64,000 bases of DNA from the NCBI RefSeq assembly GCF_000212735.1, contig NC_015510.1, positions 372,001 to 436,000 on the forward strand. The letters run 5' to 3'. Position numbers and translations under genes: made by a program. Shown here piece after piece: positions 1-64,000 of this stretch. The number at the start of each line of letters is the position of its first letter. Position 1 is the stretch's first letter. Below the pieces are notes generated by a model. That model did not search any database, was not told the DNA's origin, and was given only the letters and a program-made list of their open reading frames with translations. The stretch comes from Haliscomenobacter hydrossis DSM 1100 (GTDB lineage: Bacteria; Bacteroidota; Bacteroidia; Chitinophagales; Saprospiraceae).

Positions 1-1
1 T

Positions 2-3000
2 TCTGGCTGTATCAATGACGTGCTCGCCATGAGCGATTATTTTGAGGCATTTTGCAACAAAAACGAATTGGAACCCCATTTTACGTATTTGTTGGAACCT
101 TCGGGCAAAAATGAAGCCTCAAAATTGCAGAATCTGGATGTAAAATACACCCCGCCCACCCGTGCCAACATTATTGCAGCGACTCGCGCGATGTTCAAAC
201 AAGCCGATCCGCAGCGAGGAGACCACTGTCTGTTTTACTACAGTGGCCATGGTTCAAGCATGCGTGCACCCGCCGAGTTTTCGAACTATGAATCCAGTGG
301 TCGGCTACAAACCCTGGTGTGCATCGATAGCCGGGACCCAGGGAACCGCGACCTCATCGATAAAGAATTGGGTTATCTCTTTGCCGAAGGTTTGCACGAC
401 AAAGCATTCGATCCCGACCATGAAGAGCGCCCAGGTGTACATTTTTTATCCATCATGGATTGTTGTCATTCCGGTAACAATACCCGAGGCAAACAGCGCG
501 AGGCTTTTCCACGGATGGTAGCTGGTACCAACCAACTACAATCTGCCGCCGAGTTGGAAGGTTTTGATCCCAAAGGCAATGTTTTTTATGCCCCTTTGGT
601 CAATGGCAAAGTAGATCGCTACAATGGCCTGCACCATGCCCGATACATTGGTTTTTCAGCCTCACGCGACCATGAATCGGCTCATGAAATGGAGTTTGCA
701 GGGTCCATTGATGGAACAGCAAATGAGCTGGCAAGGCATGGCGTTTTTACCTGGAGCTTGTTGCGGGCACTTTACCGCAGCGGAGGCAGTTTAAGTTATG
801 CAGAAATCATGCGCCGGGTGGAAGCCGAAGTACGCAACCAGATTAGTCGGCAAATGCCACTCCTATGGACGCAAGGTGGAAGCCGTGATGATGAGTTGGG
901 CTTTTTCCGTGCTAAGCGGCTGGATGTAGCCGAGGGCAATTTTCAAATCTCCTTTAAAGAGGGTGTTTGGTCCATCAATGCGGGAGAATTGCATGGCATC
1001 ATGACTCCGGCTACTGCGGATCAAAAAAACCAATTTATCACGACCGATGGCAGTAAACGCATTATAGATGTAAAACAGGTGGAAACGAGCCGCAGCATCC
1101 TCGATGCCAGTCAATTTACGGAAGCAGACCGAGACAAACTGTTGAATGCCAGCATCCATCAATTGGCGTTCACGCCATACTTTGTTGGCTTTGACGCAGC
1201 CATGAGTGCTGATCAACGTGAACTGCTCAAGGGGGTTTTTAACAAGCTGTTCAAAGATAAGGCAGCCTTTGTAGCCATCTCAAAAAACAAAGGGCAAACA
1301 CCCCATTTTTTGATCAAAAGTGTAGTGGATAAAAAGAAACGAACATTTTACATCCTGACCAAGCCCGATAGCAACGTTCCTTTGTTTCCGCCACAAGTAT
1401 CTCCGCAAAATTTTGTTGTTGATTTGAATCAGGTGGGTAAGTGGCACCATACTTTGGCCATAGCCAATCCAGCCGTGGAAGAGCGATTCCGCAAAGACAT
1501 AGAAGTTGAAATTCAGGTGATGGAAGGCCAAAGAATGACGGAAGAAACGGCTAGTGAATTTGCACGCATTGACTGGAAAACCCGGCTGATCAACCCAGAT
1601 CAAGTAACCCTGCGCTATGTCAACAAAACCCCTCCGAAAATAAAGGTTAAAATCAGCAATACCAGCAATTTCGACAAATATTGGGTGGGCACCCTGTACC
1701 TGGATTCCCAATTTGGCATCGACCCCAGCTTCAGCCCGGTCACCCAAATTGGTGCCAATGCCGAATCCCCTTTTGTACAGCTGATGGCTCATGGTTTACC
1801 CATCATCAGCAATAATCTGGATACTGCTTACCACAAGTATGGGGTGACTGAAATCACCGATTACCTCTTGATCTTTGTCGCAGCCGACCCCTTTGATTTG
1901 CAATATTTCCGCCAACCGGGCATCCCTTTGGGCGAACCCAACCGAGATGCCGCCTCATTCTGGGATGAGGAAGAGCAAGAAGAACACCTGTGGTTTACCA
2001 TCAAAATCCCCATTCACATCCAAAGGCCCTTGCCTCCCGTACGCATTGGAAATAAAGTGGGTGCTGAAGTTACCCGTACGGCCAGCAATTTCCTAAGCAG
2101 TCCGCTACCCCTGAGTTTTGAAGCACCAAAAGGGTTTTCGGCCAGTGTGCAAATGACCAATCGTGCCCAGGTGGAACGCACGGTAGCGGTGTTACAAAAC
2201 ATGAAATCGGCCCAAACTACGCGTGAACTCCTGCCACCACCCAACTTGTGGGATGGCACCACTACGGATGCCAATACATTTTGTTATGGCATCGATGGTG
2301 ACCCGGATAGCCACTTGAGTGTGATGGAATTCAGCGATGTAGAGGGCTCTCTTAGCGCCGCTGCTCCACTCCAGCTTATCCTCAACGATCCGCTGCATGG
2401 CAAACTCAATGACCAGAGTCCACTGGACCTGGATGTACCCAGCTCGGAGCACGACTGCGTGATCCCCTTTGGTTACCAGGCTTTGGCGGACGGTGCAGGT
2501 TTTTACCTGCCCATGGGTTTTACGGATGAAGAGGGGAATATTCAAATTGCCCAACTGCCCTCGGAAAGCCCCGTTCAGGTGGGGATTAATCCCGAAGAAG
2601 GGGTTAGGAGTGTAAGTGGTTCGTTAAAATTGTTCTTCCAAAAAATCGTCTGGAGCCGCCTTTCGGGTCGTCACGAATACAACACGCTGGCACTACATCC
2701 GGGTATTGACGCGGAGCCGGTTTTGTACCGCAGTAAGGCTGCCCGCTACGGTGAAGCCCAGAGCAAAATCCAGGCTATTTTGCAGGAAGCTAAAAAAGTA
2801 TTGCTGCTGATTCACGGCATCACCGGAGATACGCTGGCCATGCGGGAAGCTTTTTTTGAACGCAGTGAAATGCACCAGAATTTTGATGCAATCCTCACTT
2901 TTGACTACGAAAATCTCCACACCGATATCGAAAAAACGGCCCAACAGCTGCAAAAAATGTTGCAGGATTGTGGCCTGGCTGCCGACAAACGCCTGACCGT

Positions 3001-3592
3001 CGTGGCCCATTCGATGGGCGGACTGGTGAGTCGTTGGTGGATTGAAAAAGAACAAGGGGCAAACTACGTGCATAAACTGATCCAGTTGGGCACACCCAAT
3101 GGGGGGGTTGAAATTGCCAGTTTCCGCAAAAAAATTGCCACCCTGCTGACCCTGGGCATCAATGCGGTAGAACGTTTCAAACCCTATCTGGCCACCCTGT
3201 CCTTCCTCACTGGTGGACTAGGCAAACGGGTATTCAACACCCTGAACCAACTGCATCTGGGTTCGGATTTTTTGCAGCAGCTCAACAGTGGCAGCGCTCC
3301 CGAAGTCCCCTATTACCTCCTGGCTGGAGACACTTCCCACATCGAAGCCCTCTTTGCAGAGGATGATCCGCTATGGAAAAAGATTTGGCGCTGCATCAAA
3401 GACCGCGGCCTCTACATCCTGGCCGACGAGCTCATCTTCGACGAGGAACCCAATGACCTGGCGGTACGCCTGGAAAGTATGAAGGCGCTGCCTTGGGGGC
3501 ATCAGCGGGTGCTGGAGCCGTTGTGCGACCATTTGAGTTACTTCAGCAATGATGAATCTTTGGAGATGTTGAAGGAGGTGATTGCGGAGTGA
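2..3592 (+). CDS. Caspase-like (peptidase C14) protein fused to a lipase-like alpha/beta hydrolase, 5' partial
   Basis: The reading frame is open from base 2 and already encodes the caspase-fold motif S-G-C-I-N-D-V before the first GTG at 20, so the true start lies left of the window. The N-terminal part is a C14 caspase/metacaspase domain: catalytic His in YYSGHG (codon 248-250) and catalytic Cys in DCCHSG (second Cys, codon 464-466). Roughly 550 residues follow that I do not recognise (beta-rich, with an acidic EEEQEE stretch). The C-terminal ~250 residues are an alpha/beta hydrolase of lipase/PGAP1 type: oxyanion-region LLLIHGITGD, nucleophile elbow AHSMGG (Ser codon 3011-3013), then LIQLGTPNGG. 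A candidate active-site His lies in CDHLSYF near the end. I see no signal peptide, but the N-terminus is missing. Inference: protease and esterase activities in one polypeptide, perhaps one activating the other. The caspase and hydrolase calls are firm; the biological role is unknown. Confidence 0.85.
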   Translation, partial: SGCINDVLAMSDYFEAFCNKNELEPHFTYLLEPSGKNEASKLQNLDVKYTPPTRANIIAATRAMFKQADPQRGDHCLFYYSGHGSSMRAPAEFSNYESSGRLQTLVCIDSRDPGNRDLIDKELGYLFAEGLHDKAFDPDHEERPGVHFLSIMDCCHSGNNTRGKQREAFPRMVAGTNQLQSAAELEGFDPKGNVFYAPLVNGKVDRYNGLHHARYIGFSASRDHESAHEMEFAGSIDGTANELARHGVFTWSLLRALYRSGGSLSYAEIMRRVEAEVRNQISRQMPLLWTQGGSRDDELGFFRAKRLDVAEGNFQISFKEGVWSINAGELHGIMTPATADQKNQFITTDGSKRIIDVKQVETSRSILDASQFTEADRDKLLNASIHQLAFTPYFVGFDAAMSADQRELLKGVFNKLFKDKAAFVAISKNKGQTPHFLIKSVVDKKKRTFYILTKPDSNVPLFPPQVSPQNFVVDLNQVGKWHHTLAIANPAVEERFRKDIEVEIQVMEGQRMTEETASEFARIDWKTRLINPDQVTLRYVNKTPPKIKVKISNTSNFDKYWVGTLYLDSQFGIDPSFSPVTQIGANAESPFVQLMAHGLPIISNNLDTAYHKYGVTEITDYLLIFVAADPFDLQYFRQPGIPLGEPNRDAASFWDEEEQEEHLWFTIKIPIHIQRPLPPVRIGNKVGAEVTRTASNFLSSPLPLSFEAPKGFSASVQMTNRAQVERTVAVLQNMKSAQTTRELLPPPNLWDGTTTDANTFCYGIDGDPDSHLSVMEFSDVEGSLSAAAPLQLILNDPLHGKLNDQSPLDLDVPSSEHDCVIPFGYQALADGAGFYLPMGFTDEEGNIQIAQLPSESPVQVGINPEEGVRSVSGSLKLFFQKIVWSRLSGRHEYNTLALHPGIDAEPVLYRSKAARYGEAQSKIQAILQEAKKVLLLIHGITGDTLAMREAFFERSEMHQNFDAILTFDYENLHTDIEKTAQQLQKMLQDCGLAADKRLTVVAHSMGGLVSRWWIEKEQGANYVHKLIQLGTPNGGVEIASFRKKIATLLTLGINAVERFKPYLATLSFLTGGLGKRVFNTLNQLHLGSDFLQQLNSGSAPEVPYYLLAGDTSHIEALFAEDDPLWKKIWRCIKDRGLYILADELIFDEEPNDLAVRLESMKALPWGHQRVLEPLCDHLSYFSNDESLEMLKEVIAE

Positions 3593-3697
3593 GGGGCAGT
3601 CCCAATCAGTTCGAAGTTGTAGGCTTGACTGTTTTAGAAAAATTGTTTAAACTTGTGAATCCTTACACAAGTTAACGATTATGATCACCGCAAATTA

Positions 3698-4330
3698 ATG
3701 ATAAAAATGAGTGCTACCGCCGAGGCAAACATTAAATTGCCAATTTCTCCTCCAAAACAGCCAGCTCGGAAGATTTCCTGGCTGGAGTTTCAGCGGAAGT
3801 ATCTTTCGCGGGAAGATGGCTATAAATATGAATGGCTCAATGGCACCGTAGAAAAAAGCAAGCGGGGTATGGATAAAACTCAGTTGTACATTTTGCGTAC
3901 CATCCAGAATTACTTCATTGAACAGAAAAGCCAAGGTAAAGTTAGTGGGAATTTAGTTTCCGAACCCGACCTTTTCTTTTTGGATAACCATCGCCGTCCA
4001 GATATTACGTGGTTGACTGATGAGCAAATCGACCGCCTGACTTACGACAGCAAGGACGTTCCTGCATTCGTCATTGAAGTCATTTCCACCAATGATCAAA
4101 TCAACCGCGTGGAGCAAAAAATGGATGATTACCGTGCGGCGGGGGTGCAAGTGGTCTGGCATGTTTTTCCGCTGCTGGGCAAAGTCCATGTTTATGGTGG
4201 GGAAAAATTGAGTAGCATGCAGGTGGTGGCGGGGGAACAGATTTGTTCGGCGGCACCGGTGTTGGCGGCTTTTGAGATGAAGGTGGAGGAGTTGTTGAGG
4301 AAGCCGGAGTTGCCTCCTGAAAAGAAATAG
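3698..4330 (+). CDS. Uma2 family endonuclease-like protein (DUF820)
   Basis: A 210-residue protein of the Uma2/DUF820 family, which has the PD-(D/E)xK restriction-endonuclease fold. Visible family features are the N-terminal segment YKYEWLNGTVE, the EPDLFF...RRPDITWL segment (Asp102), the FVIEVIST strand (Glu127) and the following KMDDYRAAGVQVVWHV block with Lys141. These together supply the presumed metal-binding acidic residues and lysine. Family members are abundant and multicopy in filamentous bacteria and cyanobacteria; their biological function is largely unproven. The gene stands alone, 105 bases after the caspase-lipase gene and convergent with the MCE gene. The start at ATG 3698 (MIKMSATAEA) has a second ATG at 3707 as an alternative. 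There is no signal peptide, so it is probably cytoplasmic. Confidence 0.85.
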   Translation: MIKMSATAEANIKLPISPPKQPARKISWLEFQRKYLSREDGYKYEWLNGTVEKSKRGMDKTQLYILRTIQNYFIEQKSQGKVSGNLVSEPDLFFLDNHRRPDITWLTDEQIDRLTYDSKDVPAFVIEVISTNDQINRVEQKMDDYRAAGVQVVWHVFPLLGKVHVYGGEKLSSMQVVAGEQICSAAPVLAAFEMKVEELLRKPELPPEKK

Positions 4331-4394
4331 AACCCCAAATGTGAGGGTATGCTTAATTCTACATTTATGCACCTTCTATGTTCAATCGAATAAA

Positions 4395-4434
4395 AAACTT
4401 GGGGATACCCGCCATAACAAGTACCCCCAAGTTT
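4395..4434. terminator. Possible bidirectional terminator between convergent genes
   Basis: AAACTTGGGG (4395-4404) and CCCCAAGTTT (4425-4434) are exact inverted repeats with a 20-base loop, in the gap between the convergent Uma2 and MCE genes. The A-run before the left arm gives a U-run for minus-strand transcripts. The loop is long for an intrinsic terminator, so confidence is moderate. Confidence 0.45.
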
Positions 4435-4467
4435 CGGATAGATCCAAAAATATAGTCACATTACTAA

Positions 4468-5496
4468 TTACTCCTTCGCGTCCAACTTATCATACCGCAG
4501 CACCCGCTTGCGGCCTTTCAGTGGAATATACCGATAAGGACGGTTTTTTAAATCTTTGGTCAGGGAATCTGCTTGCATGCTAAATTTCGAGATTTCGTTG
4601 TAGAGGCTGTCGCTTTTCAACAAACGCCCCAAGGTTCCTTTGCCCGACTGCATATCCGTCACCAGTCCACCTACGGAACCCAGCGCTTGATCCGCTTTGC
4701 CCAGGGTGATTTTTAATCCGGCGATGGTTTGATCTACTTCCGTCATGGTCTTTTTGAGGTCCATTTCATTCAGCTGGCCGCTGAATTTATCGGCATTGTC
4801 GATGATGTTGCCAATTTTGGCTTTGCTGGTCGCCAGGCTTTTGGTAATCTCATTGAGGTTTTTGAGCGAGCCATTGATGTCGCCCGAAGAGCTGGCCAGC
4901 ATGCGGTCGGCAGCTGCGGTTGCGGATTGGAGATTGGCCAGGGTCAATTCCAGGTTTTTCAAACTTTTTTTGACCGGGCTATTGGGGTTGTTGTCATCCG
5001 TGAGGCTTTTATTGAGGGAATCGATCGCGCCCTTGATGCCTTGCTGGATGATCACCATGTATTGTTTCAGTTCTTCCTGCGGAATGTTGGCGCCCAAAAA
5101 GCCCACGGAGCCTGGAATCAGGTAAGAGCCGGGTTCCTGCATGCCACGGCGCTCCTCCACGGGAGGAAATTGCAAGCGTACACTTTTGGTGCCCATAAAA
5201 CCATTGGCAAATATTTCGGCACGGGTGCCTTTGGGTACTTCCAGATCTTTTTTCAAGTCTAAGGTTACCAGCACTTTTTCAGAACCATTTTGGAGTTTTA
5301 CATCCGCCACATACCCTACATTTACCCCCTGAATGACCACCGCCGATGAAGATTGGAGGCTCAGCGCGTCGTCGTATTCAACATAATAGAGATTGGTGCG
5401 GGTCAGGAGGTTTTTTCCCTTGATGAATTTGATCCCCCAAAATGATAGGGCGATCGCTGCTAAGGCCAAAAGGGCAATTTTAACTTCGTTTGACAT
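4468..5496 (-). CDS. MlaD/MCE family lipid-transport protein
   Basis: A 342-residue MCE-domain protein, the periplasmic lipid-binding component of Mla-type phospholipid transport across the envelope. An N-terminal membrane anchor (VKIALLALAAIALSFWGIKF) is followed by the single MCE domain with the usual pattern YYVEYDDALSLQSSSAVVIQGVNVGYV, then LEVPKGTRAEI. A long helical, coiled-coil-like C-terminal tail follows (about residues 150-320, rich in SLNK, LKNLNE and ADKF segments), typical of MCE proteins that form hexameric tubes. I chose the ATG at 5494-5496 (MSNEVK) because the longer frame upstream has no family character. The gene lies downstream of the amidase on the same strand, 173 bases away. 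No mlaE/mlaF partner genes are in view, so the rest of the transporter must be elsewhere. Confidence 0.85.
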   Translation of the reverse strand: MSNEVKIALLALAAIALSFWGIKFIKGKNLLTRTNLYYVEYDDALSLQSSSAVVIQGVNVGYVADVKLQNGSEKVLVTLDLKKDLEVPKGTRAEIFANGFMGTKSVRLQFPPVEERRGMQEPGSYLIPGSVGFLGANIPQEELKQYMVIIQQGIKGAIDSLNKSLTDDNNPNSPVKKSLKNLELTLANLQSATAAADRMLASSSGDINGSLKNLNEITKSLATSKAKIGNIIDNADKFSGQLNEMDLKKTMTEVDQTIAGLKITLGKADQALGSVGGLVTDMQSGKGTLGRLLKSDSLYNEISKFSMQADSLTKDLKNRPYRYIPLKGRKRVLRYDKLDAKE

Positions 5497-5545
5497 GAAA
5501 TTTTGAATTTTGAAAGCCGCAAAGGTAGAAAAAAGTTTAGTAAAC

Positions 5546-5668
5546 GGTTGAGAAAGTTGAGGAAGTTGAGGCTGCCGCGAGCGACATGCACACATTCACA
5601 CGCACACCTCACACTCAAACCCATTCTTGCGGTAGCCTCAACTGCTGAACTTCTGAACTCCTCAACTT
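5546..5668. repeat. Intergenic inverted repeat, GTTGAGG family
   Basis: The left arm at 5546-5579 is built of GTTGAG/AGTTGAGG units and ends GGCTGCCGC. The right arm at 5626-5668 is its imperfect complement (GCGGTAGCC, then CTCAACT and CTGAACTC units). The repeat fills the gap between the amidase stop and the MCE start and could form a long stem. A related GTTGAA/GTTGAG-unit repeat follows tonB at 49954-50043. Confidence 0.7.
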
Positions 5669-5669
5669 A

Positions 5670-7178
5670 TCATGGAATGCCCAATGCTTTTTTTGCATCG
5701 GGCAAAGAGATACGTTTGCCGTCTTTCATGGCGACGATAAAGGCATCTGGATAACCCAATTCCTTACAACGCATCCGGGCTTGATTGGCCAGTTGATAAT
5801 CCACAAAAGCCTGGGTGCGAACTTTGTATAAATTGTCTTCCTGGGTCACTTCCAAAGGATAAGGAAAAGTTTTCCATTTGGTTTCAGCCGGATTGGGTGC
5901 CGTTGGCCCGGCAGCCAGCTGAATTTTAAAAACATAGGCAGTTGGGTGGTTGCTACCGGAACTGGGCGCATCCGTTTTGGGGGCTTGAGCAGCAAGGTTG
6001 GTGCCAGGTATGATGCGCACGGGGCCACTACTGGGCGGCACGGGGCCATAACGGGCAGGGCTTGATTCATAGGCATTTGTGCTTACTCCAGGTGCGTTGG
6101 CGCGTTCTGGTGCAGGGACTTCTTTGGATTTGGTCAGTTCTGCCGGTTTGTTGTCAAATTGATGTTCGTTGGGCTGATGACTGGCTACAGCCGCGCCATA
6201 AGTATAAGTTCCAGGTTTTTCGACCGGCTTTTCAATGGCTTTTTCCGTTTCATTGACAAAGGGCTCTTCGGAACGAAAGTCGGGTAGCTCCGCTTTAACT
6301 TTGTACTGCTCGAATGCTTCCAGCATGGCACCAGCCACCTGGTCCTGACCATATTGGCCGTTCAAAAATTGTTCTTCTGCAGGATTGGTCAAAAAGCCAA
6401 CTTCCACCAATACACTAGGCATGGCCGTTGCTTTCAGCACGACAAAACCCGCCTGTTTCACTCCACGTGATTTGCGTTTGGCTTGCAGGTTCAAATTATT
6501 TTCCACCAATTCGGCAAATTGCAGGCTTTGTTTCAAATAAGCATTTTGAAACATGCTGATCATGATGTGTCCTTCGGGGGAATTGGGGTCGTAATCGTAA
6601 TTTTTTTGGTAATTATCTTCCAGGAGGATGGCAGCGTTTTCACGTTTCGCCACATCCAGATTGTATTGAGCCGTGTGTAAACCCATGACATAGGTTTCCG
6701 TGCCGTAGGTTCCACTGTTTTTGCCAGGCATGGCATTGCAATGGATGGAAATGAACAAGTCGGCATTGTTGCGGTTGGCGATCTCGGCGCGTTCATACAA
6801 AGGAATGAATACATCGCGATCCCGGGTCAGGATGACTTTGATTTCAGGGAAACGGCTGCGCAAGAGGTCGCCCAGTTTTTTGGCGATTGCCAGGGTAATG
6901 TGTTCTTCCTGAGCATGGGCACCGTGGCAACCGGGATCGTGGCCGCCGTGTCCAGCATCAATCACTACGGTTTTGATTTGGTAAGCCGACGGACTAACCC
7001 ACGGAACCGACGAATGATCCCACGAATTAATTCGTGGGTTAGACTCAGCGTCTCGCAAGCTTTGTATAACTTTGCCCGGCCCGTGACCAGCGGCTGCTAA
7101 AGAAATGTTAAAGCCGATGATGGCGGTGGACAAGACAAGGAGGAGCTTCGTTTGGAAAGTTACAATCATTTTTGTCAT
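5670..7178 (-). CDS. N-acetylmuramoyl-L-alanine amidase with C-terminal SPOR-like domain
   Basis: A 502-residue secreted peptidoglycan amidase (Amidase_3, AmiC type), which cleaves the bond between MurNAc and the stem peptide. An N-terminal signal sequence (KLLLVLSTAIIGFNISLAAA) is followed by a linker. The catalytic domain runs over about residues 68-290, with zinc ligands His77 (DAGHGGHDPG), Glu91 or Glu92 (AQEEH) and His146 (SIHCNA), and the late Glu in VLVEVGFLTNP. A Pro/Ser/Ala-rich linker follows. The C-terminal ~85 residues (FKIQLAAG, LYKVRTQAF, ANQARMRCKELGY, FIVAMKDGKRI) look like a SPOR domain, which binds denuded septal glycan, so a role in cell separation is likely. The start could also be Met4 (7169). 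Oddity: residues about 46-62, between the signal peptide and the catalytic domain, are encoded by a CCCACGA palindromic repeat also found between nuoF and nuoG. The gene is divergent from lptD with only 55 bases between. Confidence 0.92.
   Translation of the reverse strand: MTKMIVTFQTKLLLVLSTAIIGFNISLAAAGHGPGKVIQSLRDAESNPRINSWDHSSVPWVSPSAYQIKTVVIDAGHGGHDPGCHGAHAQEEHITLAIAKKLGDLLRSRFPEIKVILTRDRDVFIPLYERAEIANRNNADLFISIHCNAMPGKNSGTYGTETYVMGLHTAQYNLDVAKRENAAILLEDNYQKNYDYDPNSPEGHIMISMFQNAYLKQSLQFAELVENNLNLQAKRKSRGVKQAGFVVLKATAMPSVLVEVGFLTNPAEEQFLNGQYGQDQVAGAMLEAFEQYKVKAELPDFRSEEPFVNETEKAIEKPVEKPGTYTYGAAVASHQPNEHQFDNKPAELTKSKEVPAPERANAPGVSTNAYESSPARYGPVPPSSGPVRIIPGTNLAAQAPKTDAPSSGSNHPTAYVFKIQLAAGPTAPNPAETKWKTFPYPLEVTQEDNLYKVRTQAFVDYQLANQARMRCKELGYPDAFIVAMKDGKRISLPDAKKALGIP
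6995..7042. repeat. CCCACGA-family palindromic repeat inside the amidase reading frame
   Basis: The perfect 20-base palindrome CCCACGAATTAATTCGTGGG lies at 7019-7038, with a further TAACCCACGG at 6995-7004 and GGTTAG after it. The same motif family occurs at 38211-38294. Here it is read in frame by the amidase gene on the minus strand, giving a linker that includes NPRINSWDHSS. I infer insertion of a small repeat without loss of frame. Confidence 0.75.
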
Positions 7179-7233
7179 GGTTCGTGGGTCTGTATGAAGT
7201 AGGGCTTAGTTTAATCGATTTTTGGTTTTGATT

Positions 7234-9975
7234 ATGAACGCAATGCAAAATAACCGAATTCATTTTTGGAAAGCAACAAGTGTGTGGGCTATTTTTGTTT
7301 TTTGCCTGGGGGTTGTACCTTTGGCGGCCCAGGATCCCTTCCCAAAACTGCCTGATAGTCTAAACGTTGCCGACACTGTTCCGCTTGCGTTCTCCGATAC
7401 CTTTCAGCTCCGTGCGCGTCCGAATACCATTCGTTTTTCCAACGACTCGCTTGATGCACCGGTTGAATACAACGCTGTGGATTCGATGGTATTGGACAAT
7501 ATTGCAAAAAAAATCTATCTATACGGTCAAGCTTTTGTAAAATATACCGACATCAGTCTGAAAGCTGAATTTATAGAGCTGGATTGGGCCAATAACATCG
7601 TTACTGCCGAATTGCGTGAAGATACAGTCACCGGAAAAGTGATTGGTGTACCCGAATTTACCGAGGGCGAACAGGTGTTTACGGCCAAACGCATGCGCTA
7701 CAATTTCAAGACCAAAAAAGGCATGGTTTACGATGTCCGCACCACACAAACCGATTTGTTTGTACATGGGTCGCGGATGAAACTCATCCAGGAAGAAAAA
7801 AAGGATACCTCCAAACCCGATAACATTTTATTTGGCCAAAAACTGCTGTTCACCACCTGTTCCGCGGAGCATCCTCACTTTGGTATCCGCAGCACCAAAC
7901 AAAAAATCATTCCGGATAAACTGGCCATTGTCGGGCCTTCCCAGATTGAAATTATGGGCGTACCCACGCCACTTTGGTTGCCCTTTGGTTTTTTTCCCTT
8001 GAAAAAAGGCCGGAGTACAGGCTTGTTGTTTCCCCGGGATTATGAATATTCCGAAAACTGGGGCTTTGGTTTACGCGACATCGGCTGGTATTTTCCGGTT
8101 GGGGATCACCTCAATCTCGCGCTGCGCAGCAATATTTATTTTAAAGGTACTTATGGTTTGTCTTTGCAAGCCGACTACCGCAAACGGTATAAATTTTCTT
8201 CGGGTTTAAACCTGCGTTATGACTCTCAGGTACAGGAAAATCGTTCTACGGGCAAGTATGGGCGCACCAATAGTTTTGGCTTCCAGTACAACCACAACCA
8301 GGAGGCGGCAGCCCACCCCAGTGCCAAGTTCAGCGCCAACATCAACATCCAGGGCAACCGCAACCAAAGTCGGGTATTCAACGATGCTTACAGTGTGTTG
8401 AACTCGCAGTTGTATTCCAACGCGAATTTTTCCAAAAACTGGCCAGGCAAACCTTATAGCCTCACCGCCTCTTTCAACCACAGCCAAAACCTGACCAACC
8501 GCAAGGCGACCATCAACTTCCCCAACGTACAATTCCAAACCCAAACCCTGTATCCTTTTAAGAAAAAAGTGAGCAACGACAAATGGTACGAGACCATCGC
8601 TTTTCGCTACGCCGGGGAAGCGCGCAATACCTTTGCCGCAACGGATACCACCCTTTTTACCAAAAAAATGTGGGAGGATGCGGTGGCGGGGGCTCGCCAC
8701 AACCTGGATGCCAACACCTCTTTTAAAGTATTGAAATACATCAACGTCAACCCCAACGTAACGTTCAGTGAAGTTTGGCAATTGAAATCCATCGCCAAAT
8801 CATTCGACTCTTCGCCAGTGATTACCTCCGATACGCTCGATGATCCTTTTGATCCTGACCCGCAAAAATCAATCATTCGCTACGACACGGTTTTTGGCAC
8901 AGTAAAAACAGACACCCTCTCGGGCTTTGCTGCTTATCGGCAATTTTCAGCGGGCATCAGTTTGAATACCCGGATATTTTTCACCCTCAAAACGGGCAAG
9001 CTCACGCCCCTGCGCGCAGTGCGCTGGGAAATGCGTCCCAACCTCTCGTTCAACTATTCACCCAACTATTTGAATCCGGCCTTGAATTATTTCGACAGCG
9101 TGCAGTTGGATTCGCGTTTCCCCTTGCGCAAACAAATCTACTCGCGCTTCGACAACATTGCCGTGTATGGTACACCCAGCATCAGCGGGCGGCAGATGGC
9201 CATTGGGTATAGCCTCAACAACATTTTCCAGGCCAAGGCTTATTCCAAGAAGGATTCTATGGAAAAGAAAATCAAACTCATCGACAACCTGGTGATTGGT
9301 GGGAACTACAACTATGCCGCCGACTCGCTGAAATGGAGCCAACTCAACGTCAGCACTACCGCGCGCTTTTTTAAAGGCATCACCACGATGGGCTTTTTTA
9401 TGAGTTTGGATCCTTATTTGGAAAATTCACAAGGGGTACGCTACAACCGCACGGTATGGCAACAAGGACGGATCATTCCACGGATGGAAACGGCGCGTTT
9501 TTCGTTTGTAACCGATTTGACGGTGCAAAAAATCCGTGAGATGTTTCAAGGCAGCAAAGAAGAGGTCGTTACCGACGTGCGCGAAAGGCCCCAGCAGCAG
9601 GGAAGTCAGAATCAGGATTTTTTGAGTTTGTTTGAAAACTTCAGCATCTCTCACAACCTCGATTTCTTTTGGGAGACGCGTGGCCAGGAAACCACTTTCC
9701 GGATGGGAACCAACTCGATCAACGCACAGGGAAATATTGAATTGACCAAAAACTGGGGCGTATCGGTAGGCAATATTGGCTATGACTTTGTGAACAAAGG
9801 GCTTTCCTACCCTGCCATTGGTTTTACCCGCGACCTGCATTGCTGGCAACTTTCGTTCAACTGGCAGCCCCAACGCGGAACCTACGTACTCAACATTCAG
9901 GTAAAACCGGGTACACTGGACTTTATCAAAATTCCTTATCAGAAGAACAATTTCGATACTCGGAGCGGGTTTTAG
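7234..9975 (+). CDS. LptD-like LPS assembly outer-membrane protein
   Basis: A 913-residue protein of the Bacteroidota LptD/OstA type, expected to insert lipopolysaccharide into the outer leaflet of the outer membrane. It begins with a signal peptide (FWKATSVWAIFVFCLGVVPLAAQ). An OstA/LptA-like beta domain follows at about residues 60-190 (AVDSMVLDN, IYLYGQAFVKYTD, KAEFIELDWANN, FTAKRMRYNFKTKKG). The remainder is a large beta-barrel with many alternating aromatic strands, including the LptD-like segment PTPLWLPFGFFPL. The open frame begins at TTG 7222, but ATG 7234 (MNAMQNN) is the better start; ATG 7243 is also possible. The TAG stop is the first part of an inverted repeat. It is divergent from the amidase and convergent with the GLPGLI gene. 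Family assignment is firm; the substrate is inferred. Confidence 0.88.
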   Translation: MNAMQNNRIHFWKATSVWAIFVFCLGVVPLAAQDPFPKLPDSLNVADTVPLAFSDTFQLRARPNTIRFSNDSLDAPVEYNAVDSMVLDNIAKKIYLYGQAFVKYTDISLKAEFIELDWANNIVTAELREDTVTGKVIGVPEFTEGEQVFTAKRMRYNFKTKKGMVYDVRTTQTDLFVHGSRMKLIQEEKKDTSKPDNILFGQKLLFTTCSAEHPHFGIRSTKQKIIPDKLAIVGPSQIEIMGVPTPLWLPFGFFPLKKGRSTGLLFPRDYEYSENWGFGLRDIGWYFPVGDHLNLALRSNIYFKGTYGLSLQADYRKRYKFSSGLNLRYDSQVQENRSTGKYGRTNSFGFQYNHNQEAAAHPSAKFSANINIQGNRNQSRVFNDAYSVLNSQLYSNANFSKNWPGKPYSLTASFNHSQNLTNRKATINFPNVQFQTQTLYPFKKKVSNDKWYETIAFRYAGEARNTFAATDTTLFTKKMWEDAVAGARHNLDANTSFKVLKYINVNPNVTFSEVWQLKSIAKSFDSSPVITSDTLDDPFDPDPQKSIIRYDTVFGTVKTDTLSGFAAYRQFSAGISLNTRIFFTLKTGKLTPLRAVRWEMRPNLSFNYSPNYLNPALNYFDSVQLDSRFPLRKQIYSRFDNIAVYGTPSISGRQMAIGYSLNNIFQAKAYSKKDSMEKKIKLIDNLVIGGNYNYAADSLKWSQLNVSTTARFFKGITTMGFFMSLDPYLENSQGVRYNRTVWQQGRIIPRMETARFSFVTDLTVQKIREMFQGSKEEVVTDVRERPQQQGSQNQDFLSLFENFSISHNLDFFWETRGQETTFRMGTNSINAQGNIELTKNWGVSVGNIGYDFVNKGLSYPAIGFTRDLHCWQLSFNWQPQRGTYVLNIQVKPGTLDFIKIPYQKNNFDTRSGF

Positions 9976-10087
9976 GGTTCGAGGGTTCGAAGTTCGGGAG
10001 TTCGAAGTTCGGGAGTTCGAAGCTCGAGGGTATACACAAGTTGTGTGTCGAACCCCCGAACGTCGAACCCCCGAACCCTAAAACCCT
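9970..10087. repeat. Inverted repeat, GGTTCGA family, between convergent lptD-like and GLPGLI genes
   Basis: The left arm (about 9970-10030) is a chain of GGTTCGA and AGTTCGGG units. After a short loop, the right arm (10048-10087) is a chain of TCGAACCC and CCGAAC units. The outermost pairs, GGTTTTAGGGTTCG against CGAACCCTAAAACC, include the TAG stop of the lptD-like gene. The same family recurs at 36193-36267 and 41650-41727. It may serve as a bidirectional terminator here, although there is no U-tract. Confidence 0.8.
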
Positions 10088-10091
10088 CTTC

Positions 10092-10868
10092 CTAGTTTCG
10101 AATGATAATCATCCCCGGGCCACCACCTTGGCGCCCTTGCATCATGCCCGACTCCCGCATTTCTTTCATTTTTTCCGCTTGAATTTTTTGGTATTCTGCG
10201 CGGGTTACTTTTTTACCTTTCTCAGGGATTTTGATTGCCCCTTCTGCTGGCTTTTGTAGTTTCACTTCTGCGGCAGTTACCACACTGCGACCACCATCAA
10301 ACTCTACTTCCAGAATCATACCGGGTAAACCACCGTATCCTTGTGGGCCAATGGCTACAGGAAGGGTTGGCGCAAACCAGGCAGTGACCACCCGGGCACG
10401 GCCCATGATGCTGTCGGTAAAGGTTGCCGAGATGCAGGGATAATCCAGTACTTTCTTTTGTTGACCGGCAATCTTCCAGGCCCGGGTAGGGATGACATCG
10501 TCGATCAGAAATTGTTTGCCGAACAAGTCATTTTCCTCAACCTGACGATTGTTGGCCAAATCTTTGTAAATCGGTGGGTTAAAACGGCGCATCATAAAAC
10601 GCATCCCACCGCCTTCGCCCGCACTTTCATCTGTTCGGGAAGCGAGTTCCTTGTAGAATGACTCATTGGCGGTGAAATTGAGCTCGAACTCGGTAGTCAT
10701 TGACTCGGGAATATTGCGAGTCATATTTTGATCAACTCCAGCAGGTGCCATGGCCTGTGCCTCCCGGCGCATAAATACGGTCTGCTTGTACACAATGGTT
10801 CCTGCGTTGTTTTGTGCCGAAACGGCCAGGGACAACAACCCGAAGAATAAGAAAAATAAATTTCGCAT
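10092..10868 (-). CDS. GLPGLI family secreted protein
   Basis: A 258-residue protein of the GLPGLI family, a Bacteroidota-specific group of exported proteins of unknown function named after a conserved motif. The motif appears here as YGGLPGMILEVEF. Other family traits are the N-terminal signal peptide (MRNLFFLFFGLLSLAVSAQ), the opening strand GTIVYKQTVFM, the segment VIPTRAWKIAGQQKKVLDYPC and the Trp-containing VTAWFAPTLPV just before the motif. The C-terminus is rich in Lys, Glu and Met (EYQKIQAEKMKEMRESGMMQG). I placed the start at ATG 10868, since the extra codons upstream rest on a TTG. It is convergent with the lptD-like gene and divergent from the histidine kinase. Confidence 0.88.
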   Translation of the reverse strand: MRNLFFLFFGLLSLAVSAQNNAGTIVYKQTVFMRREAQAMAPAGVDQNMTRNIPESMTTEFELNFTANESFYKELASRTDESAGEGGGMRFMMRRFNPPIYKDLANNRQVEENDLFGKQFLIDDVIPTRAWKIAGQQKKVLDYPCISATFTDSIMGRARVVTAWFAPTLPVAIGPQGYGGLPGMILEVEFDGGRSVVTAAEVKLQKPAEGAIKIPEKGKKVTRAEYQKIQAEKMKEMRESGMMQGRQGGGPGMIIIRN

Positions 10869-11186
10869 GGGCAATTTCTTTTTTTTGCAAAACTACGCCG
10901 GAATCACCCAGTCCCCAAGTTAACGTTCCTTGATTTAAGGTTAATAATGGTTAAAGGGGGGTGCGCCGCCTTCTGGATTGCACTAACTTTGTGGAAAATT
11001 CAGTGCAAAGAGCAGTTTGTTGCTGTTCTGGGTTGCATCTAACAACATTAGACTTGTTGTAACGGGAGACTGCTTGTCTCAAAAATGGTCTTTTTTTCCT
11101 GATTTTTGATCTCAAGCGCTCCCGTTACAACAAGTCTATTCAAATCTACTGATTTGTACAAGAACAACACCTTATATCGAGCTTTG
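10869..11186. other. Divergent intergenic region with a perfect 20-base inverted repeat
   Basis: About 318 bases between the GLPGLI gene and the histidine kinase. It holds a perfect inverted repeat, TAGACTTGTTGTAACGGGAG (11049-11068) against CTCCCGTTACAACAAGTCTA (11119-11138), with a smaller GAGAC/GTCTC hairpin at 11066-11080 inside the loop. The reading frame of the kinase is open through the right arm but is unlikely to be translated there. I see no convincing promoter box. Confidence 0.65.
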
Positions 11187-12632
11187 ATGGGGGGCAGTTT
11201 GTTGCTGTTGGCCGTTTTTCAAATTTACTGGTTGAACAAAGTTTACCAGGAACAGGAAGATCTTTTGCGCCACCAGTCTGAGAATGTTTTTATTCAAACC
11301 GTACGCGATTTGCAGGATTCGCTCATCCAGCGCAAGATTGTTTTTATGGAAGAAGACCCCAAGCGTTCCATCAAACAGGTCATTCCACCTAATTTTCAAT
11401 TTGAACCCAAAACTCCCCCTTCATCCAGACCCTCCACGATGGTGGTTGTTCGGATGGACAGTGTAACCTTTGTCCACCGCGACACCCATCCCGAAAAAAG
11501 ACCCATTAATTTTTACTTGCGGCGCCAGCCTAAGGATGATCGCATTCGGCGGTCTTTTGGCCTGCGGAGGGGGATTGGACTGGCTTTGAGCAAAATCCCC
11601 AAAGGCACCGATGCCATGTTTGAATTGTCCGACGATACAATCCCCAAAGATCAACTGATTCAACGTTATCAAAATCAGTTGAAAAAAAATGATTTGCCGC
11701 TGGCTTTTTCAGTCACCAAAATTGACTCCCTACCCGATGAAATGTCTAAGGAAGGAATTGTTCATTTTGCCCCAGCCGGTATTCCTCCTTTTCAATTTTA
11801 CCGCCTGGCGATGGAAGATTATCAATGGTTTTTGCTCAAACGTATGACGCCGCAAATGATCTTTGGCTTGTTTCTCTTGTTGTTTACGGGACTGACCTTT
11901 TGGGTGATCTTTAGAAGTCTCCGACAACAACAACAACTGACCCGGCTAAAGAACGATTTCATCAGCAACATCACCCACGAGCTAAAAACACCGATAGCCA
12001 CGGTAAGTGTAGCGCTGGAAGCACTCAAGGATTTTAATGCGTTGAACAACCCACAACGCACCCGCGAGTACATCGACATTTCGCAGCACGAGATGCAACG
12101 CCTCTCCATGTTGGTAGATCGGGTGCTCAAGATGTCGATGTTTGAAAGTCAGACTTTACAAATCCAGCGCGAACCGCTCAATTTAAAAAGTGCCATTCAA
12201 AAAATTCTGGAGTCGCTCAGCCTGCAATTTGAAAAGCAGCGGGCCAAAGTCAGTTTCACCACCGAAGGCAATGATTTCCAACTGAACGCCGATCCCATCC
12301 ACCTGACCAATGTGGTGTACAACCTCTTGGACAATGCACTTAAATACAGCAAGGAAGAACCCAAAATAGACATTGCCCTGACGGAGCACAATGGCACGCT
12401 CACGTTCAGCGTAAAAGACCAGGGCATTGGCATCCCCAAAGAATACCAGGGCAAGGTTTTTGATCAGTTCTTCCGGGTGCCCCATGGCGACAAACACAAC
12501 GTCAAAGGCTACGGCTTAGGCTTGAGTTATGTAGCGGGCGTCATCCAGCAACACGGTGGCCAAATTATGTTGGACAGTGAACCGGACAAGGGAACGCGAT
12601 TTACGGTATTTTTGCCACGTTACAATAACTAA
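11187..12632 (+). CDS. Sensor histidine kinase
   Basis: A membrane-bound two-component sensor kinase of about 481 residues. A first transmembrane helix (LLLLAVFQIYWL) precedes a ~200-residue periplasmic sensor region without a recognised fold. A second helix (MIFGLFLLLFTGLTFWVIF) is followed by a HisKA dimerisation domain with phospho-acceptor His264 in ITHELKTP. The ATPase domain shows an N box (NVVYNLLDNALKYS), a G1 box (VKDQGIGIP), an F box and a G2 box (GYGLGLSYV). The frame extends upstream to TTG 11106, but that stretch overlaps an inverted repeat. ATG 11187 places the first helix at the very N-terminus; TTG 11154 is the alternative. Its partner is almost certainly the response regulator downstream, although a 310-base repeat-filled gap separates them. 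The signal is unknown. Confidence 0.9.
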   Translation: MGGSLLLLAVFQIYWLNKVYQEQEDLLRHQSENVFIQTVRDLQDSLIQRKIVFMEEDPKRSIKQVIPPNFQFEPKTPPSSRPSTMVVVRMDSVTFVHRDTHPEKRPINFYLRRQPKDDRIRRSFGLRRGIGLALSKIPKGTDAMFELSDDTIPKDQLIQRYQNQLKKNDLPLAFSVTKIDSLPDEMSKEGIVHFAPAGIPPFQFYRLAMEDYQWFLLKRMTPQMIFGLFLLLFTGLTFWVIFRSLRQQQQLTRLKNDFISNITHELKTPIATVSVALEALKDFNALNNPQRTREYIDISQHEMQRLSMLVDRVLKMSMFESQTLQIQREPLNLKSAIQKILESLSLQFEKQRAKVSFTTEGNDFQLNADPIHLTNVVYNLLDNALKYSKEEPKIDIALTEHNGTLTFSVKDQGIGIPKEYQGKVFDQFFRVPHGDKHNVKGYGLGLSYVAGVIQQHGGQIMLDSEPDKGTRFTVFLPRYNN

Positions 12633-12650
12633 CTTACATTACGCATTTTC

Positions 12651-12900
12651 TTACCGCAGAGTAAAGGAGGATACGCGGAGTTTCGCGGAGTTTATTAGGC
12701 ATAAGGAGTTTGCCACCTACGGTGGCTGGAGTCTGTGCTCCAAATAAGTTTTGCCTAAAATCAAGCCAATTATAACGGAACTTGATAAAGGTAAGGACAC
12801 ACCAAGCTTCAGCAAGTGCGACCTCCCTGGCCTCTCCGCACCGCAGGTGCCCTAAAAAACTCCGCGAAACTCCGCGTATCCTCCTTTTACTCCGCGGTAA
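12651..12900. repeat. 250-base element with ~43-base terminal inverted repeats between kinase and regulator genes
   Basis: This fills nearly all of the 310-base gap 12633-12942. The left arm (12651-12693) and the right arm (12854-12900) are complementary except for one mismatch and one or two inserted bases. They share CGGAGTTTCGCGGAG and GGAGGATACGCGGAG. The ~160-base centre has no open reading frame of note and a smaller GGAGTCTGTGCTCC hairpin. It resembles a MITE-like element or a very long hairpin. Its arms face inward with TTACCGC at both ends. Confidence 0.8.
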
Positions 12901-12942
12901 AAAAAATGTGTACGGCTAGTAAGTGATACAACAAATCAACCT

Positions 12943-13638
12943 GTGGGAACCAAAGTACTCTACGTAGAAGATGAATTGTTTCTCGGAAAAATTGTCCAGG
13001 AAAGCCTCGAGAGTCGGGGGTTTGAGGTACAGATGATCAGCGACGGTGCCGAAGTTATGAAGGTATTTACGAACTTTCAGCCCGACATTTGCTTGTTGGA
13101 TGTGATGTTGCCCAATCGCGACGGGTACGAGCTGGGTCTGGAAATTCGTGCGCTGTTCCCCAGTTTACCCATCATTTTTTTGACCGCCAAAACCCAAACC
13201 GAAGACGTGCTCAAGGGGTTCAACTCCGGCGGGAACGACTACATCCGCAAACCCTTCAGCATGGAAGAGCTGATTGCCCGCATCCACAATATTTTGAATT
13301 TAAGTGGCCAGGCCATTGCCGAGCCCCCCGTAGAACAAAATGGAGTCATTGCCCTGGGTCAATACCAGTTTGACCTCCGCAAATACGAGTTGCGCTTCCA
13401 GGCCCAGGTGCGAAAATTGTCGCACCGCGAAGCGGAATTACTCAAAATTCTTGCTGATCATCGCAATTTAACGGTAGAACGCAAAGACATCATGCTACAG
13501 ATTTGGGGCGACGATTCTTTCTTCAATTCGCGCAACCTGGACGTGTACATTACCCGCTTGCGCGACTATTTGCGGGAGGATGATCGGGTGCAAATCATCA
13601 CCTTGAAGGGAGTGGGGTATCAATTCATCGTGGATTGA
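12943..13638 (+). CDS. OmpR/PhoB-type response regulator
   Basis: A 231-residue two-component transcription regulator. The receiver domain (residues 1-120) carries acidic residues Asp10 and Glu11, the phospho-acceptor Asp53 (CLLDVMLPNRDG), the switch residue Thr81 and Lys103 (YIRKPF). The C-terminal winged-helix DNA-binding domain (residues ~135-231) has the usual LSHREAELLKILADHRN, the basic ERKDIMLQIWGDD, SRNLDVYITRLRDYLREDDRVQI and LKGVGYQFIVD. The start is GTG 12943; I found no in-frame ATG upstream of the conserved KVLYVEDE strand. It is downstream of the histidine kinase on the same strand and is its likely partner, although a long inverted repeat separates the two and may make their expression unequal. 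Confidence 0.93.
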   Translation: MGTKVLYVEDELFLGKIVQESLESRGFEVQMISDGAEVMKVFTNFQPDICLLDVMLPNRDGYELGLEIRALFPSLPIIFLTAKTQTEDVLKGFNSGGNDYIRKPFSMEELIARIHNILNLSGQAIAEPPVEQNGVIALGQYQFDLRKYELRFQAQVRKLSHREAELLKILADHRNLTVERKDIMLQIWGDDSFFNSRNLDVYITRLRDYLREDDRVQIITLKGVGYQFIVD

Positions 13639-13994
13639 AATAGCAATACATTCAATGCATCCAATTATAATATAATTTATTTTTTAAATAAATAGTCACT
13701 GTTACAAAACCCTCAACAATAAATTTGCGACAAACAGCGCTAACCTGTAAATCACATCAAATAAAAAAAAACGGCTCTTTTGTATCCTAGTTTAACGCGC
13801 TTGACTTATCTTCGCAAGGAATTTCTTTTTGACGACCTTCGATGTGACAATAAATAAACTATGGTTGCTGTTCCGAGACGACCAGCATTGATTTTTTAGC
13901 AACCATTACATCCAACTTGATTCGCAACACCTTCAAGCTTTAATCGGCTTGATTTATGTCGATATTAACGCTATTTTTTATAAATCGGTATCTC
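13639..13994. promoter_or_regulatory. Upstream region of the giant surface-protein gene
   Basis: An AT-rich gap of 317-356 bases (depending on the start chosen) without a gene. A weak match to the Bacteroidota promoter is TTTG at 13779-13782 with TATCTTCG at 13807-13814. The spacing of 24 is longer than the usual 19-21, so this is only a candidate. No terminator hairpin for the preceding regulator was recognised. Confidence 0.3.
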
Positions 13995-16900
13995 ATGAAA
14001 AGACCCTTACACCTGAGCACTTTTGCTTTTGGGGATTCGTCTTCCGCATTCTTTCCTACCAAAATGGGCAAACCTATTTATCTTTCTCAAAAGATAATGT
14101 GGGTCATGCTAGGGTTAATCTCCCTGGCGGGTAGCCTGAGTGGACAATCCATCAACACCGGAAACGTAACGACTAGCCCCTTTTGTCCGGGCGATGCCAT
14201 TTCGATTCCATTCACAGTGGATACGTCAGGTAGGAGCTTCGGGGCTGCTGGTGGACCTGCAGGGGGGCCAACCCTTATTACCTATCAAGCTCAGCTGAGC
14301 AATACTGCTGGCAGTTTTGGTTCTGGTACGACTAACTTGGCCTCAATACAAAGCTTATCAGGTTCCAATAAGCAAGCCATTACCGGGCTAACCATCAACA
14401 CCACTATTCCTACCGGCTTGCCTTACAGCAATACGTATCGGGTAAGGGTAATAAAAACTGCTCCGGGAACGGTCAATCAAACTCTTATTGGAACTAACAT
14501 TACGATCAATCCGAACTCTAATGGCAACCTGACCATCAGAGCGGCCGGGTTTACCAATCCTCCACCGGCTGGAACCATTTGTCAGGGTGCCGATTATGAT
14601 TTACAATTCACCAATAACAATACGTTCAACCCAGGCAACCTCTTTATCGCCCAGTTGGACAACAACATCAACTTCACCTCTCCGGTGAACATTGGTGTTT
14701 TGGCCAGTACCGCTTCGAGTGGAACCATCAAAGTGGTGATTCCCTTTACGGAATCAGGTACGGGCTATTATATAAGGTACATCGCGACCAATTCTGTTCC
14801 GGGAGGTTTTGAGAGCTGTCCGTCTGGTGCTTACACCATACCGGCAGTTCGTCCGTTTACCGACCCAGGCAATGACCTGGAGTGTACTGGCGGGAATGCT
14901 TCTTTCAACGTCAGTGGCGGTGCCGATTCTTACCAATGGCAAAAAGTGTGCTCTCCACCTTTCAGCAATATCACGATGGGTGTGGGTGGTTCAGGAGTCA
15001 CTTTCGACATTGCCAAAGATGGCGTTGATGTCTTTGCGGCCACACCTACTGAACTTTCGATCTCTCGCAATAGTGGTGCCACTTTTACAGAAAGCAAATT
15101 GGTTGGTCAAACGGTCAATAAGGTATTTGTAGTTGGCAACACCGTTTATGCCGCCACCAATATGGGTATTTTTATATCCAATGACAATGGCGTAAACTTT
15201 GGCCCCCCGGTCAACACTTCGGGGCCTAACTTTTTGCCCCAAAACAACATTACGGCGCTTGCGGTTTCCGCAGGGGTGGTTTATGCAGGTACTGGTTCAG
15301 CGGGTTTAGCCATCGGTACTCCCGGGAGTGCCTTTGCGGTGCGCACCACGGCCAACGGTTTGGGTTCTAACGTCATTTTTGACGTATTTGTCGATGGTGC
15401 TTATGTCTATGTAGGTACCCAGGGTGGTCTTTCGGTTTCTTCCGATGGAGGGGCCAGTTTTGTCAATTATACTACTGCTGACGGCTTAGGCAGCAATATT
15501 GTATATAGTGTCTTTCAACGCGACAATATCGTTTATGCAGGTACCGATTTTGGCTTTGCATATGCTACCTCTTATAATAACACCCCTGATTTGGTTTTCA
15601 CCAACATTCTGGGTGGTTTAGGTTCTCCCATTGTACGGGACATTTTTGTGTCTGGCAGCAGAATTTATGCAGCGACTACGGGTGGGTTGTCTGTTGCCAA
15701 TGTGGGCAGCACGGCATTCACCACCATCACGGTGGGTTTAGTCAATCCCAACGTTTATGGTGTTAAGGAAGATGCAGGTACCGTTTACCTGGCTACCCTG
15801 GGTGGGGTAGCGTTTACAACCTTTACCACCATGAACGTGGGTGGAGGAGGAACCAATTACAACTTTACAGTCACCCCTGCAGATTCCTGGTGTCGTTTCC
15901 AGGTCGTGGTGAACAGAGGAGGTTGTACCCTGATCTCTAACCAGGTGCGGGTTGCCGACATTCCACCAAACATCACCGCAGTAGGCACAGGTCCCGCTGG
16001 AGTAGGTGACGGGCCTACCACTTGTGGTGGAGTCAATGGAGAAATCAAAATTAGTGGTTTGGTACCGTTGACCAAATACCGCCTAGTGTACACGGGCACC
16101 AACGGTTTCACCGATTCTGGAGATACCATTACGGCCAATGCCCAAGGTGAATTCCTCAATACTTTGTTCCCTGCGGGTTCTTACGACCTCAGTGTACAAA
16201 GTTTGGTGAACCCTCCGGTACCCGCGTGTTTCTCCAATACGGTCAATGTTATTTTAAATGATCCGCTACCGCCCAGCGCAGTGACGGCCAATTTGCTTGA
16301 TGCGAGCATCTGTGCTGGTGAAAACATCACCGTCAACCTGCCCTCAGCTTTGGCCAATACCCCGGGGGTCAGTGTGGAGCAATACAAGTGGTATACTGAC
16401 TTATTAGGGACAACCCCGGCTAACCCAGCAACCACCACGGCTCTTACTTATTCCCCAGCGGCTTCTCCAGCCGTTGGCACCGGATCCATTTTCGTGCGCA
16501 AACGCGATGTGGTGACCCTTTGTGATGGGCCAATGTTGACGCTTAACTATGCGGTCAATCCTAGACCGAGCATCAGCCACGCCAAAACCGATCCTTCGAG
16601 CGCGGTGGCAACTGATGGAAGCATCACGATTAGCCTGGGGGCTAATCCGGGTACGGCCCCGTTCACGCTCCAATATACTACACCCGCTAATGTGTTAGTC
16701 ACGGTAAACAATGCAACGTTTCCACAGGTGATTGCGGGTTTGGGTATTGGCAATTATACCATGTTTTCGGTGACCAACAGCGAAGGTTGCCAATCCAACA
16801 TCATTGCCTCCTGCCCTTTGCTTCCACCTCCTCCTCCAGATGTAATTGGTGGCAAGGTTTTGCAAACGGTAGTCTGTGAGATCCCCGGAACCGCCGGTGG

Positions 16901-19900
16901 ATACTTCCAACAAGCTGAAGAGGTTTGCGCCAGTGATCAACTGGTAGATGAAGGAGTAGGCAGCATTGCCGTAGGTCGCATTCGCCGGACCAGCATCAAT
17001 CCCGTCAATGACGAAAAAGTTGAAATGCGGGGTTTTGTGCAATTCGATTTAAATGCCTTTGTTCCTAAAAATGCAACCATTGAAAAAATTGAATACCGTC
17101 CTACCTCACTGACTGGTGGTTTCCAACAAGTTTGTGAGGTCGACGTGGTCAACACAGGTGCCACGGGTGACATTCAATTCGACATTACTCAGGTTAAAGC
17201 AAACAACTACGCACCATACATCGGGTATCAACAATCCATCAATGATGATTTGTATGATGTCAAGTACAATGATTTTGTGATTGCCAAAGATGCCATAGGT
17301 GCACTGACCGATTTGGGGCCTCAAGGGGTAATCGATGCACAACAAAGACTGAACGACGATGGAATCTTCCAGGTCGGTTTGGCTTTGTCTGGCAATGATT
17401 TTGATTTGCCCGTTTATCAATTCCACGGGATGGTATTTGCACCTTCCGGTGCACACACCCTGTGCATTACTTATACCCTTAAGGACTACGGTGACTTGCC
17501 AGAACCAAAATTTGCCACCGATCTAGCGGGTGGTTTGGTAGGTCCTAGCCACCGGATTGATTTGATTGATACCAATACTGATCCAAACGCAGAGACGTTT
17601 GAGCCAGCCATGTTCATCGGTCTTACACCTCCAGATGGTGAAGCAGATGGACAACCTTCAGTATTTGCTGATGGTGACAACAACGATGATGTTAACGACG
17701 AAGACATCAACAGCGCCTGGTTTACTAACCCTGCTACTGATGACTCATTGATTGCGGGTAATACGATTACCCTGAGCTTTCCGGTAACCAACAACTTGCC
17801 TGGACCAGTAAATGTCATCGCATTTTTTGATTGGAACAACAACGGAGTTTTTGAAAACGACACTGAGCGTTATAGCACCACTGCTCCAAATGGAGCGAGT
17901 ACGGTGACCTTTTTGGACCTGCAAATCCCCATCTATGCAACTGGCAACGTTGGGGTACGCGTGCGGATGACTTCAGGGGCAGTATTCGATGCTTACGGCC
18001 CAGCACCCGATGGGGAAGTTGAAGATTATCTGTTGCGCGGTATCGCTGGTTTCGACTATGCCGACCTTCCCGACTCCGAACCTACCCTTACACCTGGAGC
18101 TACGGGTATCGGCAACTACGAAACAATTTTTGCCATCGATGGTAGCCGTGGTCCACGCCACTTGATCAATCCAAATTTGAGAATTGGCAATACGATTGAT
18201 GCAGAATTGGATGGACAACCTCAAGCCAATGCATTTGGTGACGACATCAATGGCATTGACGATGAAGATGGTGTCATTCAGCCCGACTCAGTAGTGAGAG
18301 GTAAACCCGCTCGCTTCAGAGTATTTGTGACCAATAAAACCATGGCTAATGCCTACTTGATGGGCTTTGTAGACTGGAACAACGATGGTTCTTTTGAAGA
18401 TGCATCGCCTAACCAAAAGTCTGGACCAATCACCATAGCACCTGGATTCAGTGGTTATTACGATGTCATCTTTCAGGTACCGGTTAATCCAAACCCGCTA
18501 CCAGAAAGAGTAGCTTCTCGTTTCCGTTTGTTCAACGTAAACAATGCCTCCACACTTTTGTCAACTGGACCTGCGCAAGGGGTATTGACGGATGTACAAG
18601 GTGAAGTAGAAGACTCTTGGGTGACCATCGTCGGTTACGACTGGGGTGACCTGGGTGAACCACGCTACATCACCGACGCTCAAGGTGGCCAGGCTGGCCC
18701 AAGCCACAAAATTTATGCCATTGACAATGGAGCTGGCCCAGTTACTTCCCTCTACATCGGCGCAACACCACCTGATGCAGAACCACAAGGCAATCCAAAT
18801 CAGCCAGCTACGGGTGATGACAACAACGGCATCGATGACGAGGATTTGAGTCCCAACAACTTCTTGAATCCAACTACCCTCCTACCCTATCCGCTCATTG
18901 CCACAGACAGCACGGTATTGCGGATTCCGGTTACCAATAATTTCTTGAATAAAACCGCAACCCTCTGGGCCTTTATCGACTGGAATGGTGATGGCCAATT
19001 CAATGGAGTAACTGAAACGTATCAACGTACAGTGCCTGCTGGATTCATTGGCAATGTCAATATGGGTATTCGTATCCCCAATATTGCCCTTTCTGATTCT
19101 ATCGGCGTCCGTATCCGCATCACTTCTGGGAACATTCTCGATGCGTATGGTCAGGCACCTGACGGTGAAGTAGAAGACTTCATGGTCGAACTACGCGGAG
19201 CGGAATACGGCGACTTACCCGATGCCACAGCTGGTACAGGTAACAACGATTACCAAACCCGCCGCGTATACAATGGCCCTCGCCATGGTGTTCCTGTAAC
19301 TCCACTGGTATTCATGGGTAAAGAAATTGATACAGAAGCGGATGGTCAACCAACGGAACGCGCCAATGGCGACGACAACAACCAAATTCCCGATGACGAA
19401 GATGGCATCGTCTTCCTTGGGCCACTTGTACCAGGTAGTACCAGTCAACTGTCGTTCTCTGGAACAAACAATACTACTGACACTGCAACGCTGCACATAT
19501 GGGCAGATTGGAACAGTGATGGTATTCTGGAGTATGTTGACAGTGTAGATGTTGGTCCAACTACAACCGTAGCTGGACAAATCGTTAATTTCAATGTACC
19601 AGCCAATGCCACTTTTGCGGGTGGCAAAGTTTTCTTCCGCTTCCGTTTCACTACGGATACCATATTTAACGTGGCACCAAGCCCCAATGGCTCGGCAGCT
19701 GACGGTGAAGTAGAAGATTACTTCCTACCGATCTTCAAAATGGGCAACCTGGTTTGGGAAGACCGCAACCACAACGGACTCCAAGATGCAGAAGAAATCA
19801 ACCTGGGCATTGAGAATGTTCGCGTCGTGCTGCGTTTTGGCGGTGTTGATCCAATTACTGGTCGTTGTGATTCGGTAAATCAAAATACGGCCACCAATCC

Positions 19901-22900
19901 AAATACCATCGCCATTAGCGGCGGTACAGACTTGGTAAGGGATTCAATTTTACAAGTATTTACTGATTCGTCTGGTTTGTATTGCTTCACCGGTTTGATT
20001 GAGGGTGTTTACCAAATCATTGCTGTAGATACCTTTGGTTTGACCCCGACTCGTTTTGACTACATCAAAAACGTGACCGAAGAAGACCTCGACAGTGATG
20101 GCAAACCACTCAAAAATCCATGGGATTATGTAAGTGGTGACCGCAGACAATCGAAGAGCCAAATGTTCAAGCTCAAGATTGATCAGATTGGTACGGACGA
20201 AGAAGGTATTCTGGATCAAGGCAATCCACAATTGCTCGATCCAAACGCAGTCGGTGCACTTCCAGATGACCGCGTTGAGCAACGCATCGACTTTGGTTAT
20301 GTGGGTCTTGATTTGGGCGATTTGGCCGAATCTGGCAGCAATCCTTCTTTGACCAACTTCATTACTTCCGAAAACGGTACCAAACCTGAAGGGCCTAAAC
20401 ATATCGTTACGCCAGATCTTAAACTGGGTACTTGCCAGGACGTAGAATGGCAAGGTCAACCGGATCAGGACGCTGGTGCTGAATTCAAACCTGCACCCGA
20501 CGCTGGTGGCGATGATCCAATTGCCGATTTCAGCAACTATCCCAACTTCCCATACGATCCTTCACAAGGACGGCGCTGGCCATTCCACGATGCTGCCAAT
20601 GCTTGTGGCGACGACGAAGATGGTATCCGCTTCCTAACCCCCATGATTGCGGGTTATGACGCTATCATTTCCGTCAAATACGCCGCCAAGATCAACCTCA
20701 ACGGCCCGGATGCTTATCTCCATGCCTGGTTTGACTGGAACGGCGATGGTAACTTTGACAATGGCGCAGGGGTAATCGACGCCAATGAGCACATCATTTT
20801 CTACAAGCGCGACGGCGTGGTTGTCCCCAACATGTTGGAGGCCAATACCCAAGCCGTTAAGCTGGAAATGAGCTACTTGACATCGGCCACTGATTCCCTG
20901 ACCTTGACCTTCAAAGTACCCGCCAACGTTGCCTACAACAATGGCAATATCTTGTCTCGTTTCCGCATCAGCTTTGACCCACAATTGGGACCAAACGGAA
21001 TCCTGGCCCCAAGCCTGAACTTCCCTGATCCTCAACCAGGAGCAGGTGTAAGTCAAGTTCCTGGCGGCGTTATTCCTTACGGTGAAGTGGAAGATTATTT
21101 CATCTCCTTGTCTAAAGTAGGCAATACCGTATTTGAAGACCGCGATTACGACGGCTTCCAGGATGACCTCGAACCAGGAATTGCCAACGTTCCAATTCAG
21201 CTGCAGTTTGCAGGTGCTGACGGCATCCTGAACAGTGGTGATCCTTACGAATTTACCTATCACGATACCACCGATGCCAATGGCCGCTATTTCTTCTGTG
21301 GCTTAATTGGTAACGTTGATCCTTCGGGCATTCCGAATCCAGTGTATCAATTGATTGTTAAAGACCCAGCGGGCATGACTGCTACCTTCAACAATCCTGA
21401 TCCATCGGATGATGCATGTATCGATGACAACAGCAACGGTGACGACCTCTTGATCGACAACCGCATTACGACCGATACGTTCACGATCACCAACCCAATG
21501 ATGTTGTGTTTGGATGAAAACGAACGCAATGATGTGGGTGGATTGCTGCCGGGCAGCAACCTACCTCCTGCTTTGGATGCCTTGAACAACTTCCCGGACA
21601 ACCAATACGACGAAACCCGTGACTTTGGTTACACCGGATTTGATTATGGTGATCTGCCGATTGCCAGTGTGAAACCAGGTTCCAACTACCTGACTTTGCG
21701 TGACTCGATGAATGCCTTGTTCAACAACAAGTTTGGCGCACGCCACGCGATCCAGCCACGTTTGTACCTCGGTAAGGGCGTAGATGGGGAACTCAATGGC
21801 AAGCCAGATGATGACGCGGGCAGCAAAGCGGGTGGTGACGACGACGACCAGGGTGCCTTCAAAAAAGGTGTAACTGCCGATGACGAAACGGGTGTACGCC
21901 TGCTTTCTCCACTGCTTCCTGGGGAATTCGCCTACATCAAAGTCAACTATACTTCGCAGGATACCACCAACGGTGGATACATCAACCGCACCGCCTACCT
22001 CGATGCCTTCATCGACTGGAACGGCAACGGCGTGATGGACATTCCGGCAGAAAAAGTGGAGTTTACTCATCAGTCTACCTCAAGTGCTTCACCTTTTTCC
22101 ACGAACAACCTCGTTACCATTTTACCGCCACTAACCCGTACAGCAACCTTGCCCGCTACCGGAGCAAATGGAGTGGACAGTACAATTCTGGCCTTCCGGG
22201 TGCCCACTACGGCAGTGTTTGATTCAGGGGTAGTTTTCATGCGTTTCCGTTTGGGTTGGACCAATTATGCGGCTTCTTACCCTATGTCGTTCCCGAACGG
22301 TTTAGGAGCGGACAACAACATCTTCCATATGGCTACATCACCCTACGTAAAGGCCTACGAGCCTTTCAATGATGTAGCATTGCCTGATGTAGCCAATCTT
22401 GGCAGATACCCTTACCCACAAGGGGAAGTCGAAGATTACGGCATTCCAGTGGCTAAAATTGGCAACCTTTCCTGGTTTGACCACGATGTATTTGGTGATC
22501 AGGACACCCGTGAAGATGTAGTTGATTCACTGCACCTCGTGCTCATCTGGGGTGGTGTGAATGGTACTACCGGTGCATTTGACACCGTGGGCTACCAAAC
22601 CAGCTTGACTTCATTGGGTACAGTTACCGATATCTTGTATAACCGTTCTATTGCACCACCTACAGTAGGTACTTACACTCCAGGCGCACTGGTCAAAACG
22701 GGTATTTCTCCCGCAGCAGACAGCGGATTGTACTCCTTCCGCGGTTTGATCCCGGGCATCTACTACGTGTTGCCGATGAAATACTTCGCAACCGACAGTG
22801 CTTCGTTTGTAAACGCATGGCCTAAACACCGCGTGGTTACCCTCCAGGACAACCCTGGGGTAAGCGATGGTCAGGACAGCGACGGCAGAACCTCTGGCGT

Positions 22901-25900
22901 TGGTGGCACCAGCCGCGGCCCCGGTGCATTTGTCAAAATTCTGGATGGCAACAGCCGCCAACCTGAAGTATGTGTCAATGATCGTCCTTTGTTCGCCGCT
23001 CCAAATCCAATCAATGATGCCCGTGAAGGTGGTTCTGCTGCCGAACTGCGCGCCAATGATGCGATTGAAAACGGCAAACGCGACGCTGATGACAATGCCA
23101 ATCCATTTACACCGGCCTTCTTCCCTGATAACCAGTGGGACAAGTCGGTAGACATCGGTTGGGTAGACGAACCAAACGTCGAAGCAAGTATGGACATCGT
23201 TGGGGTGAACTTCCCCACCAGCCAGATTTGCGGCAACTTCAACGTAATCACGCACTTGTGTGTGAAAAACCCACAAGAAGTGCCACTCGATAGCTTCCAG
23301 ATGTTTTTCAACCTACAGGATGCGTACGGCAATGCGTTGTATACGGGTACCAAACCAATCATCACGATTGTAGACAGTGCCTTCGTGACCAATCCGGCGC
23401 ATGTAAAAATTCGCAAATCTTCACTGGTCAACTTCAAGACCAGTGTCAATGCCAAACCAAAGGATTTGCTGGTGGTGAACCCCAACTACAACGGTACAAC
23501 CGATACCAAGTTGTTGGTGCCAACTTCTGAAAAACCTCATTTCTTACTCCGTGGTGACTCCATCTTGTGTGTACAAATCGAGTTTGAAATTGATCCTTCG
23601 AAAATCGATGCTTATCCCTGGATGTTGTCTGCCTCTGTCACTGCTCGTGCAGTAGGTTTCAACAAAGCCACCGGAGACAAGCGTCCATTGACGGATTTCC
23701 GCTTCTTCCACCCACGTTTTGGCAAGTCAATCGTGGTATTTGACTCTACCGATGAGTTTGATGATCCAATGCCGATGGCGGGTCTGGTTTACCCTGACGG
23801 TGGCGATGGCATCTTGTTTGAAGGTATGGTTGCCGACCGTGGTCTGAAAGGTGATTATCAATTGCCTTACGTTTCTCCAAACGTAACTGGCCGCGATAAG
23901 TACGAAGACGAGGACGATAAAGCCATCATGAACGACTCTTGCTGGATCAATACGAAGTGGAACAGTGGCTATAAAGAGTTTACCATTGCCTTGGATGCAA
24001 ACTGTCAAGCAATTGTCAACGCAGATCTGTTGGTTCCTAACTTCATTGCTGCTTGCGGATTCGACAAGTATCCAATGGGTAGCTACTACCGGGTAATCAT
24101 CCAAGACAAGTGGACTGAAGAAACCCTTTGGGCTTCGGTAGATCGGGTACCATTCGACGTGAACAAATACCTGGATCGCCAACTCATTTACAAAGTGAGA
24201 AGTGTGGCCAACCATTGTAACGTGATCTGGGGGCCAATTATCTTTACCGATAAGATTCCACCGGTGGTGACTTGTCCCCCCAATACCTCACGTAAGCTCA
24301 ATGCGAAAAACGAGATCGTAGGTACCTATACTTTCGTTTGTACCGATATCGACAGCATCTACAATGTTGAAAAATCCTGGAAGAACGTCAACTATCCATA
24401 TTACACCGGATTGGCTACGGCTACCGATGCTTGTGGTGCCCCAAGATTGGAAAACATCAAAGATGAGATCATCTACTTGAGCGATTGTAACGAATCAGCG
24501 GCCAATGGTTACATCTATGCGCAGATTCGCCGGACCTTCATCTTTATTGACCGCATGGGCAACAGAGCAAATTGCAGCCAGCTGATCAACTTCTATCGTC
24601 CAACGATCAAGCTGCCAGATTGCAAAATCTCGGTGCCAAACAATAAGGCCAAAGGCGATACGCTGATTTTACCGATCGATTTGGTAGGGAAGAAATACAA
24701 CATCAAAGAATCCGTTCCTTACTTCATCAATGGATCTGGAGATACCATTTACATCACAGGTAAAGACTACTGTGGATTCTCCTTCAATTACACCGACGAA
24801 GTGTCCTTCGAAACCGGACAAGGTCGTTGTGGTAAGAAGATCATCCGTACCTGGTCAATTTTTGACTGGTGCTATGGTCATGGAGCTAATTATCCAAACT
24901 ACCTCATGCAGCCTGAAAGCAATAATTATTGTTATGCAGGAAGCAGTTGGGCTGGTGGTCGTTACACCTGGCAACAAACCATTATTGTAGGTGATGATGA
25001 AAAACCGATCATCTTTGCCCTGGACATCGACAAAGATGGACATGTTGGCAGATTTGATCCAGGACCAGCACCCAATTATCCAAATAGTCCTAAAGATTCA
25101 ACGTTAACTTACGATCCAGATGACGTACTGATCTACTCTACTAGTCCGATGGATTGCACGGGTAACTTCTTGTTCAACCGCGATCACTTCAAAGTAATTG
25201 AACAAAGTGACTGGTGCTACGACATCCGCGTAGTGGAGCGTGTAGCTATTCTCGATCTGGATGAGCGCCCCACTGGTAAATTTGAGTTCAAGATTCACCC
25301 ATTCGTGAAGATTACGGGTGATTGTATCAAAGGTTACACCGTAATTGGGGTACCGATGAAAGGCGACTGGTTTATAGAAGTACGCGTTTACGACGCTTGT
25401 TACTCTGAAAGCACTGCCCTGATTCCAGTACGCATTATGGATCAGATTTCACCAGTGGTGATCTGTGACGACAAGCTGAATATTACCCTTGACAACCAAG
25501 GCAACGGATTTGTCGCAGCAAAAGACCTTGATGAAGGCAGCTGGGACAACTGTAACAAATTGGATTGGGTGAAAGTACGTCGTCCGGTTCAGGATGCTTG
25601 TGTAGCAACGTTGCTGAAGTTCCCACGCGTCATTGATGTCAACAAAAACGGCAAGATCGATCCATACGATCCGTCTAAAGGATTGGTTGACTTGAATGGC
25701 AATGGCCGGACCAATGATGATTACGATTACATTGACCTCAACAGCGACCGTATTCCACAGCTCAATGAGTATTTCACCATCGGTGAATACTTTACCAAGA
25801 ATAAACCTGCTGCTGGCAATGGTTCAGACATGATCATGACTCCATTGATGGATACCGTTCCATTCTTCTGCTGCGATGGTGGAAGTCTGATGGTGGAATT

Positions 25901-28715
25901 GTGGGGTGCAGATAAGTTCGGCAACCGCAACTACTGCTGGAACAACATCCAGCTGGAAGACAAAACGCCACTGGAATGTATCGCCCCATGGGAAGTTAGT
26001 GTACTGTGCACCGACAAAAACCTGGCCTTCATTGACAGCAAAGTACAATCGGCCAAAATATTTGGCGATGTGGTCATCAGCAGCGGTGGAATTTGTGTCC
26101 TTGCTGACACCACTTACACCGTAGTTAAGCGCTTGAAGTGTGGTGCGGGAACCATTGAACGGATCTGGACTTTGACCAAACAAACCGCTCATGGCCCTAT
26201 AGTGACGACTTGTAAACAAATCATCCGGGTACTGCCCGTGCGCGAATATGACATCTGCTTCCCTAAAGACGTAGATCAACGCGACTGCAAAATACCTGTG
26301 ATTGATACGACGGTAGTCAAAGAATGGGCTTGTGACATCCTCGCAGTCAACGTAAGCGACAAGCGCTACGATGCTTCTGACGATGAGTGCTACAAAATCT
26401 TCCGCACCTACACCGTCATCGACTGGTGTGCTTACGATGACCGTTGTGGCGACCCAATGGCTGAAGGTGCTATCTTTGTAGTGGAACGCAGCCTGTGGGA
26501 AAACTACGGCAAAAAGCCTGTCTACGTCTTGGTTCGTGACCGCGACCGCGACCAGAATGAAGAATTCTGGTTGTCCAAAGACCTGAACACCAACAATGAA
26601 GATGACATCTATGTGCGTGGCGATGCTGATTTCGGTGGCCTGACCAGAGTAGGTACCTCTACAGTTTCCACAGCCTACATGCCCAAATGCGATGATGCCT
26701 TCCTGGACAATCCTTACGGTTTGCCAGTGGGTGAGTACTACCACTCCTTCATGTACACCCAGATCATCAAAGTCTACGACGAAGTGCCGCCAGTAGTAAC
26801 CGGTGATCCAGGCAAATTCTGCATCCGCGAAGGTGAAGATTGTTTGGCCAACATCAAGATGGTCGTAAAAGCTACCGACAACTGTACCGACGTCGTTACT
26901 TTGGAAACCAATATGCTCATGATTGCGCCCTTCCAAACCACGGTTGCGGGTAGCATGATCCTCTACGGCACGCCTCGCTGGAGCACCAAAGCATTGGGCA
27001 ACGGCCAATTCGAAATCAACGTCAGCAACTTGCCACAAGGCAAACACGACTTGATCGTAGTGGTGCGTGATGAGTGTGGTAACTTGAGTGCGGCAACCCG
27101 GATTCCATTTACGGTGGAAGACTGCAAAGCACCTGCGCCAATTTGTATCAACGGCCTAAGCACCGAACTGATGCCTGACGCCAGTGGTACCGGGGGGATG
27201 ATGACGGTTTGGGCAACGGACTTTGTCGCTTCCAAAATTTACGATTGCAACGGTCAGGGTCCTGAAACCAACGGTTCGGGTAAACTGGTCACCAAATACT
27301 CCATCAACCGGGTGGGTAGCCCAGTCGTGGAAAGCCAAACCAACCTCGTGTTCACTTGTGCTGATGCAGGCAAACCCATTCAGATCGAATTGCATGCCTG
27401 GGACAATGCTGGCAACCACGACTTCTGCGTAACCTTTATCGACATCCAGGACAACCGCCAAGTGTGTACCCCTGGAAACGTCAATACGGGGGTCATCTCC
27501 GGTTTGATTGCTACCGATGAATCCGAGCCAGTAGCAGGGGTCATGGTCAACGTAAGTGGTGCCGCTACCCTCAATCAGCCTACTGCCAATGCCGGGGTAT
27601 TTGCCTTCAGCAACCTCGTCAAAGGAAGTGACTTCACGGTAAGTGCTCAATTGGATAAAGACCACATCAACGGCGTATCTACCTTCGACCTGGTACAAAT
27701 CCAGAAACACATCCTGGGAGTCAAAACGCTGGAAGGGCCTTACCGCCAGATTGCAGCCGACGTCAACAACTCCAAATCGATCAGTACCCTGGACATGATC
27801 CAGATTCGCAAGTTGATCCTCAACATCGATGATCGCTTCAAGAGTGTACCGAGCTGGAAGTTTGTGGATGCTACCTACAAGTTTGCGGATGCACAGAATC
27901 CATTTGCCGCTGAATTCCCTGAAGTAGTCAACGTCAATGACCTCGTCGGTAATGTTAAAGCCGATTTCGTCGCCATCAAAATGGGCGATGTCAACGGAAA
28001 CGCCGCTACCATCACAGGGCTTGCCGCTACGGAAATACGTGCTGATCGTCAGTTCTTGCTCGCTGCTGAGGATATGGCCATGAAAGCCGAAGGCCACTAC
28101 GAAGTTGCCATTCGTGCCAAAGACCTGCGCAACATTCAAGGCTACCAGTTCACACTGAACTACGACATCAGCGCACTCGAATTGGAAGGTATCGAATATG
28201 GCGTAGCGAAAGCCGATAACTTTGGTATCTTCAAAGAAAGAGGAGCCATCACCACCAGCTGGAACCTGAGCTCGAGCTTGGGTGCCGCAGGCAACGAGGT
28301 GTTGTTCACCCTGAAATTGAAGGCCAGAACCGCCGTGAAATTGAGCGAGGTGTTGAACATCTCCAGCCAACTCACTCCCGCCGAAGCTTACGATACCCAA
28401 AATGAAGCCATTGGCGTGAAACTCTCCTTTGGAGCAATTTCCGGTCAAGACTTCGCCGTACTGCGCCAGAATACACCCAACCCCTTCCACGATGAAACCC
28501 TCGTCGGGTTCTATCTCCCGAAGGCCGCCAAAGCAGTATTGACCATCCGTGACACCAAGGGTAGTTTGGTCTACCGCACAGAAGGCAATTTTGTCAAAGG
28601 TGAAAACAAGGTGATTCTTAAGCAAGCTGATTTAAGAGCCAGCGGGGTCTTGTACTACACCCTCGAAACCGCTGACTTTACCGATACCAAAAAAATGATC
28701 CTGCTCAACCGTTAA
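13995..28715 (+). CDS. Giant multidomain T9SS surface protein (propeller, GEVED, SdrD-like, cohesin, dockerin)
   Basis: A single reading frame of about 4,900 residues, presumably a type IX-secreted surface protein. In order: a long N-terminus with signal-like MWVMLGLISLAGSLSGQ (about 14100-14150); Ig/PKD-like segments; a beta-propeller-like run of repeated VYAATNMGIFISND / VYVGTQGGLSVSSDGG blades (about 15000-15850); six GEVED modules (about 17485-22455), each opening DYGDLPE-like, containing GDDNNGIDDEDG-like calcium-type loops and FxDWNxDG, and ending GEVED; SdrD-B-like modules (NLVWEDRNHNGLQD, NTVFEDRDYDGFQD, NLSWFDHDVFGDQD) after modules 4, 5 and 6; a Cys-rich HYR-like region with repeated PPVVTC and DNC motifs (about 24250-27150); a carboxypeptidase-regulatory-like domain; a type I dockerin pair (about 27650-27840); a cohesin-like domain (28090-28430); and a C-terminal T9SS sorting domain (QNTPNPFHDETLVGFYLP...). 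Starts at 13956 and 14064 are alternatives. Function unknown: adhesin, scaffold or sheath component. Confidence 0.9.
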   Translation: MKRPLHLSTFAFGDSSSAFFPTKMGKPIYLSQKIMWVMLGLISLAGSLSGQSINTGNVTTSPFCPGDAISIPFTVDTSGRSFGAAGGPAGGPTLITYQAQLSNTAGSFGSGTTNLASIQSLSGSNKQAITGLTINTTIPTGLPYSNTYRVRVIKTAPGTVNQTLIGTNITINPNSNGNLTIRAAGFTNPPPAGTICQGADYDLQFTNNNTFNPGNLFIAQLDNNINFTSPVNIGVLASTASSGTIKVVIPFTESGTGYYIRYIATNSVPGGFESCPSGAYTIPAVRPFTDPGNDLECTGGNASFNVSGGADSYQWQKVCSPPFSNITMGVGGSGVTFDIAKDGVDVFAATPTELSISRNSGATFTESKLVGQTVNKVFVVGNTVYAATNMGIFISNDNGVNFGPPVNTSGPNFLPQNNITALAVSAGVVYAGTGSAGLAIGTPGSAFAVRTTANGLGSNVIFDVFVDGAYVYVGTQGGLSVSSDGGASFVNYTTADGLGSNIVYSVFQRDNIVYAGTDFGFAYATSYNNTPDLVFTNILGGLGSPIVRDIFVSGSRIYAATTGGLSVANVGSTAFTTITVGLVNPNVYGVKEDAGTVYLATLGGVAFTTFTTMNVGGGGTNYNFTVTPADSWCRFQVVVNRGGCTLISNQVRVADIPPNITAVGTGPAGVGDGPTTCGGVNGEIKISGLVPLTKYRLVYTGTNGFTDSGDTITANAQGEFLNTLFPAGSYDLSVQSLVNPPVPACFSNTVNVILNDPLPPSAVTANLLDASICAGENITVNLPSALANTPGVSVEQYKWYTDLLGTTPANPATTTALTYSPAASPAVGTGSIFVRKRDVVTLCDGPMLTLNYAVNPRPSISHAKTDPSSAVATDGSITISLGANPGTAPFTLQYTTPANVLVTVNNATFPQVIAGLGIGNYTMFSVTNSEGCQSNIIASCPLLPPPPPDVIGGKVLQTVVCEIPGTAGGYFQQAEEVCASDQLVDEGVGSIAVGRIRRTSINPVNDEKVEMRGFVQFDLNAFVPKNATIEKIEYRPTSLTGGFQQVCEVDVVNTGATGDIQFDITQVKANNYAPYIGYQQSINDDLYDVKYNDFVIAKDAIGALTDLGPQGVIDAQQRLNDDGIFQVGLALSGNDFDLPVYQFHGMVFAPSGAHTLCITYTLKDYGDLPEPKFATDLAGGLVGPSHRIDLIDTNTDPNAETFEPAMFIGLTPPDGEADGQPSVFADGDNNDDVNDEDINSAWFTNPATDDSLIAGNTITLSFPVTNNLPGPVNVIAFFDWNNNGVFENDTERYSTTAPNGASTVTFLDLQIPIYATGNVGVRVRMTSGAVFDAYGPAPDGEVEDYLLRGIAGFDYADLPDSEPTLTPGATGIGNYETIFAIDGSRGPRHLINPNLRIGNTIDAELDGQPQANAFGDDINGIDDEDGVIQPDSVVRGKPARFRVFVTNKTMANAYLMGFVDWNNDGSFEDASPNQKSGPITIAPGFSGYYDVIFQVPVNPNPLPERVASRFRLFNVNNASTLLSTGPAQGVLTDVQGEVEDSWVTIVGYDWGDLGEPRYITDAQGGQAGPSHKIYAIDNGAGPVTSLYIGATPPDAEPQGNPNQPATGDDNNGIDDEDLSPNNFLNPTTLLPYPLIATDSTVLRIPVTNNFLNKTATLWAFIDWNGDGQFNGVTETYQRTVPAGFIGNVNMGIRIPNIALSDSIGVRIRITSGNILDAYGQAPDGEVEDFMVELRGAEYGDLPDATAGTGNNDYQTRRVYNGPRHGVPVTPLVFMGKEIDTEADGQPTERANGDDNNQIPDDEDGIVFLGPLVPGSTSQLSFSGTNNTTDTATLHIWADWNSDGILEYVDSVDVGPTTTVAGQIVNFNVPANATFAGGKVFFRFRFTTDTIFNVAPSPNGSAADGEVEDYFLPIFKMGNLVWEDRNHNGLQDAEEINLGIENVRVVLRFGGVDPITGRCDSVNQNTATNPNTIAISGGTDLVRDSILQVFTDSSGLYCFTGLIEGVYQIIAVDTFGLTPTRFDYIKNVTEEDLDSDGKPLKNPWDYVSGDRRQSKSQMFKLKIDQIGTDEEGILDQGNPQLLDPNAVGALPDDRVEQRIDFGYVGLDLGDLAESGSNPSLTNFITSENGTKPEGPKHIVTPDLKLGTCQDVEWQGQPDQDAGAEFKPAPDAGGDDPIADFSNYPNFPYDPSQGRRWPFHDAANACGDDEDGIRFLTPMIAGYDAIISVKYAAKINLNGPDAYLHAWFDWNGDGNFDNGAGVIDANEHIIFYKRDGVVVPNMLEANTQAVKLEMSYLTSATDSLTLTFKVPANVAYNNGNILSRFRISFDPQLGPNGILAPSLNFPDPQPGAGVSQVPGGVIPYGEVEDYFISLSKVGNTVFEDRDYDGFQDDLEPGIANVPIQLQFAGADGILNSGDPYEFTYHDTTDANGRYFFCGLIGNVDPSGIPNPVYQLIVKDPAGMTATFNNPDPSDDACIDDNSNGDDLLIDNRITTDTFTITNPMMLCLDENERNDVGGLLPGSNLPPALDALNNFPDNQYDETRDFGYTGFDYGDLPIASVKPGSNYLTLRDSMNALFNNKFGARHAIQPRLYLGKGVDGELNGKPDDDAGSKAGGDDDDQGAFKKGVTADDETGVRLLSPLLPGEFAYIKVNYTSQDTTNGGYINRTAYLDAFIDWNGNGVMDIPAEKVEFTHQSTSSASPFSTNNLVTILPPLTRTATLPATGANGVDSTILAFRVPTTAVFDSGVVFMRFRLGWTNYAASYPMSFPNGLGADNNIFHMATSPYVKAYEPFNDVALPDVANLGRYPYPQGEVEDYGIPVAKIGNLSWFDHDVFGDQDTREDVVDSLHLVLIWGGVNGTTGAFDTVGYQTSLTSLGTVTDILYNRSIAPPTVGTYTPGALVKTGISPAADSGLYSFRGLIPGIYYVLPMKYFATDSASFVNAWPKHRVVTLQDNPGVSDGQDSDGRTSGVGGTSRGPGAFVKILDGNSRQPEVCVNDRPLFAAPNPINDAREGGSAAELRANDAIENGKRDADDNANPFTPAFFPDNQWDKSVDIGWVDEPNVEASMDIVGVNFPTSQICGNFNVITHLCVKNPQEVPLDSFQMFFNLQDAYGNALYTGTKPIITIVDSAFVTNPAHVKIRKSSLVNFKTSVNAKPKDLLVVNPNYNGTTDTKLLVPTSEKPHFLLRGDSILCVQIEFEIDPSKIDAYPWMLSASVTARAVGFNKATGDKRPLTDFRFFHPRFGKSIVVFDSTDEFDDPMPMAGLVYPDGGDGILFEGMVADRGLKGDYQLPYVSPNVTGRDKYEDEDDKAIMNDSCWINTKWNSGYKEFTIALDANCQAIVNADLLVPNFIAACGFDKYPMGSYYRVIIQDKWTEETLWASVDRVPFDVNKYLDRQLIYKVRSVANHCNVIWGPIIFTDKIPPVVTCPPNTSRKLNAKNEIVGTYTFVCTDIDSIYNVEKSWKNVNYPYYTGLATATDACGAPRLENIKDEIIYLSDCNESAANGYIYAQIRRTFIFIDRMGNRANCSQLINFYRPTIKLPDCKISVPNNKAKGDTLILPIDLVGKKYNIKESVPYFINGSGDTIYITGKDYCGFSFNYTDEVSFETGQGRCGKKIIRTWSIFDWCYGHGANYPNYLMQPESNNYCYAGSSWAGGRYTWQQTIIVGDDEKPIIFALDIDKDGHVGRFDPGPAPNYPNSPKDSTLTYDPDDVLIYSTSPMDCTGNFLFNRDHFKVIEQSDWCYDIRVVERVAILDLDERPTGKFEFKIHPFVKITGDCIKGYTVIGVPMKGDWFIEVRVYDACYSESTALIPVRIMDQISPVVICDDKLNITLDNQGNGFVAAKDLDEGSWDNCNKLDWVKVRRPVQDACVATLLKFPRVIDVNKNGKIDPYDPSKGLVDLNGNGRTNDDYDYIDLNSDRIPQLNEYFTIGEYFTKNKPAAGNGSDMIMTPLMDTVPFFCCDGGSLMVELWGADKFGNRNYCWNNIQLEDKTPLECIAPWEVSVLCTDKNLAFIDSKVQSAKIFGDVVISSGGICVLADTTYTVVKRLKCGAGTIERIWTLTKQTAHGPIVTTCKQIIRVLPVREYDICFPKDVDQRDCKIPVIDTTVVKEWACDILAVNVSDKRYDASDDECYKIFRTYTVIDWCAYDDRCGDPMAEGAIFVVERSLWENYGKKPVYVLVRDRDRDQNEEFWLSKDLNTNNEDDIYVRGDADFGGLTRVGTSTVSTAYMPKCDDAFLDNPYGLPVGEYYHSFMYTQIIKVYDEVPPVVTGDPGKFCIREGEDCLANIKMVVKATDNCTDVVTLETNMLMIAPFQTTVAGSMILYGTPRWSTKALGNGQFEINVSNLPQGKHDLIVVVRDECGNLSAATRIPFTVEDCKAPAPICINGLSTELMPDASGTGGMMTVWATDFVASKIYDCNGQGPETNGSGKLVTKYSINRVGSPVVESQTNLVFTCADAGKPIQIELHAWDNAGNHDFCVTFIDIQDNRQVCTPGNVNTGVISGLIATDESEPVAGVMVNVSGAATLNQPTANAGVFAFSNLVKGSDFTVSAQLDKDHINGVSTFDLVQIQKHILGVKTLEGPYRQIAADVNNSKSISTLDMIQIRKLILNIDDRFKSVPSWKFVDATYKFADAQNPFAAEFPEVVNVNDLVGNVKADFVAIKMGDVNGNAATITGLAATEIRADRQFLLAAEDMAMKAEGHYEVAIRAKDLRNIQGYQFTLNYDISALELEGIEYGVAKADNFGIFKERGAITTSWNLSSSLGAAGNEVLFTLKLKARTAVKLSEVLNISSQLTPAEAYDTQNEAIGVKLSFGAISGQDFAVLRQNTPNPFHDETLVGFYLPKAAKAVLTIRDTKGSLVYRTEGNFVKGENKVILKQADLRASGVLYYTLETADFTDTKKMILLNR

Positions 28716-28813
28716 TCACACGGATGCACTTTTATACCTTTCCGCTGTTGAGATGAATTTTCTTCTCGATGGCGGCAAGGTTATAAAGTGACCCTCCACC
28801 AATATGTACAATT

Positions 28814-29305
28814 ATGAAACGTCATTCATTATTTTTGGTTGGAGCCCTTGTCTTCAGTGCTGTACTAGGGAAAGCTCAATCTTTGTCTCCAGAAGTCATC
28901 AGTACGGCTGGAGGTAAAATGCAGGCAGGAAGCATTCAGTTGGCTTGGACTTTAGGCGAAACTGCGGTGGCCCGTTGGAATACACCCCAAGGAATGGTCA
29001 CAGAAGGCTTTCACCAACCCGTTTTAGAAGTGACCCTGTTGCCTGAATATACTGCTCCAACTGTGCGCATCGCCCCTAATCCGGTACAATCCACGCTGAA
29101 TGTACAACTACAGGAGCAAACGAAGCAGATCCTTTTTGCCAATTTGGTGGACGTACAAGGTCGGGTACTCATCAAACGCACAACCTTACAGTTGGGCAAT
29201 ACCGAACTGGACTTGAGCAATTTACCAGCTGGCATGTATTTCTTGAATGTAATGCACCAAAATGGTAAAACGCTAGAGGTATTTAAAGTCGTAAAAACAC
29301 GCTAA
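28814..29305 (+). CDS. Small secreted protein with T9SS type A sorting domain
   Basis: A 163-residue exported protein. The signal peptide (HSLFLVGALVFSAVLGKAQ) is followed by a ~55-residue segment typical of small Bacteroidota surface proteins (SPEVISTAGGKMQAGSIQLAWTLGE, then MVTEGFHQP). The C-terminal ~75 residues are a type IX sorting domain (RIAPNPVQSTLNVQL, LVDVQGRVLIKRTTL, LDLSNLPAGMYFLNV, FKVVKTR). This would send it through the T9SS and anchor or release it at the cell surface. It lies 98 bases after the giant gene and 49 bases before the first tail-fibre-like gene, so the four may be co-transcribed. Apart from its export route no function can be read from the sequence. Confidence 0.87.
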   Translation: MKRHSLFLVGALVFSAVLGKAQSLSPEVISTAGGKMQAGSIQLAWTLGETAVARWNTPQGMVTEGFHQPVLEVTLLPEYTAPTVRIAPNPVQSTLNVQLQEQTKQILFANLVDVQGRVLIKRTTLQLGNTELDLSNLPAGMYFLNVMHQNGKTLEVFKVVKTR

Positions 29306-29354
29306 TATATCCTTTGAACCGTAGTTTCCTAATGCATCAAAATTGCCTTTTGAT

Positions 29355-31169
29355 ATGAAAAAAATTCTACTTTCGCTCATCTTCGCTAATTTAATTGGCG
29401 TACTTGTACTTACAGCGCAAAGTACCTCCCAGGGCATGAACTATCAGGCGGTGGCGCGTGATGCTTCTGGACAGATCATTGCCAATCTTCCCATTTCATT
29501 AAAAATTTCGCTGGTTTCCAAAAATGGATCCCAGGCAGAATACTTTAGTGAAACCCACCAGGTTCAAACCGACAACAATGGTTTGTTCAAAATTATCATT
29601 GGTGAAGGCAAAGATGCCAGTGGCAAATTGTCAGAGGTGCCTTGGTCCAAAGACCAGGTATGGCTTAACATTGCATTGGATACCAAAGGAGGTAAAAACT
29701 ACAATTTGGTCAGTTCAGCCAAATTGCTTTCCGTTCCTTATGCTTTCCATGCTGCCACTGCATCACAAATTGTAGAAGGAGCTACGGCGATTGATCTTCC
29801 TATAGAAAAAAACCAGTCCATTTATTGGACCACTGGTGGCAATACCAATACTCGCCCAGCAACTCACTTTATGGGTACCCGCGACAACCAGGATGTGGTA
29901 TTCAAAACCAATAACACTACCCGGGTAATCCTTACCAAAGGGGGGCAAATGCAGGTAAAAAGTGGGGTTTCTGGTGCTGATAGTGATCCTGCCAGCTATC
30001 CCATTACGGTGCAAGGCAGCAGGCAGGGTATTTACATCATGGTCAATGAATCCAGAGATAATGACAACAACTTTGTAACATTTGCCGATCCTAACGGCAT
30101 CTGGGGTCGTATTGAAGGACAAACCATTCCTGAACTGGAAGCTAGCTCAGAGTACCAAACTCAGGTAGCATTGTTTACCCTCCAGGCAATTTCACTGGCG
30201 GCACAAGTGATCGCATTCGGAGCAGAGGCTATTGGTTTGGCCGCTTCGGGATTGGGTGCAGCTGCAGCAGTTGGCGCAGCAGCAAATGCCATCGCACTTG
30301 GTATTGAAGCCGCCTCTTTGGCTACTGAATGGGCAACCTGGGAAAGTGACCTTAAAGCCAATATTGGTGTAACCTACGAGTCAGGCGCTGGTGACTATGC
30401 CGAGTGGTTAGAACGCAAAAAGGACGAACGTGACTTGCACTACGGAGAAATTGTAGGGGTACAAGGTGGTTTTGTTTCCTTGAACACGACTGGTGTTGAT
30501 CACTATATGGTCGTGTCAAAACGCCCAATCGTACTTGGCAACGTTCCACAACCAGAAAAAGAACAAAACTTTGAAAAAGTTGCTTTCATGGGACAAGTTC
30601 CAGTGAAAGTAGTAGGTGCAGTTGCAGTGGGTGATTACATCATTCCTTCTGGCAACAATGATGGATTGGGTGTAGCCATCCATCCAGCTGACATGAAATT
30701 AGGCGATTATGCCAAAATTGTTGGGGTGGCCTGGCAAGCAGCCAAGGAGGCTCCGATCAACTACGTCAATGTAGCCGTGGGCATCAACACCAACGACCTT
30801 ACCCGCAAAGTGGATGAATTGAACCAAAAAGTAGAGAGTATTTTGGCCTACCTGGAAGGAAAAGCTCCACTTCAGACAGATGGTTCGGTATTGAATGCTG
30901 CTGCTACTGCAAAACCACAAACCACTTTTAGCAAGTTGTATAGCGACGAAGAATTTGATCAGATGATTGACAATAATGCTGATTTTTTGACCCAAATGTA
31001 CGCCGAAGCTAAAGTTCAACTGATCAAACAAGGGTACGACGCCAATAAGAACCCAAAAATGTTCGAAATGTTGGACAATCCACTCCCGTTCATCAAAGAG
31101 GTGCGCCGGAATCCAGCCTACATTACCCAGTGGGCGATGGTGGATCAAAAAATTAAATCAAAAAAATAG
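29355..31169 (+). CDS. Tail-fibre-like surface protein with peptidase G2-like C-terminal region, paralogue 1
   Basis: A 604-residue exported protein. After the signal peptide (LLSLIFANLIGVLVLTAQ) comes a module common in Bacteroidota surface proteins, starting GMNYQAVARDASGQIIAN and containing LKISLVS, ETHQVQTDNNGLFKIIIGEG and LLSVPYAFHA. Next is a beta-rich middle (HFMGTRDNQDVVFKTNNTTRVIL). Then a 60-residue, almost uncharged, Ala-rich hydrophobic segment (about residues 272-332) ends TEWATWESD. The part after it (TYESGAGDYAEWLERK, HYGEIVGVQGG, HYMVVSKRPIVLG, FMGQVPVKVVGAVAVGDYIIPSG) resembles the peptidase G2/intramolecular chaperone-like domain of phage tail spikes. A helical tail with a coiled-coil-like VDELNQKVESILAYLEGK follows. 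The start is ATG 29355. The next gene is a close paralogue. The resemblance to G2 is by motif only. Confidence 0.75.
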   Translation: MKKILLSLIFANLIGVLVLTAQSTSQGMNYQAVARDASGQIIANLPISLKISLVSKNGSQAEYFSETHQVQTDNNGLFKIIIGEGKDASGKLSEVPWSKDQVWLNIALDTKGGKNYNLVSSAKLLSVPYAFHAATASQIVEGATAIDLPIEKNQSIYWTTGGNTNTRPATHFMGTRDNQDVVFKTNNTTRVILTKGGQMQVKSGVSGADSDPASYPITVQGSRQGIYIMVNESRDNDNNFVTFADPNGIWGRIEGQTIPELEASSEYQTQVALFTLQAISLAAQVIAFGAEAIGLAASGLGAAAAVGAAANAIALGIEAASLATEWATWESDLKANIGVTYESGAGDYAEWLERKKDERDLHYGEIVGVQGGFVSLNTTGVDHYMVVSKRPIVLGNVPQPEKEQNFEKVAFMGQVPVKVVGAVAVGDYIIPSGNNDGLGVAIHPADMKLGDYAKIVGVAWQAAKEAPINYVNVAVGINTNDLTRKVDELNQKVESILAYLEGKAPLQTDGSVLNAAATAKPQTTFSKLYSDEEFDQMIDNNADFLTQMYAEAKVQLIKQGYDANKNPKMFEMLDNPLPFIKEVRRNPAYITQWAMVDQKIKSKK

Positions 31170-31222
31170 GATTGATAACCTGATGGCATCAAGTACTTTT
31201 CTGTTTATCAAATCTTAAGGGT

Positions 31223-33094
31223 ATGAAAAAGATTGTATTTTTTCTAATCATAATAAACGCCTTGATGGTTCAATCCCTGTCTGGTCAAACGGCCAGTACA
31301 GCGGGCATGAATTATCAAGCCGTAGCACGTGATGTTTTTGGCAAATTATTGGCCAAACAGACCATTGCACTCAAAATTTCCTTTTCTTCAGGTGAAGGAG
31401 AAGCCAAATCACACTATTCTGAAATTCACCAAGTGACCACTGATGAATTGGGCTTGTTCAATCTGGTGATTGGGGAAGGGCAAGATGCTTCTGGTAAACT
31501 GAGTGACATTCCCTGGGCTACCGATCAAATTCGGCTCAATGTTGCCCTGGATGCTGCTGGAGGCCGCGAATTTGCATTGATGGGCAGTTCCGAATTGCAT
31601 TCCGTACCTTATGCATATTATGCTACCACGGCTTCTCAATTGGTGGATGAATCAAGCGCAATCGAGTTGCCAACCGAAAAGAACCAGTCGATTTATTGGC
31701 ATACGGGCGGGAACACCGCTACCCGTCCAGAAACCCACTTTTTGGGTACCCGCGACAACCAGAGCCTGGTGTTTAAAACCAACAATACCACTCGTGTCAT
31801 TCTGACTGCAGGTGGACAAATGCAGGTATACAGTGGAGTTTCTGGTAATGACAGTGATCCAGCAAGCTATCCCATTACCGTGGAAGGTAGCCAGCAAGGG
31901 ATTTATGTCATGGTCAATGAATCCAGAGATGGAGACAACAATTTTTTGACCTTTGCTGATCCTGAAGGAATTTGGGGACGGGTAGAAGGACAAACCATTC
32001 CTGAACTGGAAGCCAGCCAGGAATACAGGACCCAGGTTGCTCTCTTTACCCTCTCTGCCGTTAGTTTGGCAGCGACCTTGGTTGCTACCATTGCCGAAGC
32101 TGCTGGTTTGTATGCCGCCGCAGTAGCCGCAGCAGCTACCCTCATTTTAGCATTTGCTACTCCCGGCTTTACCGCCGCAGCAGTTGCCGTTACAGCAAAC
32201 GGAGTATCCATAGGGGTAGAAGCAGCTGCTCTTGCTACAGAGTGGGCAACCTGGGAAAGTAACATCAAAGGAAATATTGGCGTAACGTATCAATCCGGTG
32301 CGGGTGACTATGCCGAGTGGTTGCAGCGTGGAAAAGATGAACCAGACATGCACTTCGGTGAAATCGTCGGGGTATCTGGTGGAAAAATTTCGCTCAACAC
32401 CAACAATGCCCAGCACTACATGGTGGTCTCCAGGCGTCCAATAGTTTTGGGAAATGCCCCTCAGCCCGACCGGGAACATTTGTATGAAAAGGTAGCTTTT
32501 ATGGGACAAGTGCCCGTTAAAGTAGTGGGCAAGGTAGATGTTGGTGATTACATCATCCCTTCTGGCAACAATGATGGCTTAGGTGTAGCGGTCAAGCCTA
32601 GCCAAATGATGATTTCGGATTATGCCAAAGTGGTAGGCGTGGCTTGGGAAGCGGCCAAAGAAGCTCCTTTGAACTATGTCAATATTGGAGTAGGACTTAC
32701 GACCAATGACCTCGCACCAAAAGTGGAGGATCTTTCGCATAAGGTAGACAACATCATTGCTTATCTGGAAGGCAAAGCGCCATTGCGTTCAAGTACCGCT
32801 AAAGCTGTAAATCCAGTAGCGGCACCAGCAGCCCAACCTGCGTCAGCCAAGATGGTCACAGATGAAGAGTTTGATCAGTTTCTGGATAAAAATGCCGATT
32901 TGGTCAACCAAATCTATGCACAAACCAAACAGGAGCTACTCCGGCAAGGAAGTGATCTATCGAATTACCCTGAACTCCAGGCCATGTTTGATGATCCGAT
33001 TCCAGCCATTAAAAAAATGCGACGGGATCCACAACTCGTTAGTCAGTGGGCCATGGTTGACAAAAAAATTCAAAAAGAATTGAAGAAAAAATAA
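31223..33094 (+). CDS. Tail-fibre-like surface protein with peptidase G2-like C-terminal region, paralogue 2
   Basis: A 623-residue paralogue of the preceding protein with the same order of parts: signal peptide (IVFFLIIINALMVQSLSGQ), GMNYQAVARDVFGKLLAK module, HFLGTRDNQSLVFKTNNTTRVIL middle, a ~75-residue Ala-rich hydrophobic segment (about residues 271-347), TEWATWESN, a G2-like region (GAGDYAEWLQR, HFGEIVGVSGG, FMGQVPVKVVGKVDVGDYIIPSG) and a helical, Lys-rich C-terminus. The hydrophobic segment is longer than in paralogue 1 and poorly matched to it, while its flanks (GIWGRVEGQTIPELEAS and WATWES) are nearly identical. This points to tandem duplication with fast drift of the hydrophobic insert. 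A strong hairpin terminator follows, closing the surface-gene cluster. Confidence 0.75.
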   Translation: MKKIVFFLIIINALMVQSLSGQTASTAGMNYQAVARDVFGKLLAKQTIALKISFSSGEGEAKSHYSEIHQVTTDELGLFNLVIGEGQDASGKLSDIPWATDQIRLNVALDAAGGREFALMGSSELHSVPYAYYATTASQLVDESSAIELPTEKNQSIYWHTGGNTATRPETHFLGTRDNQSLVFKTNNTTRVILTAGGQMQVYSGVSGNDSDPASYPITVEGSQQGIYVMVNESRDGDNNFLTFADPEGIWGRVEGQTIPELEASQEYRTQVALFTLSAVSLAATLVATIAEAAGLYAAAVAAAATLILAFATPGFTAAAVAVTANGVSIGVEAAALATEWATWESNIKGNIGVTYQSGAGDYAEWLQRGKDEPDMHFGEIVGVSGGKISLNTNNAQHYMVVSRRPIVLGNAPQPDREHLYEKVAFMGQVPVKVVGKVDVGDYIIPSGNNDGLGVAVKPSQMMISDYAKVVGVAWEAAKEAPLNYVNIGVGLTTNDLAPKVEDLSHKVDNIIAYLEGKAPLRSSTAKAVNPVAAPAAQPASAKMVTDEEFDQFLDKNADLVNQIYAQTKQELLRQGSDLSNYPELQAMFDDPIPAIKKMRRDPQLVSQWAMVDKKIQKELKKK

Positions 33095-33114
33095 TTTCTT
33101 CCATGATAGAGTTT

Positions 33115-33152
33115 AAAAAAGCCATTCAGCAGCATTGCTGAATGGCTTTTTT
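33115..33152 (+). terminator. Rho-independent terminator after the tail-fibre-like gene
   Basis: AGCCATTCAGCA and TGCTGAATGGCT form a perfect 12-base-pair stem with a short loop, preceded by A6 and followed by T6. It is a clean intrinsic terminator and could work in both directions. Confidence 0.9.
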
Positions 33153-33369
33153 AAATTAATGGACAAAAACTTATTCCAAACAAGCTGAGTTCCCCCACAT
33201 TATATTCCGCTTTTCATTTTTTTTCCAAATCAAACTATATTTTCAGTACGCGTTGAAAGTACAAAAACCTGATAATCAGTATTTTGATTTTTTTATTTAG
33301 ACTTCGTACAAATAAAATCTTTACAAACCTTTACTTTATAATACTGTTACTAATTTCGAAATGCTTTGA

Positions 33370-33377
33370 TACTTTTG
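33370..33377 (+). promoter_or_regulatory. Candidate promoter -7 box for the nuo operon
   Basis: TACTTTTG is an exact match to the Bacteroidota -7 consensus TAnnTTTG, 91 bases before the nuoA start. No clear TTTG -33 box lies at the usual distance, so this rests on the -7 match and its position. Confidence 0.45.
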
Positions 33378-33468
33378 CCTTTGAAATTCCCATTGACATA
33401 GTTTTGACAAGCACAATGTACCTTGCATGCTTATTGCAGCAAGCAGGAATGACCAAAACGGACAGATT

Positions 33469-33843
33469 ATGGAGAGTAAGTTTGATTACCTGGCAATTTT
33501 GATTCAACTGGCAGTAGCCCTCGGGTTTGTGGTGACCACCATGATCGTCACCCACCTCCTCGGCCCAAAACGGCATTCTGCCCAAAAAGCCGAAGCTTTT
33601 GAGTGTGGGATCGAATCGGTAGGCAACGCACGTTTGCCTTTTTCCATTAAATACTTTCTGACCGCGATCCTTTTTGTACTATTTGATGTTGAAGTCATCT
33701 TCTTTTATCCCTGGGCCGTCAATTTTAAGGAGCTGGGAAGCTCGGGCTACCTCAAAATGTTGCTTTTCATTGCCCCTCTCTTCCTGGGATACCTTTATAT
33801 CCTGAAAAAAGGAGCACTGAACTGGGAAAAAGGGCAGATATAA
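33469..33843 (+). CDS. nuoA: NADH-quinone oxidoreductase subunit A
   Basis: A 124-residue membrane subunit of complex I, first gene of a 14-gene operon. It has three transmembrane helices (ILIQLAVALGFVVTTMIVTHLL; FLTAILFVLFDVEVIFFYPWAV; MLLFIAPLFLGYLYIL). The conserved loop before helix 2 is present (KAEAFECGIESVGNARLPFSIKYF), with the Cys and Glu of the quinone-gating region, as is the FDVEVIFFYPWA signature. I chose ATG 33469 (MESKFDYLA) over the longer frame from 33427, which has no family character. A 69-base gap with a repetitive CTCATAA tract separates it from nuoB. Confidence 0.95.
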   Translation: MESKFDYLAILIQLAVALGFVVTTMIVTHLLGPKRHSAQKAEAFECGIESVGNARLPFSIKYFLTAILFVLFDVEVIFFYPWAVNFKELGSSGYLKMLLFIAPLFLGYLYILKKGALNWEKGQI

Positions 33844-33880
33844 TCCCGATCTTTAAAACAAGTAGAGTCATGGGTGTCAT

Positions 33881-33905
33881 AGCTCATAACTCATAACTCA
33901 TAACT
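33881..33905 (+). repeat. CTCATAA tandem tract between nuoA and nuoB
   Basis: Three copies of CTCATAA in tandem, ending AACT, lie seven bases before the nuoB start. Only one arm of what would be an inverted pair is present. Such a tract just ahead of a start codon may affect translation, but this is not shown. Confidence 0.6.
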
Positions 33906-33912
33906 AAAAAAC

Positions 33913-34452
33913 ATGGCTGTTAAACTGGTTGAAAGTCCCGAAGGTCATACTGGACAAGGTTTTTTTGCCACTTCATTTGATAAAGCCATTGGTCTGGCCC
34001 GTGCCAATTCCATCTGGCCACTTCCTTTTGCTACCTCATGCTGTGGAATCGAATTTATGGCCACCATGGGGGCTCATTACGATTTGGCTCGTTTTGGTTC
34101 CGAACGCCTTAGCTTTTCTCCGCGTCAGGCTGACCTGTTGATGGTGATGGGCACCATTGCCAAAAAAATGGGCCCCGTACTCAAACAGGTTTACCTCCAA
34201 ATGGCTGAACCCCGTTGGGTACTTTCCGTTGGCGCTTGTGCCTGCTCGGGAGGTATTTTTGATACGTATAGTGTACTACAAGGCATTGACAAGGTCATTC
34301 CGGTTGACGTATATGTACCCGGCTGCCCTCCTACCCCTGAAGCAATCATCGATGGCGTAATGAAAATTCAGGAACTGGTCAAAAACGAATCGCTGCGCCG
34401 CCGCAACAGCGATGAGTATACCCAACTGCTGGCTTCTTACGGAATTGATTAA
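33913..34452 (+). CDS. nuoB: NADH-quinone oxidoreductase subunit B
   Basis: A 179-residue subunit that holds cluster N2, the last iron-sulphur centre before quinone. The four cysteine ligands are visible: the CC pair in SCCGIEFM, the Cys in SVGACACSGG and the Cys in YVPGCPPTPEA. Other landmarks are SIWPLPFATSCC, DLARFGSERL and DLLMVMGTI. It is a peripheral-arm protein bound to NuoC/D and NuoI. It is of normal length, with an N-terminal extension of about 30 residues before SIWPL. The gene is followed after 12 bases by nuoC. Confidence 0.96.
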   Translation: MAVKLVESPEGHTGQGFFATSFDKAIGLARANSIWPLPFATSCCGIEFMATMGAHYDLARFGSERLSFSPRQADLLMVMGTIAKKMGPVLKQVYLQMAEPRWVLSVGACACSGGIFDTYSVLQGIDKVIPVDVYVPGCPPTPEAIIDGVMKIQELVKNESLRRRNSDEYTQLLASYGID

Positions 34453-34464
34453 TCGTTGCGCATT

Positions 34465-34977
34465 ATGACTGCTACCGATATTACCCACGAATACATCGTG
34501 GAAAAGCTTTCAACACAATTTCCGGGGAAAATACTTTCCCAAGAGGAGCCCTACGGGTTGTTGTCGCTGAATGTTCCCCGCGAAAATGCCATTGAGATCA
34601 TCAAATGGCTCAAGGAAGATACCGAGCTTCAATTCATTTTTATGACGGATTTGTGCGGTGTACATTTCCCTGAACAAACGGGGTTTGAACTCGGGGTGAT
34701 CTATCATTTGCATAGTTTGATCCACAACATTCGTTTGCGTCTGCGTACTTTTTTTCCCGCCAATGATCCGGTGGTACCTACGGCTACTACCGTTTTTCGT
34801 GCGGCGAATTGGATGGAGCGAGAAACTTTCGATTTTTTTGGCATTCGTTTCAGCGGGCATCCCGATCTGCGCCGCATCCTGAATGTTGACGACATGACTT
34901 ATCATCCCTTGTTGAAGCAGTATCCGCTCGAAGATGATACCCGCACCGACAAGGAAGACAAATACTTTGGCCGCTGA
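34465..34977 (+). CDS. nuoC: NADH-quinone oxidoreductase subunit C
   Basis: A 170-residue peripheral-arm subunit (30-kDa type) of complex I, separate from NuoD as in most Bacteroidota. Family motifs are FIFMTDLCGVHFPE, GVIYHLHSLIHNIRLRLRTFF, TVFRAANWMERETFDFFGIRFSGHPDLRRIL (the 30-kDa signature around ERExxDxxGI), and a C-terminal PLLKQYPLEDD. I chose ATG 34465 over the upstream TTG. Its TGA stop overlaps the nuoD ATG (TGATG), so the two are probably translationally coupled. Confidence 0.95.
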   Translation: MTATDITHEYIVEKLSTQFPGKILSQEEPYGLLSLNVPRENAIEIIKWLKEDTELQFIFMTDLCGVHFPEQTGFELGVIYHLHSLIHNIRLRLRTFFPANDPVVPTATTVFRAANWMERETFDFFGIRFSGHPDLRRILNVDDMTYHPLLKQYPLEDDTRTDKEDKYFGR

Positions 34978-36191
34978 TGGATACCTTGCAAACCACTCCA
35001 CCTGGAGCCCAAGAGGAAAAGCAATACAACACCCTCAACCTTGGGCCTACCCACCCGGCCACGCACGGCATCTTTCAGAATGTGCTGCAGATGGACGGCG
35101 AATTCATTGTATCCGGTGAAGCCACCATTGGCTACATTCACCGGGCCTTTGAAAAATTGGCAGAACACCGGCCTTATTACCAGATAACCCCCATTACCGA
35201 CCGACTCAATTATTGCTCCTCCCCCATCAACAACATTGGGTGGCACTTAACCGTAGAAAAACTGTTGGGGGTACAAACGCCCAAACGGGTGGATTACATG
35301 CGGGTAATGATTATGGAGTTGGCCCGCATCACCGACCACTTGATCTGCAATAGTGTGATTGGCGTAGATACCGGAGCTTTGACGGGTTTTGTATACGTGT
35401 TCCAACAGCGGGAGCATGTTTATGAAATTTATGAGCAAATCTGTGGCTCTCGCCTCACCACCAATATTGGCCGCATCGGCGGGTTTGAGCGCGATTTCGA
35501 CGACAACGTGATGCGCCGCATCCGCAAATTTCTGGATGAATTTCCCAAGGTCTGGAAAGAATTCGAAGGTTTGTTGGCCCGCAACCGAATCTTTATGGAC
35601 CGCACCATCGGGGTGGGTGGCATCGATGCCATGGAAGCCCTCGATTATGGTTTTACTGGTCCTAACCTCCGTGCTGCCGGAATTGATTATGATGTGCGGG
35701 TAATGAATCCATATTCTTCCTATCAAGATTTTGATTTCACCATCCCCATTGGCCAATCCGGCGATGTTTATGATCGTTTTTGCGTACGCAATGAAGAAAT
35801 CTGGCAGAGTTTGAGTATCCTTGAACAAGCTTACGCCAAACTGATGGCGATGCCACAAGGTGAATATTTCGCCCCGGTACCCGAGTTTTATCTTCCGCCC
35901 AAGCAAGATGTGTACACCAAAATGGAGGCCTTGATTTGGCACTTCAAAATTGTCATGGGTGAAGTCGAAATCCCCAAAGGTGAAGTGTACCATGCCGTAG
36001 AAGGTGGAAACGGAGAATTGGGTTTTTACCTGATCAGCGATGGTGGCCGACAACCCTATCGCCTGCATTTCCGCCGCCCTTGTTTCATTTATTACCAAGC
36101 CTACCCTGAAATGATCAAAGGGTCTATGCTATCCGACGCCATTTTGACGATGAGTAGCATGAACGTGATTGCGGGGGAATTGGACGCGTAA
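34977..36191 (+). CDS. nuoD: NADH-quinone oxidoreductase subunit D
   Basis: A 404-residue 49-kDa-type subunit that lines the quinone-binding pocket with NuoB. Characteristic stretches are LGPTHPATHGI with the quinone-site His region, EATIGYIHRAFEKLAEHRPYYQ, TDRLNYCSSP, MVMELARITDHLI, TTNIGRIGGFERDF, GPNLRAAGIDYDVR and the C-terminal PKGEVYHAVEGGNGELGFYLISDGGRQPYRLHFRRPCF. Its length is normal. It is coupled to nuoC by a TGATG overlap. A GGTTCGA-family inverted repeat follows directly after the TAA stop. Confidence 0.96.
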   Translation: MDTLQTTPPGAQEEKQYNTLNLGPTHPATHGIFQNVLQMDGEFIVSGEATIGYIHRAFEKLAEHRPYYQITPITDRLNYCSSPINNIGWHLTVEKLLGVQTPKRVDYMRVMIMELARITDHLICNSVIGVDTGALTGFVYVFQQREHVYEIYEQICGSRLTTNIGRIGGFERDFDDNVMRRIRKFLDEFPKVWKEFEGLLARNRIFMDRTIGVGGIDAMEALDYGFTGPNLRAAGIDYDVRVMNPYSSYQDFDFTIPIGQSGDVYDRFCVRNEEIWQSLSILEQAYAKLMAMPQGEYFAPVPEFYLPPKQDVYTKMEALIWHFKIVMGEVEIPKGEVYHAVEGGNGELGFYLISDGGRQPYRLHFRRPCFIYYQAYPEMIKGSMLSDAILTMSSMNVIAGELDA

Positions 36192-36192
36192 A

Positions 36193-36267
36193 AGGGTTCG
36201 AGGGTTCGGAGTTCAAGGGTTCGGGGGTTGTCCTCCGAACCCTCGAACTCCAAACCTTCGAACCCCA
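36193..36267. repeat. Inverted repeat, GGTTCGA family, between nuoD and nuoE
   Basis: The left arm (36193-36229) is made of GGGTTCGAGG, GGAGTTC and GGGTTCGGGGG units. The right arm (36231-36267), reading CCTCCGAACCCTCGAACTCC and CGAACCCC, is its near complement. Almost no loop separates the arms. It occupies the whole nuoD-nuoE gap and would form a long imperfect stem in the operon mRNA. Confidence 0.8.
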
Positions 36268-36278
36268 AATATAAAAAT

Positions 36279-36788
36279 ATGATCGAGACTACAAACATAA
36301 CTTTCTCCCCCGAACGGCTTGCCGAAGTGCAAACCCTGCTCAAGCGGTATCCGGAGGGAAAGCAGAAGTCAGCCATTCTGCCCATTTTGCATTTGGCCCA
36401 AAAAGATTTTGGCTGGATCAGTGTAGAGGTGATGGACTATGTTGCTGAGTTACTCGATATTCAGCACATTGAAGTGTACGAAGTGGCTACATTTTATACC
36501 ATGTTCCACCTCAAGCCGGTTGGTAAAAACGTGCTGGAAGTATGCCGTACCGGGCCTTGTATGCTGGTTGGCTCCGACAACATCGTCAAATACCTGGAGC
36601 AGAAGTTGAGTATTCAGGACGGTGAAACCACCCCTGATGGTTTATTCACCATCAAAACGGTTGAATGTTTGGGTGCCTGCGGTTATGGTCCGATGATGCA
36701 GGTAGGTGAAAAATACCACGAGTTTTTATCGGAAGAACGGATCGATCAATTGTTAGAAGGGTTCAGACAAAATGCCACACAGCCATGA
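36279..36788 (+). CDS. nuoE: NADH-quinone oxidoreductase subunit E
   Basis: A 169-residue 24-kDa-type subunit of the NADH dehydrogenase module. The C-terminal thioredoxin-like domain binds the [2Fe-2S] cluster N1a through Cys pairs in VCRTGPCMLVG and ECLGACGYGP. The N-terminal helical domain has AILPILHLAQKDFGWISVEVMDYVAELLDI and the EVATFYTMFHLKPVGKN signature. I chose ATG 36279 (MIETTN) because the longer frame is encoded by the inverted repeat upstream. It overlaps nuoF by four bases (ATGA). Confidence 0.95.
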   Translation: MIETTNITFSPERLAEVQTLLKRYPEGKQKSAILPILHLAQKDFGWISVEVMDYVAELLDIQHIEVYEVATFYTMFHLKPVGKNVLEVCRTGPCMLVGSDNIVKYLEQKLSIQDGETTPDGLFTIKTVECLGACGYGPMMQVGEKYHEFLSEERIDQLLEGFRQNATQP

Positions 36789-38143
36789 GTAGGTTGAAAA
36801 TATTGACCGAGCACATCGATAAGCCAGAGATTACCGGGATCGAAGGATACATCAAACACGGAGGTTACCGTGCGGTAGAAAAAGCACTGAAAAAAATGCA
36901 GCCGGACGAAGTCACTGAAGAGGTGAAAAAATCTGGCTTGCGTGGCCGGGGTGGCGCTGGCTTCCCTACCGGGATGAAATGGAGTTTTATCTTTAAAGGC
37001 AATGACAAACCGCGCTACCTCCTCTGCAACGCGGATGAATCGGAACCGGGTACCTTTAAAGACCGGCTTTTGATGGAAAAAATTCCCCACCTGTTGATCG
37101 AGGGAATGATTGCTTCCAGTTTTGCACTGGGGGTAAAAACAGCCTACATCTACATCCGTGGCGAGTACATGTACATCCTGCACATTTTGCAAAAAGCCAT
37201 TGATGAGGCTTATGCCAAAGGATACTTGGGTGAAAACATCCTGGGGACGACCTATTCGCTAGATTTGCACGTACACCCCGGTGGTGGTGCTTATATCTGT
37301 GGCGAGGAAACTGCCCTGATTGAATCGCTGGAAGGCAAACGGGGGAATCCGAGAATCAAACCTCCTTTCCCGGCAGTAGAAGGATTGTGGGGTTGCCCAA
37401 CCATCGTCAACAACGTTGAAACCATATGTAAGGTCCCCTTCATCATCAATGAAGGCGGAGAAACTTACGCCAATATCGGCATTGGAGCCAGTACGGGTAC
37501 AAAGTTGATCTCGGCTTGTGGCAACATCAACAAGCCTGGCGTGTATGAAATTGAGTTGGGTGTTCCCGTAGAGGAGTTCATCTATTCTGACGAATATTGC
37601 GGGGGGATCAAAGGAGGCAAACAACTCAAGGCCTTGGTGCCCGGAGGATCGTCTGTCCCTATTTTACCCAATCGGCTCATTACCAAAACCGCCAAGGGGG
37701 AACCCCGCCTGATGAGCTACGAATCGCTGTCCGATGGAGGTTTCCCCACGGGTAGTATGTTGGGTTCCGGAGGATTCATCGTTTTTGATGAAGACCAGTG
37801 CATCGTGCGCAATACCTGGAATTTTTCCCGTTTTTACCACCACGAATCCTGCGGCCAATGTAGCCCTTGCCGCGAAGGTACGGGCTGGATGGAGAAAATT
37901 CTGCACCGGATGGAATACGGCCACGGCAGAATGGAAGACATCGATCTGCTGTGGGATGTACAAAGAAAAATTGAAGGAAACACCATTTGCCCGTTTGGGG
38001 ACGCTTCGGCCTGGCCCGTTGCTGCCGCGATTCGCCATTTCCGCGATGAGTTCGAGTGGCACGTGCTTCATCCCGCAGAGGCTACCCGACGCAATTATGG
38101 GATGGGGCGCTCCGCTGAACCGATTGAACAGGTAACCGCGTAG
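36785..38143 (+). CDS. nuoF: NADH-quinone oxidoreductase subunit F
   Basis: A 452-residue 51-kDa-type subunit, the NADH- and FMN-binding entry point of complex I. Motifs: the NADH/FMN loop GLRGRGGAGFPTGMKW, CNADESEPGTFKDR, the FMN region VHPGGGAYICGEETALIESLEGKRGNPRIKPPFPA, and the [4Fe-4S] N3 ligands SCGQCSPCREGT plus the later Cys in NTICPFGDA. It is of full length. The start overlaps the nuoE stop by four bases. The TAG stop (38141-38143) is part of the left arm of a perfect 27-base inverted repeat. Together with NuoE and NuoG it forms the NADH-oxidising module. Confidence 0.96.
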   Translation: MSRLKILTEHIDKPEITGIEGYIKHGGYRAVEKALKKMQPDEVTEEVKKSGLRGRGGAGFPTGMKWSFIFKGNDKPRYLLCNADESEPGTFKDRLLMEKIPHLLIEGMIASSFALGVKTAYIYIRGEYMYILHILQKAIDEAYAKGYLGENILGTTYSLDLHVHPGGGAYICGEETALIESLEGKRGNPRIKPPFPAVEGLWGCPTIVNNVETICKVPFIINEGGETYANIGIGASTGTKLISACGNINKPGVYEIELGVPVEEFIYSDEYCGGIKGGKQLKALVPGGSSVPILPNRLITKTAKGEPRLMSYESLSDGGFPTGSMLGSGGFIVFDEDQCIVRNTWNFSRFYHHESCGQCSPCREGTGWMEKILHRMEYGHGRMEDIDLLWDVQRKIEGNTICPFGDASAWPVAAAIRHFRDEFEWHVLHPAEATRRNYGMGRSAEPIEQVTA

Positions 38144-38200
38144 GGGCAACCCTGTGTGGTTGCCCTCTGGTAAGGGCAACCACACAGGGTTGCCCCTACG
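38139..38200. repeat. Perfect 27-base inverted repeat (GTAGGGGCAACC family) after nuoF
   Basis: The arms 38139-38165 and 38174-38200 are exact complements, with an eight-base loop. The left arm reads CGTAGGGGCAACCCTGTGTG onward and contains the nuoF TAG stop. There is no T-run after the stem, so termination is not implied. It lies inside the nuo operon. Confidence 0.85.
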
Positions 38201-38207
38201 ATCTTGC

Positions 38208-38294
38208 CAACCCACGGGAATCCCACGATTTAAATCGTGGGTTGCATCCGTGGGAGGCCATATAAAAACATAGCCCACGAGTTTAGTCGTGGGG
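38208..38294. repeat. CCCACGA-family palindrome cluster before nuoG
   Basis: Two palindromes lie side by side: CCCACGATTTAAATCGTGGG (38222-38241) and CCCACGAGTTTAGTCGTGGG (38274-38293). Extra half sites are CCCACGGG before the first and CCGTGGG after it. The motif matches the copy inside the amidase gene. The second palindrome ends about 15 bases before the nuoG start. Confidence 0.8.
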
Positions 38295-38309
38295 AACAAG
38301 CAAAGACCA

Positions 38310-39260
38310 ATGCCAAAGGTAACCATAGACAACATAACCATCGACGTGCCACCCGGTACCACCATCCTGAATGCAGCCAGGATGATTGGAGAAAACGTGC
38401 CACCCGCAATGTGCTACTATTCCAAGTTGAAAGGTAGCGGTGGAAAATGCCGGGTATGTTTGGTAAAAGTGACCAAAACATCGGAACAAAACCCAAGGGG
38501 CATGCCCAAGTTGGTTGCGTCGTGTGTCACCCAAATCGCCGATGGAATGGTGGTGGAAAACATTACCTCTCCAGAAGTAGTGGAGGCACGTAAAGGGGTT
38601 GTAGAATTGTTGTTGATCAATCACCCGCTCGATTGCCCGGTGTGTGATCAGGCTGGTGAATGCCATTTGCAGGATTTGTCCTACGAACACGGGGCTGCCA
38701 CTACCCGCTACGATTTTGGACGCCGAACTTTCAACAAAATTGACATCGGCCCATACATTCAATTGCACATGACCCGCTGCATCCTGTGTTACCGGTGTGT
38801 GTACACTGCTGATCAGCTCACCGATGGGCGGGTGCATGGCATCATCAACCGTGGCGATGCGGCGGAAATCAGCACGTACATCGAAAACATCATCGACAAC
38901 GACTTTTCCGGCAACGTCATCGATGTTTGCCCCGTAGGTGCATTGACCGATCGTACTTTCCGCTTTAAAAGTCGGGTTTGGTTTACCAAGCCCATGAATG
39001 CGCACCGCAATTGTGATAAGTGCAGTGGTAAGGTTACCTTGTGGTTCCAGGGCGAAGAAGTCCTGCGGGTTACGGGTAGAAAAGACCAATACGGTGAAGT
39101 AGAAGAGTTCATTTGCAACACCTGCCGTTTTGAAACGAAGAAAAAATCGGATTGGGTGGTTGAAGGGCATCGTCGAATTGATACACATTCGGTCATTGCC
39201 CAAAATCACTTGCCTTACGAATTGGATGTGGTACATCCACAAATTGAACAAGCGCAATGA
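38310..39260 (+). CDS. nuoG: NADH-quinone oxidoreductase subunit G, short form without molybdopterin-like domain
   Basis: A 316-residue NuoG that keeps only the N-terminal iron-sulphur part. The [2Fe-2S] ligands are in PPAMCYYSKLKGSGGKCRVC and the later SCVTQ. The His-Cys cluster motif is HPLDCPVCDQAGECHLQD. The [4Fe-4S] binding segments are TRCILCYRCV and VIDVCPVGALTD. A further Cys set follows in HRNCDKCSGKV and CNTCRFE. The usual 75-kDa subunit has 650-900 residues with a large molybdopterin-oxidoreductase-like domain, which is absent here without any frameshift or remnant. Short NuoG forms are known in Bacteroidota. ATG 38310 (MPKVTIDN) is preferred over GTG 38289, which lies in a repeat. 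The gene overlaps nuoH by four bases. Confidence 0.93.
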   Translation: MPKVTIDNITIDVPPGTTILNAARMIGENVPPAMCYYSKLKGSGGKCRVCLVKVTKTSEQNPRGMPKLVASCVTQIADGMVVENITSPEVVEARKGVVELLLINHPLDCPVCDQAGECHLQDLSYEHGAATTRYDFGRRTFNKIDIGPYIQLHMTRCILCYRCVYTADQLTDGRVHGIINRGDAAEISTYIENIIDNDFSGNVIDVCPVGALTDRTFRFKSRVWFTKPMNAHRNCDKCSGKVTLWFQGEEVLRVTGRKDQYGEVEEFICNTCRFETKKKSDWVVEGHRRIDTHSVIAQNHLPYELDVVHPQIEQAQ

Positions 39261-40273
39261 TACTGCTATCGATACTCCTATTTAAAACTGGCTTGGCGTT
39301 CACCTTGTTCTTGATCACGCTGGGCATTGCGGCCTATAGCACCTATTTTGAGCGCAAAGTTGCTGCCTTTATGCAGGATCGGGTTGGGCCCAACCGCGCT
39401 GGTCCACTGGGATTGTTGCAACCCATCGCGGACGGGGTGAAAATGATTTTTAAAGAAGAACACCGGCCGACTGGTTCTAACCGGATTTTGTTCATTCTGG
39501 GGCCGAGTATTGCCATGCTGACCGCGCTGATGACCACGGCCGTGGTTCCCTGGGGAAAAACCATTACCATTGGAGGAACTGCCTATTCCCTGCAAGTGGC
39601 CGACATCAATGTGGGTATTCTTTACGTTTTTGGCGTAGTTTCTCTGGGTGTTTACGGCATCTTGATCGGGGGCTGGTCTTCGAATAACAAGTACTCTCTG
39701 CTGGGAGCCGTGCGCGCATCCTCACAGATGATCAGCTACGAGCTGGCGATGGGTTTGTCGATCATTCCCATCATCTTGGGCAGCAGTTCCCTCCAACTCA
39801 GTGACATTGTGACTTCACAATACGAAGTGTGGAACATATTCAAATACCCCCTTGGGTTTTTGATCTTCCTGATTTGTGCTTTTGCCGAAACCAACCGTAC
39901 CCCCTTTGACCTTCCGGAATGTGAAACCGAATTGGTGGGTGGATATCATACGGAATACACCAGTATGAAACTGGGTTTTTTCCTGTTTTCTGAATATGTC
40001 AATATGTTTGCATCTTCAGCCGTGATTTCCACCTTGTTTTTTGGCGGGTATCATTTTCCGGGCATGAGTTTATTTCCGGAAGGCATTGCCGCCATCCTGG
40101 GCATAGCCGTTCTTTTTGGCAAAATCATTTTCTTTATTTTCTTCTTCATGTGGATTCGTTGGACGATCCCCCGGTTTCGTTACGACCAACTCATGCATTT
40201 GGGTTGGCAAGTGCTGATGCCCATGGCAATCCTGTTGATTGTGATTTATGGTGCAATTTTTAGTTTCATTTAG
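39257..40273 (+). CDS. nuoH: NADH-quinone oxidoreductase subunit H
   Basis: A 338-residue membrane subunit with about eight helices that joins the peripheral arm to the membrane arm and forms part of the quinone channel. Conserved parts: YFERKVAAFMQDRVGPNRAGPLGLLQPIADGVKMIFKEE, RASSQMISYELAMGLSII, CAFAETNRTPFDLPECETELVGGYHTEYTSMKLGFFLFSEYVNM (the acidic quinone-gate loop) and FFMWIRWTIPRFRYDQLM. Length is normal. Its ATG overlaps the nuoG stop (ATGA), suggesting translational coupling, and nuoI follows after 15 bases. Confidence 0.96.
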   Translation: MILLSILLFKTGLAFTLFLITLGIAAYSTYFERKVAAFMQDRVGPNRAGPLGLLQPIADGVKMIFKEEHRPTGSNRILFILGPSIAMLTALMTTAVVPWGKTITIGGTAYSLQVADINVGILYVFGVVSLGVYGILIGGWSSNNKYSLLGAVRASSQMISYELAMGLSIIPIILGSSSLQLSDIVTSQYEVWNIFKYPLGFLIFLICAFAETNRTPFDLPECETELVGGYHTEYTSMKLGFFLFSEYVNMFASSAVISTLFFGGYHFPGMSLFPEGIAAILGIAVLFGKIIFFIFFFMWIRWTIPRFRYDQLMHLGWQVLMPMAILLIVIYGAIFSFI

Positions 40274-40288
40274 GAAAAACGTATCAAC

Positions 40289-40819
40289 ATGCAATTGACC
40301 AATCGCTCAAAACAAGTTTCGAATAAGGAAATGACCTTTAGCGAGCGCATGTATTTGCCTGCAATTGCCGGTGGCTTGCGGGTAACTTTTTCACACATGT
40401 TTAAAAAAAGCGCTACGGTACAATACCCTGAACAGGTTCGGGAGCACAGTGCGGTTTTTCGGGGGCAGCATGTCTTGAAACGTGATGCTGAAGGGCGTGA
40501 AAATTGCACTGCTTGTGGGCTTTGTGCCGTTGCCTGCCCGGCTGAAGCCATTACCATCGTGGCCGAGGAACGTAAAAAAGGGGAAGAACATTTGTATCGT
40601 GAAGAAAAATATGCAGCCGTATATGACATCAACATGCTGCGTTGCATCTTTTGTGGGCTGTGCGAAGAAGCATGTCCCAAAGATGCGATTTACCTCACGG
40701 ATCGGATTGTAACTTCCAACTACGAACGCGCCGACTTTATTTTCCACAAAGAAGATCTGGTTGAAGCGGTTGCACTGGAAGGCCGTATCGACATTACCAA
40801 ACGCAAGAAGGACAAATAA
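40289..40819 (+). CDS. nuoI: NADH-quinone oxidoreductase subunit I
   Basis: A 176-residue ferredoxin-like subunit carrying two [4Fe-4S] clusters (N6a and N6b). Both eight-cysteine motifs are present: CTACGLCAVACPAEAI and CIFCGLCEEACPKDAI. The N-terminus has the amphipathic anchor AIAGGLRVTFSHMFKKSATVQYPEQ, and the C-terminal extension contains DRIVTSNYERADFIFHKEDL. It passes electrons from the peripheral arm to cluster N2 in NuoB. It ends three bases before nuoJ. Confidence 0.96.
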   Translation: MQLTNRSKQVSNKEMTFSERMYLPAIAGGLRVTFSHMFKKSATVQYPEQVREHSAVFRGQHVLKRDAEGRENCTACGLCAVACPAEAITIVAEERKKGEEHLYREEKYAAVYDINMLRCIFCGLCEEACPKDAIYLTDRIVTSNYERADFIFHKEDLVEAVALEGRIDITKRKKDK

Positions 40820-40822
40820 ATC

Positions 40823-41320
40823 ATGGATCAGGTCATCTTTTACATCCTCTCTACAATTGCCATCATTGGTGCGCTATCGACCGTTGTATCGCGCAATGCC
40901 ATGTACAGTGTCCTTTCGTTGGTAGTCACCTTTTTTGCTCTGGCGGGTATCTATCTCCAGCTCAATGCCGAATTTGTAGCCATTGTACACATCATCGTGT
41001 ATGCTGGTGCGATCATGGTGTTGTTTCTTTTTGTGGTGATGATGCTCAACCTGAACACCGTCACCGTTACCATTCGAAAAAACCCGCTGATCAAATACCT
41101 GGCGGTTTTGGTCGGCATCATCATGGCGGCACTGTTGGGTTTTGCCAGTATGAATACCGCACTGCCCATTGCCAGAGGCAATACCTCGGCAGAAGTAGGC
41201 ACCGTAAAAGTATTGGGTAAAATGCTCTTTAACGAATACCTCTTACCTTTTGAACTCATATCGGTGCTACTGATTGCAACCATGGTGGGCGTTATCGTTT
41301 TGACCAAAAAAGAAGAATAA
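40823..41320 (+). CDS. nuoJ: NADH-quinone oxidoreductase subunit J
   Basis: A 165-residue membrane subunit with five helices. The family signature is SVLSLVVTFFALAGIYLQLNAEFVAIVHIIVYAGAIMVLFLFVVMMLNL, including the Glu and Tyr of the pi-bulge helix. A later helix ELISVLLIATMVGVIVLTKKE closes the protein. It belongs to the membrane arm that couples quinone reduction to proton pumping. The gene is packed between nuoI (3 bases) and nuoK (3 bases). Confidence 0.95.
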   Translation: MDQVIFYILSTIAIIGALSTVVSRNAMYSVLSLVVTFFALAGIYLQLNAEFVAIVHIIVYAGAIMVLFLFVVMMLNLNTVTVTIRKNPLIKYLAVLVGIIMAALLGFASMNTALPIARGNTSAEVGTVKVLGKMLFNEYLLPFELISVLLIATMVGVIVLTKKEE

Positions 41321-41323
41321 GTT

Positions 41324-41644
41324 ATGGAAAGCATATTTGATGTAATTCCCCTGGAACATTTCGTTCTGCTCAGCCTTTTGCTTTTTTGCATTGGAATGGC
41401 GGGCGTATTGCTGCGCAGGAACATGATCATTGTATTCATGTCCATTGAGTTAATGCTTAATGCCGTAAACCTGCTGGCGGTTGCCTTTTCATCCTACCGT
41501 GGTGACCCTGGAGGACAAGTATTTGTGTTCTTCGTCATGGTGGTTGCCGCAGCTGAAGTTGCACTAGGCCTGGGTATTCTGGTCATGATCTATCGAAATG
41601 TAAAATCGGTGGACATCAATGCTTTGCAGCAGTTAAAATGGTAA
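41324..41644 (+). CDS. nuoK: NADH-quinone oxidoreductase subunit K
   Basis: A 106-residue membrane subunit with three helices: HFVLLSLLLFCIGMAGVLLRRNMIIVFMSIELMLNAVNLLAVAFS and FVFFVMVVAAAEVALGLGILVMIYRN. The membrane-buried glutamates of the proton path are in MSIELMLNAVNL and AAAEVALGL. Normal length and typical sequence. A GGTTCGA-family inverted repeat follows the TAA stop and separates it from nuoL. Confidence 0.96.
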   Translation: MESIFDVIPLEHFVLLSLLLFCIGMAGVLLRRNMIIVFMSIELMLNAVNLLAVAFSSYRGDPGGQVFVFFVMVVAAAEVALGLGILVMIYRNVKSVDINALQQLKW

Positions 41645-41649
41645 TTCAG

Positions 41650-41727
41650 CGTTCGAGGGTTCGGGAGTTCGAAGGTTCGAAGGTTTGAACCCCCGAACTT
41701 TCGAACCACTGAACCTTCGAACCCTTC
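41650..41727. repeat. Inverted repeat, GGTTCGA family, between nuoK and nuoL
   Basis: The left arm (41650-41687) runs CGTTCGAGGGTTCGGGAG and further GTTCGAAGG units. The right arm (41688-41727) reads AACCCCCGAACTTTCGAACC and GAACCTTCGAACCC. No loop separates the arms. It is the third member of the family in this window and fills the nuoK-nuoL gap. Confidence 0.8.
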
Positions 41728-41738
41728 AATATTTTTTT

Positions 41739-43634
41739 ATGGAAAACCTAATTTGGCTCATTCCCATTCTCCCTCTCCTTGGCTTTTTTATCCTGGGGCT
41801 TGGTGCAAGCAAATTGCCCAAAGGCGCTGCGGGGGTAATCGGGTGTGCAAGTGTTATGATTGCCTTTGCTTTATCCATCGGATTGGCGGGGACTGTTTTT
41901 ACCAATGGAGGGCTGGAGCAAAATTTGTTCACCTGGGTATCGAGCGGTACCTGGAGTGTAGATTTTGGATTTCTAGTGGATCCTCTTTCATTGATCATGA
42001 TGTTGGTCATTACGGGGGTGGGTTCTTTGATCCACATTTACTCTACTGGCTATATGCACGATGATGAGCGGCACAACTATTTCTTTGCCTACCTCAATCT
42101 CTTCATATTTTTTATGCTTTTGCTCGTCATGAGCAACAACTACCTCCTGTTGTTTGCTGGGTGGGAAGGGGTAGGGCTTTGTTCCTATCTGCTGATCGGC
42201 TTCTGGTTCAAGGTAGATGAATACAACGAGGCGGCCAAAAAGGCTTTTGTCATGAACCGCATCGGCGACCTGGGTTTTTTGCTGGGTTTGTTCCTGATTT
42301 TGGTCTACTTCGGCACCTTAAATTACGATGGGGTATTCGATAGTGAAAAACTCAGTCAAATGCCGGTTGGTGTGTTGACTGCAATCACCTTGTTATTTAT
42401 TGTAGGGGCAGCGGGGAAAAGTGCCCAAATTCCGCTGTACACCTGGTTGCCCGACGCCATGGCTGGTCCAACGCCCGTATCGGCGCTGATTCACGCTGCA
42501 ACGATGGTCACAGCAGGTATTTACCTGACCATCCGCAGCCATGCATTGTTTGATTTGGCTCCAATCAGCATGCAGGTGTTGACTTATGTGGGCCTGGCCA
42601 CTTCCATTTTTGCAGCTACCATCGGGTTGAAACAAAATGACATTAAGAAAGTACTCGCCTACTCTACTGTATCGCAACTGGGGCTGATGTTTTTTGCACT
42701 GGGTTTGGGTGCGTATGTAGCGGCTTTTTTCCATTTGGTGACCCACGCTTTTTTCAAAGCGCTGCTGTTCCTCGGAGCGGGGAGTGTGATCCACGGCTTG
42801 GGTGGAGAACAGGACATTCGTAAAATGGGGGCATTGCGCAAAATTTTACCCATCACCTTTATCGTCTTTCTGATTGGTACCCTGGCCATCGCGGGTATTC
42901 CTCCTTTTGCGGGTTTTGTTTCCAAGGATCAAATCTTACTCGCAGCTTACGAAAAAAGTCCGATCCTGTTTGCCATGGGTGTATTCGCCTCTTTGCTGAC
43001 GGTGTTTTATATGTTCCGCATGTTCTTTTTGGTGTTTTATGGTCAAAACCGGGTCGATCACGATACCCTGCACCATGCCCATGAATCACCAGCTGCGATG
43101 ACGGTGCCATTGGGCATTTTGGCTTTGCTTTCGGTAGTTGGTGGTTTTCTCAACTGGCCTGCTCTGATGGGTGGGGGCGATTGGCTGCAACATACTTTAA
43201 GTGGGGTACTCGGCGTCGAAGAAGGTCACGAGCACCATCATGCCATTTCGCCCAGTACCGAATGGCTACTGATGGGTATTGTAGTAGCACTGGTGGTAGG
43301 GGTAATTGGCCTGGCCTATTCGCTGTATGTCCAGCGGAATACTGTACCCGTAGCCGATGAGCAGGAGGAAGGATTTGGCCGTGTACTCAATCGCAAATAT
43401 TTTGTGGATGAGTTGTACAGCACCCTGTTTGTCAAACCTGCCCAAACCCTTTCTGAGTGGTTTGGCCGCATTGTTGATCCTAAAATACTCGATGGTGCCA
43501 TCAATGGCATTGGACAATCGATTCTAAGCCTGGGAAGTGTATTGAAAAACATCCAACAGGGCGCGGTAGGTTTGTACCTCTTCGTCTTTGCCGTTGGCAT
43601 CGTAATATTGTTGGCATTACAAATCCTGCTCTAA
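41739..43634 (+). CDS. nuoL: NADH-quinone oxidoreductase subunit L
   Basis: A 631-residue antiporter-like proton-pumping subunit at the distal end of the membrane arm. Recognisable parts: FLVDPLSLIMMLVITGVGSLIHIYSTGYM, LLLFAGWEGVGLCSYLLIGFWF (helix with the key Glu), KSAQIPLYTWLPDAMAGPTPVSALIHAATMVTAGIYL (the pump Lys and the His-containing signature), KVLAYSTVSQLGLMFFALGLGAY and HAFFKALLFLGAGSVIHGL. The C-terminal lateral helix and last anchor are present. ATG 41739 (MENLIWLIPI) is preferred over the longer frame that starts in the repeat. A His-rich loop (EEGHEHHHAIS) near residue 500 is an oddity of unknown meaning. Confidence 0.96.
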   Translation: MENLIWLIPILPLLGFFILGLGASKLPKGAAGVIGCASVMIAFALSIGLAGTVFTNGGLEQNLFTWVSSGTWSVDFGFLVDPLSLIMMLVITGVGSLIHIYSTGYMHDDERHNYFFAYLNLFIFFMLLLVMSNNYLLLFAGWEGVGLCSYLLIGFWFKVDEYNEAAKKAFVMNRIGDLGFLLGLFLILVYFGTLNYDGVFDSEKLSQMPVGVLTAITLLFIVGAAGKSAQIPLYTWLPDAMAGPTPVSALIHAATMVTAGIYLTIRSHALFDLAPISMQVLTYVGLATSIFAATIGLKQNDIKKVLAYSTVSQLGLMFFALGLGAYVAAFFHLVTHAFFKALLFLGAGSVIHGLGGEQDIRKMGALRKILPITFIVFLIGTLAIAGIPPFAGFVSKDQILLAAYEKSPILFAMGVFASLLTVFYMFRMFFLVFYGQNRVDHDTLHHAHESPAAMTVPLGILALLSVVGGFLNWPALMGGGDWLQHTLSGVLGVEEGHEHHHAISPSTEWLLMGIVVALVVGVIGLAYSLYVQRNTVPVADEQEEGFGRVLNRKYFVDELYSTLFVKPAQTLSEWFGRIVDPKILDGAINGIGQSILSLGSVLKNIQQGAVGLYLFVFAVGIVILLALQILL

Positions 43635-43645
43635 CGAAAACGCTC

Positions 43646-45082
43646 ATGCTGACTACTTTTTTACTTTTTTCACCGATCATCGGAGGTTTTATCCTCACCT
43701 TGTTTCCGGGCAGTAGTGCTACCCGTTGGCAAGCCTTGTTCATTTCAGCGGTAACCGCTGCGCTGAGCGTTTATATGGCTTGGAGCTTTGTACCGACTGG
43801 AGGAATTCAATTTGAAATGAATCTCGCCTGGTTGCCCAGCCTGGGCATTGGTTACCATGTAGGTGCAGACGGCATCAGTATGGTGCTTTTGTTGCTGACC
43901 AACTTGTTGTCACCGCTGATTCTGCTTTCAACTTTTAAACAAAAAAACGAATCCGAGGGCCTTTATTATGGCTTAATGCTCATGATGCAAGGCGCTATGA
44001 CCGGGGTTTTTGTAGCACTGGATTTGTTTCTCTATTATATATTCTGGGAACTTGCACTGATTCCGGCGTATTTTCTGGTTTTGTTGTGGGGCAGCGGCCA
44101 ACACCGCAAAACGGCCTTAAAGTTTTTTATTTACACCTTACTGGGTAGTTTGTTGATGCTGGTGGCCATTATCTTTTTGAGCCAACAGTGGAGCCCGGCT
44201 TCCTTTGACATCTCCAACGTACACTCCGTTAGCCTCAGTCCTGAAGCCGAGACTTTTGTATTGCTGGCATTCATGTTGGCTTATGCCATTAAGATCCCCC
44301 TTTTCCCATTTCATACCTGGCAACCGGATACCTATACTCAGGCCCCGACGGCTGGTACCATGTTGCTTTCGGGGATCATGCTCAAAATGGGCTTATACAG
44401 CATCATCCGTTGGGTTTTGCCCGTGGCACCCAATGCGTTGATGGAGCACCGTACCTGGATGATTTGGCTGATTGTGATTGGCATTGCCTACGCCAGCATC
44501 ATCGCGATACAACAAAAAGACCTCAAACGTTTGTTCGCCTATTCCTCTATTGCCCACGTTGGTTTGATTGCTGCCGGTATCCTGACCATGAGCACGGAAG
44601 GCTTGATGGGTTCCATGTTGCAAATGGTTGCGCATGGGATCAATGCGGTGGGTTTATTTTACATATGTGCCATCCTGATGGAGCGCACCCAAACCAATGA
44701 AATTGCTGCACTGGGGGGTATTCGCAACATTGCGCCCTGGTTTGCCACCACTTATTTTGTCGTTTTGTTGGGCAGTGTTGCGCTGCCCTTGACCAATGGT
44801 TTTCCTGGTGAGTTCATGTTGCTTTCTTCCTTGTTCCAACTCAATTGGGGCTGGAGTTTGGTAGCAGGTTCGGGGGTGATTCTGGGGGCGGTTTACATGT
44901 TCAAATCGTACCAGGGTGTCATGCTTGGAGAGACCAAAGTAAGCTCGTTCAGTGATTTAGACAACTGGGATAAAGCCATCTTGATTCCGATCGTAATTGC
45001 CATTGTGTTAATGGGGATTTTGCCCAATGTGATTACCCGCATCGCGCAACCCTCCATTGAACAATTGTTGCAATCTCTTTGA
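43646..45082 (+). CDS. nuoM: NADH-quinone oxidoreductase subunit M
   Basis: A 478-residue antiporter-like proton-pumping subunit. Motifs: GYHVGADGISMVLLLLTNLLSPLILLST, DLFLYYIFWELALIPAYFLVLLWG (the key Glu), KFFIYTLLGSLLMLVAIIFL, AYAIKIPLFPFHTWQPDTYTQAPTAGTMLLSGIMLKMGLYSIIRW (pump Lys and signature) and KRLFAYSSIAHVGLIAAGI. It lies 11 bases after nuoL and 38 bases before nuoN. Length and layout are normal. Confidence 0.96.
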   Translation: MLTTFLLFSPIIGGFILTLFPGSSATRWQALFISAVTAALSVYMAWSFVPTGGIQFEMNLAWLPSLGIGYHVGADGISMVLLLLTNLLSPLILLSTFKQKNESEGLYYGLMLMMQGAMTGVFVALDLFLYYIFWELALIPAYFLVLLWGSGQHRKTALKFFIYTLLGSLLMLVAIIFLSQQWSPASFDISNVHSVSLSPEAETFVLLAFMLAYAIKIPLFPFHTWQPDTYTQAPTAGTMLLSGIMLKMGLYSIIRWVLPVAPNALMEHRTWMIWLIVIGIAYASIIAIQQKDLKRLFAYSSIAHVGLIAAGILTMSTEGLMGSMLQMVAHGINAVGLFYICAILMERTQTNEIAALGGIRNIAPWFATTYFVVLLGSVALPLTNGFPGEFMLLSSLFQLNWGWSLVAGSGVILGAVYMFKSYQGVMLGETKVSSFSDLDNWDKAILIPIVIAIVLMGILPNVITRIAQPSIEQLLQSL

Positions 45083-45120
45083 TGAATGCTGGGGAGACCC
45101 ATCAATACAATGAATAAGGT

Positions 45121-46500
45121 ATGTATCCAATAATTATACTTTCAATTGCGGGCATTTTGTCCATGTTTGTTGGGGCCTTTAAACTAAAAAAGGTAGCCTT
45201 GCCCGCGGTTTTGATTGCGACATTGGCCGGGTTTATAGCCAATTTATTGCCTGAAAATTTGCAGGATGCCCCGGTATTTTCCGGCATGCTGAAGTTTGAC
45301 AGCTTTGCGGTGAATTTTTCCGCCGTGCTGATCGGCATCACCCTGGTTATTCTAATCCTCAGCCGGCGTTATTATCGCCAGACCACTGAACACCTTGGGG
45401 ACATCTACGCCTTGTTTCTGTTCTCGGTTGTGGGTGCCATGATTATGGTGGGGAGTTACAATCTGGTCATGTTTTTTGTCGGCCTGGAAATCCTTTCCAT
45501 CCCATTGTACATCTTGGCTACGAGTGAAAAAAACAACCTGCTATCCAACGAAGCGGGTCTTAAGTACTTTTTGATGGGTTCATTCATTTCCGTTTTCCTG
45601 CTTTTGGGTATGGTCCTGATGTACGGAATAACCGGAAGTTTTGATTTTGGAACCATCAGTACATATTTAAGTAGTACTACTGAAGTTCCAGTACTGGTAA
45701 AATTGGGCATCATGCTCATCATGATTGCCTTTATTTTCAAAATATCCGCAGCCCCCTTCCACTTTTGGGCACCCGATGTATACCAAGGTTCACCAGCAGT
45801 AATTATGGTATTTATGGCTACCGTGGCCAAAACCGCTGCTTTTGGAGGGTTTCTACGCTTTTTGACCCAGGCCATCTACCCCATCGAAGATATTTTCACC
45901 CCACTGTTGGCCGTTTTGTCTGCCTTAACGATGTGCGTGGGCAACTTGATGGCCTTACATCAAACCAACTTGAAACGGATGTTGGCCTTCTCCAGTATTG
46001 CCAATGCAGGATATGTAATGTTGGCACTGGTTGGCTTGGGGGCCAATTCTACCTCTACCATATTGTACTACATGCTGGTTTATTCAATTGCCAACGTCAT
46101 TACCATTGCGGTATACCTGACCGTCAAAGAAAGTATGGGGTCAGGATCTATTGATGGGCTCAAAGGATTGTACCAAACCAAACCGCTTCTGACTTTTTGC
46201 CTGGTGTTGGCGATGCTTTCACTAGCCGGTATTCCACCACTGGCCGGTTTCATCGGAAAATATGCCCTGTTTGTTGATGCCCTGCGCAACGGATATGCCT
46301 GGTTGGTGATACTGGCTGCATTGAACTCTGCTGTTGGTATTTTTTACTATTTCAGGGTCATGCGTACCGCTTTTGTCGCGTCTGAAGAAGGTCCAATCAC
46401 GGTGCCCTATGTATTGGGATATTCTACCGTGTTGGTGATTTGTACCTTGGTTTTATTGGTATTGGGTATTTTTCCCAACCTGATTTTAAACAGTCTTTAA
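45121..46500 (+). CDS. nuoN: NADH-quinone oxidoreductase subunit N
   Basis: A 459-residue antiporter-like proton-pumping subunit and the last gene of the nuo operon. Family landmarks: DIYALFLFSVVGAMIMVGSYNLVMFFVGLEILSIPLYIL (the key Glu), GLKYFLMGSFISVFLLLGMVLMYG, FKISAAPFHFWAPDVYQGSPAVIMVFMATVAKTAAFGGFLRFL and LKRMLAFSSIANAGYVMLAL. A late helix AGIPPLAGFIGKYALFVDAL is typical of NuoN. A good intrinsic terminator follows 70 bases downstream. Confidence 0.95.
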   Translation: MYPIIILSIAGILSMFVGAFKLKKVALPAVLIATLAGFIANLLPENLQDAPVFSGMLKFDSFAVNFSAVLIGITLVILILSRRYYRQTTEHLGDIYALFLFSVVGAMIMVGSYNLVMFFVGLEILSIPLYILATSEKNNLLSNEAGLKYFLMGSFISVFLLLGMVLMYGITGSFDFGTISTYLSSTTEVPVLVKLGIMLIMIAFIFKISAAPFHFWAPDVYQGSPAVIMVFMATVAKTAAFGGFLRFLTQAIYPIEDIFTPLLAVLSALTMCVGNLMALHQTNLKRMLAFSSIANAGYVMLALVGLGANSTSTILYYMLVYSIANVITIAVYLTVKESMGSGSIDGLKGLYQTKPLLTFCLVLAMLSLAGIPPLAGFIGKYALFVDALRNGYAWLVILAALNSAVGIFYYFRVMRTAFVASEEGPITVPYVLGYSTVLVICTLVLLVLGIFPNLILNSL

Positions 46501-46570
46501 CGAAGCTGTGCAGAAGCGGAGGCTTCACTGTAAAAAAAAATGTCCATTCGACAAATAATGAAACGAGCGT

Positions 46571-46607
46571 AAAAAGGGCAGAATGTTGACATTCTGCCCT
46601 TTTTTTA
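46571..46607 (+). terminator. Rho-independent terminator of the nuo operon
   Basis: AGGGCAGAATG and CATTCTGCCCT form a perfect 11-base-pair stem around a TTGA loop, preceded by A5 and followed by T6. It closes the complex I operon. Confidence 0.92.
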
Positions 46608-46735
46608 TTGTAGTTTCAACACTATCAAAACATTACCCATCAAATAATGGCACAGGCTTTGTTTTTGTTCACGTCGGAACTTCTTTATTATTGTCATAAC
46701 CTGTGCAAACCCATATTTTCCGGCAAATTTTATAC

Positions 46736-46765
46736 TTGCAAAGAATTATCTTTTGTTTATCTTCA
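46736..46765 (+). promoter_or_regulatory. Candidate promoter for the exbB-tonB cluster
   Basis: TTG at 46736-46738 is followed after 19 bases by TATCTTCA (46758-46765), close to the Bacteroidota pattern TTTG-N19-TAnnTTTG. The -7 box differs from consensus at two positions. It lies 86 bases before the exbB start. Confidence 0.4.
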
Positions 46766-46851
46766 CGGCTGCGAACACTTACATTCCACGTTTCGTTTTG
46801 GTAAAACATTTGTTAACTAAAAAATAATTTTTTCTAAAATCCTGATTAGCC

Positions 46852-47688
46852 ATGAGTAAATCGACAAAACCAGCTGCTAAAGCAGCAAAAGCTGAGTCTG
46901 GACAATTCAGCCGTATTTTCGCTTATCTTCTCATCCCGATCTTGTTGGTTGTGGCCATTTTAATCTTCAACTATGTACTGGGATCGCCTTCCAACTTTGA
47001 AAATGGAGACCCTAAAGGGCATCCACTGCCAAACAACTACTTTGGTATGATGTACAAAGGTGGAACCATGGTACCCATTTTGATGGCCAACTTCTTGTTG
47101 GTAATTGCTGTGTTCATCGAACGCATTTTCACCATTACAGCCGCAAGTGGCAAAGGTTCTATTCCTAACTTTGTTAAGAAGGTTCAGTCATTTCTTTCTG
47201 GTGACAATGTTGCTAGTGCAATCGCTGAATGCGACAAGCAAAGAGGCTCAGTAGCCAATGTAGTTAAAGCTGGTCTGGAAAAATACCAGGAAATGGCGGT
47301 TACTACTGAAGCACTGGACCGTGAGCAAAAAGTGTTGGCCATCACCAAAGAAATTGAAGAAGCCACTTCTTTGGAAATGCCAATGTTGGAAAGAAACCTG
47401 GTTATCCTGGCTACCATCTCCTCCATCGCTACCCTTTTGGGTCTGTTGGGTACGGTAATCGGTATGATCAAGGCCTTCTCCGCTTTGGCCACCGCTGGTG
47501 CACCAGACGCCGTTGCACTGTCTTCAGGTATTTCTGAGGCCTTGATCAACACTGCCTTGGGTATCGGTACTTCAGCCTTTGCGATTATTTTCTACAACTT
47601 CTTTACTACCCGTATCGACGGTATGACTTACGCGATCGATGAGGCCGGCTTCAGCATTGCTCAAAACTTTGCTTCAAAGCACAAGTAA
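46852..47688 (+). CDS. exbB: MotA/TolQ/ExbB family proton channel protein
   Basis: A 278-residue inner-membrane protein, the channel-forming partner of ExbD that uses the proton gradient to drive TonB. An N-terminal helix (IFAYLLIPILLVVAILIFNYVL) is followed by a second helix (MVPILMANFLLVIAVFIERIF). A long cytoplasmic loop comes next. The conserved ExbB/TolQ double helix comprises LVILATISSIATLLGLLGTVIGMIKAFSALATAG and SSGISEALINTALGIGTSAFAIIFYNFFTTRI. The N-terminus begins with a Lys/Ala-rich leader (SKSTKPAAKAAKAE). It is first in a cluster with two exbD genes and tonB. Confidence 0.92.
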   Translation: MSKSTKPAAKAAKAESGQFSRIFAYLLIPILLVVAILIFNYVLGSPSNFENGDPKGHPLPNNYFGMMYKGGTMVPILMANFLLVIAVFIERIFTITAASGKGSIPNFVKKVQSFLSGDNVASAIAECDKQRGSVANVVKAGLEKYQEMAVTTEALDREQKVLAITKEIEEATSLEMPMLERNLVILATISSIATLLGLLGTVIGMIKAFSALATAGAPDAVALSSGISEALINTALGIGTSAFAIIFYNFFTTRIDGMTYAIDEAGFSIAQNFASKHK

Positions 47689-47774
47689 TTTTTTTAAAAA
47701 AAATGCACTACCCACACACCACTTTGCAAGAACCTTGCATCTAGGTAAGTAGAGCATTTTTAAAAAGAAGCATT

Positions 47775-48437
47775 ATGGCCAAAATTAAAGTTGCGCGGAA
47801 AAGCACGTTCATTGACATGACGGCGATGTGTGATGTGGCCTTCCTCTTGTTGACGTTCTTCATTTTGACAACGAAGTTTCGTCCCAGTGAGGTTGCCGAA
47901 ATCAACATCCCTGCATCAACTGCTCAAATCTCAGTACCTGACCGAAACATCCTGCTCATCCAGGTGAACAAAGAAGGACAGGTATTCATGGGAGTTGATG
48001 ACCAGAATACGCGGTTGCGCCTACTGGAGAAGCTGAAGGAGCGTTACAACCTGAGTATGACGGCGGAACAAACCAATTCCTTCCGCTTACTTGATGCCTT
48101 TGGGGTTGAGATGTCACAGTTGCCATCGTTGCTTTCCATGTCGAACGACGCACGAGCGCGGACAAAACAACCTGGAATTTCTCTGGAAGTGGTTCCACCG
48201 AAACAAAGCGAATTTATGGATTTGGTGCAATTGATTCGCCAATCTAATGAAGAAATTCGCGTTGCCGAAGGTCGTCCAACCAGCGAGATCATGAGGATTG
48301 CCATCAAGGCAGACAAAGATGCTGACTATGAAGCCGTGAATGAAGTAATCGCACAGCTTCAGCAAAAGAAAGTCAACAAATTTAACTTGATTACCTCTGC
48401 ACGTGGTGCTGGTGATTCCGGCGCAGCAAAGGAATAA
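47775..48437 (+). CDS. exbD: ExbD/TolR family biopolymer transport protein, copy 1
   Basis: A 220-residue ExbD-type protein: a short cytoplasmic N-terminus, one transmembrane helix (DMTAMCDVAFLLLTFFILTTKF) containing the proton-carrying Asp, and a periplasmic domain. The segment FRPSEVAEINIPASTAQISVPDRNILLIQVNKEGQVFMG is typical. The periplasmic part is longer than in E. coli ExbD (141 residues), as in other Bacteroidota. It works with ExbB to transmit energy to TonB. A second exbD follows 42 bases later. Confidence 0.92.
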   Translation: MAKIKVARKSTFIDMTAMCDVAFLLLTFFILTTKFRPSEVAEINIPASTAQISVPDRNILLIQVNKEGQVFMGVDDQNTRLRLLEKLKERYNLSMTAEQTNSFRLLDAFGVEMSQLPSLLSMSNDARARTKQPGISLEVVPPKQSEFMDLVQLIRQSNEEIRVAEGRPTSEIMRIAIKADKDADYEAVNEVIAQLQQKKVNKFNLITSARGAGDSGAAKE

Positions 48438-48479
48438 TCGAAGGTAACCCTATTTTAAGTCCATAAAAGCGTTACAGCC

Positions 48480-49070
48480 ATGGCAGAAATGAATATCCCC
48501 GATAAAGGGGGTAAAGGTGGTAAAAAGTCACGATCCAAAAAGCAGTCAACCCGTGTGGATTTGACTGCGATGGTAGACTTGGGGTTTCTTTTGATTACCT
48601 TCTTTATGCTCGCTACAACTTTCAGTAAGCCGAAGGCGATGGAAGTGAATAAACCAGCCAAAGAAGACGACCAAGAGGTAGAAGAAGCACCCATCAAGCA
48701 ATCGAAAACTTACGCAATTGTACTCGGCAAACGCGACATGGTGTACTGCTATGTTGGTGCCGATGACGCTACAGGCGTAAAAGTTGACAGTGTCACTTTC
48801 TCTCGTACGGGTTTGCGCTCCATGATCAAGGATCGGCAAAATGCGGTACAACAACAGTGGGGTGACAAAGACGAGTTGTTCGTAATGATCAAACCACTTC
48901 CGGAGTCTAAATACCGGAATATGGTTGACGTACTGGATGAAATGGCCATCACGGGTGTCAAACGCTATGCAATTATCGATGATTTCAATTCCATTGATTC
49001 ATTGATTGCAACAGGATCTGGCAACCGTTTACGGCCAATCAAGGGCTTCAATTCCCTTAAGCTTAAATAA
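48480..49070 (+). CDS. exbD: ExbD/TolR family biopolymer transport protein, copy 2
   Basis: A 196-residue second ExbD-type protein. A basic, Gly/Lys-rich N-terminus (DKGGKGGKKSRSKKQS) precedes the transmembrane helix VDLTAMVDLGFLLITFFMLATTF, with the conserved Asp. The periplasmic part includes TYAIVLGKRDMVYCYVGADD and a C-terminal VLDEMAITGVKRYAIIDD. Two different exbD genes in a row are common in Bacteroidota TonB clusters and may give hetero-dimers. The tonB gene starts 19 bases downstream. Confidence 0.92.
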   Translation: MAEMNIPDKGGKGGKKSRSKKQSTRVDLTAMVDLGFLLITFFMLATTFSKPKAMEVNKPAKEDDQEVEEAPIKQSKTYAIVLGKRDMVYCYVGADDATGVKVDSVTFSRTGLRSMIKDRQNAVQQQWGDKDELFVMIKPLPESKYRNMVDVLDEMAITGVKRYAIIDDFNSIDSLIATGSGNRLRPIKGFNSLKLK

Positions 49071-49089
49071 CCATTTAAAATGATTCCTC

Positions 49090-49953
49090 ATGAATACGAA
49101 CGATGCATCCAAATCTGGGTTGTTGGTCGGTGACATCATGAAGGCGGATTTGGATGATCTGATCTTTCAGTATCGGAACAAAGAGTACGGAGCTTATCAG
49201 CTGCGCAAAGCATACTATAAACGTATGACCCGCGCTACGATTCTGGCCGTGCTTTTGATGGCTTTCGTAGCCTTACTTCCGAGCATTTTATCAGCCATCC
49301 GAAACAGTGTAGCTGACGACGAGACGTTGAACGTTGAAGTAACGCTGTCTGAGCCGCCATCAGTTGATCCCAAGCAGGAGCCGCCGCCACCACCGCCACC
49401 GGTGGAGCCACCACCTGCTCGCCCAACCATTGCTTTTACCATTCCGGTGGTAAAAAAGGATGAAGAAGTAGTGGAAGAAGTTCCACCACCTACTCAAGAA
49501 GAAATGAAAGAAGTGGAAATCAGTACCAAGACCCAAGAAGGTAGCGACGATGGCGTTGTTGCAGGGCTTGGTGATGAGCCAATCGAAGAGGCACCACCAG
49601 AAATCGTTAAAGAGGTAGAACCACCCAAACCTACCCAAGAGGTATTTAAGGTGGTAGAACAAATGCCTTCTTTTCCTGATGGCCAGGCCGCTTTGCTCCG
49701 CTTTTTAGCCCAGAACATCGAGTATCCTACCATTGCGAAGGAAAACGGTGTAGAAGGGATGGTCGTTGTGCAATTCGTGGTAGAACGAGATGGTTCTATT
49801 GCTGCAGCCAACGTCGTGAAAGGTATTGGAGCGGGTTGCGACGAAGAAGCCTTGCGTGTAGTGCGCATGATGCCTAAGTGGCAGCCAGGTAAACAACGCG
49901 GTCAACCTGTTCGTGTGCAGTTTAACCTGCCAATTCGCTTTAAACTCGAATAA
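49090..49953 (+). CDS. tonB: TonB family energy transducer
   Basis: A 287-residue TonB protein linking the ExbB/ExbD motor to outer-membrane receptors. The N-terminal cytoplasmic part carries the Bacteroidota motif LDDLIFQYRNKEYGAYQLRKAYYKRM, followed by the transmembrane helix (TILAVLLMAFVALLPSIL). A Pro-rich periplasmic spacer (PPPPPPPVEPPPARP, then EEVPPPTQEE) spans the periplasm. The C-terminal domain (residues ~200-287) shows FPDGQAALLRFLAQNIEYPTIAKENGVEGMVVVQFVVERDGSI and the closing MMPKWQPGKQRGQPVRVQFNLPIRFKLE. Its natural clients here would include receptors like the SusC protein at the right end. An inverted repeat follows its stop. Confidence 0.94.
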   Translation: MNTNDASKSGLLVGDIMKADLDDLIFQYRNKEYGAYQLRKAYYKRMTRATILAVLLMAFVALLPSILSAIRNSVADDETLNVEVTLSEPPSVDPKQEPPPPPPPVEPPPARPTIAFTIPVVKKDEEVVEEVPPPTQEEMKEVEISTKTQEGSDDGVVAGLGDEPIEEAPPEIVKEVEPPKPTQEVFKVVEQMPSFPDGQAALLRFLAQNIEYPTIAKENGVEGMVVVQFVVERDGSIAAANVVKGIGAGCDEEALRVVRMMPKWQPGKQRGQPVRVQFNLPIRFKLE

Positions 49954-50043
49954 AAGTTGAAGAGTTGAAAAGTTGAAGAGTTGAAAAGACACACAATTAT
50001 CGGGTGTTCAACTTTTCAACTTTTCAACTCTAAACTTTTCAAC
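49954..50043. repeat. Inverted repeat, GTTGAA family, after tonB
   Basis: The left arm (49954-49987) is AGTTGAAGAG, TTGAAAAG and AGTTGAAGAG units. The right arm (50006-50043) is TTCAACTTTTCAAC, TTTTCAACTC and AAACTTTTCAAC. It fills the gap between tonB and the small membrane-protein gene. It is related in style to the repeat at 5546-5668. Confidence 0.78.
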
Positions 50044-50055
50044 TATTTTGCCCAA

Positions 50056-50253
50056 ATGAATCTTCTGCGTTTAGCCTTTTTTTCCTTGTTTGGCATAGCC
50101 TATATCCTCGCCGGCGTATTTGTCCTCAAAATAAAACCAATTAGTCCAGTATCGGTAAACACCGTCCTCGGAGTGCTCTTCTTGGCTTATGGGGTATTTC
50201 GCATCGCAAGGCAGTTTTTTGCTTCCAAACCAACTGAAGAAATTGAAGATTAA
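50056..50253 (+). CDS. Small two-helix membrane protein
   Basis: A 65-residue protein of unknown function with two predicted transmembrane helices, LAFFSLFGIAYILAGVFVL and VNTVLGVLFLAYGVFRIA, joined by a short loop with KIKPISPVS, and a polar C-terminus (FFASKPTEEIED). I chose ATG 50056 because the longer frame from 49981 is read through the inverted repeat. It sits between tonB and the PstS-like lipoprotein gene, 34 bases before the latter. The location suggests a part in the TonB complex or its assembly, which is inference only. Confidence 0.75.
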   Translation: MNLLRLAFFSLFGIAYILAGVFVLKIKPISPVSVNTVLGVLFLAYGVFRIARQFFASKPTEEIED

Positions 50254-50287
50254 TTTTAGCCATCTAACCTTAAAGAACCTGAAACAA

Positions 50288-51235
50288 ATGCGTTGGTTTG
50301 CCATCTCTCTACTGGTATTATGGGTTGCTTCGGGATGCAGCAATAGTGCTTCAACATCAGAAGATGGAGCAACCTTCGGTAAAACGCGCATTCTGGCCGA
50401 CGAAGCCCTTTTCCCCATCGTTGTCGCAGGTGAAGATATGTTTGAACACACCTATAAGCGAGCATCTATCGACTTTAAATACCTTCCTGGTATCCAAGCC
50501 CTTAACGAATTCCTGAAAGACACTGCCCGCACGCTGGTCAGTACTCGACCACTCAGCGCAGAAGAAACTGCCTACTTAAAAAAAATCAACTCTACCCCGT
50601 TTACAACACAAATTGCAACGGATGCGGTTGCCTTTATGGTACATCCCAGCAATCCCGACACCGCATTGACTTGTGAAGAAATACTTAAAGTTTTGAAAGG
50701 TGAGGTGACATCGTGGGATCAAGTAAGTCCCAATAATAGAACCGGAAACATCACTTTGGTCTTTGACAACCAAAATTCAAGTACGGTTCAATACGTTATG
50801 GATTTAATCAAACTTAAAAAGTTACCCGCCAACGCCTATGCCCTTAAGAATAACCCTTCCGTAGTGGAATACGTAGCCCAACATCCTGGTGCTTTGGGTA
50901 TCATTGGCTACAGTTGGATCAGCGACTATGATGATCCACTTGGGAAAAAATTACGGTCAGAAGCCAAACTGATGGCTGTTTCCGTTTGTGAAGGTGAAAA
51001 TGCCGGAAAGCCCTACAAACCTTATGCTGCAAACATGTTGGACAATCTCTATCCTTTCCGCAGAGAAGTGTACATCATTTCAAGGGAAGGACGCTCGGGT
51101 CTTGGTACAGGGTTTGCCTCGTATATGGCCAGCGACATAGGTCAGCGGATCATTCAAAAGGCTGGGATTCCACCTTACTACAAACTGGAATACAACATCG
51201 AACTATCTTCGAAACCTTTCAAACTCGAAAAATAA
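50288..51235 (+). CDS. PstS-like substrate-binding lipoprotein
   Basis: A 315-residue periplasmic binding-protein fold of the PstS/phosphate-binding-like type. An N-terminal lipoprotein-type signal is present (MRWFAISLLVLWVASGC, then SNSAS). The two-lobed domain shows RILADEALFPIVVAGEDMFEHTYKRASIDFKYLPG, TLVSTRPLSAEETAYLKK, ATDAVAFMVHPSNPDTALTCEEILKVLKGEVTSWDQV and NSSTVQYVMDLIKL. PstS itself works with PstC/A/B, which are absent. Proteins of this type recur next to tonB/exbD and TPR genes in Bacteroidota, so a role tied to the TonB system is more likely than phosphate import. The start is ATG 50288. Confidence 0.85.
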   Translation: MRWFAISLLVLWVASGCSNSASTSEDGATFGKTRILADEALFPIVVAGEDMFEHTYKRASIDFKYLPGIQALNEFLKDTARTLVSTRPLSAEETAYLKKINSTPFTTQIATDAVAFMVHPSNPDTALTCEEILKVLKGEVTSWDQVSPNNRTGNITLVFDNQNSSTVQYVMDLIKLKKLPANAYALKNNPSVVEYVAQHPGALGIIGYSWISDYDDPLGKKLRSEAKLMAVSVCEGENAGKPYKPYAANMLDNLYPFRREVYIISREGRSGLGTGFASYMASDIGQRIIQKAGIPPYYKLEYNIELSSKPFKLEK

Positions 51236-51271
51236 GAACAAGTAAGTGCTAACTTTCAAAATTCATCGGCA

Positions 51272-52915
51272 ATGAAGAAACTTGTGTTGTGGTCTGTATT
51301 TATTTTGGTTTCGCAAGGAGTATTTGCGCAAACCGTTGCGGAGATTCAGAAGATGATGTCGGATGAAAATATCTCCGGCGCCCGCAAAATGGCCAGGGAG
51401 TTGATCAAAAAAGATCCAACCAATGGAGATGGCTATTACTACCTAGGCGAAACCTTTTACTTTGATGAAGCACAGGATTCCGCTGCTTTCTGGTACAATA
51501 AAGGTTTAGCGCTGGCTCCCGATTCTCCAGCACCACACGTGGGGGTTGGAAAAATTTCACTGGACAAGGGCTTGTCTCAAGACGCAGAAAAATCATTTGG
51601 CAGAGCTTTGCGATTCGTGAAGAAAAAACCGGCCGAAACATACGCCTTGATTGGCAGTTCATACCTGAGTAGCCAAAAAGCCAACATCGATAAGGCTCTG
51701 GAGAATTTCACCCTGGCCCGTGACAACGATACCAAAAACCCACGTTACTTCATGTTGCTGGGTGATGCATTGGTAGCTGCGGACAAAATTGGTGAAGCAC
51801 AAACCAACTATACTTTTGCATCAGAAAAGGACAAAGAAAATCCTGAAATCCTGATGAAAATCGCACGTACCTACCTGAAAAGTGGGATCAACGATGTGGC
51901 ACAGAAAAACCTAGAAGAAATTGTTGCAAAATTTCCCAACTACTCTCCGGCGTACAAGGATTTGTATGAAATCTATTTTAGCAATAGATTGTATACCAAA
52001 GGTACGCCACTACTCTCAAAGTATGTGGAGTTGGTAGGTACCGACATTGATGCCCGTTCTCGTTTGGTACGCTTCCTTACTTACAACGCGAAAGACTACG
52101 AACGTGCGGTAAAAGAAGCGCTCACCGTTTTGCAGCAGGATCCTGCCCGTGGCGAAATGTACCGTTGGTTGGCATGGGCCTACTATGAAAAAGGTGCAGC
52201 AATGACTAACAAAGAAGAAGCAAAAACAATCTTTCAGGAGTCGCTTAACTCCTCCAAGCTGTTCTTTGAAAAAGAAACTGCGCGCAAAAAATACACCTCT
52301 GATTACGAGTACTACGCCAAAGCTGCCGCCAGATTGGAAGAAATGGACGTAGCTGCTGCCAATTACATGAAAGTATTGGAACTGGACAGTGCCCGTACTG
52401 AAGTATATGACTTGATTGGCAAGATGTACTACAATGCGAAAGATTACCAAAAGGCCGTGGATGCTTATACCATTAAAATTCAAAAGGTAGAACCTACCAA
52501 TCAGGACTACTTTTATATTGGTAATGCCTACATGGTACTAAAAAACTACGCTCTGGCCGATTCTGCCTACCGTAAAGTGAATGAGTTGAACCCAACTTAT
52601 GCTGCGGGTTGGTATACCCGGGCACGGATCAATACTGCCTTGGATACCAGCGAGAAAAAATCAATGGCCAAGCCTTTCTATGAAAAATTCCTGGAATTGA
52701 CCGAGCCAACGCTTGCTCAAGCAGACCAACGGGTAAAAACCAACGTGATCTCTGCATACGCTTATTTAGGCGAGTACTATGCGCTGATGATCGACCCGGC
52801 TGACTACCCTAAAGCACTTTCTTTCTTTGAAAAGATCGCCGTGCTGGATCCTGCGAACGCTAGTGTTCAAGAAACCATTACCAACATCAAAAAGGCGATG
52901 GAGGGTAAGAATTAA
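51272..52915 (+). CDS. Exported tetratricopeptide-repeat (TPR) protein
   Basis: A 547-residue protein with a signal peptide (KLVLWSVFILVSQGVFAQ) and TPR-type helical repeats over most of its length, for example GDGYYYLGETFYFDEAQDSAAFWYNKGLALAP, AETYALIGSSYLS..., PEILMKIARTYLKSG..., QDYFYIGNAYMVLKNYALADSAYRKVNELNPTYAAGWYTRARI and the C-terminal AYLGEYYALMIDPADYPKALSFFEKIAVLDP. TPRs form protein-binding solenoids, so it probably scaffolds a periplasmic complex. It is the last gene of the exbB-exbD-exbD-tonB-PstS-like-TPR cluster, 36 bases after the PstS-like gene. It is convergent with transketolase across a strong hairpin. Confidence 0.88.
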   Translation: MKKLVLWSVFILVSQGVFAQTVAEIQKMMSDENISGARKMARELIKKDPTNGDGYYYLGETFYFDEAQDSAAFWYNKGLALAPDSPAPHVGVGKISLDKGLSQDAEKSFGRALRFVKKKPAETYALIGSSYLSSQKANIDKALENFTLARDNDTKNPRYFMLLGDALVAADKIGEAQTNYTFASEKDKENPEILMKIARTYLKSGINDVAQKNLEEIVAKFPNYSPAYKDLYEIYFSNRLYTKGTPLLSKYVELVGTDIDARSRLVRFLTYNAKDYERAVKEALTVLQQDPARGEMYRWLAWAYYEKGAAMTNKEEAKTIFQESLNSSKLFFEKETARKKYTSDYEYYAKAAARLEEMDVAAANYMKVLELDSARTEVYDLIGKMYYNAKDYQKAVDAYTIKIQKVEPTNQDYFYIGNAYMVLKNYALADSAYRKVNELNPTYAAGWYTRARINTALDTSEKKSMAKPFYEKFLELTEPTLAQADQRVKTNVISAYAYLGEYYALMIDPADYPKALSFFEKIAVLDPANASVQETITNIKKAMEGKN

Positions 52916-52918
52916 CCT

Positions 52919-52988
52919 GCCCCGTGCCAATAAAAAAGGGCTTTCCGATCCGACGCGATCAGAAAGCCCTTTTTTATTGGCGCGGGGC
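52919..52988. terminator. Bidirectional terminator between the TPR gene and transketolase
   Basis: A long stem in the convergent gap: GCCCCG...CCAATAAAAAAGGGCTTTC pairs with GAAAGCCCTTTTTTATTGG...CGGGGC. The stem carries an A-run in the left arm and a T-run in the right arm, so it can end transcription from both sides. Confidence 0.92.
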
Positions 52989-52992
52989 AAAC

Positions 52993-55023
52993 TTAGCCCA
53001 ACAGGCTTACTACTTGTTGGAATACATTTTCCGCAGTAAAGCCAAATTTTTCGTCCAACACCTTGAAGGGTGCCGAATACCCAAAATGGCTCAAGCCCCA
53101 AACCCGACCACGAGTCCCGACCAGGCCGCGCATGGTTACTGGCAAGCCTGCGGTAAGGCCAAAAGTGGGTACATTTGATGGCAATACCGTTTCCTGGTAA
53201 TCGACTGTTTGATTGCGGAACAGTCCTTCGGATGGTGCCGATACAATCCGAACCTTCAAGCCTTTTTCGTCACTCAGTTTTTTTGCACCAGCAACCAGTG
53301 TTGCTACTTCAGAGCCATTGGCTACCAGAATTACATCCGGGGTACCCGCACAATTTTGTACGATGTACGCCCCTCTCTCCGCCTGGGTAGCTTCCGCAAA
53401 ACGACTGGAAGCTGCTGGCAGATCGGTGATGTTTTGACGAGACAAAATCAGCCCCGATGGGCTGTGTTGGTTTTCCAAGGCCAATTTCCAGCAAATGGTG
53501 GTTTCGTGAACGTCGGCAGGACGCAGCGCCAGGACGCTATTTTTACCCGAATGGTTTTTCAATTGCTCCAACAAACGCAACTGTGCTTCTTGTTCTACTG
53601 GCTGGTGGGTCGGACCATCCTCCCCTACCCTGAAGGCATCGTGGGTCCAAACAAAAATCACCTGTTTTTCCATCAAAGCGGCCACTCGAATAGCAGGCTT
53701 CATGTAATCAGAAAAAGCAAAGAAGGTGGCACAAACCGGAACTATTCCGCCGTGCAAGGACATGCCCGTAGCCAATGCAGCCATGGTCAATTCCGCCACC
53801 CCAGCCTGGAGGAAGGAACCCGAAAAATCACCTTTGGTAAACGCCGTGGTTTTTTTCAGGTAACTATCTGTTTTGTCGGAGTTGCTCAAATCGGCAGAGG
53901 CGACGATGAGGTTCTCTACCCTACCCGCCAGATAAGCCAATACGTTACCAGAGGCATTGCGCGTAGCATCATTTTCCTTTTGGGCAATTTCTCCCCAATT
54001 GATCTCGGGCAATTTACCGCTCAACCAGGTGGCCAACTTTTCAGCCTGAACTGGATTGGCTTTTTCCCAGGCGGCATATTTTACCTTACGCGCGGCGGCA
54101 CTGCTGCGTTTTTGATCCAAAACTGTGCGGTAATATTCGGCTACATCCGGGAATATTTGGAAAGGATTGCTGGAATCTCCGCCCAAACCTTCGATGGTCT
54201 TGGCAAATGAAGCTTTCGACTGACCCAGCGGTTTGCCGTGCAATTCTACTTCACCTTCATAATCGGAACCGTCTTCTTTTTTTACTCCTTTGCCCATGAT
54301 GGTTTTCCCAATGATCAAAGAAGGGCGATCGGTTTCGGCAATTGCAGATTTAATTGCAGCGCGCAATGCATCGTGGTCATTGCCCACTATCGTTTGAACG
54401 TGCCAGTGCCATGCTTCGTATTTCATGGCGGTATCCTCACTCGTTACCGCACTTACTTCCGTGGAAAGCTGAATGTCGTTGGCATCGTAAAACATCACAA
54501 TATTACCCAACCCAAGGAACCCGGCAATCCGCCCGGCACCTTGTGAAATCTCTTCCTGAACCCCACCATCCGAGATGTAGATATAGGTTTTATGGGCCAC
54601 TTCCTCGCCAAAACGTTGTGCCAAAAACCGTTCGGCAATGGCAGAACCAATGCCAAAGGTATGTCCCAATCCCAGCGGGCCTGAGGTGTTTTCAATGCCC
54701 CGGTCAACATCTACTTCGGGGTGCCCAGGGGTAGGACTACCCCACTGGCGGAAGTTGATGATGTCCTCCAATGAATAGTTGCCCAACAAGGTTTGTTGTG
54801 CATACAACATGGCTGACATGTGGCCCGCATCCAGGAAAAACCGGTCGCGAAGTGGCCAATGCATATCATTGGGATCATAATTCAAAAATTCGGAATAGAG
54901 GATGTGGATAAAATCAGCACCACCCATCGGGCCACCCGGGTGACCAGATTGTGCTTTTTCTACCATCGCCGCCGAAAGGATACGGATGTTGTCGGCAGCT
55001 CGCAGAGAAAGGTTATTTGCCAT
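52993..55023 (-). CDS. tkt: Transketolase
   Basis: A 676-residue thiamine-diphosphate enzyme that moves two-carbon units between sugar phosphates in the non-oxidative pentose phosphate pathway. Visible features: AQSGHPGGPMGGADF near residue 30, RDRFFLDAGHMSAMLYAQ, the TPP-binding segment YISDGGVQEEISQGAGRIAGFLGLGNIVMFYDANDIQLS, the catalytic/pyrimidine domain FFAFSDYMKPAIRVAALME, the VGEDGPTHQPVEQ signature and the C-terminal domain VILVANGSEVATLVAGAKKL. Length is typical (about 660-690). The GDG of the TPP motif reads SDG here. The gene is on the minus strand with a TAnnTTTG box upstream. Confidence 0.96.
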   Translation of the reverse strand: MANNLSLRAADNIRILSAAMVEKAQSGHPGGPMGGADFIHILYSEFLNYDPNDMHWPLRDRFFLDAGHMSAMLYAQQTLLGNYSLEDIINFRQWGSPTPGHPEVDVDRGIENTSGPLGLGHTFGIGSAIAERFLAQRFGEEVAHKTYIYISDGGVQEEISQGAGRIAGFLGLGNIVMFYDANDIQLSTEVSAVTSEDTAMKYEAWHWHVQTIVGNDHDALRAAIKSAIAETDRPSLIIGKTIMGKGVKKEDGSDYEGEVELHGKPLGQSKASFAKTIEGLGGDSSNPFQIFPDVAEYYRTVLDQKRSSAAARKVKYAAWEKANPVQAEKLATWLSGKLPEINWGEIAQKENDATRNASGNVLAYLAGRVENLIVASADLSNSDKTDSYLKKTTAFTKGDFSGSFLQAGVAELTMAALATGMSLHGGIVPVCATFFAFSDYMKPAIRVAALMEKQVIFVWTHDAFRVGEDGPTHQPVEQEAQLRLLEQLKNHSGKNSVLALRPADVHETTICWKLALENQHSPSGLILSRQNITDLPAASSRFAEATQAERGAYIVQNCAGTPDVILVANGSEVATLVAGAKKLSDEKGLKVRIVSAPSEGLFRNQTVDYQETVLPSNVPTFGLTAGLPVTMRGLVGTRGRVWGLSHFGYSAPFKVLDEKFGFTAENVFQQVVSLLG

Positions 55024-55072
55024 AACGATAATTGATAGCAGTTTGTGTGTTAATTGTTTGTTTAGAATTTGC

Positions 55073-55080
55073 CAAAGATA
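55073..55080 (-). promoter_or_regulatory. Candidate promoter -7 box for transketolase
   Basis: On the minus strand this reads TATCTTTG, an exact TAnnTTTG match, 49 bases before the transketolase start. No clear TTTG -33 box is visible upstream. Confidence 0.45.
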
Positions 55081-55129
55081 AGGAACGTGTTTGAAAAAAT
55101 GGGAATTGCATCTCTAATTTGCGTCAAAC

Positions 55130-55548
55130 TTACTTGAGTTGGTTGCGTAACAAAAGTACCCCGATGCCTTTTTTATTCCAGTCTTTGCGCAAAGGCTCAG
55201 GCACGGTATTGTTGATACTGCAAGCGCCTAAAAGAATATCCACATCTCCATCCCCATCGATGTCTCCTTTATCCATCAGTAGCCAATTGGCAGCATCGCA
55301 TTGCGGAAACGTGTGGGCCGAAAAATTCAAATTCCCCTGATTTGTCAACAAAACAAAGCCAGCAAGTGGTTTTTGGGTATAATCCGGAAAATAGGCGCTA
55401 CAAGCCAGATCAAGTTTCCCATCCTGATCAAAATCCTCTACCAGTACTTTTCCAGCACCATGTAAGGGGATAAACTTCGACTCTTTAAATGAATCATTAC
55501 CCTGGTTCAAAAAAATACGAATGCCGTGATAAGCCTTCAAAGCATAAC
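55130..55548 (-). pseudogene. 3' part of an FG-GAP/VCBS lipoprotein gene split by an insertion sequence
   Basis: This is the C-terminal ~137 residues of the gene whose 5' part lies at 56667-57786. It keeps FG-GAP/VCBS repeat motifs: VLVEDFDQDGKLDLACSAYFPDY and DKGDIDGDGDVDILLGACS, both calcium-binding-type DxDxDG loops. Removing the insertion sequence and one copy of the nine-base duplication joins the halves in frame (SYA-LKAYHGIRIFLNQG). The whole protein would have 509 residues. Alone this fragment has no signal peptide or plausible start: the open frame's first Met comes from the insertion sequence end. It is probably not functional. Confidence 0.88.
55540..55548 (+). repeat. Target-site duplication, left copy
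   Basis: AAGCATAAC flanks the insertion sequence on this side and is repeated exactly at 56667-56675. Nine bases is the expected duplication for the IS903 subgroup of IS5. Confidence 0.92.
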
Positions 55549-56666
55549 GGCGTTGTTGCATGAATAAAAAGCCAATATCTAAGACCGTTGCTAGGCAAGC
55601 TAAGCAGTCATTTTCGGTTTAGAAACAGGCATACCTTGGGCTGTCATGATATTGAGGAGCTTAATTTTTATATTGGTTTCTTTTTGCTGGGTTTCAAATT
55701 TTCGGGAGAAAAAGCTGGGGCCGTGGATCGTTTTGAAACGGAACATGGTAGTCTCGGCTAAACTTCGTCGATGGTAATTACTCTCCTTTTTCCAGTTTGC
55801 CCGATCTACTTCATGGATCCGTTCGATGGCCATATTTCGAGGGTAGTAGGGGGAATCACCAGGCTCCTTGGCATACCAAATCACAGCATCGGCACGTGGG
55901 GGAATGACCGGATTGATTTGTTGCTTAATCAAAGTTTCCCAGCATTCAAAGTGGTCGTAGGCTCCATCGAGGTATCCTTCTTTGACTTTAGGCTTGATCT
56001 GTCCAATCAAATCTTTGAGTTGGGAACCATCATCAATGTCATTAAGGGTTAAGGTATGGCAATGGATATAGCCAGTTTGAGGGTCAACACCCAAGTGCAG
56101 CTTACGCCAGGTTCGACGCTTGGAATACCCATGTTTGCGTACTTTCCATTCTCCTTCCCCAAACACTTTGATCCCGGTAGAATCGATGGCAATAGTGATA
56201 GAGCCTTTTGTTTTGATGACCATAGGTTGAATATCCAGTTCCTTGACCCGACGGCTCACTTGGGTGTAACAAGGTACTTTAAGTTCTTTACAACCCATTA
56301 TTACCAACAGACTTTGAGTAAAACCGGTGGCTTGACGATACGCCAACTTGAATACCGTCTTGAGCATGAAGATCGTTTCTATGCATATATCACTGTATAC
56401 ATATTGCCCGCCACGTGCTTTGGGGCCAGTCTCATTCCAACTTTTTATGGCTGCGTCCGAGATGTATAAGGTGATATTGCCTCGATTAACTAAGCTCTGA
56501 TTGTAGCTTGACCAGTTTTCAATCTGGTATTTTTGCTTTGGCTTATTGCTTCCCTGATCTGCTTTAGTTACCTTTGACATGGGCTGGTTGGGTTGGGTTG
56601 TTCTTCGCAAAAGCAAATTTAACCGGATCAGCCTATTTTTTTAGTGGAGATTCATGCAACAACGCC
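55549..56666 (-). mobile_element. IS5-family, IS903-subgroup insertion sequence, complete
   Basis: A 1,118-base element bounded by perfect 17-base terminal inverted repeats: GGCGTTGTTGCATGAAT at the left end and its complement at 56650-56666 at the right. It is flanked by the nine-base direct repeat AAGCATAAC. It carries one transposase gene on the minus strand. Ends beginning GGC with TTGTTG, and nine-base duplications, are typical of IS903-type elements. Everything looks intact, so the element is probably active and the insertion recent. It interrupts an FG-GAP lipoprotein gene. Confidence 0.95.
55600..56580 (-). CDS. IS5-family (IS903-type) transposase
   Basis: A 326-residue DDE transposase. 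The acidic triad is visible: Asp133 in ITIAIDSTGIKVFGEGEW, Asp205 in EGYLDGAYDHFECW, and Glu276 in RRSLAETTMFRFKTIHG. Other family signs are RKLHLGVDPQTGYI, a helix-turn-helix-like N-terminal half (SDICIETIFMLKTVFKLAYRQATGF) and RANWKKESNYHRRS. It cuts and joins the ends of its own element. I chose ATG 56580 (MSKVTKADQG); the frame stays open to 56616. The reading frame is intact. Confidence 0.95.
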   Translation of the reverse strand: MSKVTKADQGSNKPKQKYQIENWSSYNQSLVNRGNITLYISDAAIKSWNETGPKARGGQYVYSDICIETIFMLKTVFKLAYRQATGFTQSLLVIMGCKELKVPCYTQVSRRVKELDIQPMVIKTKGSITIAIDSTGIKVFGEGEWKVRKHGYSKRRTWRKLHLGVDPQTGYIHCHTLTLNDIDDGSQLKDLIGQIKPKVKEGYLDGAYDHFECWETLIKQQINPVIPPRADAVIWYAKEPGDSPYYPRNMAIERIHEVDRANWKKESNYHRRSLAETTMFRFKTIHGPSFFSRKFETQQKETNIKIKLLNIMTAQGMPVSKPKMTA

Positions 56667-56675
56667 AAGCATAAC
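56667..56675 (+). repeat. Target-site duplication, right copy
   Basis: AAGCATAAC, identical to 55540-55548, directly abuts the right end of the insertion sequence. The identity of the two copies supports a recent insertion. Confidence 0.92.
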
Positions 56676-57786
56676 TGTAATCATAATTGTCGCCACAAGA
56701 ATGAATGAGATCAGGCTTTCCATCTTGATTGATGTCGGCAATGTCGAGGTAACTTGATCCATATACCGGCGAAAAACGCGCCAGCTCCTGTTCTTCAAAT
56801 TTTCCACTGCCCAGGTTTTTAAACCAAACAATACGTTCGTCCCCTTGGGTAAGCAAAGCGACAATGTCTTTTGTGCCATCCTGGTTAAGGTCAATGACCT
56901 GGGCAATTCTGACTCCGGGAACTTTCGATAGCTCATGTTCTTTTATCTGCCCATTTTTTCCTTTTTCATACCAGGCCAACTTGCCCATATAATGTCCAAA
57001 CTGACTGATCACCCAATCTTCTTGTGCATCAGCATTCAAATCTGCAAACACGAATTGAACTGGCCGATTTAATTCTTTAACCCATTGCTTTAATAACTTC
57101 CAATTGCTGTTTTCTTTTTTTATTTCGATTAAACTACCATTGTGCCAATCATTGGGGTCCATTTTACCCATCAGTAACAGCTGGAATTGGTTTTGGCCTA
57201 CGGCTTGAATATCGCTAGGTGATGAGGGCACAAACAACGAGTCTTGAGGCTTAAGTGTACCAAATGGGAATACATAAATTTTCCCTTCTCTTTGCCCGGC
57301 AAACAAAGCACCCTGTTCAGGTATAACTTTGAGCAAAGAAAAGTTAGGGCTTTGTCCGGGGGAACTCCATAAGACTTCAGGAGCAAACATTTCCTCGTTG
57401 GTTTGAAGTTGAATTGGAGCTTGCTGGGGCAGTGACTTAAGCGGAGCATTGTCCTGATAATATTCTAAAATTCGATTCCAATGTTTTTCACTGATCATTG
57501 AATGAGTAGGCAAAACCCCATTTAGTACTAGTCGCTGATATTCATCAGGATCAAACAAAGTTGGATCAGCATTTTTATAGCCCATACGTATCGCCATCTC
57601 TGGAAAAACACCATTGACCCAGCTGTCTTTACTCAACAGCTTTGGCTCCGGGAAAAGATGACAAGATCCACAATACATTTCGGCCAACTTGCGGTCTTCT
57701 TCTTTTGGATTACAAGAACTGGTACCCCACACCACGCCAAGGGCCAATAAGAAGATCAAATTGTTGAGAATAGCTCGTTTCGTCAA
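56667..57786 (-). pseudogene. 5' part of an FG-GAP/VCBS lipoprotein gene with a CxxCH motif, split by an insertion sequence
   Basis: This encodes the first ~373 residues of the disrupted gene; the frame then runs into the insertion sequence and stops at 56641 after a few foreign codons. A lipoprotein signal (IFLLALGVVWGTSSC) is followed by a possible haem-binding motif in AEMYCGSCHLFPEP (CxxCH), then FG-GAP/VCBS repeats: FVFADLNADAQEDWVISQFG, AQVIDLNQDGTKDIVALLTQ and LDIADINQDGKPDLIHSCG. Such proteins form beta-propellers on the outer membrane or in the periplasm. The gene follows the large FG-GAP lipoprotein gene by 39 bases, so the two probably form one operon. A shortened protein of 381 residues could still be made. 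Confidence 0.88.
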
Positions 57787-57825
57787 TTTTTTAACATTGA
57801 TTTGTTTACCAAGGAGTTACCTCTA

Positions 57826-60800
57826 CTATTTCGCTAATTTCTCTACTCTTGTTTTGCCCTGAAAATTTGTAATGCCAACTTCCACTGCGTTCGCTGGCAT
57901 CCACAATTTGCGCGTGGATTGGGATAAAAATGTATGACCCTGGTACAGTTCATGCCGCTGTGTTTTTCCATTGGCCATTTTCACCACCGCAAAAGCGTCC
58001 TTTTCGCCATAACTGAACAATCGGGTGGCTGCACGGCTTGGTTTAAAAACTTGAATGGGGCCACGATTTTGTCCCACCACAAAGCACTGTTCGCCACGAG
58101 CATTGCTCAATTGCACCATACTTTTGGCATCGCCGGGGAGGTAAAAGCCAGCTTCCTGAAGTGAAGCAGGCTTGAAGCCGCCTTTGCCATTGCCCAAGAG
58201 CAACAGTCCATTGAATGCATCGTAACGTCCAGTGGTCACCTCACTGCCAAAATCGTTGCCTACACAAAGTGCATCCAGGTGTCCATCTCTATTCCAATCC
58301 CCCGCCGACATGGCGTAAATCGGAGCAAATTGGGCTTCTGTCGGCAAGGATTCGACCGAAAACTTCCCATTGCCCAGGTTCCGGATGAAACTGCTCTGCA
58401 TGTGAGTTGCCGTAAGGTGCAGGGGTTTGATCCCTTTGAAATTGCTGAGGTATTGTGGCATGTTCGTTTGGGCAAACTCAGCATGCATGAGGTAGGCTCG
58501 TTTGGACGCGATCAGCTGTTTGTCCATGTCCATACGGTTGTGGTAAGGAAACTCTTCCAATTTGCCTTGGCGGTTGGGGAAAAACACCGAAGGAATGGCG
58601 TCATAGCCCTGATTTCCGTCAAAGTCGGCGGCATAAATGCCTACCGGGTGTTCGGCAGAAGCTTTGAACAAGGTATTGAGTCCCAAATTTCCGGCCAGGT
58701 AATCCACGTCGCCATCGCCATCAAAATCGCCTCCCACCAGGCTGCTCCACCAACCAGTATATTTTTCCAGTCCACTGCCCGCAGTGACATTTTCCAGTTT
58801 GCCCTGGTTGTTTTTGAACAAGGTAAGCGGCATCCACTCACCAGCCAACAGCAAGTCGACCCAACCATCCTGATCGTAATCCGTCCAGAGGGCGTCACAA
58901 ACCAGGCCCAGATCATTCAAACCAGGGGCAAGTTGGTCGTTGGCCAATACAAATTTTGGCTTTCCCGGTTTGCTATCGTTGCGCAACAAGTAACTGCTGA
59001 GCGGGGCAGGGTAAGCTTTGTGTTTGGCACGCCCGGTAATGAACAAATCCAAATCACCATCGCGATCGAAATCAGCCGCCCTGACACAAGTGCCACTTTT
59101 GAGGAAAGCAGGTAAGGCTCCTTTGGCCGGAATGAACTGGTTGTTGTTGTTCAGGTATAAAACATCCTGATAGGAAGGATGATCGGCGGGAAATTCTACT
59201 CCCCCGCGCACCAGGTACAAATCCTGATCGCCATCCTGATCGGCATCAAAAAACAGCGCACCCAGGTCTTCTCCTTTTTTGTCTGAACCTTCGATCCCTT
59301 CGAGCAGGTCCTGTTCAGAAAAAGTACCATCGGTTTTTTGCAGAAAAAAACGCCCTTTGTGAAAATGGCCGCCGGATACAAAGAAGTCGTCCAGTTGATC
59401 ACCATTGACATCGGCTACGGCCAAACCGGGGCCGTACTGCGACAATTTGTGCGGCAGCAAAGGTTGTAGGTTGAAATCAATAAAATCGGTTTCCTGATGG
59501 GTATAATTCAAGCCCAGCGCTGTGGTAACATTGCTGAACCAGGGTTGAGCAGGTGGCGGAGGTGGAGGCGGGGCTGTTTTTGCATTACGGAACTCAATTT
59601 CGAGTACTTGATTCGCCTTGACTTTCGTCAACACTTGTTGTTTTTGGTTGGGCCAGGTCACAATGATCTTTTCTACTAGCTGATTTTCACCCAAACCAAA
59701 ATGAGCCAGCGCTTGCACCGAGGACAAATAGCCCCGGTAGATCGAGTGCTCCCAATATTGCTTTTCCCCTTTACCGTAGTGGATTTCCACCAGGGAACCC
59801 AGCCCCATGGGGTTTAGGGAATCGCCTTTCAGACGGATACCCAACCAATTTGGGGCGTCCATACCAATCAAATTATTCCGAAACAAAGACGCCGGATCAT
59901 TGATGTTATTGACCACGTAATCCAAATCCCCATCGTTGTCCAGATCCCCATACGCGCCACCGTTGGAGAATGAATTTTGGGTGATGCCCCATTTTTCACC
60001 CATACTTTCAAAAGTCAAATCCCCACGGTTGCGGAAAGCATAATTGCGCAATTTGACCGACGGTATTTCTTCGTTCATAAAACCTTTAGAGGCGTACGCG
60101 TAAGCATTTGAGTTGTAGTCGACAAAATCCAGGTCGGTTACATCTTTAGGAAATCCATTGGTAACAATCAAGTCGCGGTAGCCATCCAGGTCAAAATCAG
60201 CAGCAATCGGTGCCCAACTCCAATCGGTTGAACTTACCCCGGCCAGCATCGATATTTCGCTGAATACGGGATTTTGGGTACCTGGCACAAAGCCACGGTT
60301 GAGTTGCAAGGTATTGCGTACGTATTGGTGCTGGTATTTGTACTCTTCGTAGTTTTGAAAAGTGTTGTAGTTGTTGGCAGGCAACATGGTTTTGCGGCGG
60401 TAATTGTCCTCCGGCATCATGTCCAGCGCAATGATGTCCATCAGGCCATCATTGTTGATATCTACAATTTCGTTGCCCATTGCCGAGTAGGATGTATGTT
60501 TAAAGTACTCCCCGGCGCGATCGGTAAAGGTTCCATCCTGGTTGTTGATGTACAGGTGATCATTGGTCACGTAGTCGTTGCTGACGTAAATGTCTTTCCA
60601 GCCATCGCGGTTGATGTCCGTAATGTTGATGGCCAGGCCAAATCCTTCCCCCTTAATGCCCGCTTCCAGGGATACCTCAGTGAATGCAGCGTGTTTCTTT
60701 ACGGGGTCCCAATCATTGCGATAAAGCCGATCATGGTTGTACGATGAACCGTCGGTAGATTTGGGGCGAAAGGAGTTGGGAAACTCGTTCTTCCGTTGAT

Positions 60801-61380
60801 GGTTTACGGCGAGATAAAGATCCTGGTCGCCATCGTTGTCATAATCTAAAAACGCACAGGCGGTGGTGTAGGAAGTATCGGCAATCCCGTACGCCTGGGC
60901 TTCTTCTTTAAAGGTGGGTACGCCATTTTTATCATTGCCCTGGTTGATGTACAACAAATTGGCTCGACGTGGCCCGGGGTTGTAGGTCATACAAGCAATA
61001 TAGATGTCCATTTTACCATCGTAGTTGAGATCAGTAATGGCTACCCCGGCTTTCCAGCGGTCTTTGCCCCCTACCCCGGCCTTGCTGGTAATGTCTTCAA
61101 ATTTCCAGTCACCTTTGTTGAGGTACAATTGGTTTTCAACCTGATTGCCTGTAAAAAACAGATCTTGTAAGCCATCATCGTTGAAGTCAGCAATGGCTAC
61201 TCCTCCTCCATTGTAGATGTATTCGAAGGTCAGAATGTTGAAGGTATCGTTGTCAGAGATGGTGTTATTGAAGGTAACACCGGTTTTATCAGCCGAGAGT
61301 TCTTCAAAAAGTACCGCTTTGTTTTTGCCGCAACTTGCCAGCAGGATCAATAGGATAGGAAGTATGTTTGACGATTTCAT
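57826..61380 (-). CDS. Large FG-GAP/VCBS lipoprotein with ASPIC/UnbV domain (CRTAC1-like)
   Basis: A 1,184-residue exported lipoprotein. The signal peptide ends in a lipobox (MKSSNILPILLILLASCGKNK). The first half carries many FG-GAP/VCBS repeats (GVAIADFNDDGLQDLFFTGNQ, AITDLNYDGKMDIYIACMT, EIVDINNDGLMDIIALDMMPED, AADFDLDGYRDLIVTNGF). An ASPIC/UnbV domain follows (about residues 507-600: NWLGIRLKGDSLNPMGLGSLVEIHYG, VEKIIVTWPNQKQQVL). A proline run (PPPPPPP) then leads to a second set of FG-GAP repeats (GLAVADVNGDQLDDFFVSG, RAADFDRDGDLDLFITG, VGGDFDGDGDVDYLAGNLG). The calcium-binding DxDxDG loops suggest two beta-propellers. I chose ATG 61380, as codons upstream lie in a repeat. It is divergent from the SusC gene; such proteins often sit near SusC/SusD loci. 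Substrate unknown. Confidence 0.88.
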   Translation of the reverse strand: MKSSNILPILLILLASCGKNKAVLFEELSADKTGVTFNNTISDNDTFNILTFEYIYNGGGVAIADFNDDGLQDLFFTGNQVENQLYLNKGDWKFEDITSKAGVGGKDRWKAGVAITDLNYDGKMDIYIACMTYNPGPRRANLLYINQGNDKNGVPTFKEEAQAYGIADTSYTTACAFLDYDNDGDQDLYLAVNHQRKNEFPNSFRPKSTDGSSYNHDRLYRNDWDPVKKHAAFTEVSLEAGIKGEGFGLAINITDINRDGWKDIYVSNDYVTNDHLYINNQDGTFTDRAGEYFKHTSYSAMGNEIVDINNDGLMDIIALDMMPEDNYRRKTMLPANNYNTFQNYEEYKYQHQYVRNTLQLNRGFVPGTQNPVFSEISMLAGVSSTDWSWAPIAADFDLDGYRDLIVTNGFPKDVTDLDFVDYNSNAYAYASKGFMNEEIPSVKLRNYAFRNRGDLTFESMGEKWGITQNSFSNGGAYGDLDNDGDLDYVVNNINDPASLFRNNLIGMDAPNWLGIRLKGDSLNPMGLGSLVEIHYGKGEKQYWEHSIYRGYLSSVQALAHFGLGENQLVEKIIVTWPNQKQQVLTKVKANQVLEIEFRNAKTAPPPPPPPAQPWFSNVTTALGLNYTHQETDFIDFNLQPLLPHKLSQYGPGLAVADVNGDQLDDFFVSGGHFHKGRFFLQKTDGTFSEQDLLEGIEGSDKKGEDLGALFFDADQDGDQDLYLVRGGVEFPADHPSYQDVLYLNNNNQFIPAKGALPAFLKSGTCVRAADFDRDGDLDLFITGRAKHKAYPAPLSSYLLRNDSKPGKPKFVLANDQLAPGLNDLGLVCDALWTDYDQDGWVDLLLAGEWMPLTLFKNNQGKLENVTAGSGLEKYTGWWSSLVGGDFDGDGDVDYLAGNLGLNTLFKASAEHPVGIYAADFDGNQGYDAIPSVFFPNRQGKLEEFPYHNRMDMDKQLIASKRAYLMHAEFAQTNMPQYLSNFKGIKPLHLTATHMQSSFIRNLGNGKFSVESLPTEAQFAPIYAMSAGDWNRDGHLDALCVGNDFGSEVTTGRYDAFNGLLLLGNGKGGFKPASLQEAGFYLPGDAKSMVQLSNARGEQCFVVGQNRGPIQVFKPSRAATRLFSYGEKDAFAVVKMANGKTQRHELYQGHTFLSQSTRKLWMPANAVEVGITNFQGKTRVEKLAK

Positions 61381-61937
61381 TTGTAAATCTTTTACAGGAG
61401 CATCTTGTGTGGCATTCTGCTTAGTTGTAGAACCCCCGACCCCTAAAGGGGAGTACAATGTACGTTAGTTCAATATTTTACCTTTTTTTGAACAAAAAGG
61501 GAGCATTTTTTACCTTTCGCAAATGTACTCCCCTTTAGGGGTCGGGGGTTCTACAACTCAAGTACGCTCACGCGCCCAACACACAAATTTGGAATCCTCT
61601 ATTTAAACCGCCGCAAGATAAATGCCTTTCCGATTATTCCGACCAACCACAAAAAATTTCTTATTTATTTTGAAAAAGATTTTTTTGCGCCAATTTCCGA
61701 TGCCCAAGGCACTATTGATTGTGGCAAAGCATTGATTTCTCTAGCTTTTTGCCATTCCGTCAAGTTTTTGGCAAAACATAGGAAAATCACATTTTTAATA
61801 ATTTTTTAACCAAAAACACCAAATTTTATTTCAAAACCCTATTTTTGATAAATCTTTCTTAAAAAACGCTTAGCGACAAAAGGGTAATCTGGTTTGAATT
61901 ACATTCTTATTTAACCAATCTTAAATTCTGCTAGTTC
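61381..61937. other. Divergent intergenic region upstream of the SusC-like and FG-GAP genes
   Basis: 557 bases. The left part holds the 34-base perfect inverted repeat (61424-61557). The right part (61560-61937) is strongly A/T-rich, with many T and A runs, and should hold promoters for both genes. I could not pick a convincing TAnnTTTG box. No open reading frame is supported here. Confidence 0.5.
61424..61557. repeat. 134-base element with perfect 34-base terminal inverted repeats
   Basis: The arm 61424-61457 (begins GTTGTAGAACCCCCGACCCC) is matched without error by 61524-61557, with a 66-base A/T-rich centre between. It contains no gene. Exact arms suggest either a recent MITE-like insertion or selection for the hairpin. 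It lies 44 bases upstream of the FG-GAP lipoprotein start. Confidence 0.85.
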
Positions 61938-64000
61938 ATGAAAAACAGCTATTCAGCTCTACTTCAGAGGCTTGTCTTGTTCGTGCTGTTGTGCTTGCCG
62001 GCCATCGCAGCCATCGGACAACGGACCGTCAGTGGCAAAATCACCGACACCGACAGAGAGGGTCTTCCTGGAGTAAACGTACTTCTCAAAGGTACCGCCG
62101 CAGGTACCGTTACCGAATTGGACGGATCGTTCTCTTTGGAAGTTCCAAGTACAGGAGGATCCCTGGTGGTCAGCTACGTGGGTTACAGAACCATTGAAGT
62201 GGCTTTGGACGCACAAAGTTCGTACAACATCACCCTCGAAGAGGATGTATCTACTTTGAAAGAATTGATTGTAACGGGGTATACCGTAGATAGCCGCCGG
62301 GAAGCTACCGGTGCAGTATCAACGGTTAAAGCCAAAGACTTGTCACTGGTTCCATCTGGTAACGTAGAACAGCAATTGGCTGGGCGGGTTGCCGGGGTAA
62401 CGGTGATCACCAACGGTGCACCAGGCACAAACAGCCAAATCCGCGTACGTGGTTTTGGCTCCTTCGGAGGCAACGAACCACTCTACATCGTAGATGGGGT
62501 TCCGGTTGGTTCAACCGACTTCCTCAACCCTGGCGATATCGAGTCTACTACCGTTTTGAAAGACGCGGCAGCGGCTTCAATCTACGGTGCTCGTGCCGCC
62601 AACGGGGTAATCGTTTACACAACGAGGAAAGGTTCCAAAAATGCCCGCAAGTTGAGCGTAATCTACGATGGTTTGTATGGTTTCACCGACCCAGGCAATG
62701 GTCAGGAAATGTTAAATCCTCAGGATTTTGCCACCTGGACAGCTAAAGGTTATACCAACTCAGGTATCCTGTTCGACCACCCCCAATTTGGTAAAATTGG
62801 TTTGGGTGGCAGCGCTCCGGTGATTCCTGACTATATCAACGTGGGGGGCAGATCAGGTGTAGTAGGCTCGGTGGATCTGAATGCGGAAAAAGCGAAGTAC
62901 AATGTTGATCCTAGTCGTGGTGCCGTTTATCAAGTGGTACGTGCCAATAAAGAAGGTACCAACTGGTTTGATGAAATCACTAGGGTAGCGCCAATCACCC
63001 GTCATACTTTGGGTTTTTCGGGTGGCAGTGAAAATAGCCGTTTTTACTTCGGCTTGAGCACCCAACGACAGGCAGGGATTTTGAAGTACAACGAATTTAA
63101 TCGCCACGCCTTCCGTGCCAACAGCGAATTCAACCTGAGCAAAAAACTGCGTATTGGCGAAAACTTGCAGTTTACTTACCGCCAGGTACTCGCTCCAGGT
63201 ATTTCCGGAGATATTGGTCTTGCCGATGACGAAAATGAAATTCTGCAAGCTTTCCGGATGCCTTCCATCATTCCAGTTTACGACGAATTTGGTGGATATG
63301 GCGGTACAGCGGCCAAGGGGTTCAACAACCCTCGTAACCCAGTAGCTACACTGGATGGAGGAAAAGACAACCGCAGCCACAACATTGGTTTGTTTGGTAA
63401 CCTGTATGCCGAATACGACCTGGTTCCCGGGTTGACCCTACGCACCAGTTTGGGCGGTCAGTATGGCAGCTTTTACAACTGGGGCTATGGCCGCCTACAA
63501 TACGAAAACTCCGAGAACAACTCTGCATTTAGTTACAGTGAAGGAGGTGGATTCGGATTTAACTGGGTGGTTACCAACACTGCCAACTACAAGAAGAAAT
63601 TCGGAATACATGGGGTAGATGTTTTGGTAGGTCAGGAAGCCATCAAGACTGGTATTAGCCGCAACATCAATGCGAATGGTATCAACCCTTTCTCCACCGA
63701 TCCCGACTTCGTTACCATCTCCACACTAGGTAGCAGAAACCCACCCAATAGTGGGCTGAGCACACCTGTCACTTTCGCTTCTTACTTCGGTCGGGTAGCC
63801 TACAACATGAACGACAAGTACATTGTCACTGCCCTCGTGCGTAGGGATGGGTCTTCTCGTTTTGGTGAAAACAACCGTTATGGAGTATTCCCTGCCTTCT
63901 CGGCTGCCTGGCGGATTTCCTCCGAGAAATTTATGGAAAACCTGAAGTGGATCGACGATTTGAAGATTCGCGGTGGTTACGGGATCATGGGTAACTCCAA
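61938..64000 (+). CDS. SusC/RagA family TonB-linked outer-membrane receptor, 3' partial
   Basis: The frame begins at ATG 61938 and runs off the right edge after 687 codons; full members have about 950-1,100 residues. A signal peptide (LVLFVLLCLPAIAAIGQ) is followed by a carboxypeptidase-regulatory-like domain (VSGKITDTDREGLPGVNVLLKGT, TELDGSFSLEVP, LVVSYVGYRTIEV). A TonB-box-like ELIVTGYTV comes next. The plug domain has GNVEQQLAGRVAGVTVI, IRVRGFGSFGGNEPLYIVDGVPV and the SusC signature DAAAASIYGARAANGVIVYTT. The beginning of the beta-barrel follows. It imports large nutrients, usually with a SusD lipoprotein that would lie to the right of the window. Its energy would come from TonB/ExbB/ExbD. 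Substrate unknown. Confidence 0.95.
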   Translation, partial: MKNSYSALLQRLVLFVLLCLPAIAAIGQRTVSGKITDTDREGLPGVNVLLKGTAAGTVTELDGSFSLEVPSTGGSLVVSYVGYRTIEVALDAQSSYNITLEEDVSTLKELIVTGYTVDSRREATGAVSTVKAKDLSLVPSGNVEQQLAGRVAGVTVITNGAPGTNSQIRVRGFGSFGGNEPLYIVDGVPVGSTDFLNPGDIESTTVLKDAAAASIYGARAANGVIVYTTRKGSKNARKLSVIYDGLYGFTDPGNGQEMLNPQDFATWTAKGYTNSGILFDHPQFGKIGLGGSAPVIPDYINVGGRSGVVGSVDLNAEKAKYNVDPSRGAVYQVVRANKEGTNWFDEITRVAPITRHTLGFSGGSENSRFYFGLSTQRQAGILKYNEFNRHAFRANSEFNLSKKLRIGENLQFTYRQVLAPGISGDIGLADDENEILQAFRMPSIIPVYDEFGGYGGTAAKGFNNPRNPVATLDGGKDNRSHNIGLFGNLYAEYDLVPGLTLRTSLGGQYGSFYNWGYGRLQYENSENNSAFSYSEGGGFGFNWVVTNTANYKKKFGIHGVDVLVGQEAIKTGISRNINANGINPFSTDPDFVTISTLGSRNPPNSGLSTPVTFASYFGRVAYNMNDKYIVTALVRRDGSSRFGENNRYGVFPAFSAAWRISSEKFMENLKWIDDLKIRGGYGIMGNS

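Follow-up and report, generated by a model that had tools for sequence, protein, structure and literature searches.

What accounts for the inverted repeats that sit at so many gene boundaries in this stretch of DNA from Haliscomenobacter hydrossis DSM 1100, a sheath-forming water bacterium of the Bacteroidota? A first-pass annotation of the window (the whole stretch analysed, 64,000 nucleotides) had listed ten intervals with hairpin or repetitive elements, and our scan finds inverted repeats in nine of them (Table 1). The exception is 33881-33905, for which the window scan found no inverted partner; it is a direct repeat only, and its sequence CTCATAACTCATAACT is confined to that site in the 1.256 Mb scanned, with two overlapping matches. 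When six of the nine inverted repeats were folded as RNA, each proved more stable than 200 of 200 shuffled sequences (z -4.6 to -10.5). No tRNA and no known RNA family (Rfam) was found in the window. The elements had been called unrelated in sequence, which is partly right but fails for the gaps near 10.0k, 36.2k and 41.7k, which have the word GTTCG in common, and for those near 5.5k (GTTGAG) and 50.0k (GTTGAA), whose words are alike. One window element starts CGTAGGGGC.

Table 1. Repeats and hairpins of the window, with the extent of each inverted repeat as returned by the window scan.
Position	Strand	Feature	Window scan	Remarks
5528..5667	.	GTTGAG word-chain inverted repeat, nested CTGCCGCGAG arm	5564-5643	word also around S23 gene L208
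9964..10089	.	GTTCGA word-chain inverted repeat, convergent genes either side	9964-10089	word also around S23 gene L209
11049..11138	.	perfect inverted repeat, 20 nt, TAGACTTGTTGTAACGGGAG	11049-11138	
12651..12900	.	ACCGCAGAGT...CGCGGAGTTT word-chain inverted repeat, loop 151 nt	12663-12887	
33112..33155	.	terminator-like hairpin, A-run left arm, T-run right arm		contrast case
33881..33905	+	CTCATAACT direct repeat, nuoA/nuoB gap		not inverted
36192..36268	.	GTTCGA word-chain hairpin, nuoD/nuoE gap	36194-36265	
38139..38200	.	GTAGGGGC-type inverted repeat, nuoF/nuoG gap	38139-38200	
38207..38294	.	CCCACGA...TCGTGGG repeats		relatives of the repeat (by eye) flank Y1/RAYT-like gene L144
41650..41725	.	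GTTCGA word-chain hairpin, nuoK/nuoL gap	41667-41722	
46571..46604	.	terminator-like hairpin		similar hairpin kept in G002 and G004
49954..50045	.	GTTGAA word-chain inverted repeat	49952-50031	word also around S23 gene L206
52918..52989	.	hairpin, convergent genes, looks like ordinary terminator		stem with altered sequence in G002 and G004
61423..61558	.	perfect inverted repeat, 35 nt, containing AGAACCCCCGACCCCTAAAGGGGAGTACA	61423-61558	recurs in genome

Inverted repeats whose arms reach at least 16, 20, 30 or 40 nt number 277, 223, 132 and 40, respectively, in the 1.256 Mb scanned (about 14% of the genome), compared with 1, 1, 0 and 0 in a single order-3 Markov simulation. For GGGTTCGARGGTTCG there are 290 occurrences genome-wide and none for its reversed control. 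The earlier proposals that several families exist and that they extend genome-wide are upheld, as is their placement between genes: 214 of the 223 repeats with arms of at least 20 nt overlap genes by less than 10%, as called by a home-made gene caller whose gene starts are uncertain. Many arms do consist of short words whose direction is reversed in the opposite arm, as had been described. Each word is 6-11 nt long; imperfect repeats of it make up the left arm and their reverse complements the right, and word clusters have a fixed polarity, 121 facing inward and none outward, with 28 one-armed and 4 of other form. In six of eight families the word order of the two arms is matched beyond chance (mean rank 0.30 versus 0.5; 105 elements), the match falling short of significance for the GTTGAT and GTTGAG families. 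The TAGACTTGTTGTAACGGGAG arms occur three times forward and three times in reverse in the 1.256 Mb, and long word arrays are also present. Scaled genome-wide, a word family has some 28-244 clusters (11 of 13 patterns, two giving none), a count for which the patterns were picked after the repeat list had been inspected and in which the GGAGTT pattern was inadequate, an earlier count having given 13. Occupancy per gap shows no consistent increase with native gap length. Copies of a fixed sequence were rejected as an account of the word chains, since the words come in varying order and many loops differ. Many stems at gene boundaries are probably copies of small hairpin elements dispersed through the genome, with one short repeated word as the basis of each family. 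Two minor observations concern polarity and order: one repeat (70989) was flagged as having opposite polarity and was judged a chance match to another family's word, and another tally held five word clusters of mixed order.

Could these stems simply be intrinsic terminators, or structures that stabilise the 3' ends of mRNA, kept by selection and with the words incidental? Gaps with an inverted repeat comprise 58 convergent, 118 co-directional and 17 divergent cases, whereas gaps of at least 60 nt without one comprise 43, 315 and 127, a bias towards 3' ends that speaks for such a function, together with the very stable RNA folds and the continued occupation, by changed sequence, of the 5.5k, 10.0k and 50.0k gaps in relatives (at 9964..10089 a GGATTTCGG word chain stands instead in G002 and G004, and at 49954..50045 G004 has GTTGAA words in changed order). 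The U-tract expected of a terminator is, however, scarce, with at least five T in eight nucleotides at just 29 of 244 word-chain 3' sides, and three of the stems lie between co-directional nuo genes. Other gaps are nearly empty, shorter or differently filled in relatives. The nuoD/nuoE gap, 89 nt in H. hydrossis, is 5 nt in G001 and G002 and holds other sequences in G003 and G004; that at 12651..12900 is 6 nt in G004 and carries GTTGAA words in G002; and those at 11049..11138 and 61423..61558, of 195 and 260 nt, measure 80-82 and 67-68 nt in G002 and G004. The words, moreover, accompany genes of two particular families. The few U-tracts, the nuo positions and the empty or refilled gaps lead us to reject terminators as the main account: most word chains do not match the ordinary terminators raised at the outset as a refuting case. 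Selection for termination or 3'-end stability is improbable as the explanation of the stems, and mRNA stabilisation is possible as a side effect.

The two gene families are S23 (four-helix bundle; TIGR02436/PF05635), also known from the intervening sequences of 23S rRNA, and GxxExxY (TIGR04256/PF13366), in which a PD-(D/E)XK-type motif is intact. All eight S23 genes and all six full GxxExxY genes found in the genome have word-chain arms in their flanks, 13 words serving the 14 genes; the genes are of about 115-130 codons and lie in, or directly beside, a copy or cluster of the word. An across-gene inverted-repeat score above 20 was obtained for 13 of the 14, the other (L200) having an inverted repeat on one flank only and a score of 13, compared with 6 of 313 control genes. 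Those six are L198 and L210 themselves, the Y1 gene L148, two genes between two listed elements and one after a listed element; mismatched flank pairs (n=182) reach a maximum of 20.5. The S23 genes occupy the loop between paired arms (8 of 8 score at least 21), whereas the window copies have no gene, and the many other word copies seen are likewise gene-less, so that one or two genes per word stand against many gene-less palindromic copies. The GxxExxY gene L198 has repeats resembling 12651..12900 on both flanks. Within the roughly 14% of the genome covered, no partner gene was found for the 11.1k, 61.4k, F13-F15 and GTAGGGGC stems, and no gene-less copy of GTGTGGG, the word of L212. A Pfam scan of seven of the 14 genes shows that S23 and GxxExxY are not Y1 transposases and detects no nuclease domain in S23. 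In GxxExxY, residues D68, E78, K80 and Q92 (numbering of trimmed L197) are kept in 37-38 of 38 sequences; its AlphaFold2 model was poor (pLDDT 46.8) and a sequence search found no solved structure, so the fold assignment draws on Pfam and the motif. A literature search, whose coverage took in few subscription papers, found no description of a link between either family and intergenic word chains; the association is new here.

It is scarcely credible that the stems are signal sequences of the DNA-uptake type, paired at gene ends. Uptake sequences are short, over-represented, paired words, and the inward pairs of strongly over-represented words between genes recall them; one genome here has at least 12 different words, however, mostly in multi-copy chains, and many accompany a small S23- or GxxExxY-type gene.

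The association of words with both gene families extends beyond this genome, through the Bacteroidota and to some plasmids of other phyla. S23 matches occur in 157 and GxxExxY matches in 101 of the 198 Bacteroidota genomes sampled. Among the 30 best-scoring (not random) loci taken for each family, flanking inverted words exceed the 95% level of neighbouring genes at 21 S23 and 26 GxxExxY loci and the 99% level at 6 and 7 (Mann-Whitney against 48 neighbouring genes, p 2.4e-8 and 1.9e-9), but when the flanks are set at 500 nt and the threshold at 20, only 8 and 6 pass. In 12 plasmid loci read from 34 matches (5 of 8 GxxExxY, 7 of 26 S23), nine score at least 19 and three below 12; outside the Bacteroidota seven of ten score at least 19. 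In a few cases one word pairs with one protein clade, even across genera. GxxExxY genes of Bacteroides sp. 224, Aquiflexum and a Saprospira-labelled MAG have CACAGATT chains at a distance of 67-160 nt, and for all three proteins the best H. hydrossis match is the CACAGATT-flanked paralogue L197 (60-79% identity). Similarly, GTTGATGA words flank both L210 and L287 (63% identical); of the 16 L210-like loci examined, taken from the 29 loci L287-L315, five score 13 or less, including L288 at 52% identity. Words also differ between the families: CRCRRA words average 6.1 around GxxExxY genes and 0.6-0.8 around S23 genes (p 8e-11 and 4e-10), and GTTKA enrichment is modest (p 0.01), in a comparison of 24 of 29 loci that left out those below 3200 nt or with no open frame. 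Mantel r values are 0.35 and 0.48, partly owing to near-identical pairs.

A purely mutational origin, in which slippage and fold-back replication build the stems and genes of the two families home into them as passengers, has in its favour the matched word order of the arms, the long arrays and the richness of G003 in GTTGAA words with no cognate gene detected. GTTGAA-triple matches number 153 in G003 and 7 in G004, against 4 and 2 for the reversed control, and no L206-like S23 gene was found in these draft assemblies; words can therefore persist, and perhaps spread, without a partner, or the partner was missed. Such an origin is nevertheless unlikely, for it sits poorly with the recurrence of the same words at many loci, which in a few instances spans genera and follows one protein clade, and with the fixed inward polarity; nor does it explain why S23 and GxxExxY genes have different words around them.

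How do these elements compare with known systems? The elements resemble the REP/REPIN-RAYT system in that many short gene-less intergenic palindromes accompany a dedicated gene with the same repeats in its flanks. The word-chain families differ in flanking PF05635 or PF13366 genes rather than a Y1 (HUH) transposase, and in consisting of chains of words, whereas REPs are single palindromes tagged with GTAG, as set out in PMC3733652. Y1 genes do have flanking repeats in this genome, four of seven reaching an across-gene score of at least 30, and the families linked to them are of the flanked-transposase kind; a Y1/RAYT account of all families was rejected, since only some of them adjoin Y1 genes. 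At least three gene classes (Y1/RAYT-like, S23 and GxxExxY) thus accompany different stem families, and of the suggestion of one genome-wide process, the genome-wide pattern stands and the single process probably does not. The 23S rRNA intervening sequences have inverted terminal arms with an S23 gene in the loop and, as described in PMC4990558, a 28-bp terminal stem, cleavage by RNase III in vitro and old hypotheses of mobility. The elements here lie mostly between protein genes, with many gene-less copies and several word families per genome, and those of the window lie outside 23S rRNA genes (no Rfam match), unlike the S23 locus L285 on an Azospirillum plasmid, whose word-chain stem is situated within such a gene.

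The cyanobacterial STRRs are tandem words, usually of 7 bp, that form hairpins between genes, including between hupS and hupL, and the part of PMC2670836 available gives no gene partner for them; their words and unit lengths are unlike those of this genome. The first-pass annotation had been reminded of repeats in filamentous cyanobacteria, a resemblance that is right in kind, heptamer-like word chains being found at four of five Nostocales-plasmid S23 genes read, although the host here is one of the Bacteroidota. The TAACTGA repeats of Beggiatoaceae, a short intergenic word of patchy spread that includes some Bacteroidetes, are direct and mostly upstream of starts, with one inverted case mentioned in PMC4679880, in contrast to the inverted chains here. 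MITEs are also small non-coding elements with inverted ends, but here the arms are word chains, no target duplication is established and the genes that accompany them are not transposases of a recognised kind.

The best reading is an arrangement like that of REPINs and RAYTs in which the partner proteins come from two other families, S23 and GxxExxY. We put at roughly six in ten the probability of the whole account, that dispersed word hairpins are spread or maintained in trans by the S23 and GxxExxY proteins, which we infer move them. Each protein would recognise the stems that belong to its word family and would be needed to spread or maintain gene-less copies in trans, as RAYTs are thought to do for REPs; insertions would survive mainly between genes, where a transcribed stem may be tolerated, and arm matching could be kept by replication-associated quasipalindrome correction or by selection for the stem. 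We know of no cleavage chemistry for S23, and because Pfam shows no nuclease domain in it, the cutting would have to fall to an enzyme of the host or to some other partner enzyme. Association is not causation, and the genes could home into existing stems; a comparison of empty and filled gaps in relatives revealed neither a transposition event nor a target duplication or exact junction, the flanks being too divergent to define junctions. More tentatively, S23 and GxxExxY may be two new hairpin-mobilising classes, not of a known transposase kind, each reading its own word grammar (GTTKA-type for one S23 clade, CRCRRA-type for GxxExxY) and copying gene-less stems into gene boundaries. The 23S rRNA intervening sequences and cyanobacterial STRRs would then be cases of the S23 class. 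Similar to Avd, an accessory protein of retroelements, S23 may work together with a reverse transcriptase.

Common as they are, S23 and GxxExxY proteins have no known role, and their consistent genomic context points to one that can be tested. It would connect three puzzles: the 23S rRNA intervening sequence, the hairpin repeats of cyanobacteria and intergenic repeats that lack an explanation. It also suggests that operons are open to repeated invasion at gene boundaries without loss of genes.

Haliscomenobacter hydrossis carries a genome-wide excess of intergenic inverted repeats, as the first-pass annotation had proposed: 223 with arms of at least 20 nt lie in 1.256 Mb of the chromosome, compared with one in simulated sequence. 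Its placement of the stems at gene boundaries is borne out, with 214 of the 223 overlapping called genes by less than 10%, and many arms in this 1.256 Mb are indeed chains of short words. Inverted repeats occur in nine of the ten window intervals that it listed as hairpin or repetitive; the exception, 33881-33905, holds a direct repeat and lacks an inverted partner. Fifteen word patterns, picked after the repeat list had been seen, cover 129 of 277 inverted repeats with arms of at least 16 nt, and the others include more word-like families, fixed-sequence families and singletons. A word-based recount with 13 patterns gives 121 inward-facing clusters, none outward, 28 one-armed and 4 other, and arms match their own partners above chance in 6 of 8 word families.

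Gaps with an inverted repeat are convergent in 58 cases, co-directional in 118 and divergent in 17, compared with 43, 315 and 127 for gaps of at least 60 nt without one. The occupied share shows no consistent increase with gap length after subtraction of the element; for co-directional gaps it is 3/44 at 0-10 nt, 5/34 at 10-20 nt, 21/65 at 20-40 nt and 20/109 at 160-320 nt. In long co-directional gaps the stop is closer than the start for 47 of 66 elements. Window stems separate nuoD/nuoE, nuoF/nuoG and nuoK/nuoL (named by NCBIfam, nuoG under curated cut-offs), flanking genes that we assume share one transcript. The NuoG frame (window 38310-39257, 316 codons) matches the first 260 of 606 model positions, under cut-off, and its product is perhaps a short NuoG. 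A single open reading frame of 4919 codons spans 13956-28715.

Could these stems be ordinary terminators, the account by which the first-pass annotation proposed to refute its own reading? Three in the window, at 33.1, 46.5 and 52.9 kb, have that appearance, and the same-genus relatives G002 and G004 retain a hairpin at the latter two. This account fits poorly with most word chains, in which the U-tract is missing; at least 5 T in 8 nt are found at 29 of 244 three-prime sides.

Hairpin elements come and go between species. Compared with four genomes of the same genus (roughly 64-83% nucleotide identity within aligned pieces), the nuoD-nuoE gap is 89 nt in H. hydrossis; it measures 5 nt in both G001 and G002 and is occupied by other sequence in G003 and G004. 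At 12.7 kb, G004 has a gap of 6 nt and G002 has GTTGAA words; at 10.0 kb, both G002 and G004 have a GGATTTCGG chain. None of these four genomes has the exact GGGTTCGARGGTTCG pattern, which turns up once each in 2 of 55 further relatives. At 5.5, 10.0, 12.7 and 50.0 kb, elements are present in at least two species, with words or word order differing, which looks like re-use of gaps or replacement of words. Two relatives (G002:C250, G004:C276) have the word family ATTTCGG/GGATTTCGG, a family not noticed in H. hydrossis.

A scan for CACAGATT chains, with one genome per species from 84,980 species, found 27 stretches, 26 of them in records named as Bacteroidota. One stretch leads directly into a GxxExxY gene, and the H. 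hydrossis genome was therefore searched for GxxExxY (PF13366), together with the S23/four-helix-bundle family (PF05635) as a guess. Word-chain arms are present in the flanks of every full GxxExxY gene (6) and every S23 gene (8); L203-L205, weak partial PF13366 matches inside long reading frames, were left out of this count.

Genes flanked by word chains in H. hydrossis
Locus	Gene	Flanking word
L197	GxxExxY	CACAGATT
L198	GxxExxY	GGAGTT
L199	GxxExxY	CACGACG
L200	GxxExxY	CACAAAGG, one side
L201	GxxExxY	ACGGAT
L202	GxxExxY	CACAAAGGCGC
L206	S23	GTTGAA
L207	S23	CTATCAGC
L208	S23	GTTGAG
L209	S23	GTTCGG
L210	S23	GTTGAT
L211	S23	GTGAAAA
L212	S23	GTGTGGG
L213	S23	TGACGAA

The inverted-repeat score across the gene is 21-52.5 for 13 of these 14 genes and 13 for L200. 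It reaches at least 20 in 6 of 313 control genes, namely L198, L210, L148 (a Y1, or RAYT-like, gene), two lying between two listed elements and one after one. Flanking repeats are found at Y1 genes too: five score 59, 54.5, 49.5, 30 and 24, and two score 10.5 and 11.

In a few instances the word tracks the protein clade. A GxxExxY gene was found in 3 of the 27 CACAGATT stretches, and its best H. hydrossis match is always L197 (60, 79 and 79% identity; other paralogues 33-63% for both 79% cases). Among 298 genomes, L210 shares its flanking GTTGATGA words with its nearest outside relative, L287 (63%); the next nearest, L288 (52%), has no inverted words in its flanks. GTTKA words average 5.8 per locus at L210-like S23 genes versus 1.7 at other S23 genes (p 0.01), with at least six at 10/24 and 0/30 loci, respectively. 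CRCRRA words average 6.1 at GxxExxY genes (15/30 loci) versus 0.6-0.8 at S23 genes (0/24, 1/30). Mantel correlations are 0.35 and 0.48, to which near-identical pairs contribute part. L212, L318 and L320, related S23 genes with GTGTGGG-like words, have tRNA-Val and tRNA-Pro on either side in three same-genus species and are insertions within a tRNA gene pair; L207 and L317 have words in common and, by eye, downstream sequence. S23 gene copies such as these can be stably inherited.

In a sample of 198 Bacteroidota genomes, 157 have an S23 match and 101 a GxxExxY match. When flank scores of the best 30 loci per family were compared with those of 48 neighbouring genes, 21 S23 and 26 GxxExxY loci exceeded the 95% control level, and 6 and 7 the 99% level; with longer flanks and a threshold of 20, 8/30 and 6/30 passed, compared with 1/870 and 2/870 mismatched pairs. 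Nine of the 12 plasmid loci read score at least 19 (Bacteroides, Bernardetia, both genes of Gemmatirosa, two in Nostoc, Anabaena, Calothrix brevissima and Azospirillum); those of Sphingomonas (one arm by eye), Treponema and Calothrix PCC 7716 fall below. The Azospirillum S23 copy is located within a 23S rRNA gene, and the flanking pairs nrdB/nrdA, cas6/cas4 and fabD/fabG suggest insertion into operons. On Anabaena sp. 90 plasmid pANA02, cas6 and cas4 flank an S23 gene with GGTGACAGG words; on a Sphingomonas parapaucimobilis plasmid, a GxxExxY gene with one visible word arm lies between fabD and fabG, 2 nt ahead of fabG. A table in PMC5524665 (extract) places a four-helix-bundle gene of Flavobacterium columnare, in each of the two genomes, between those for guanylate kinase and for nicotinate (nicotinamide) nucleotide adenylyltransferase. 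The host, some of whose repeats the first-pass annotation likened to ones in filamentous cyanobacteria, belongs to the Saprospiraceae, Bacteroidota, and is no cyanobacterium. It is a sheath-forming organism with a genome of 8,771,651 bases and a chromosome of 8,371,686 bases (extract of PMC3156403), of which the window covers positions 372001-436000.

The anatomy, location, turnover and gene association of the hairpin elements are observed. By inference, each S23 or GxxExxY protein would act on stems built from its own word, most copies, which carry no gene, would be moved or maintained in trans, and insertions would be tolerated at gene boundaries. Quasipalindrome correction is a mechanism that keeps arms matched; this, or selection, may uphold the arm matching. 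Much of the evidence is fitted by homing, in which S23 and GxxExxY genes invade stems already present. An L206-like S23 gene was not found in G003, despite 153 GTTGAA hits (reversed control 4), nor in G004 (7 hits). In the part of the genome read, some hairpin families have no gene partner and no gene-less GTGTGGG copy was seen. Neither junctions nor target duplications nor transposition events of the hairpin elements were observed. Known systems already include stem repeats, STRRs, IVS elements and REP-RAYT pairs; the portions of the literature searched contain no description of S23 or GxxExxY as partner of intergenic word chains.

Finally, D68, E78, K80, Q92 and Y96 are conserved in 36-38 of 38 GxxExxY sequences, a PD-(D/E)XK-type motif whose QxxxY we take to be RecB-family-like. 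Pfam gives no nuclease domain in the four S23 proteins scanned. Among these four, L206 matches the retroelement accessory family bAvd (Pfam E 3e-10, barely past cut-off; NCBIfam Avd 3e-11, under cut-off), and this weak match raises a possible tie to reverse transcription that is worth a look.
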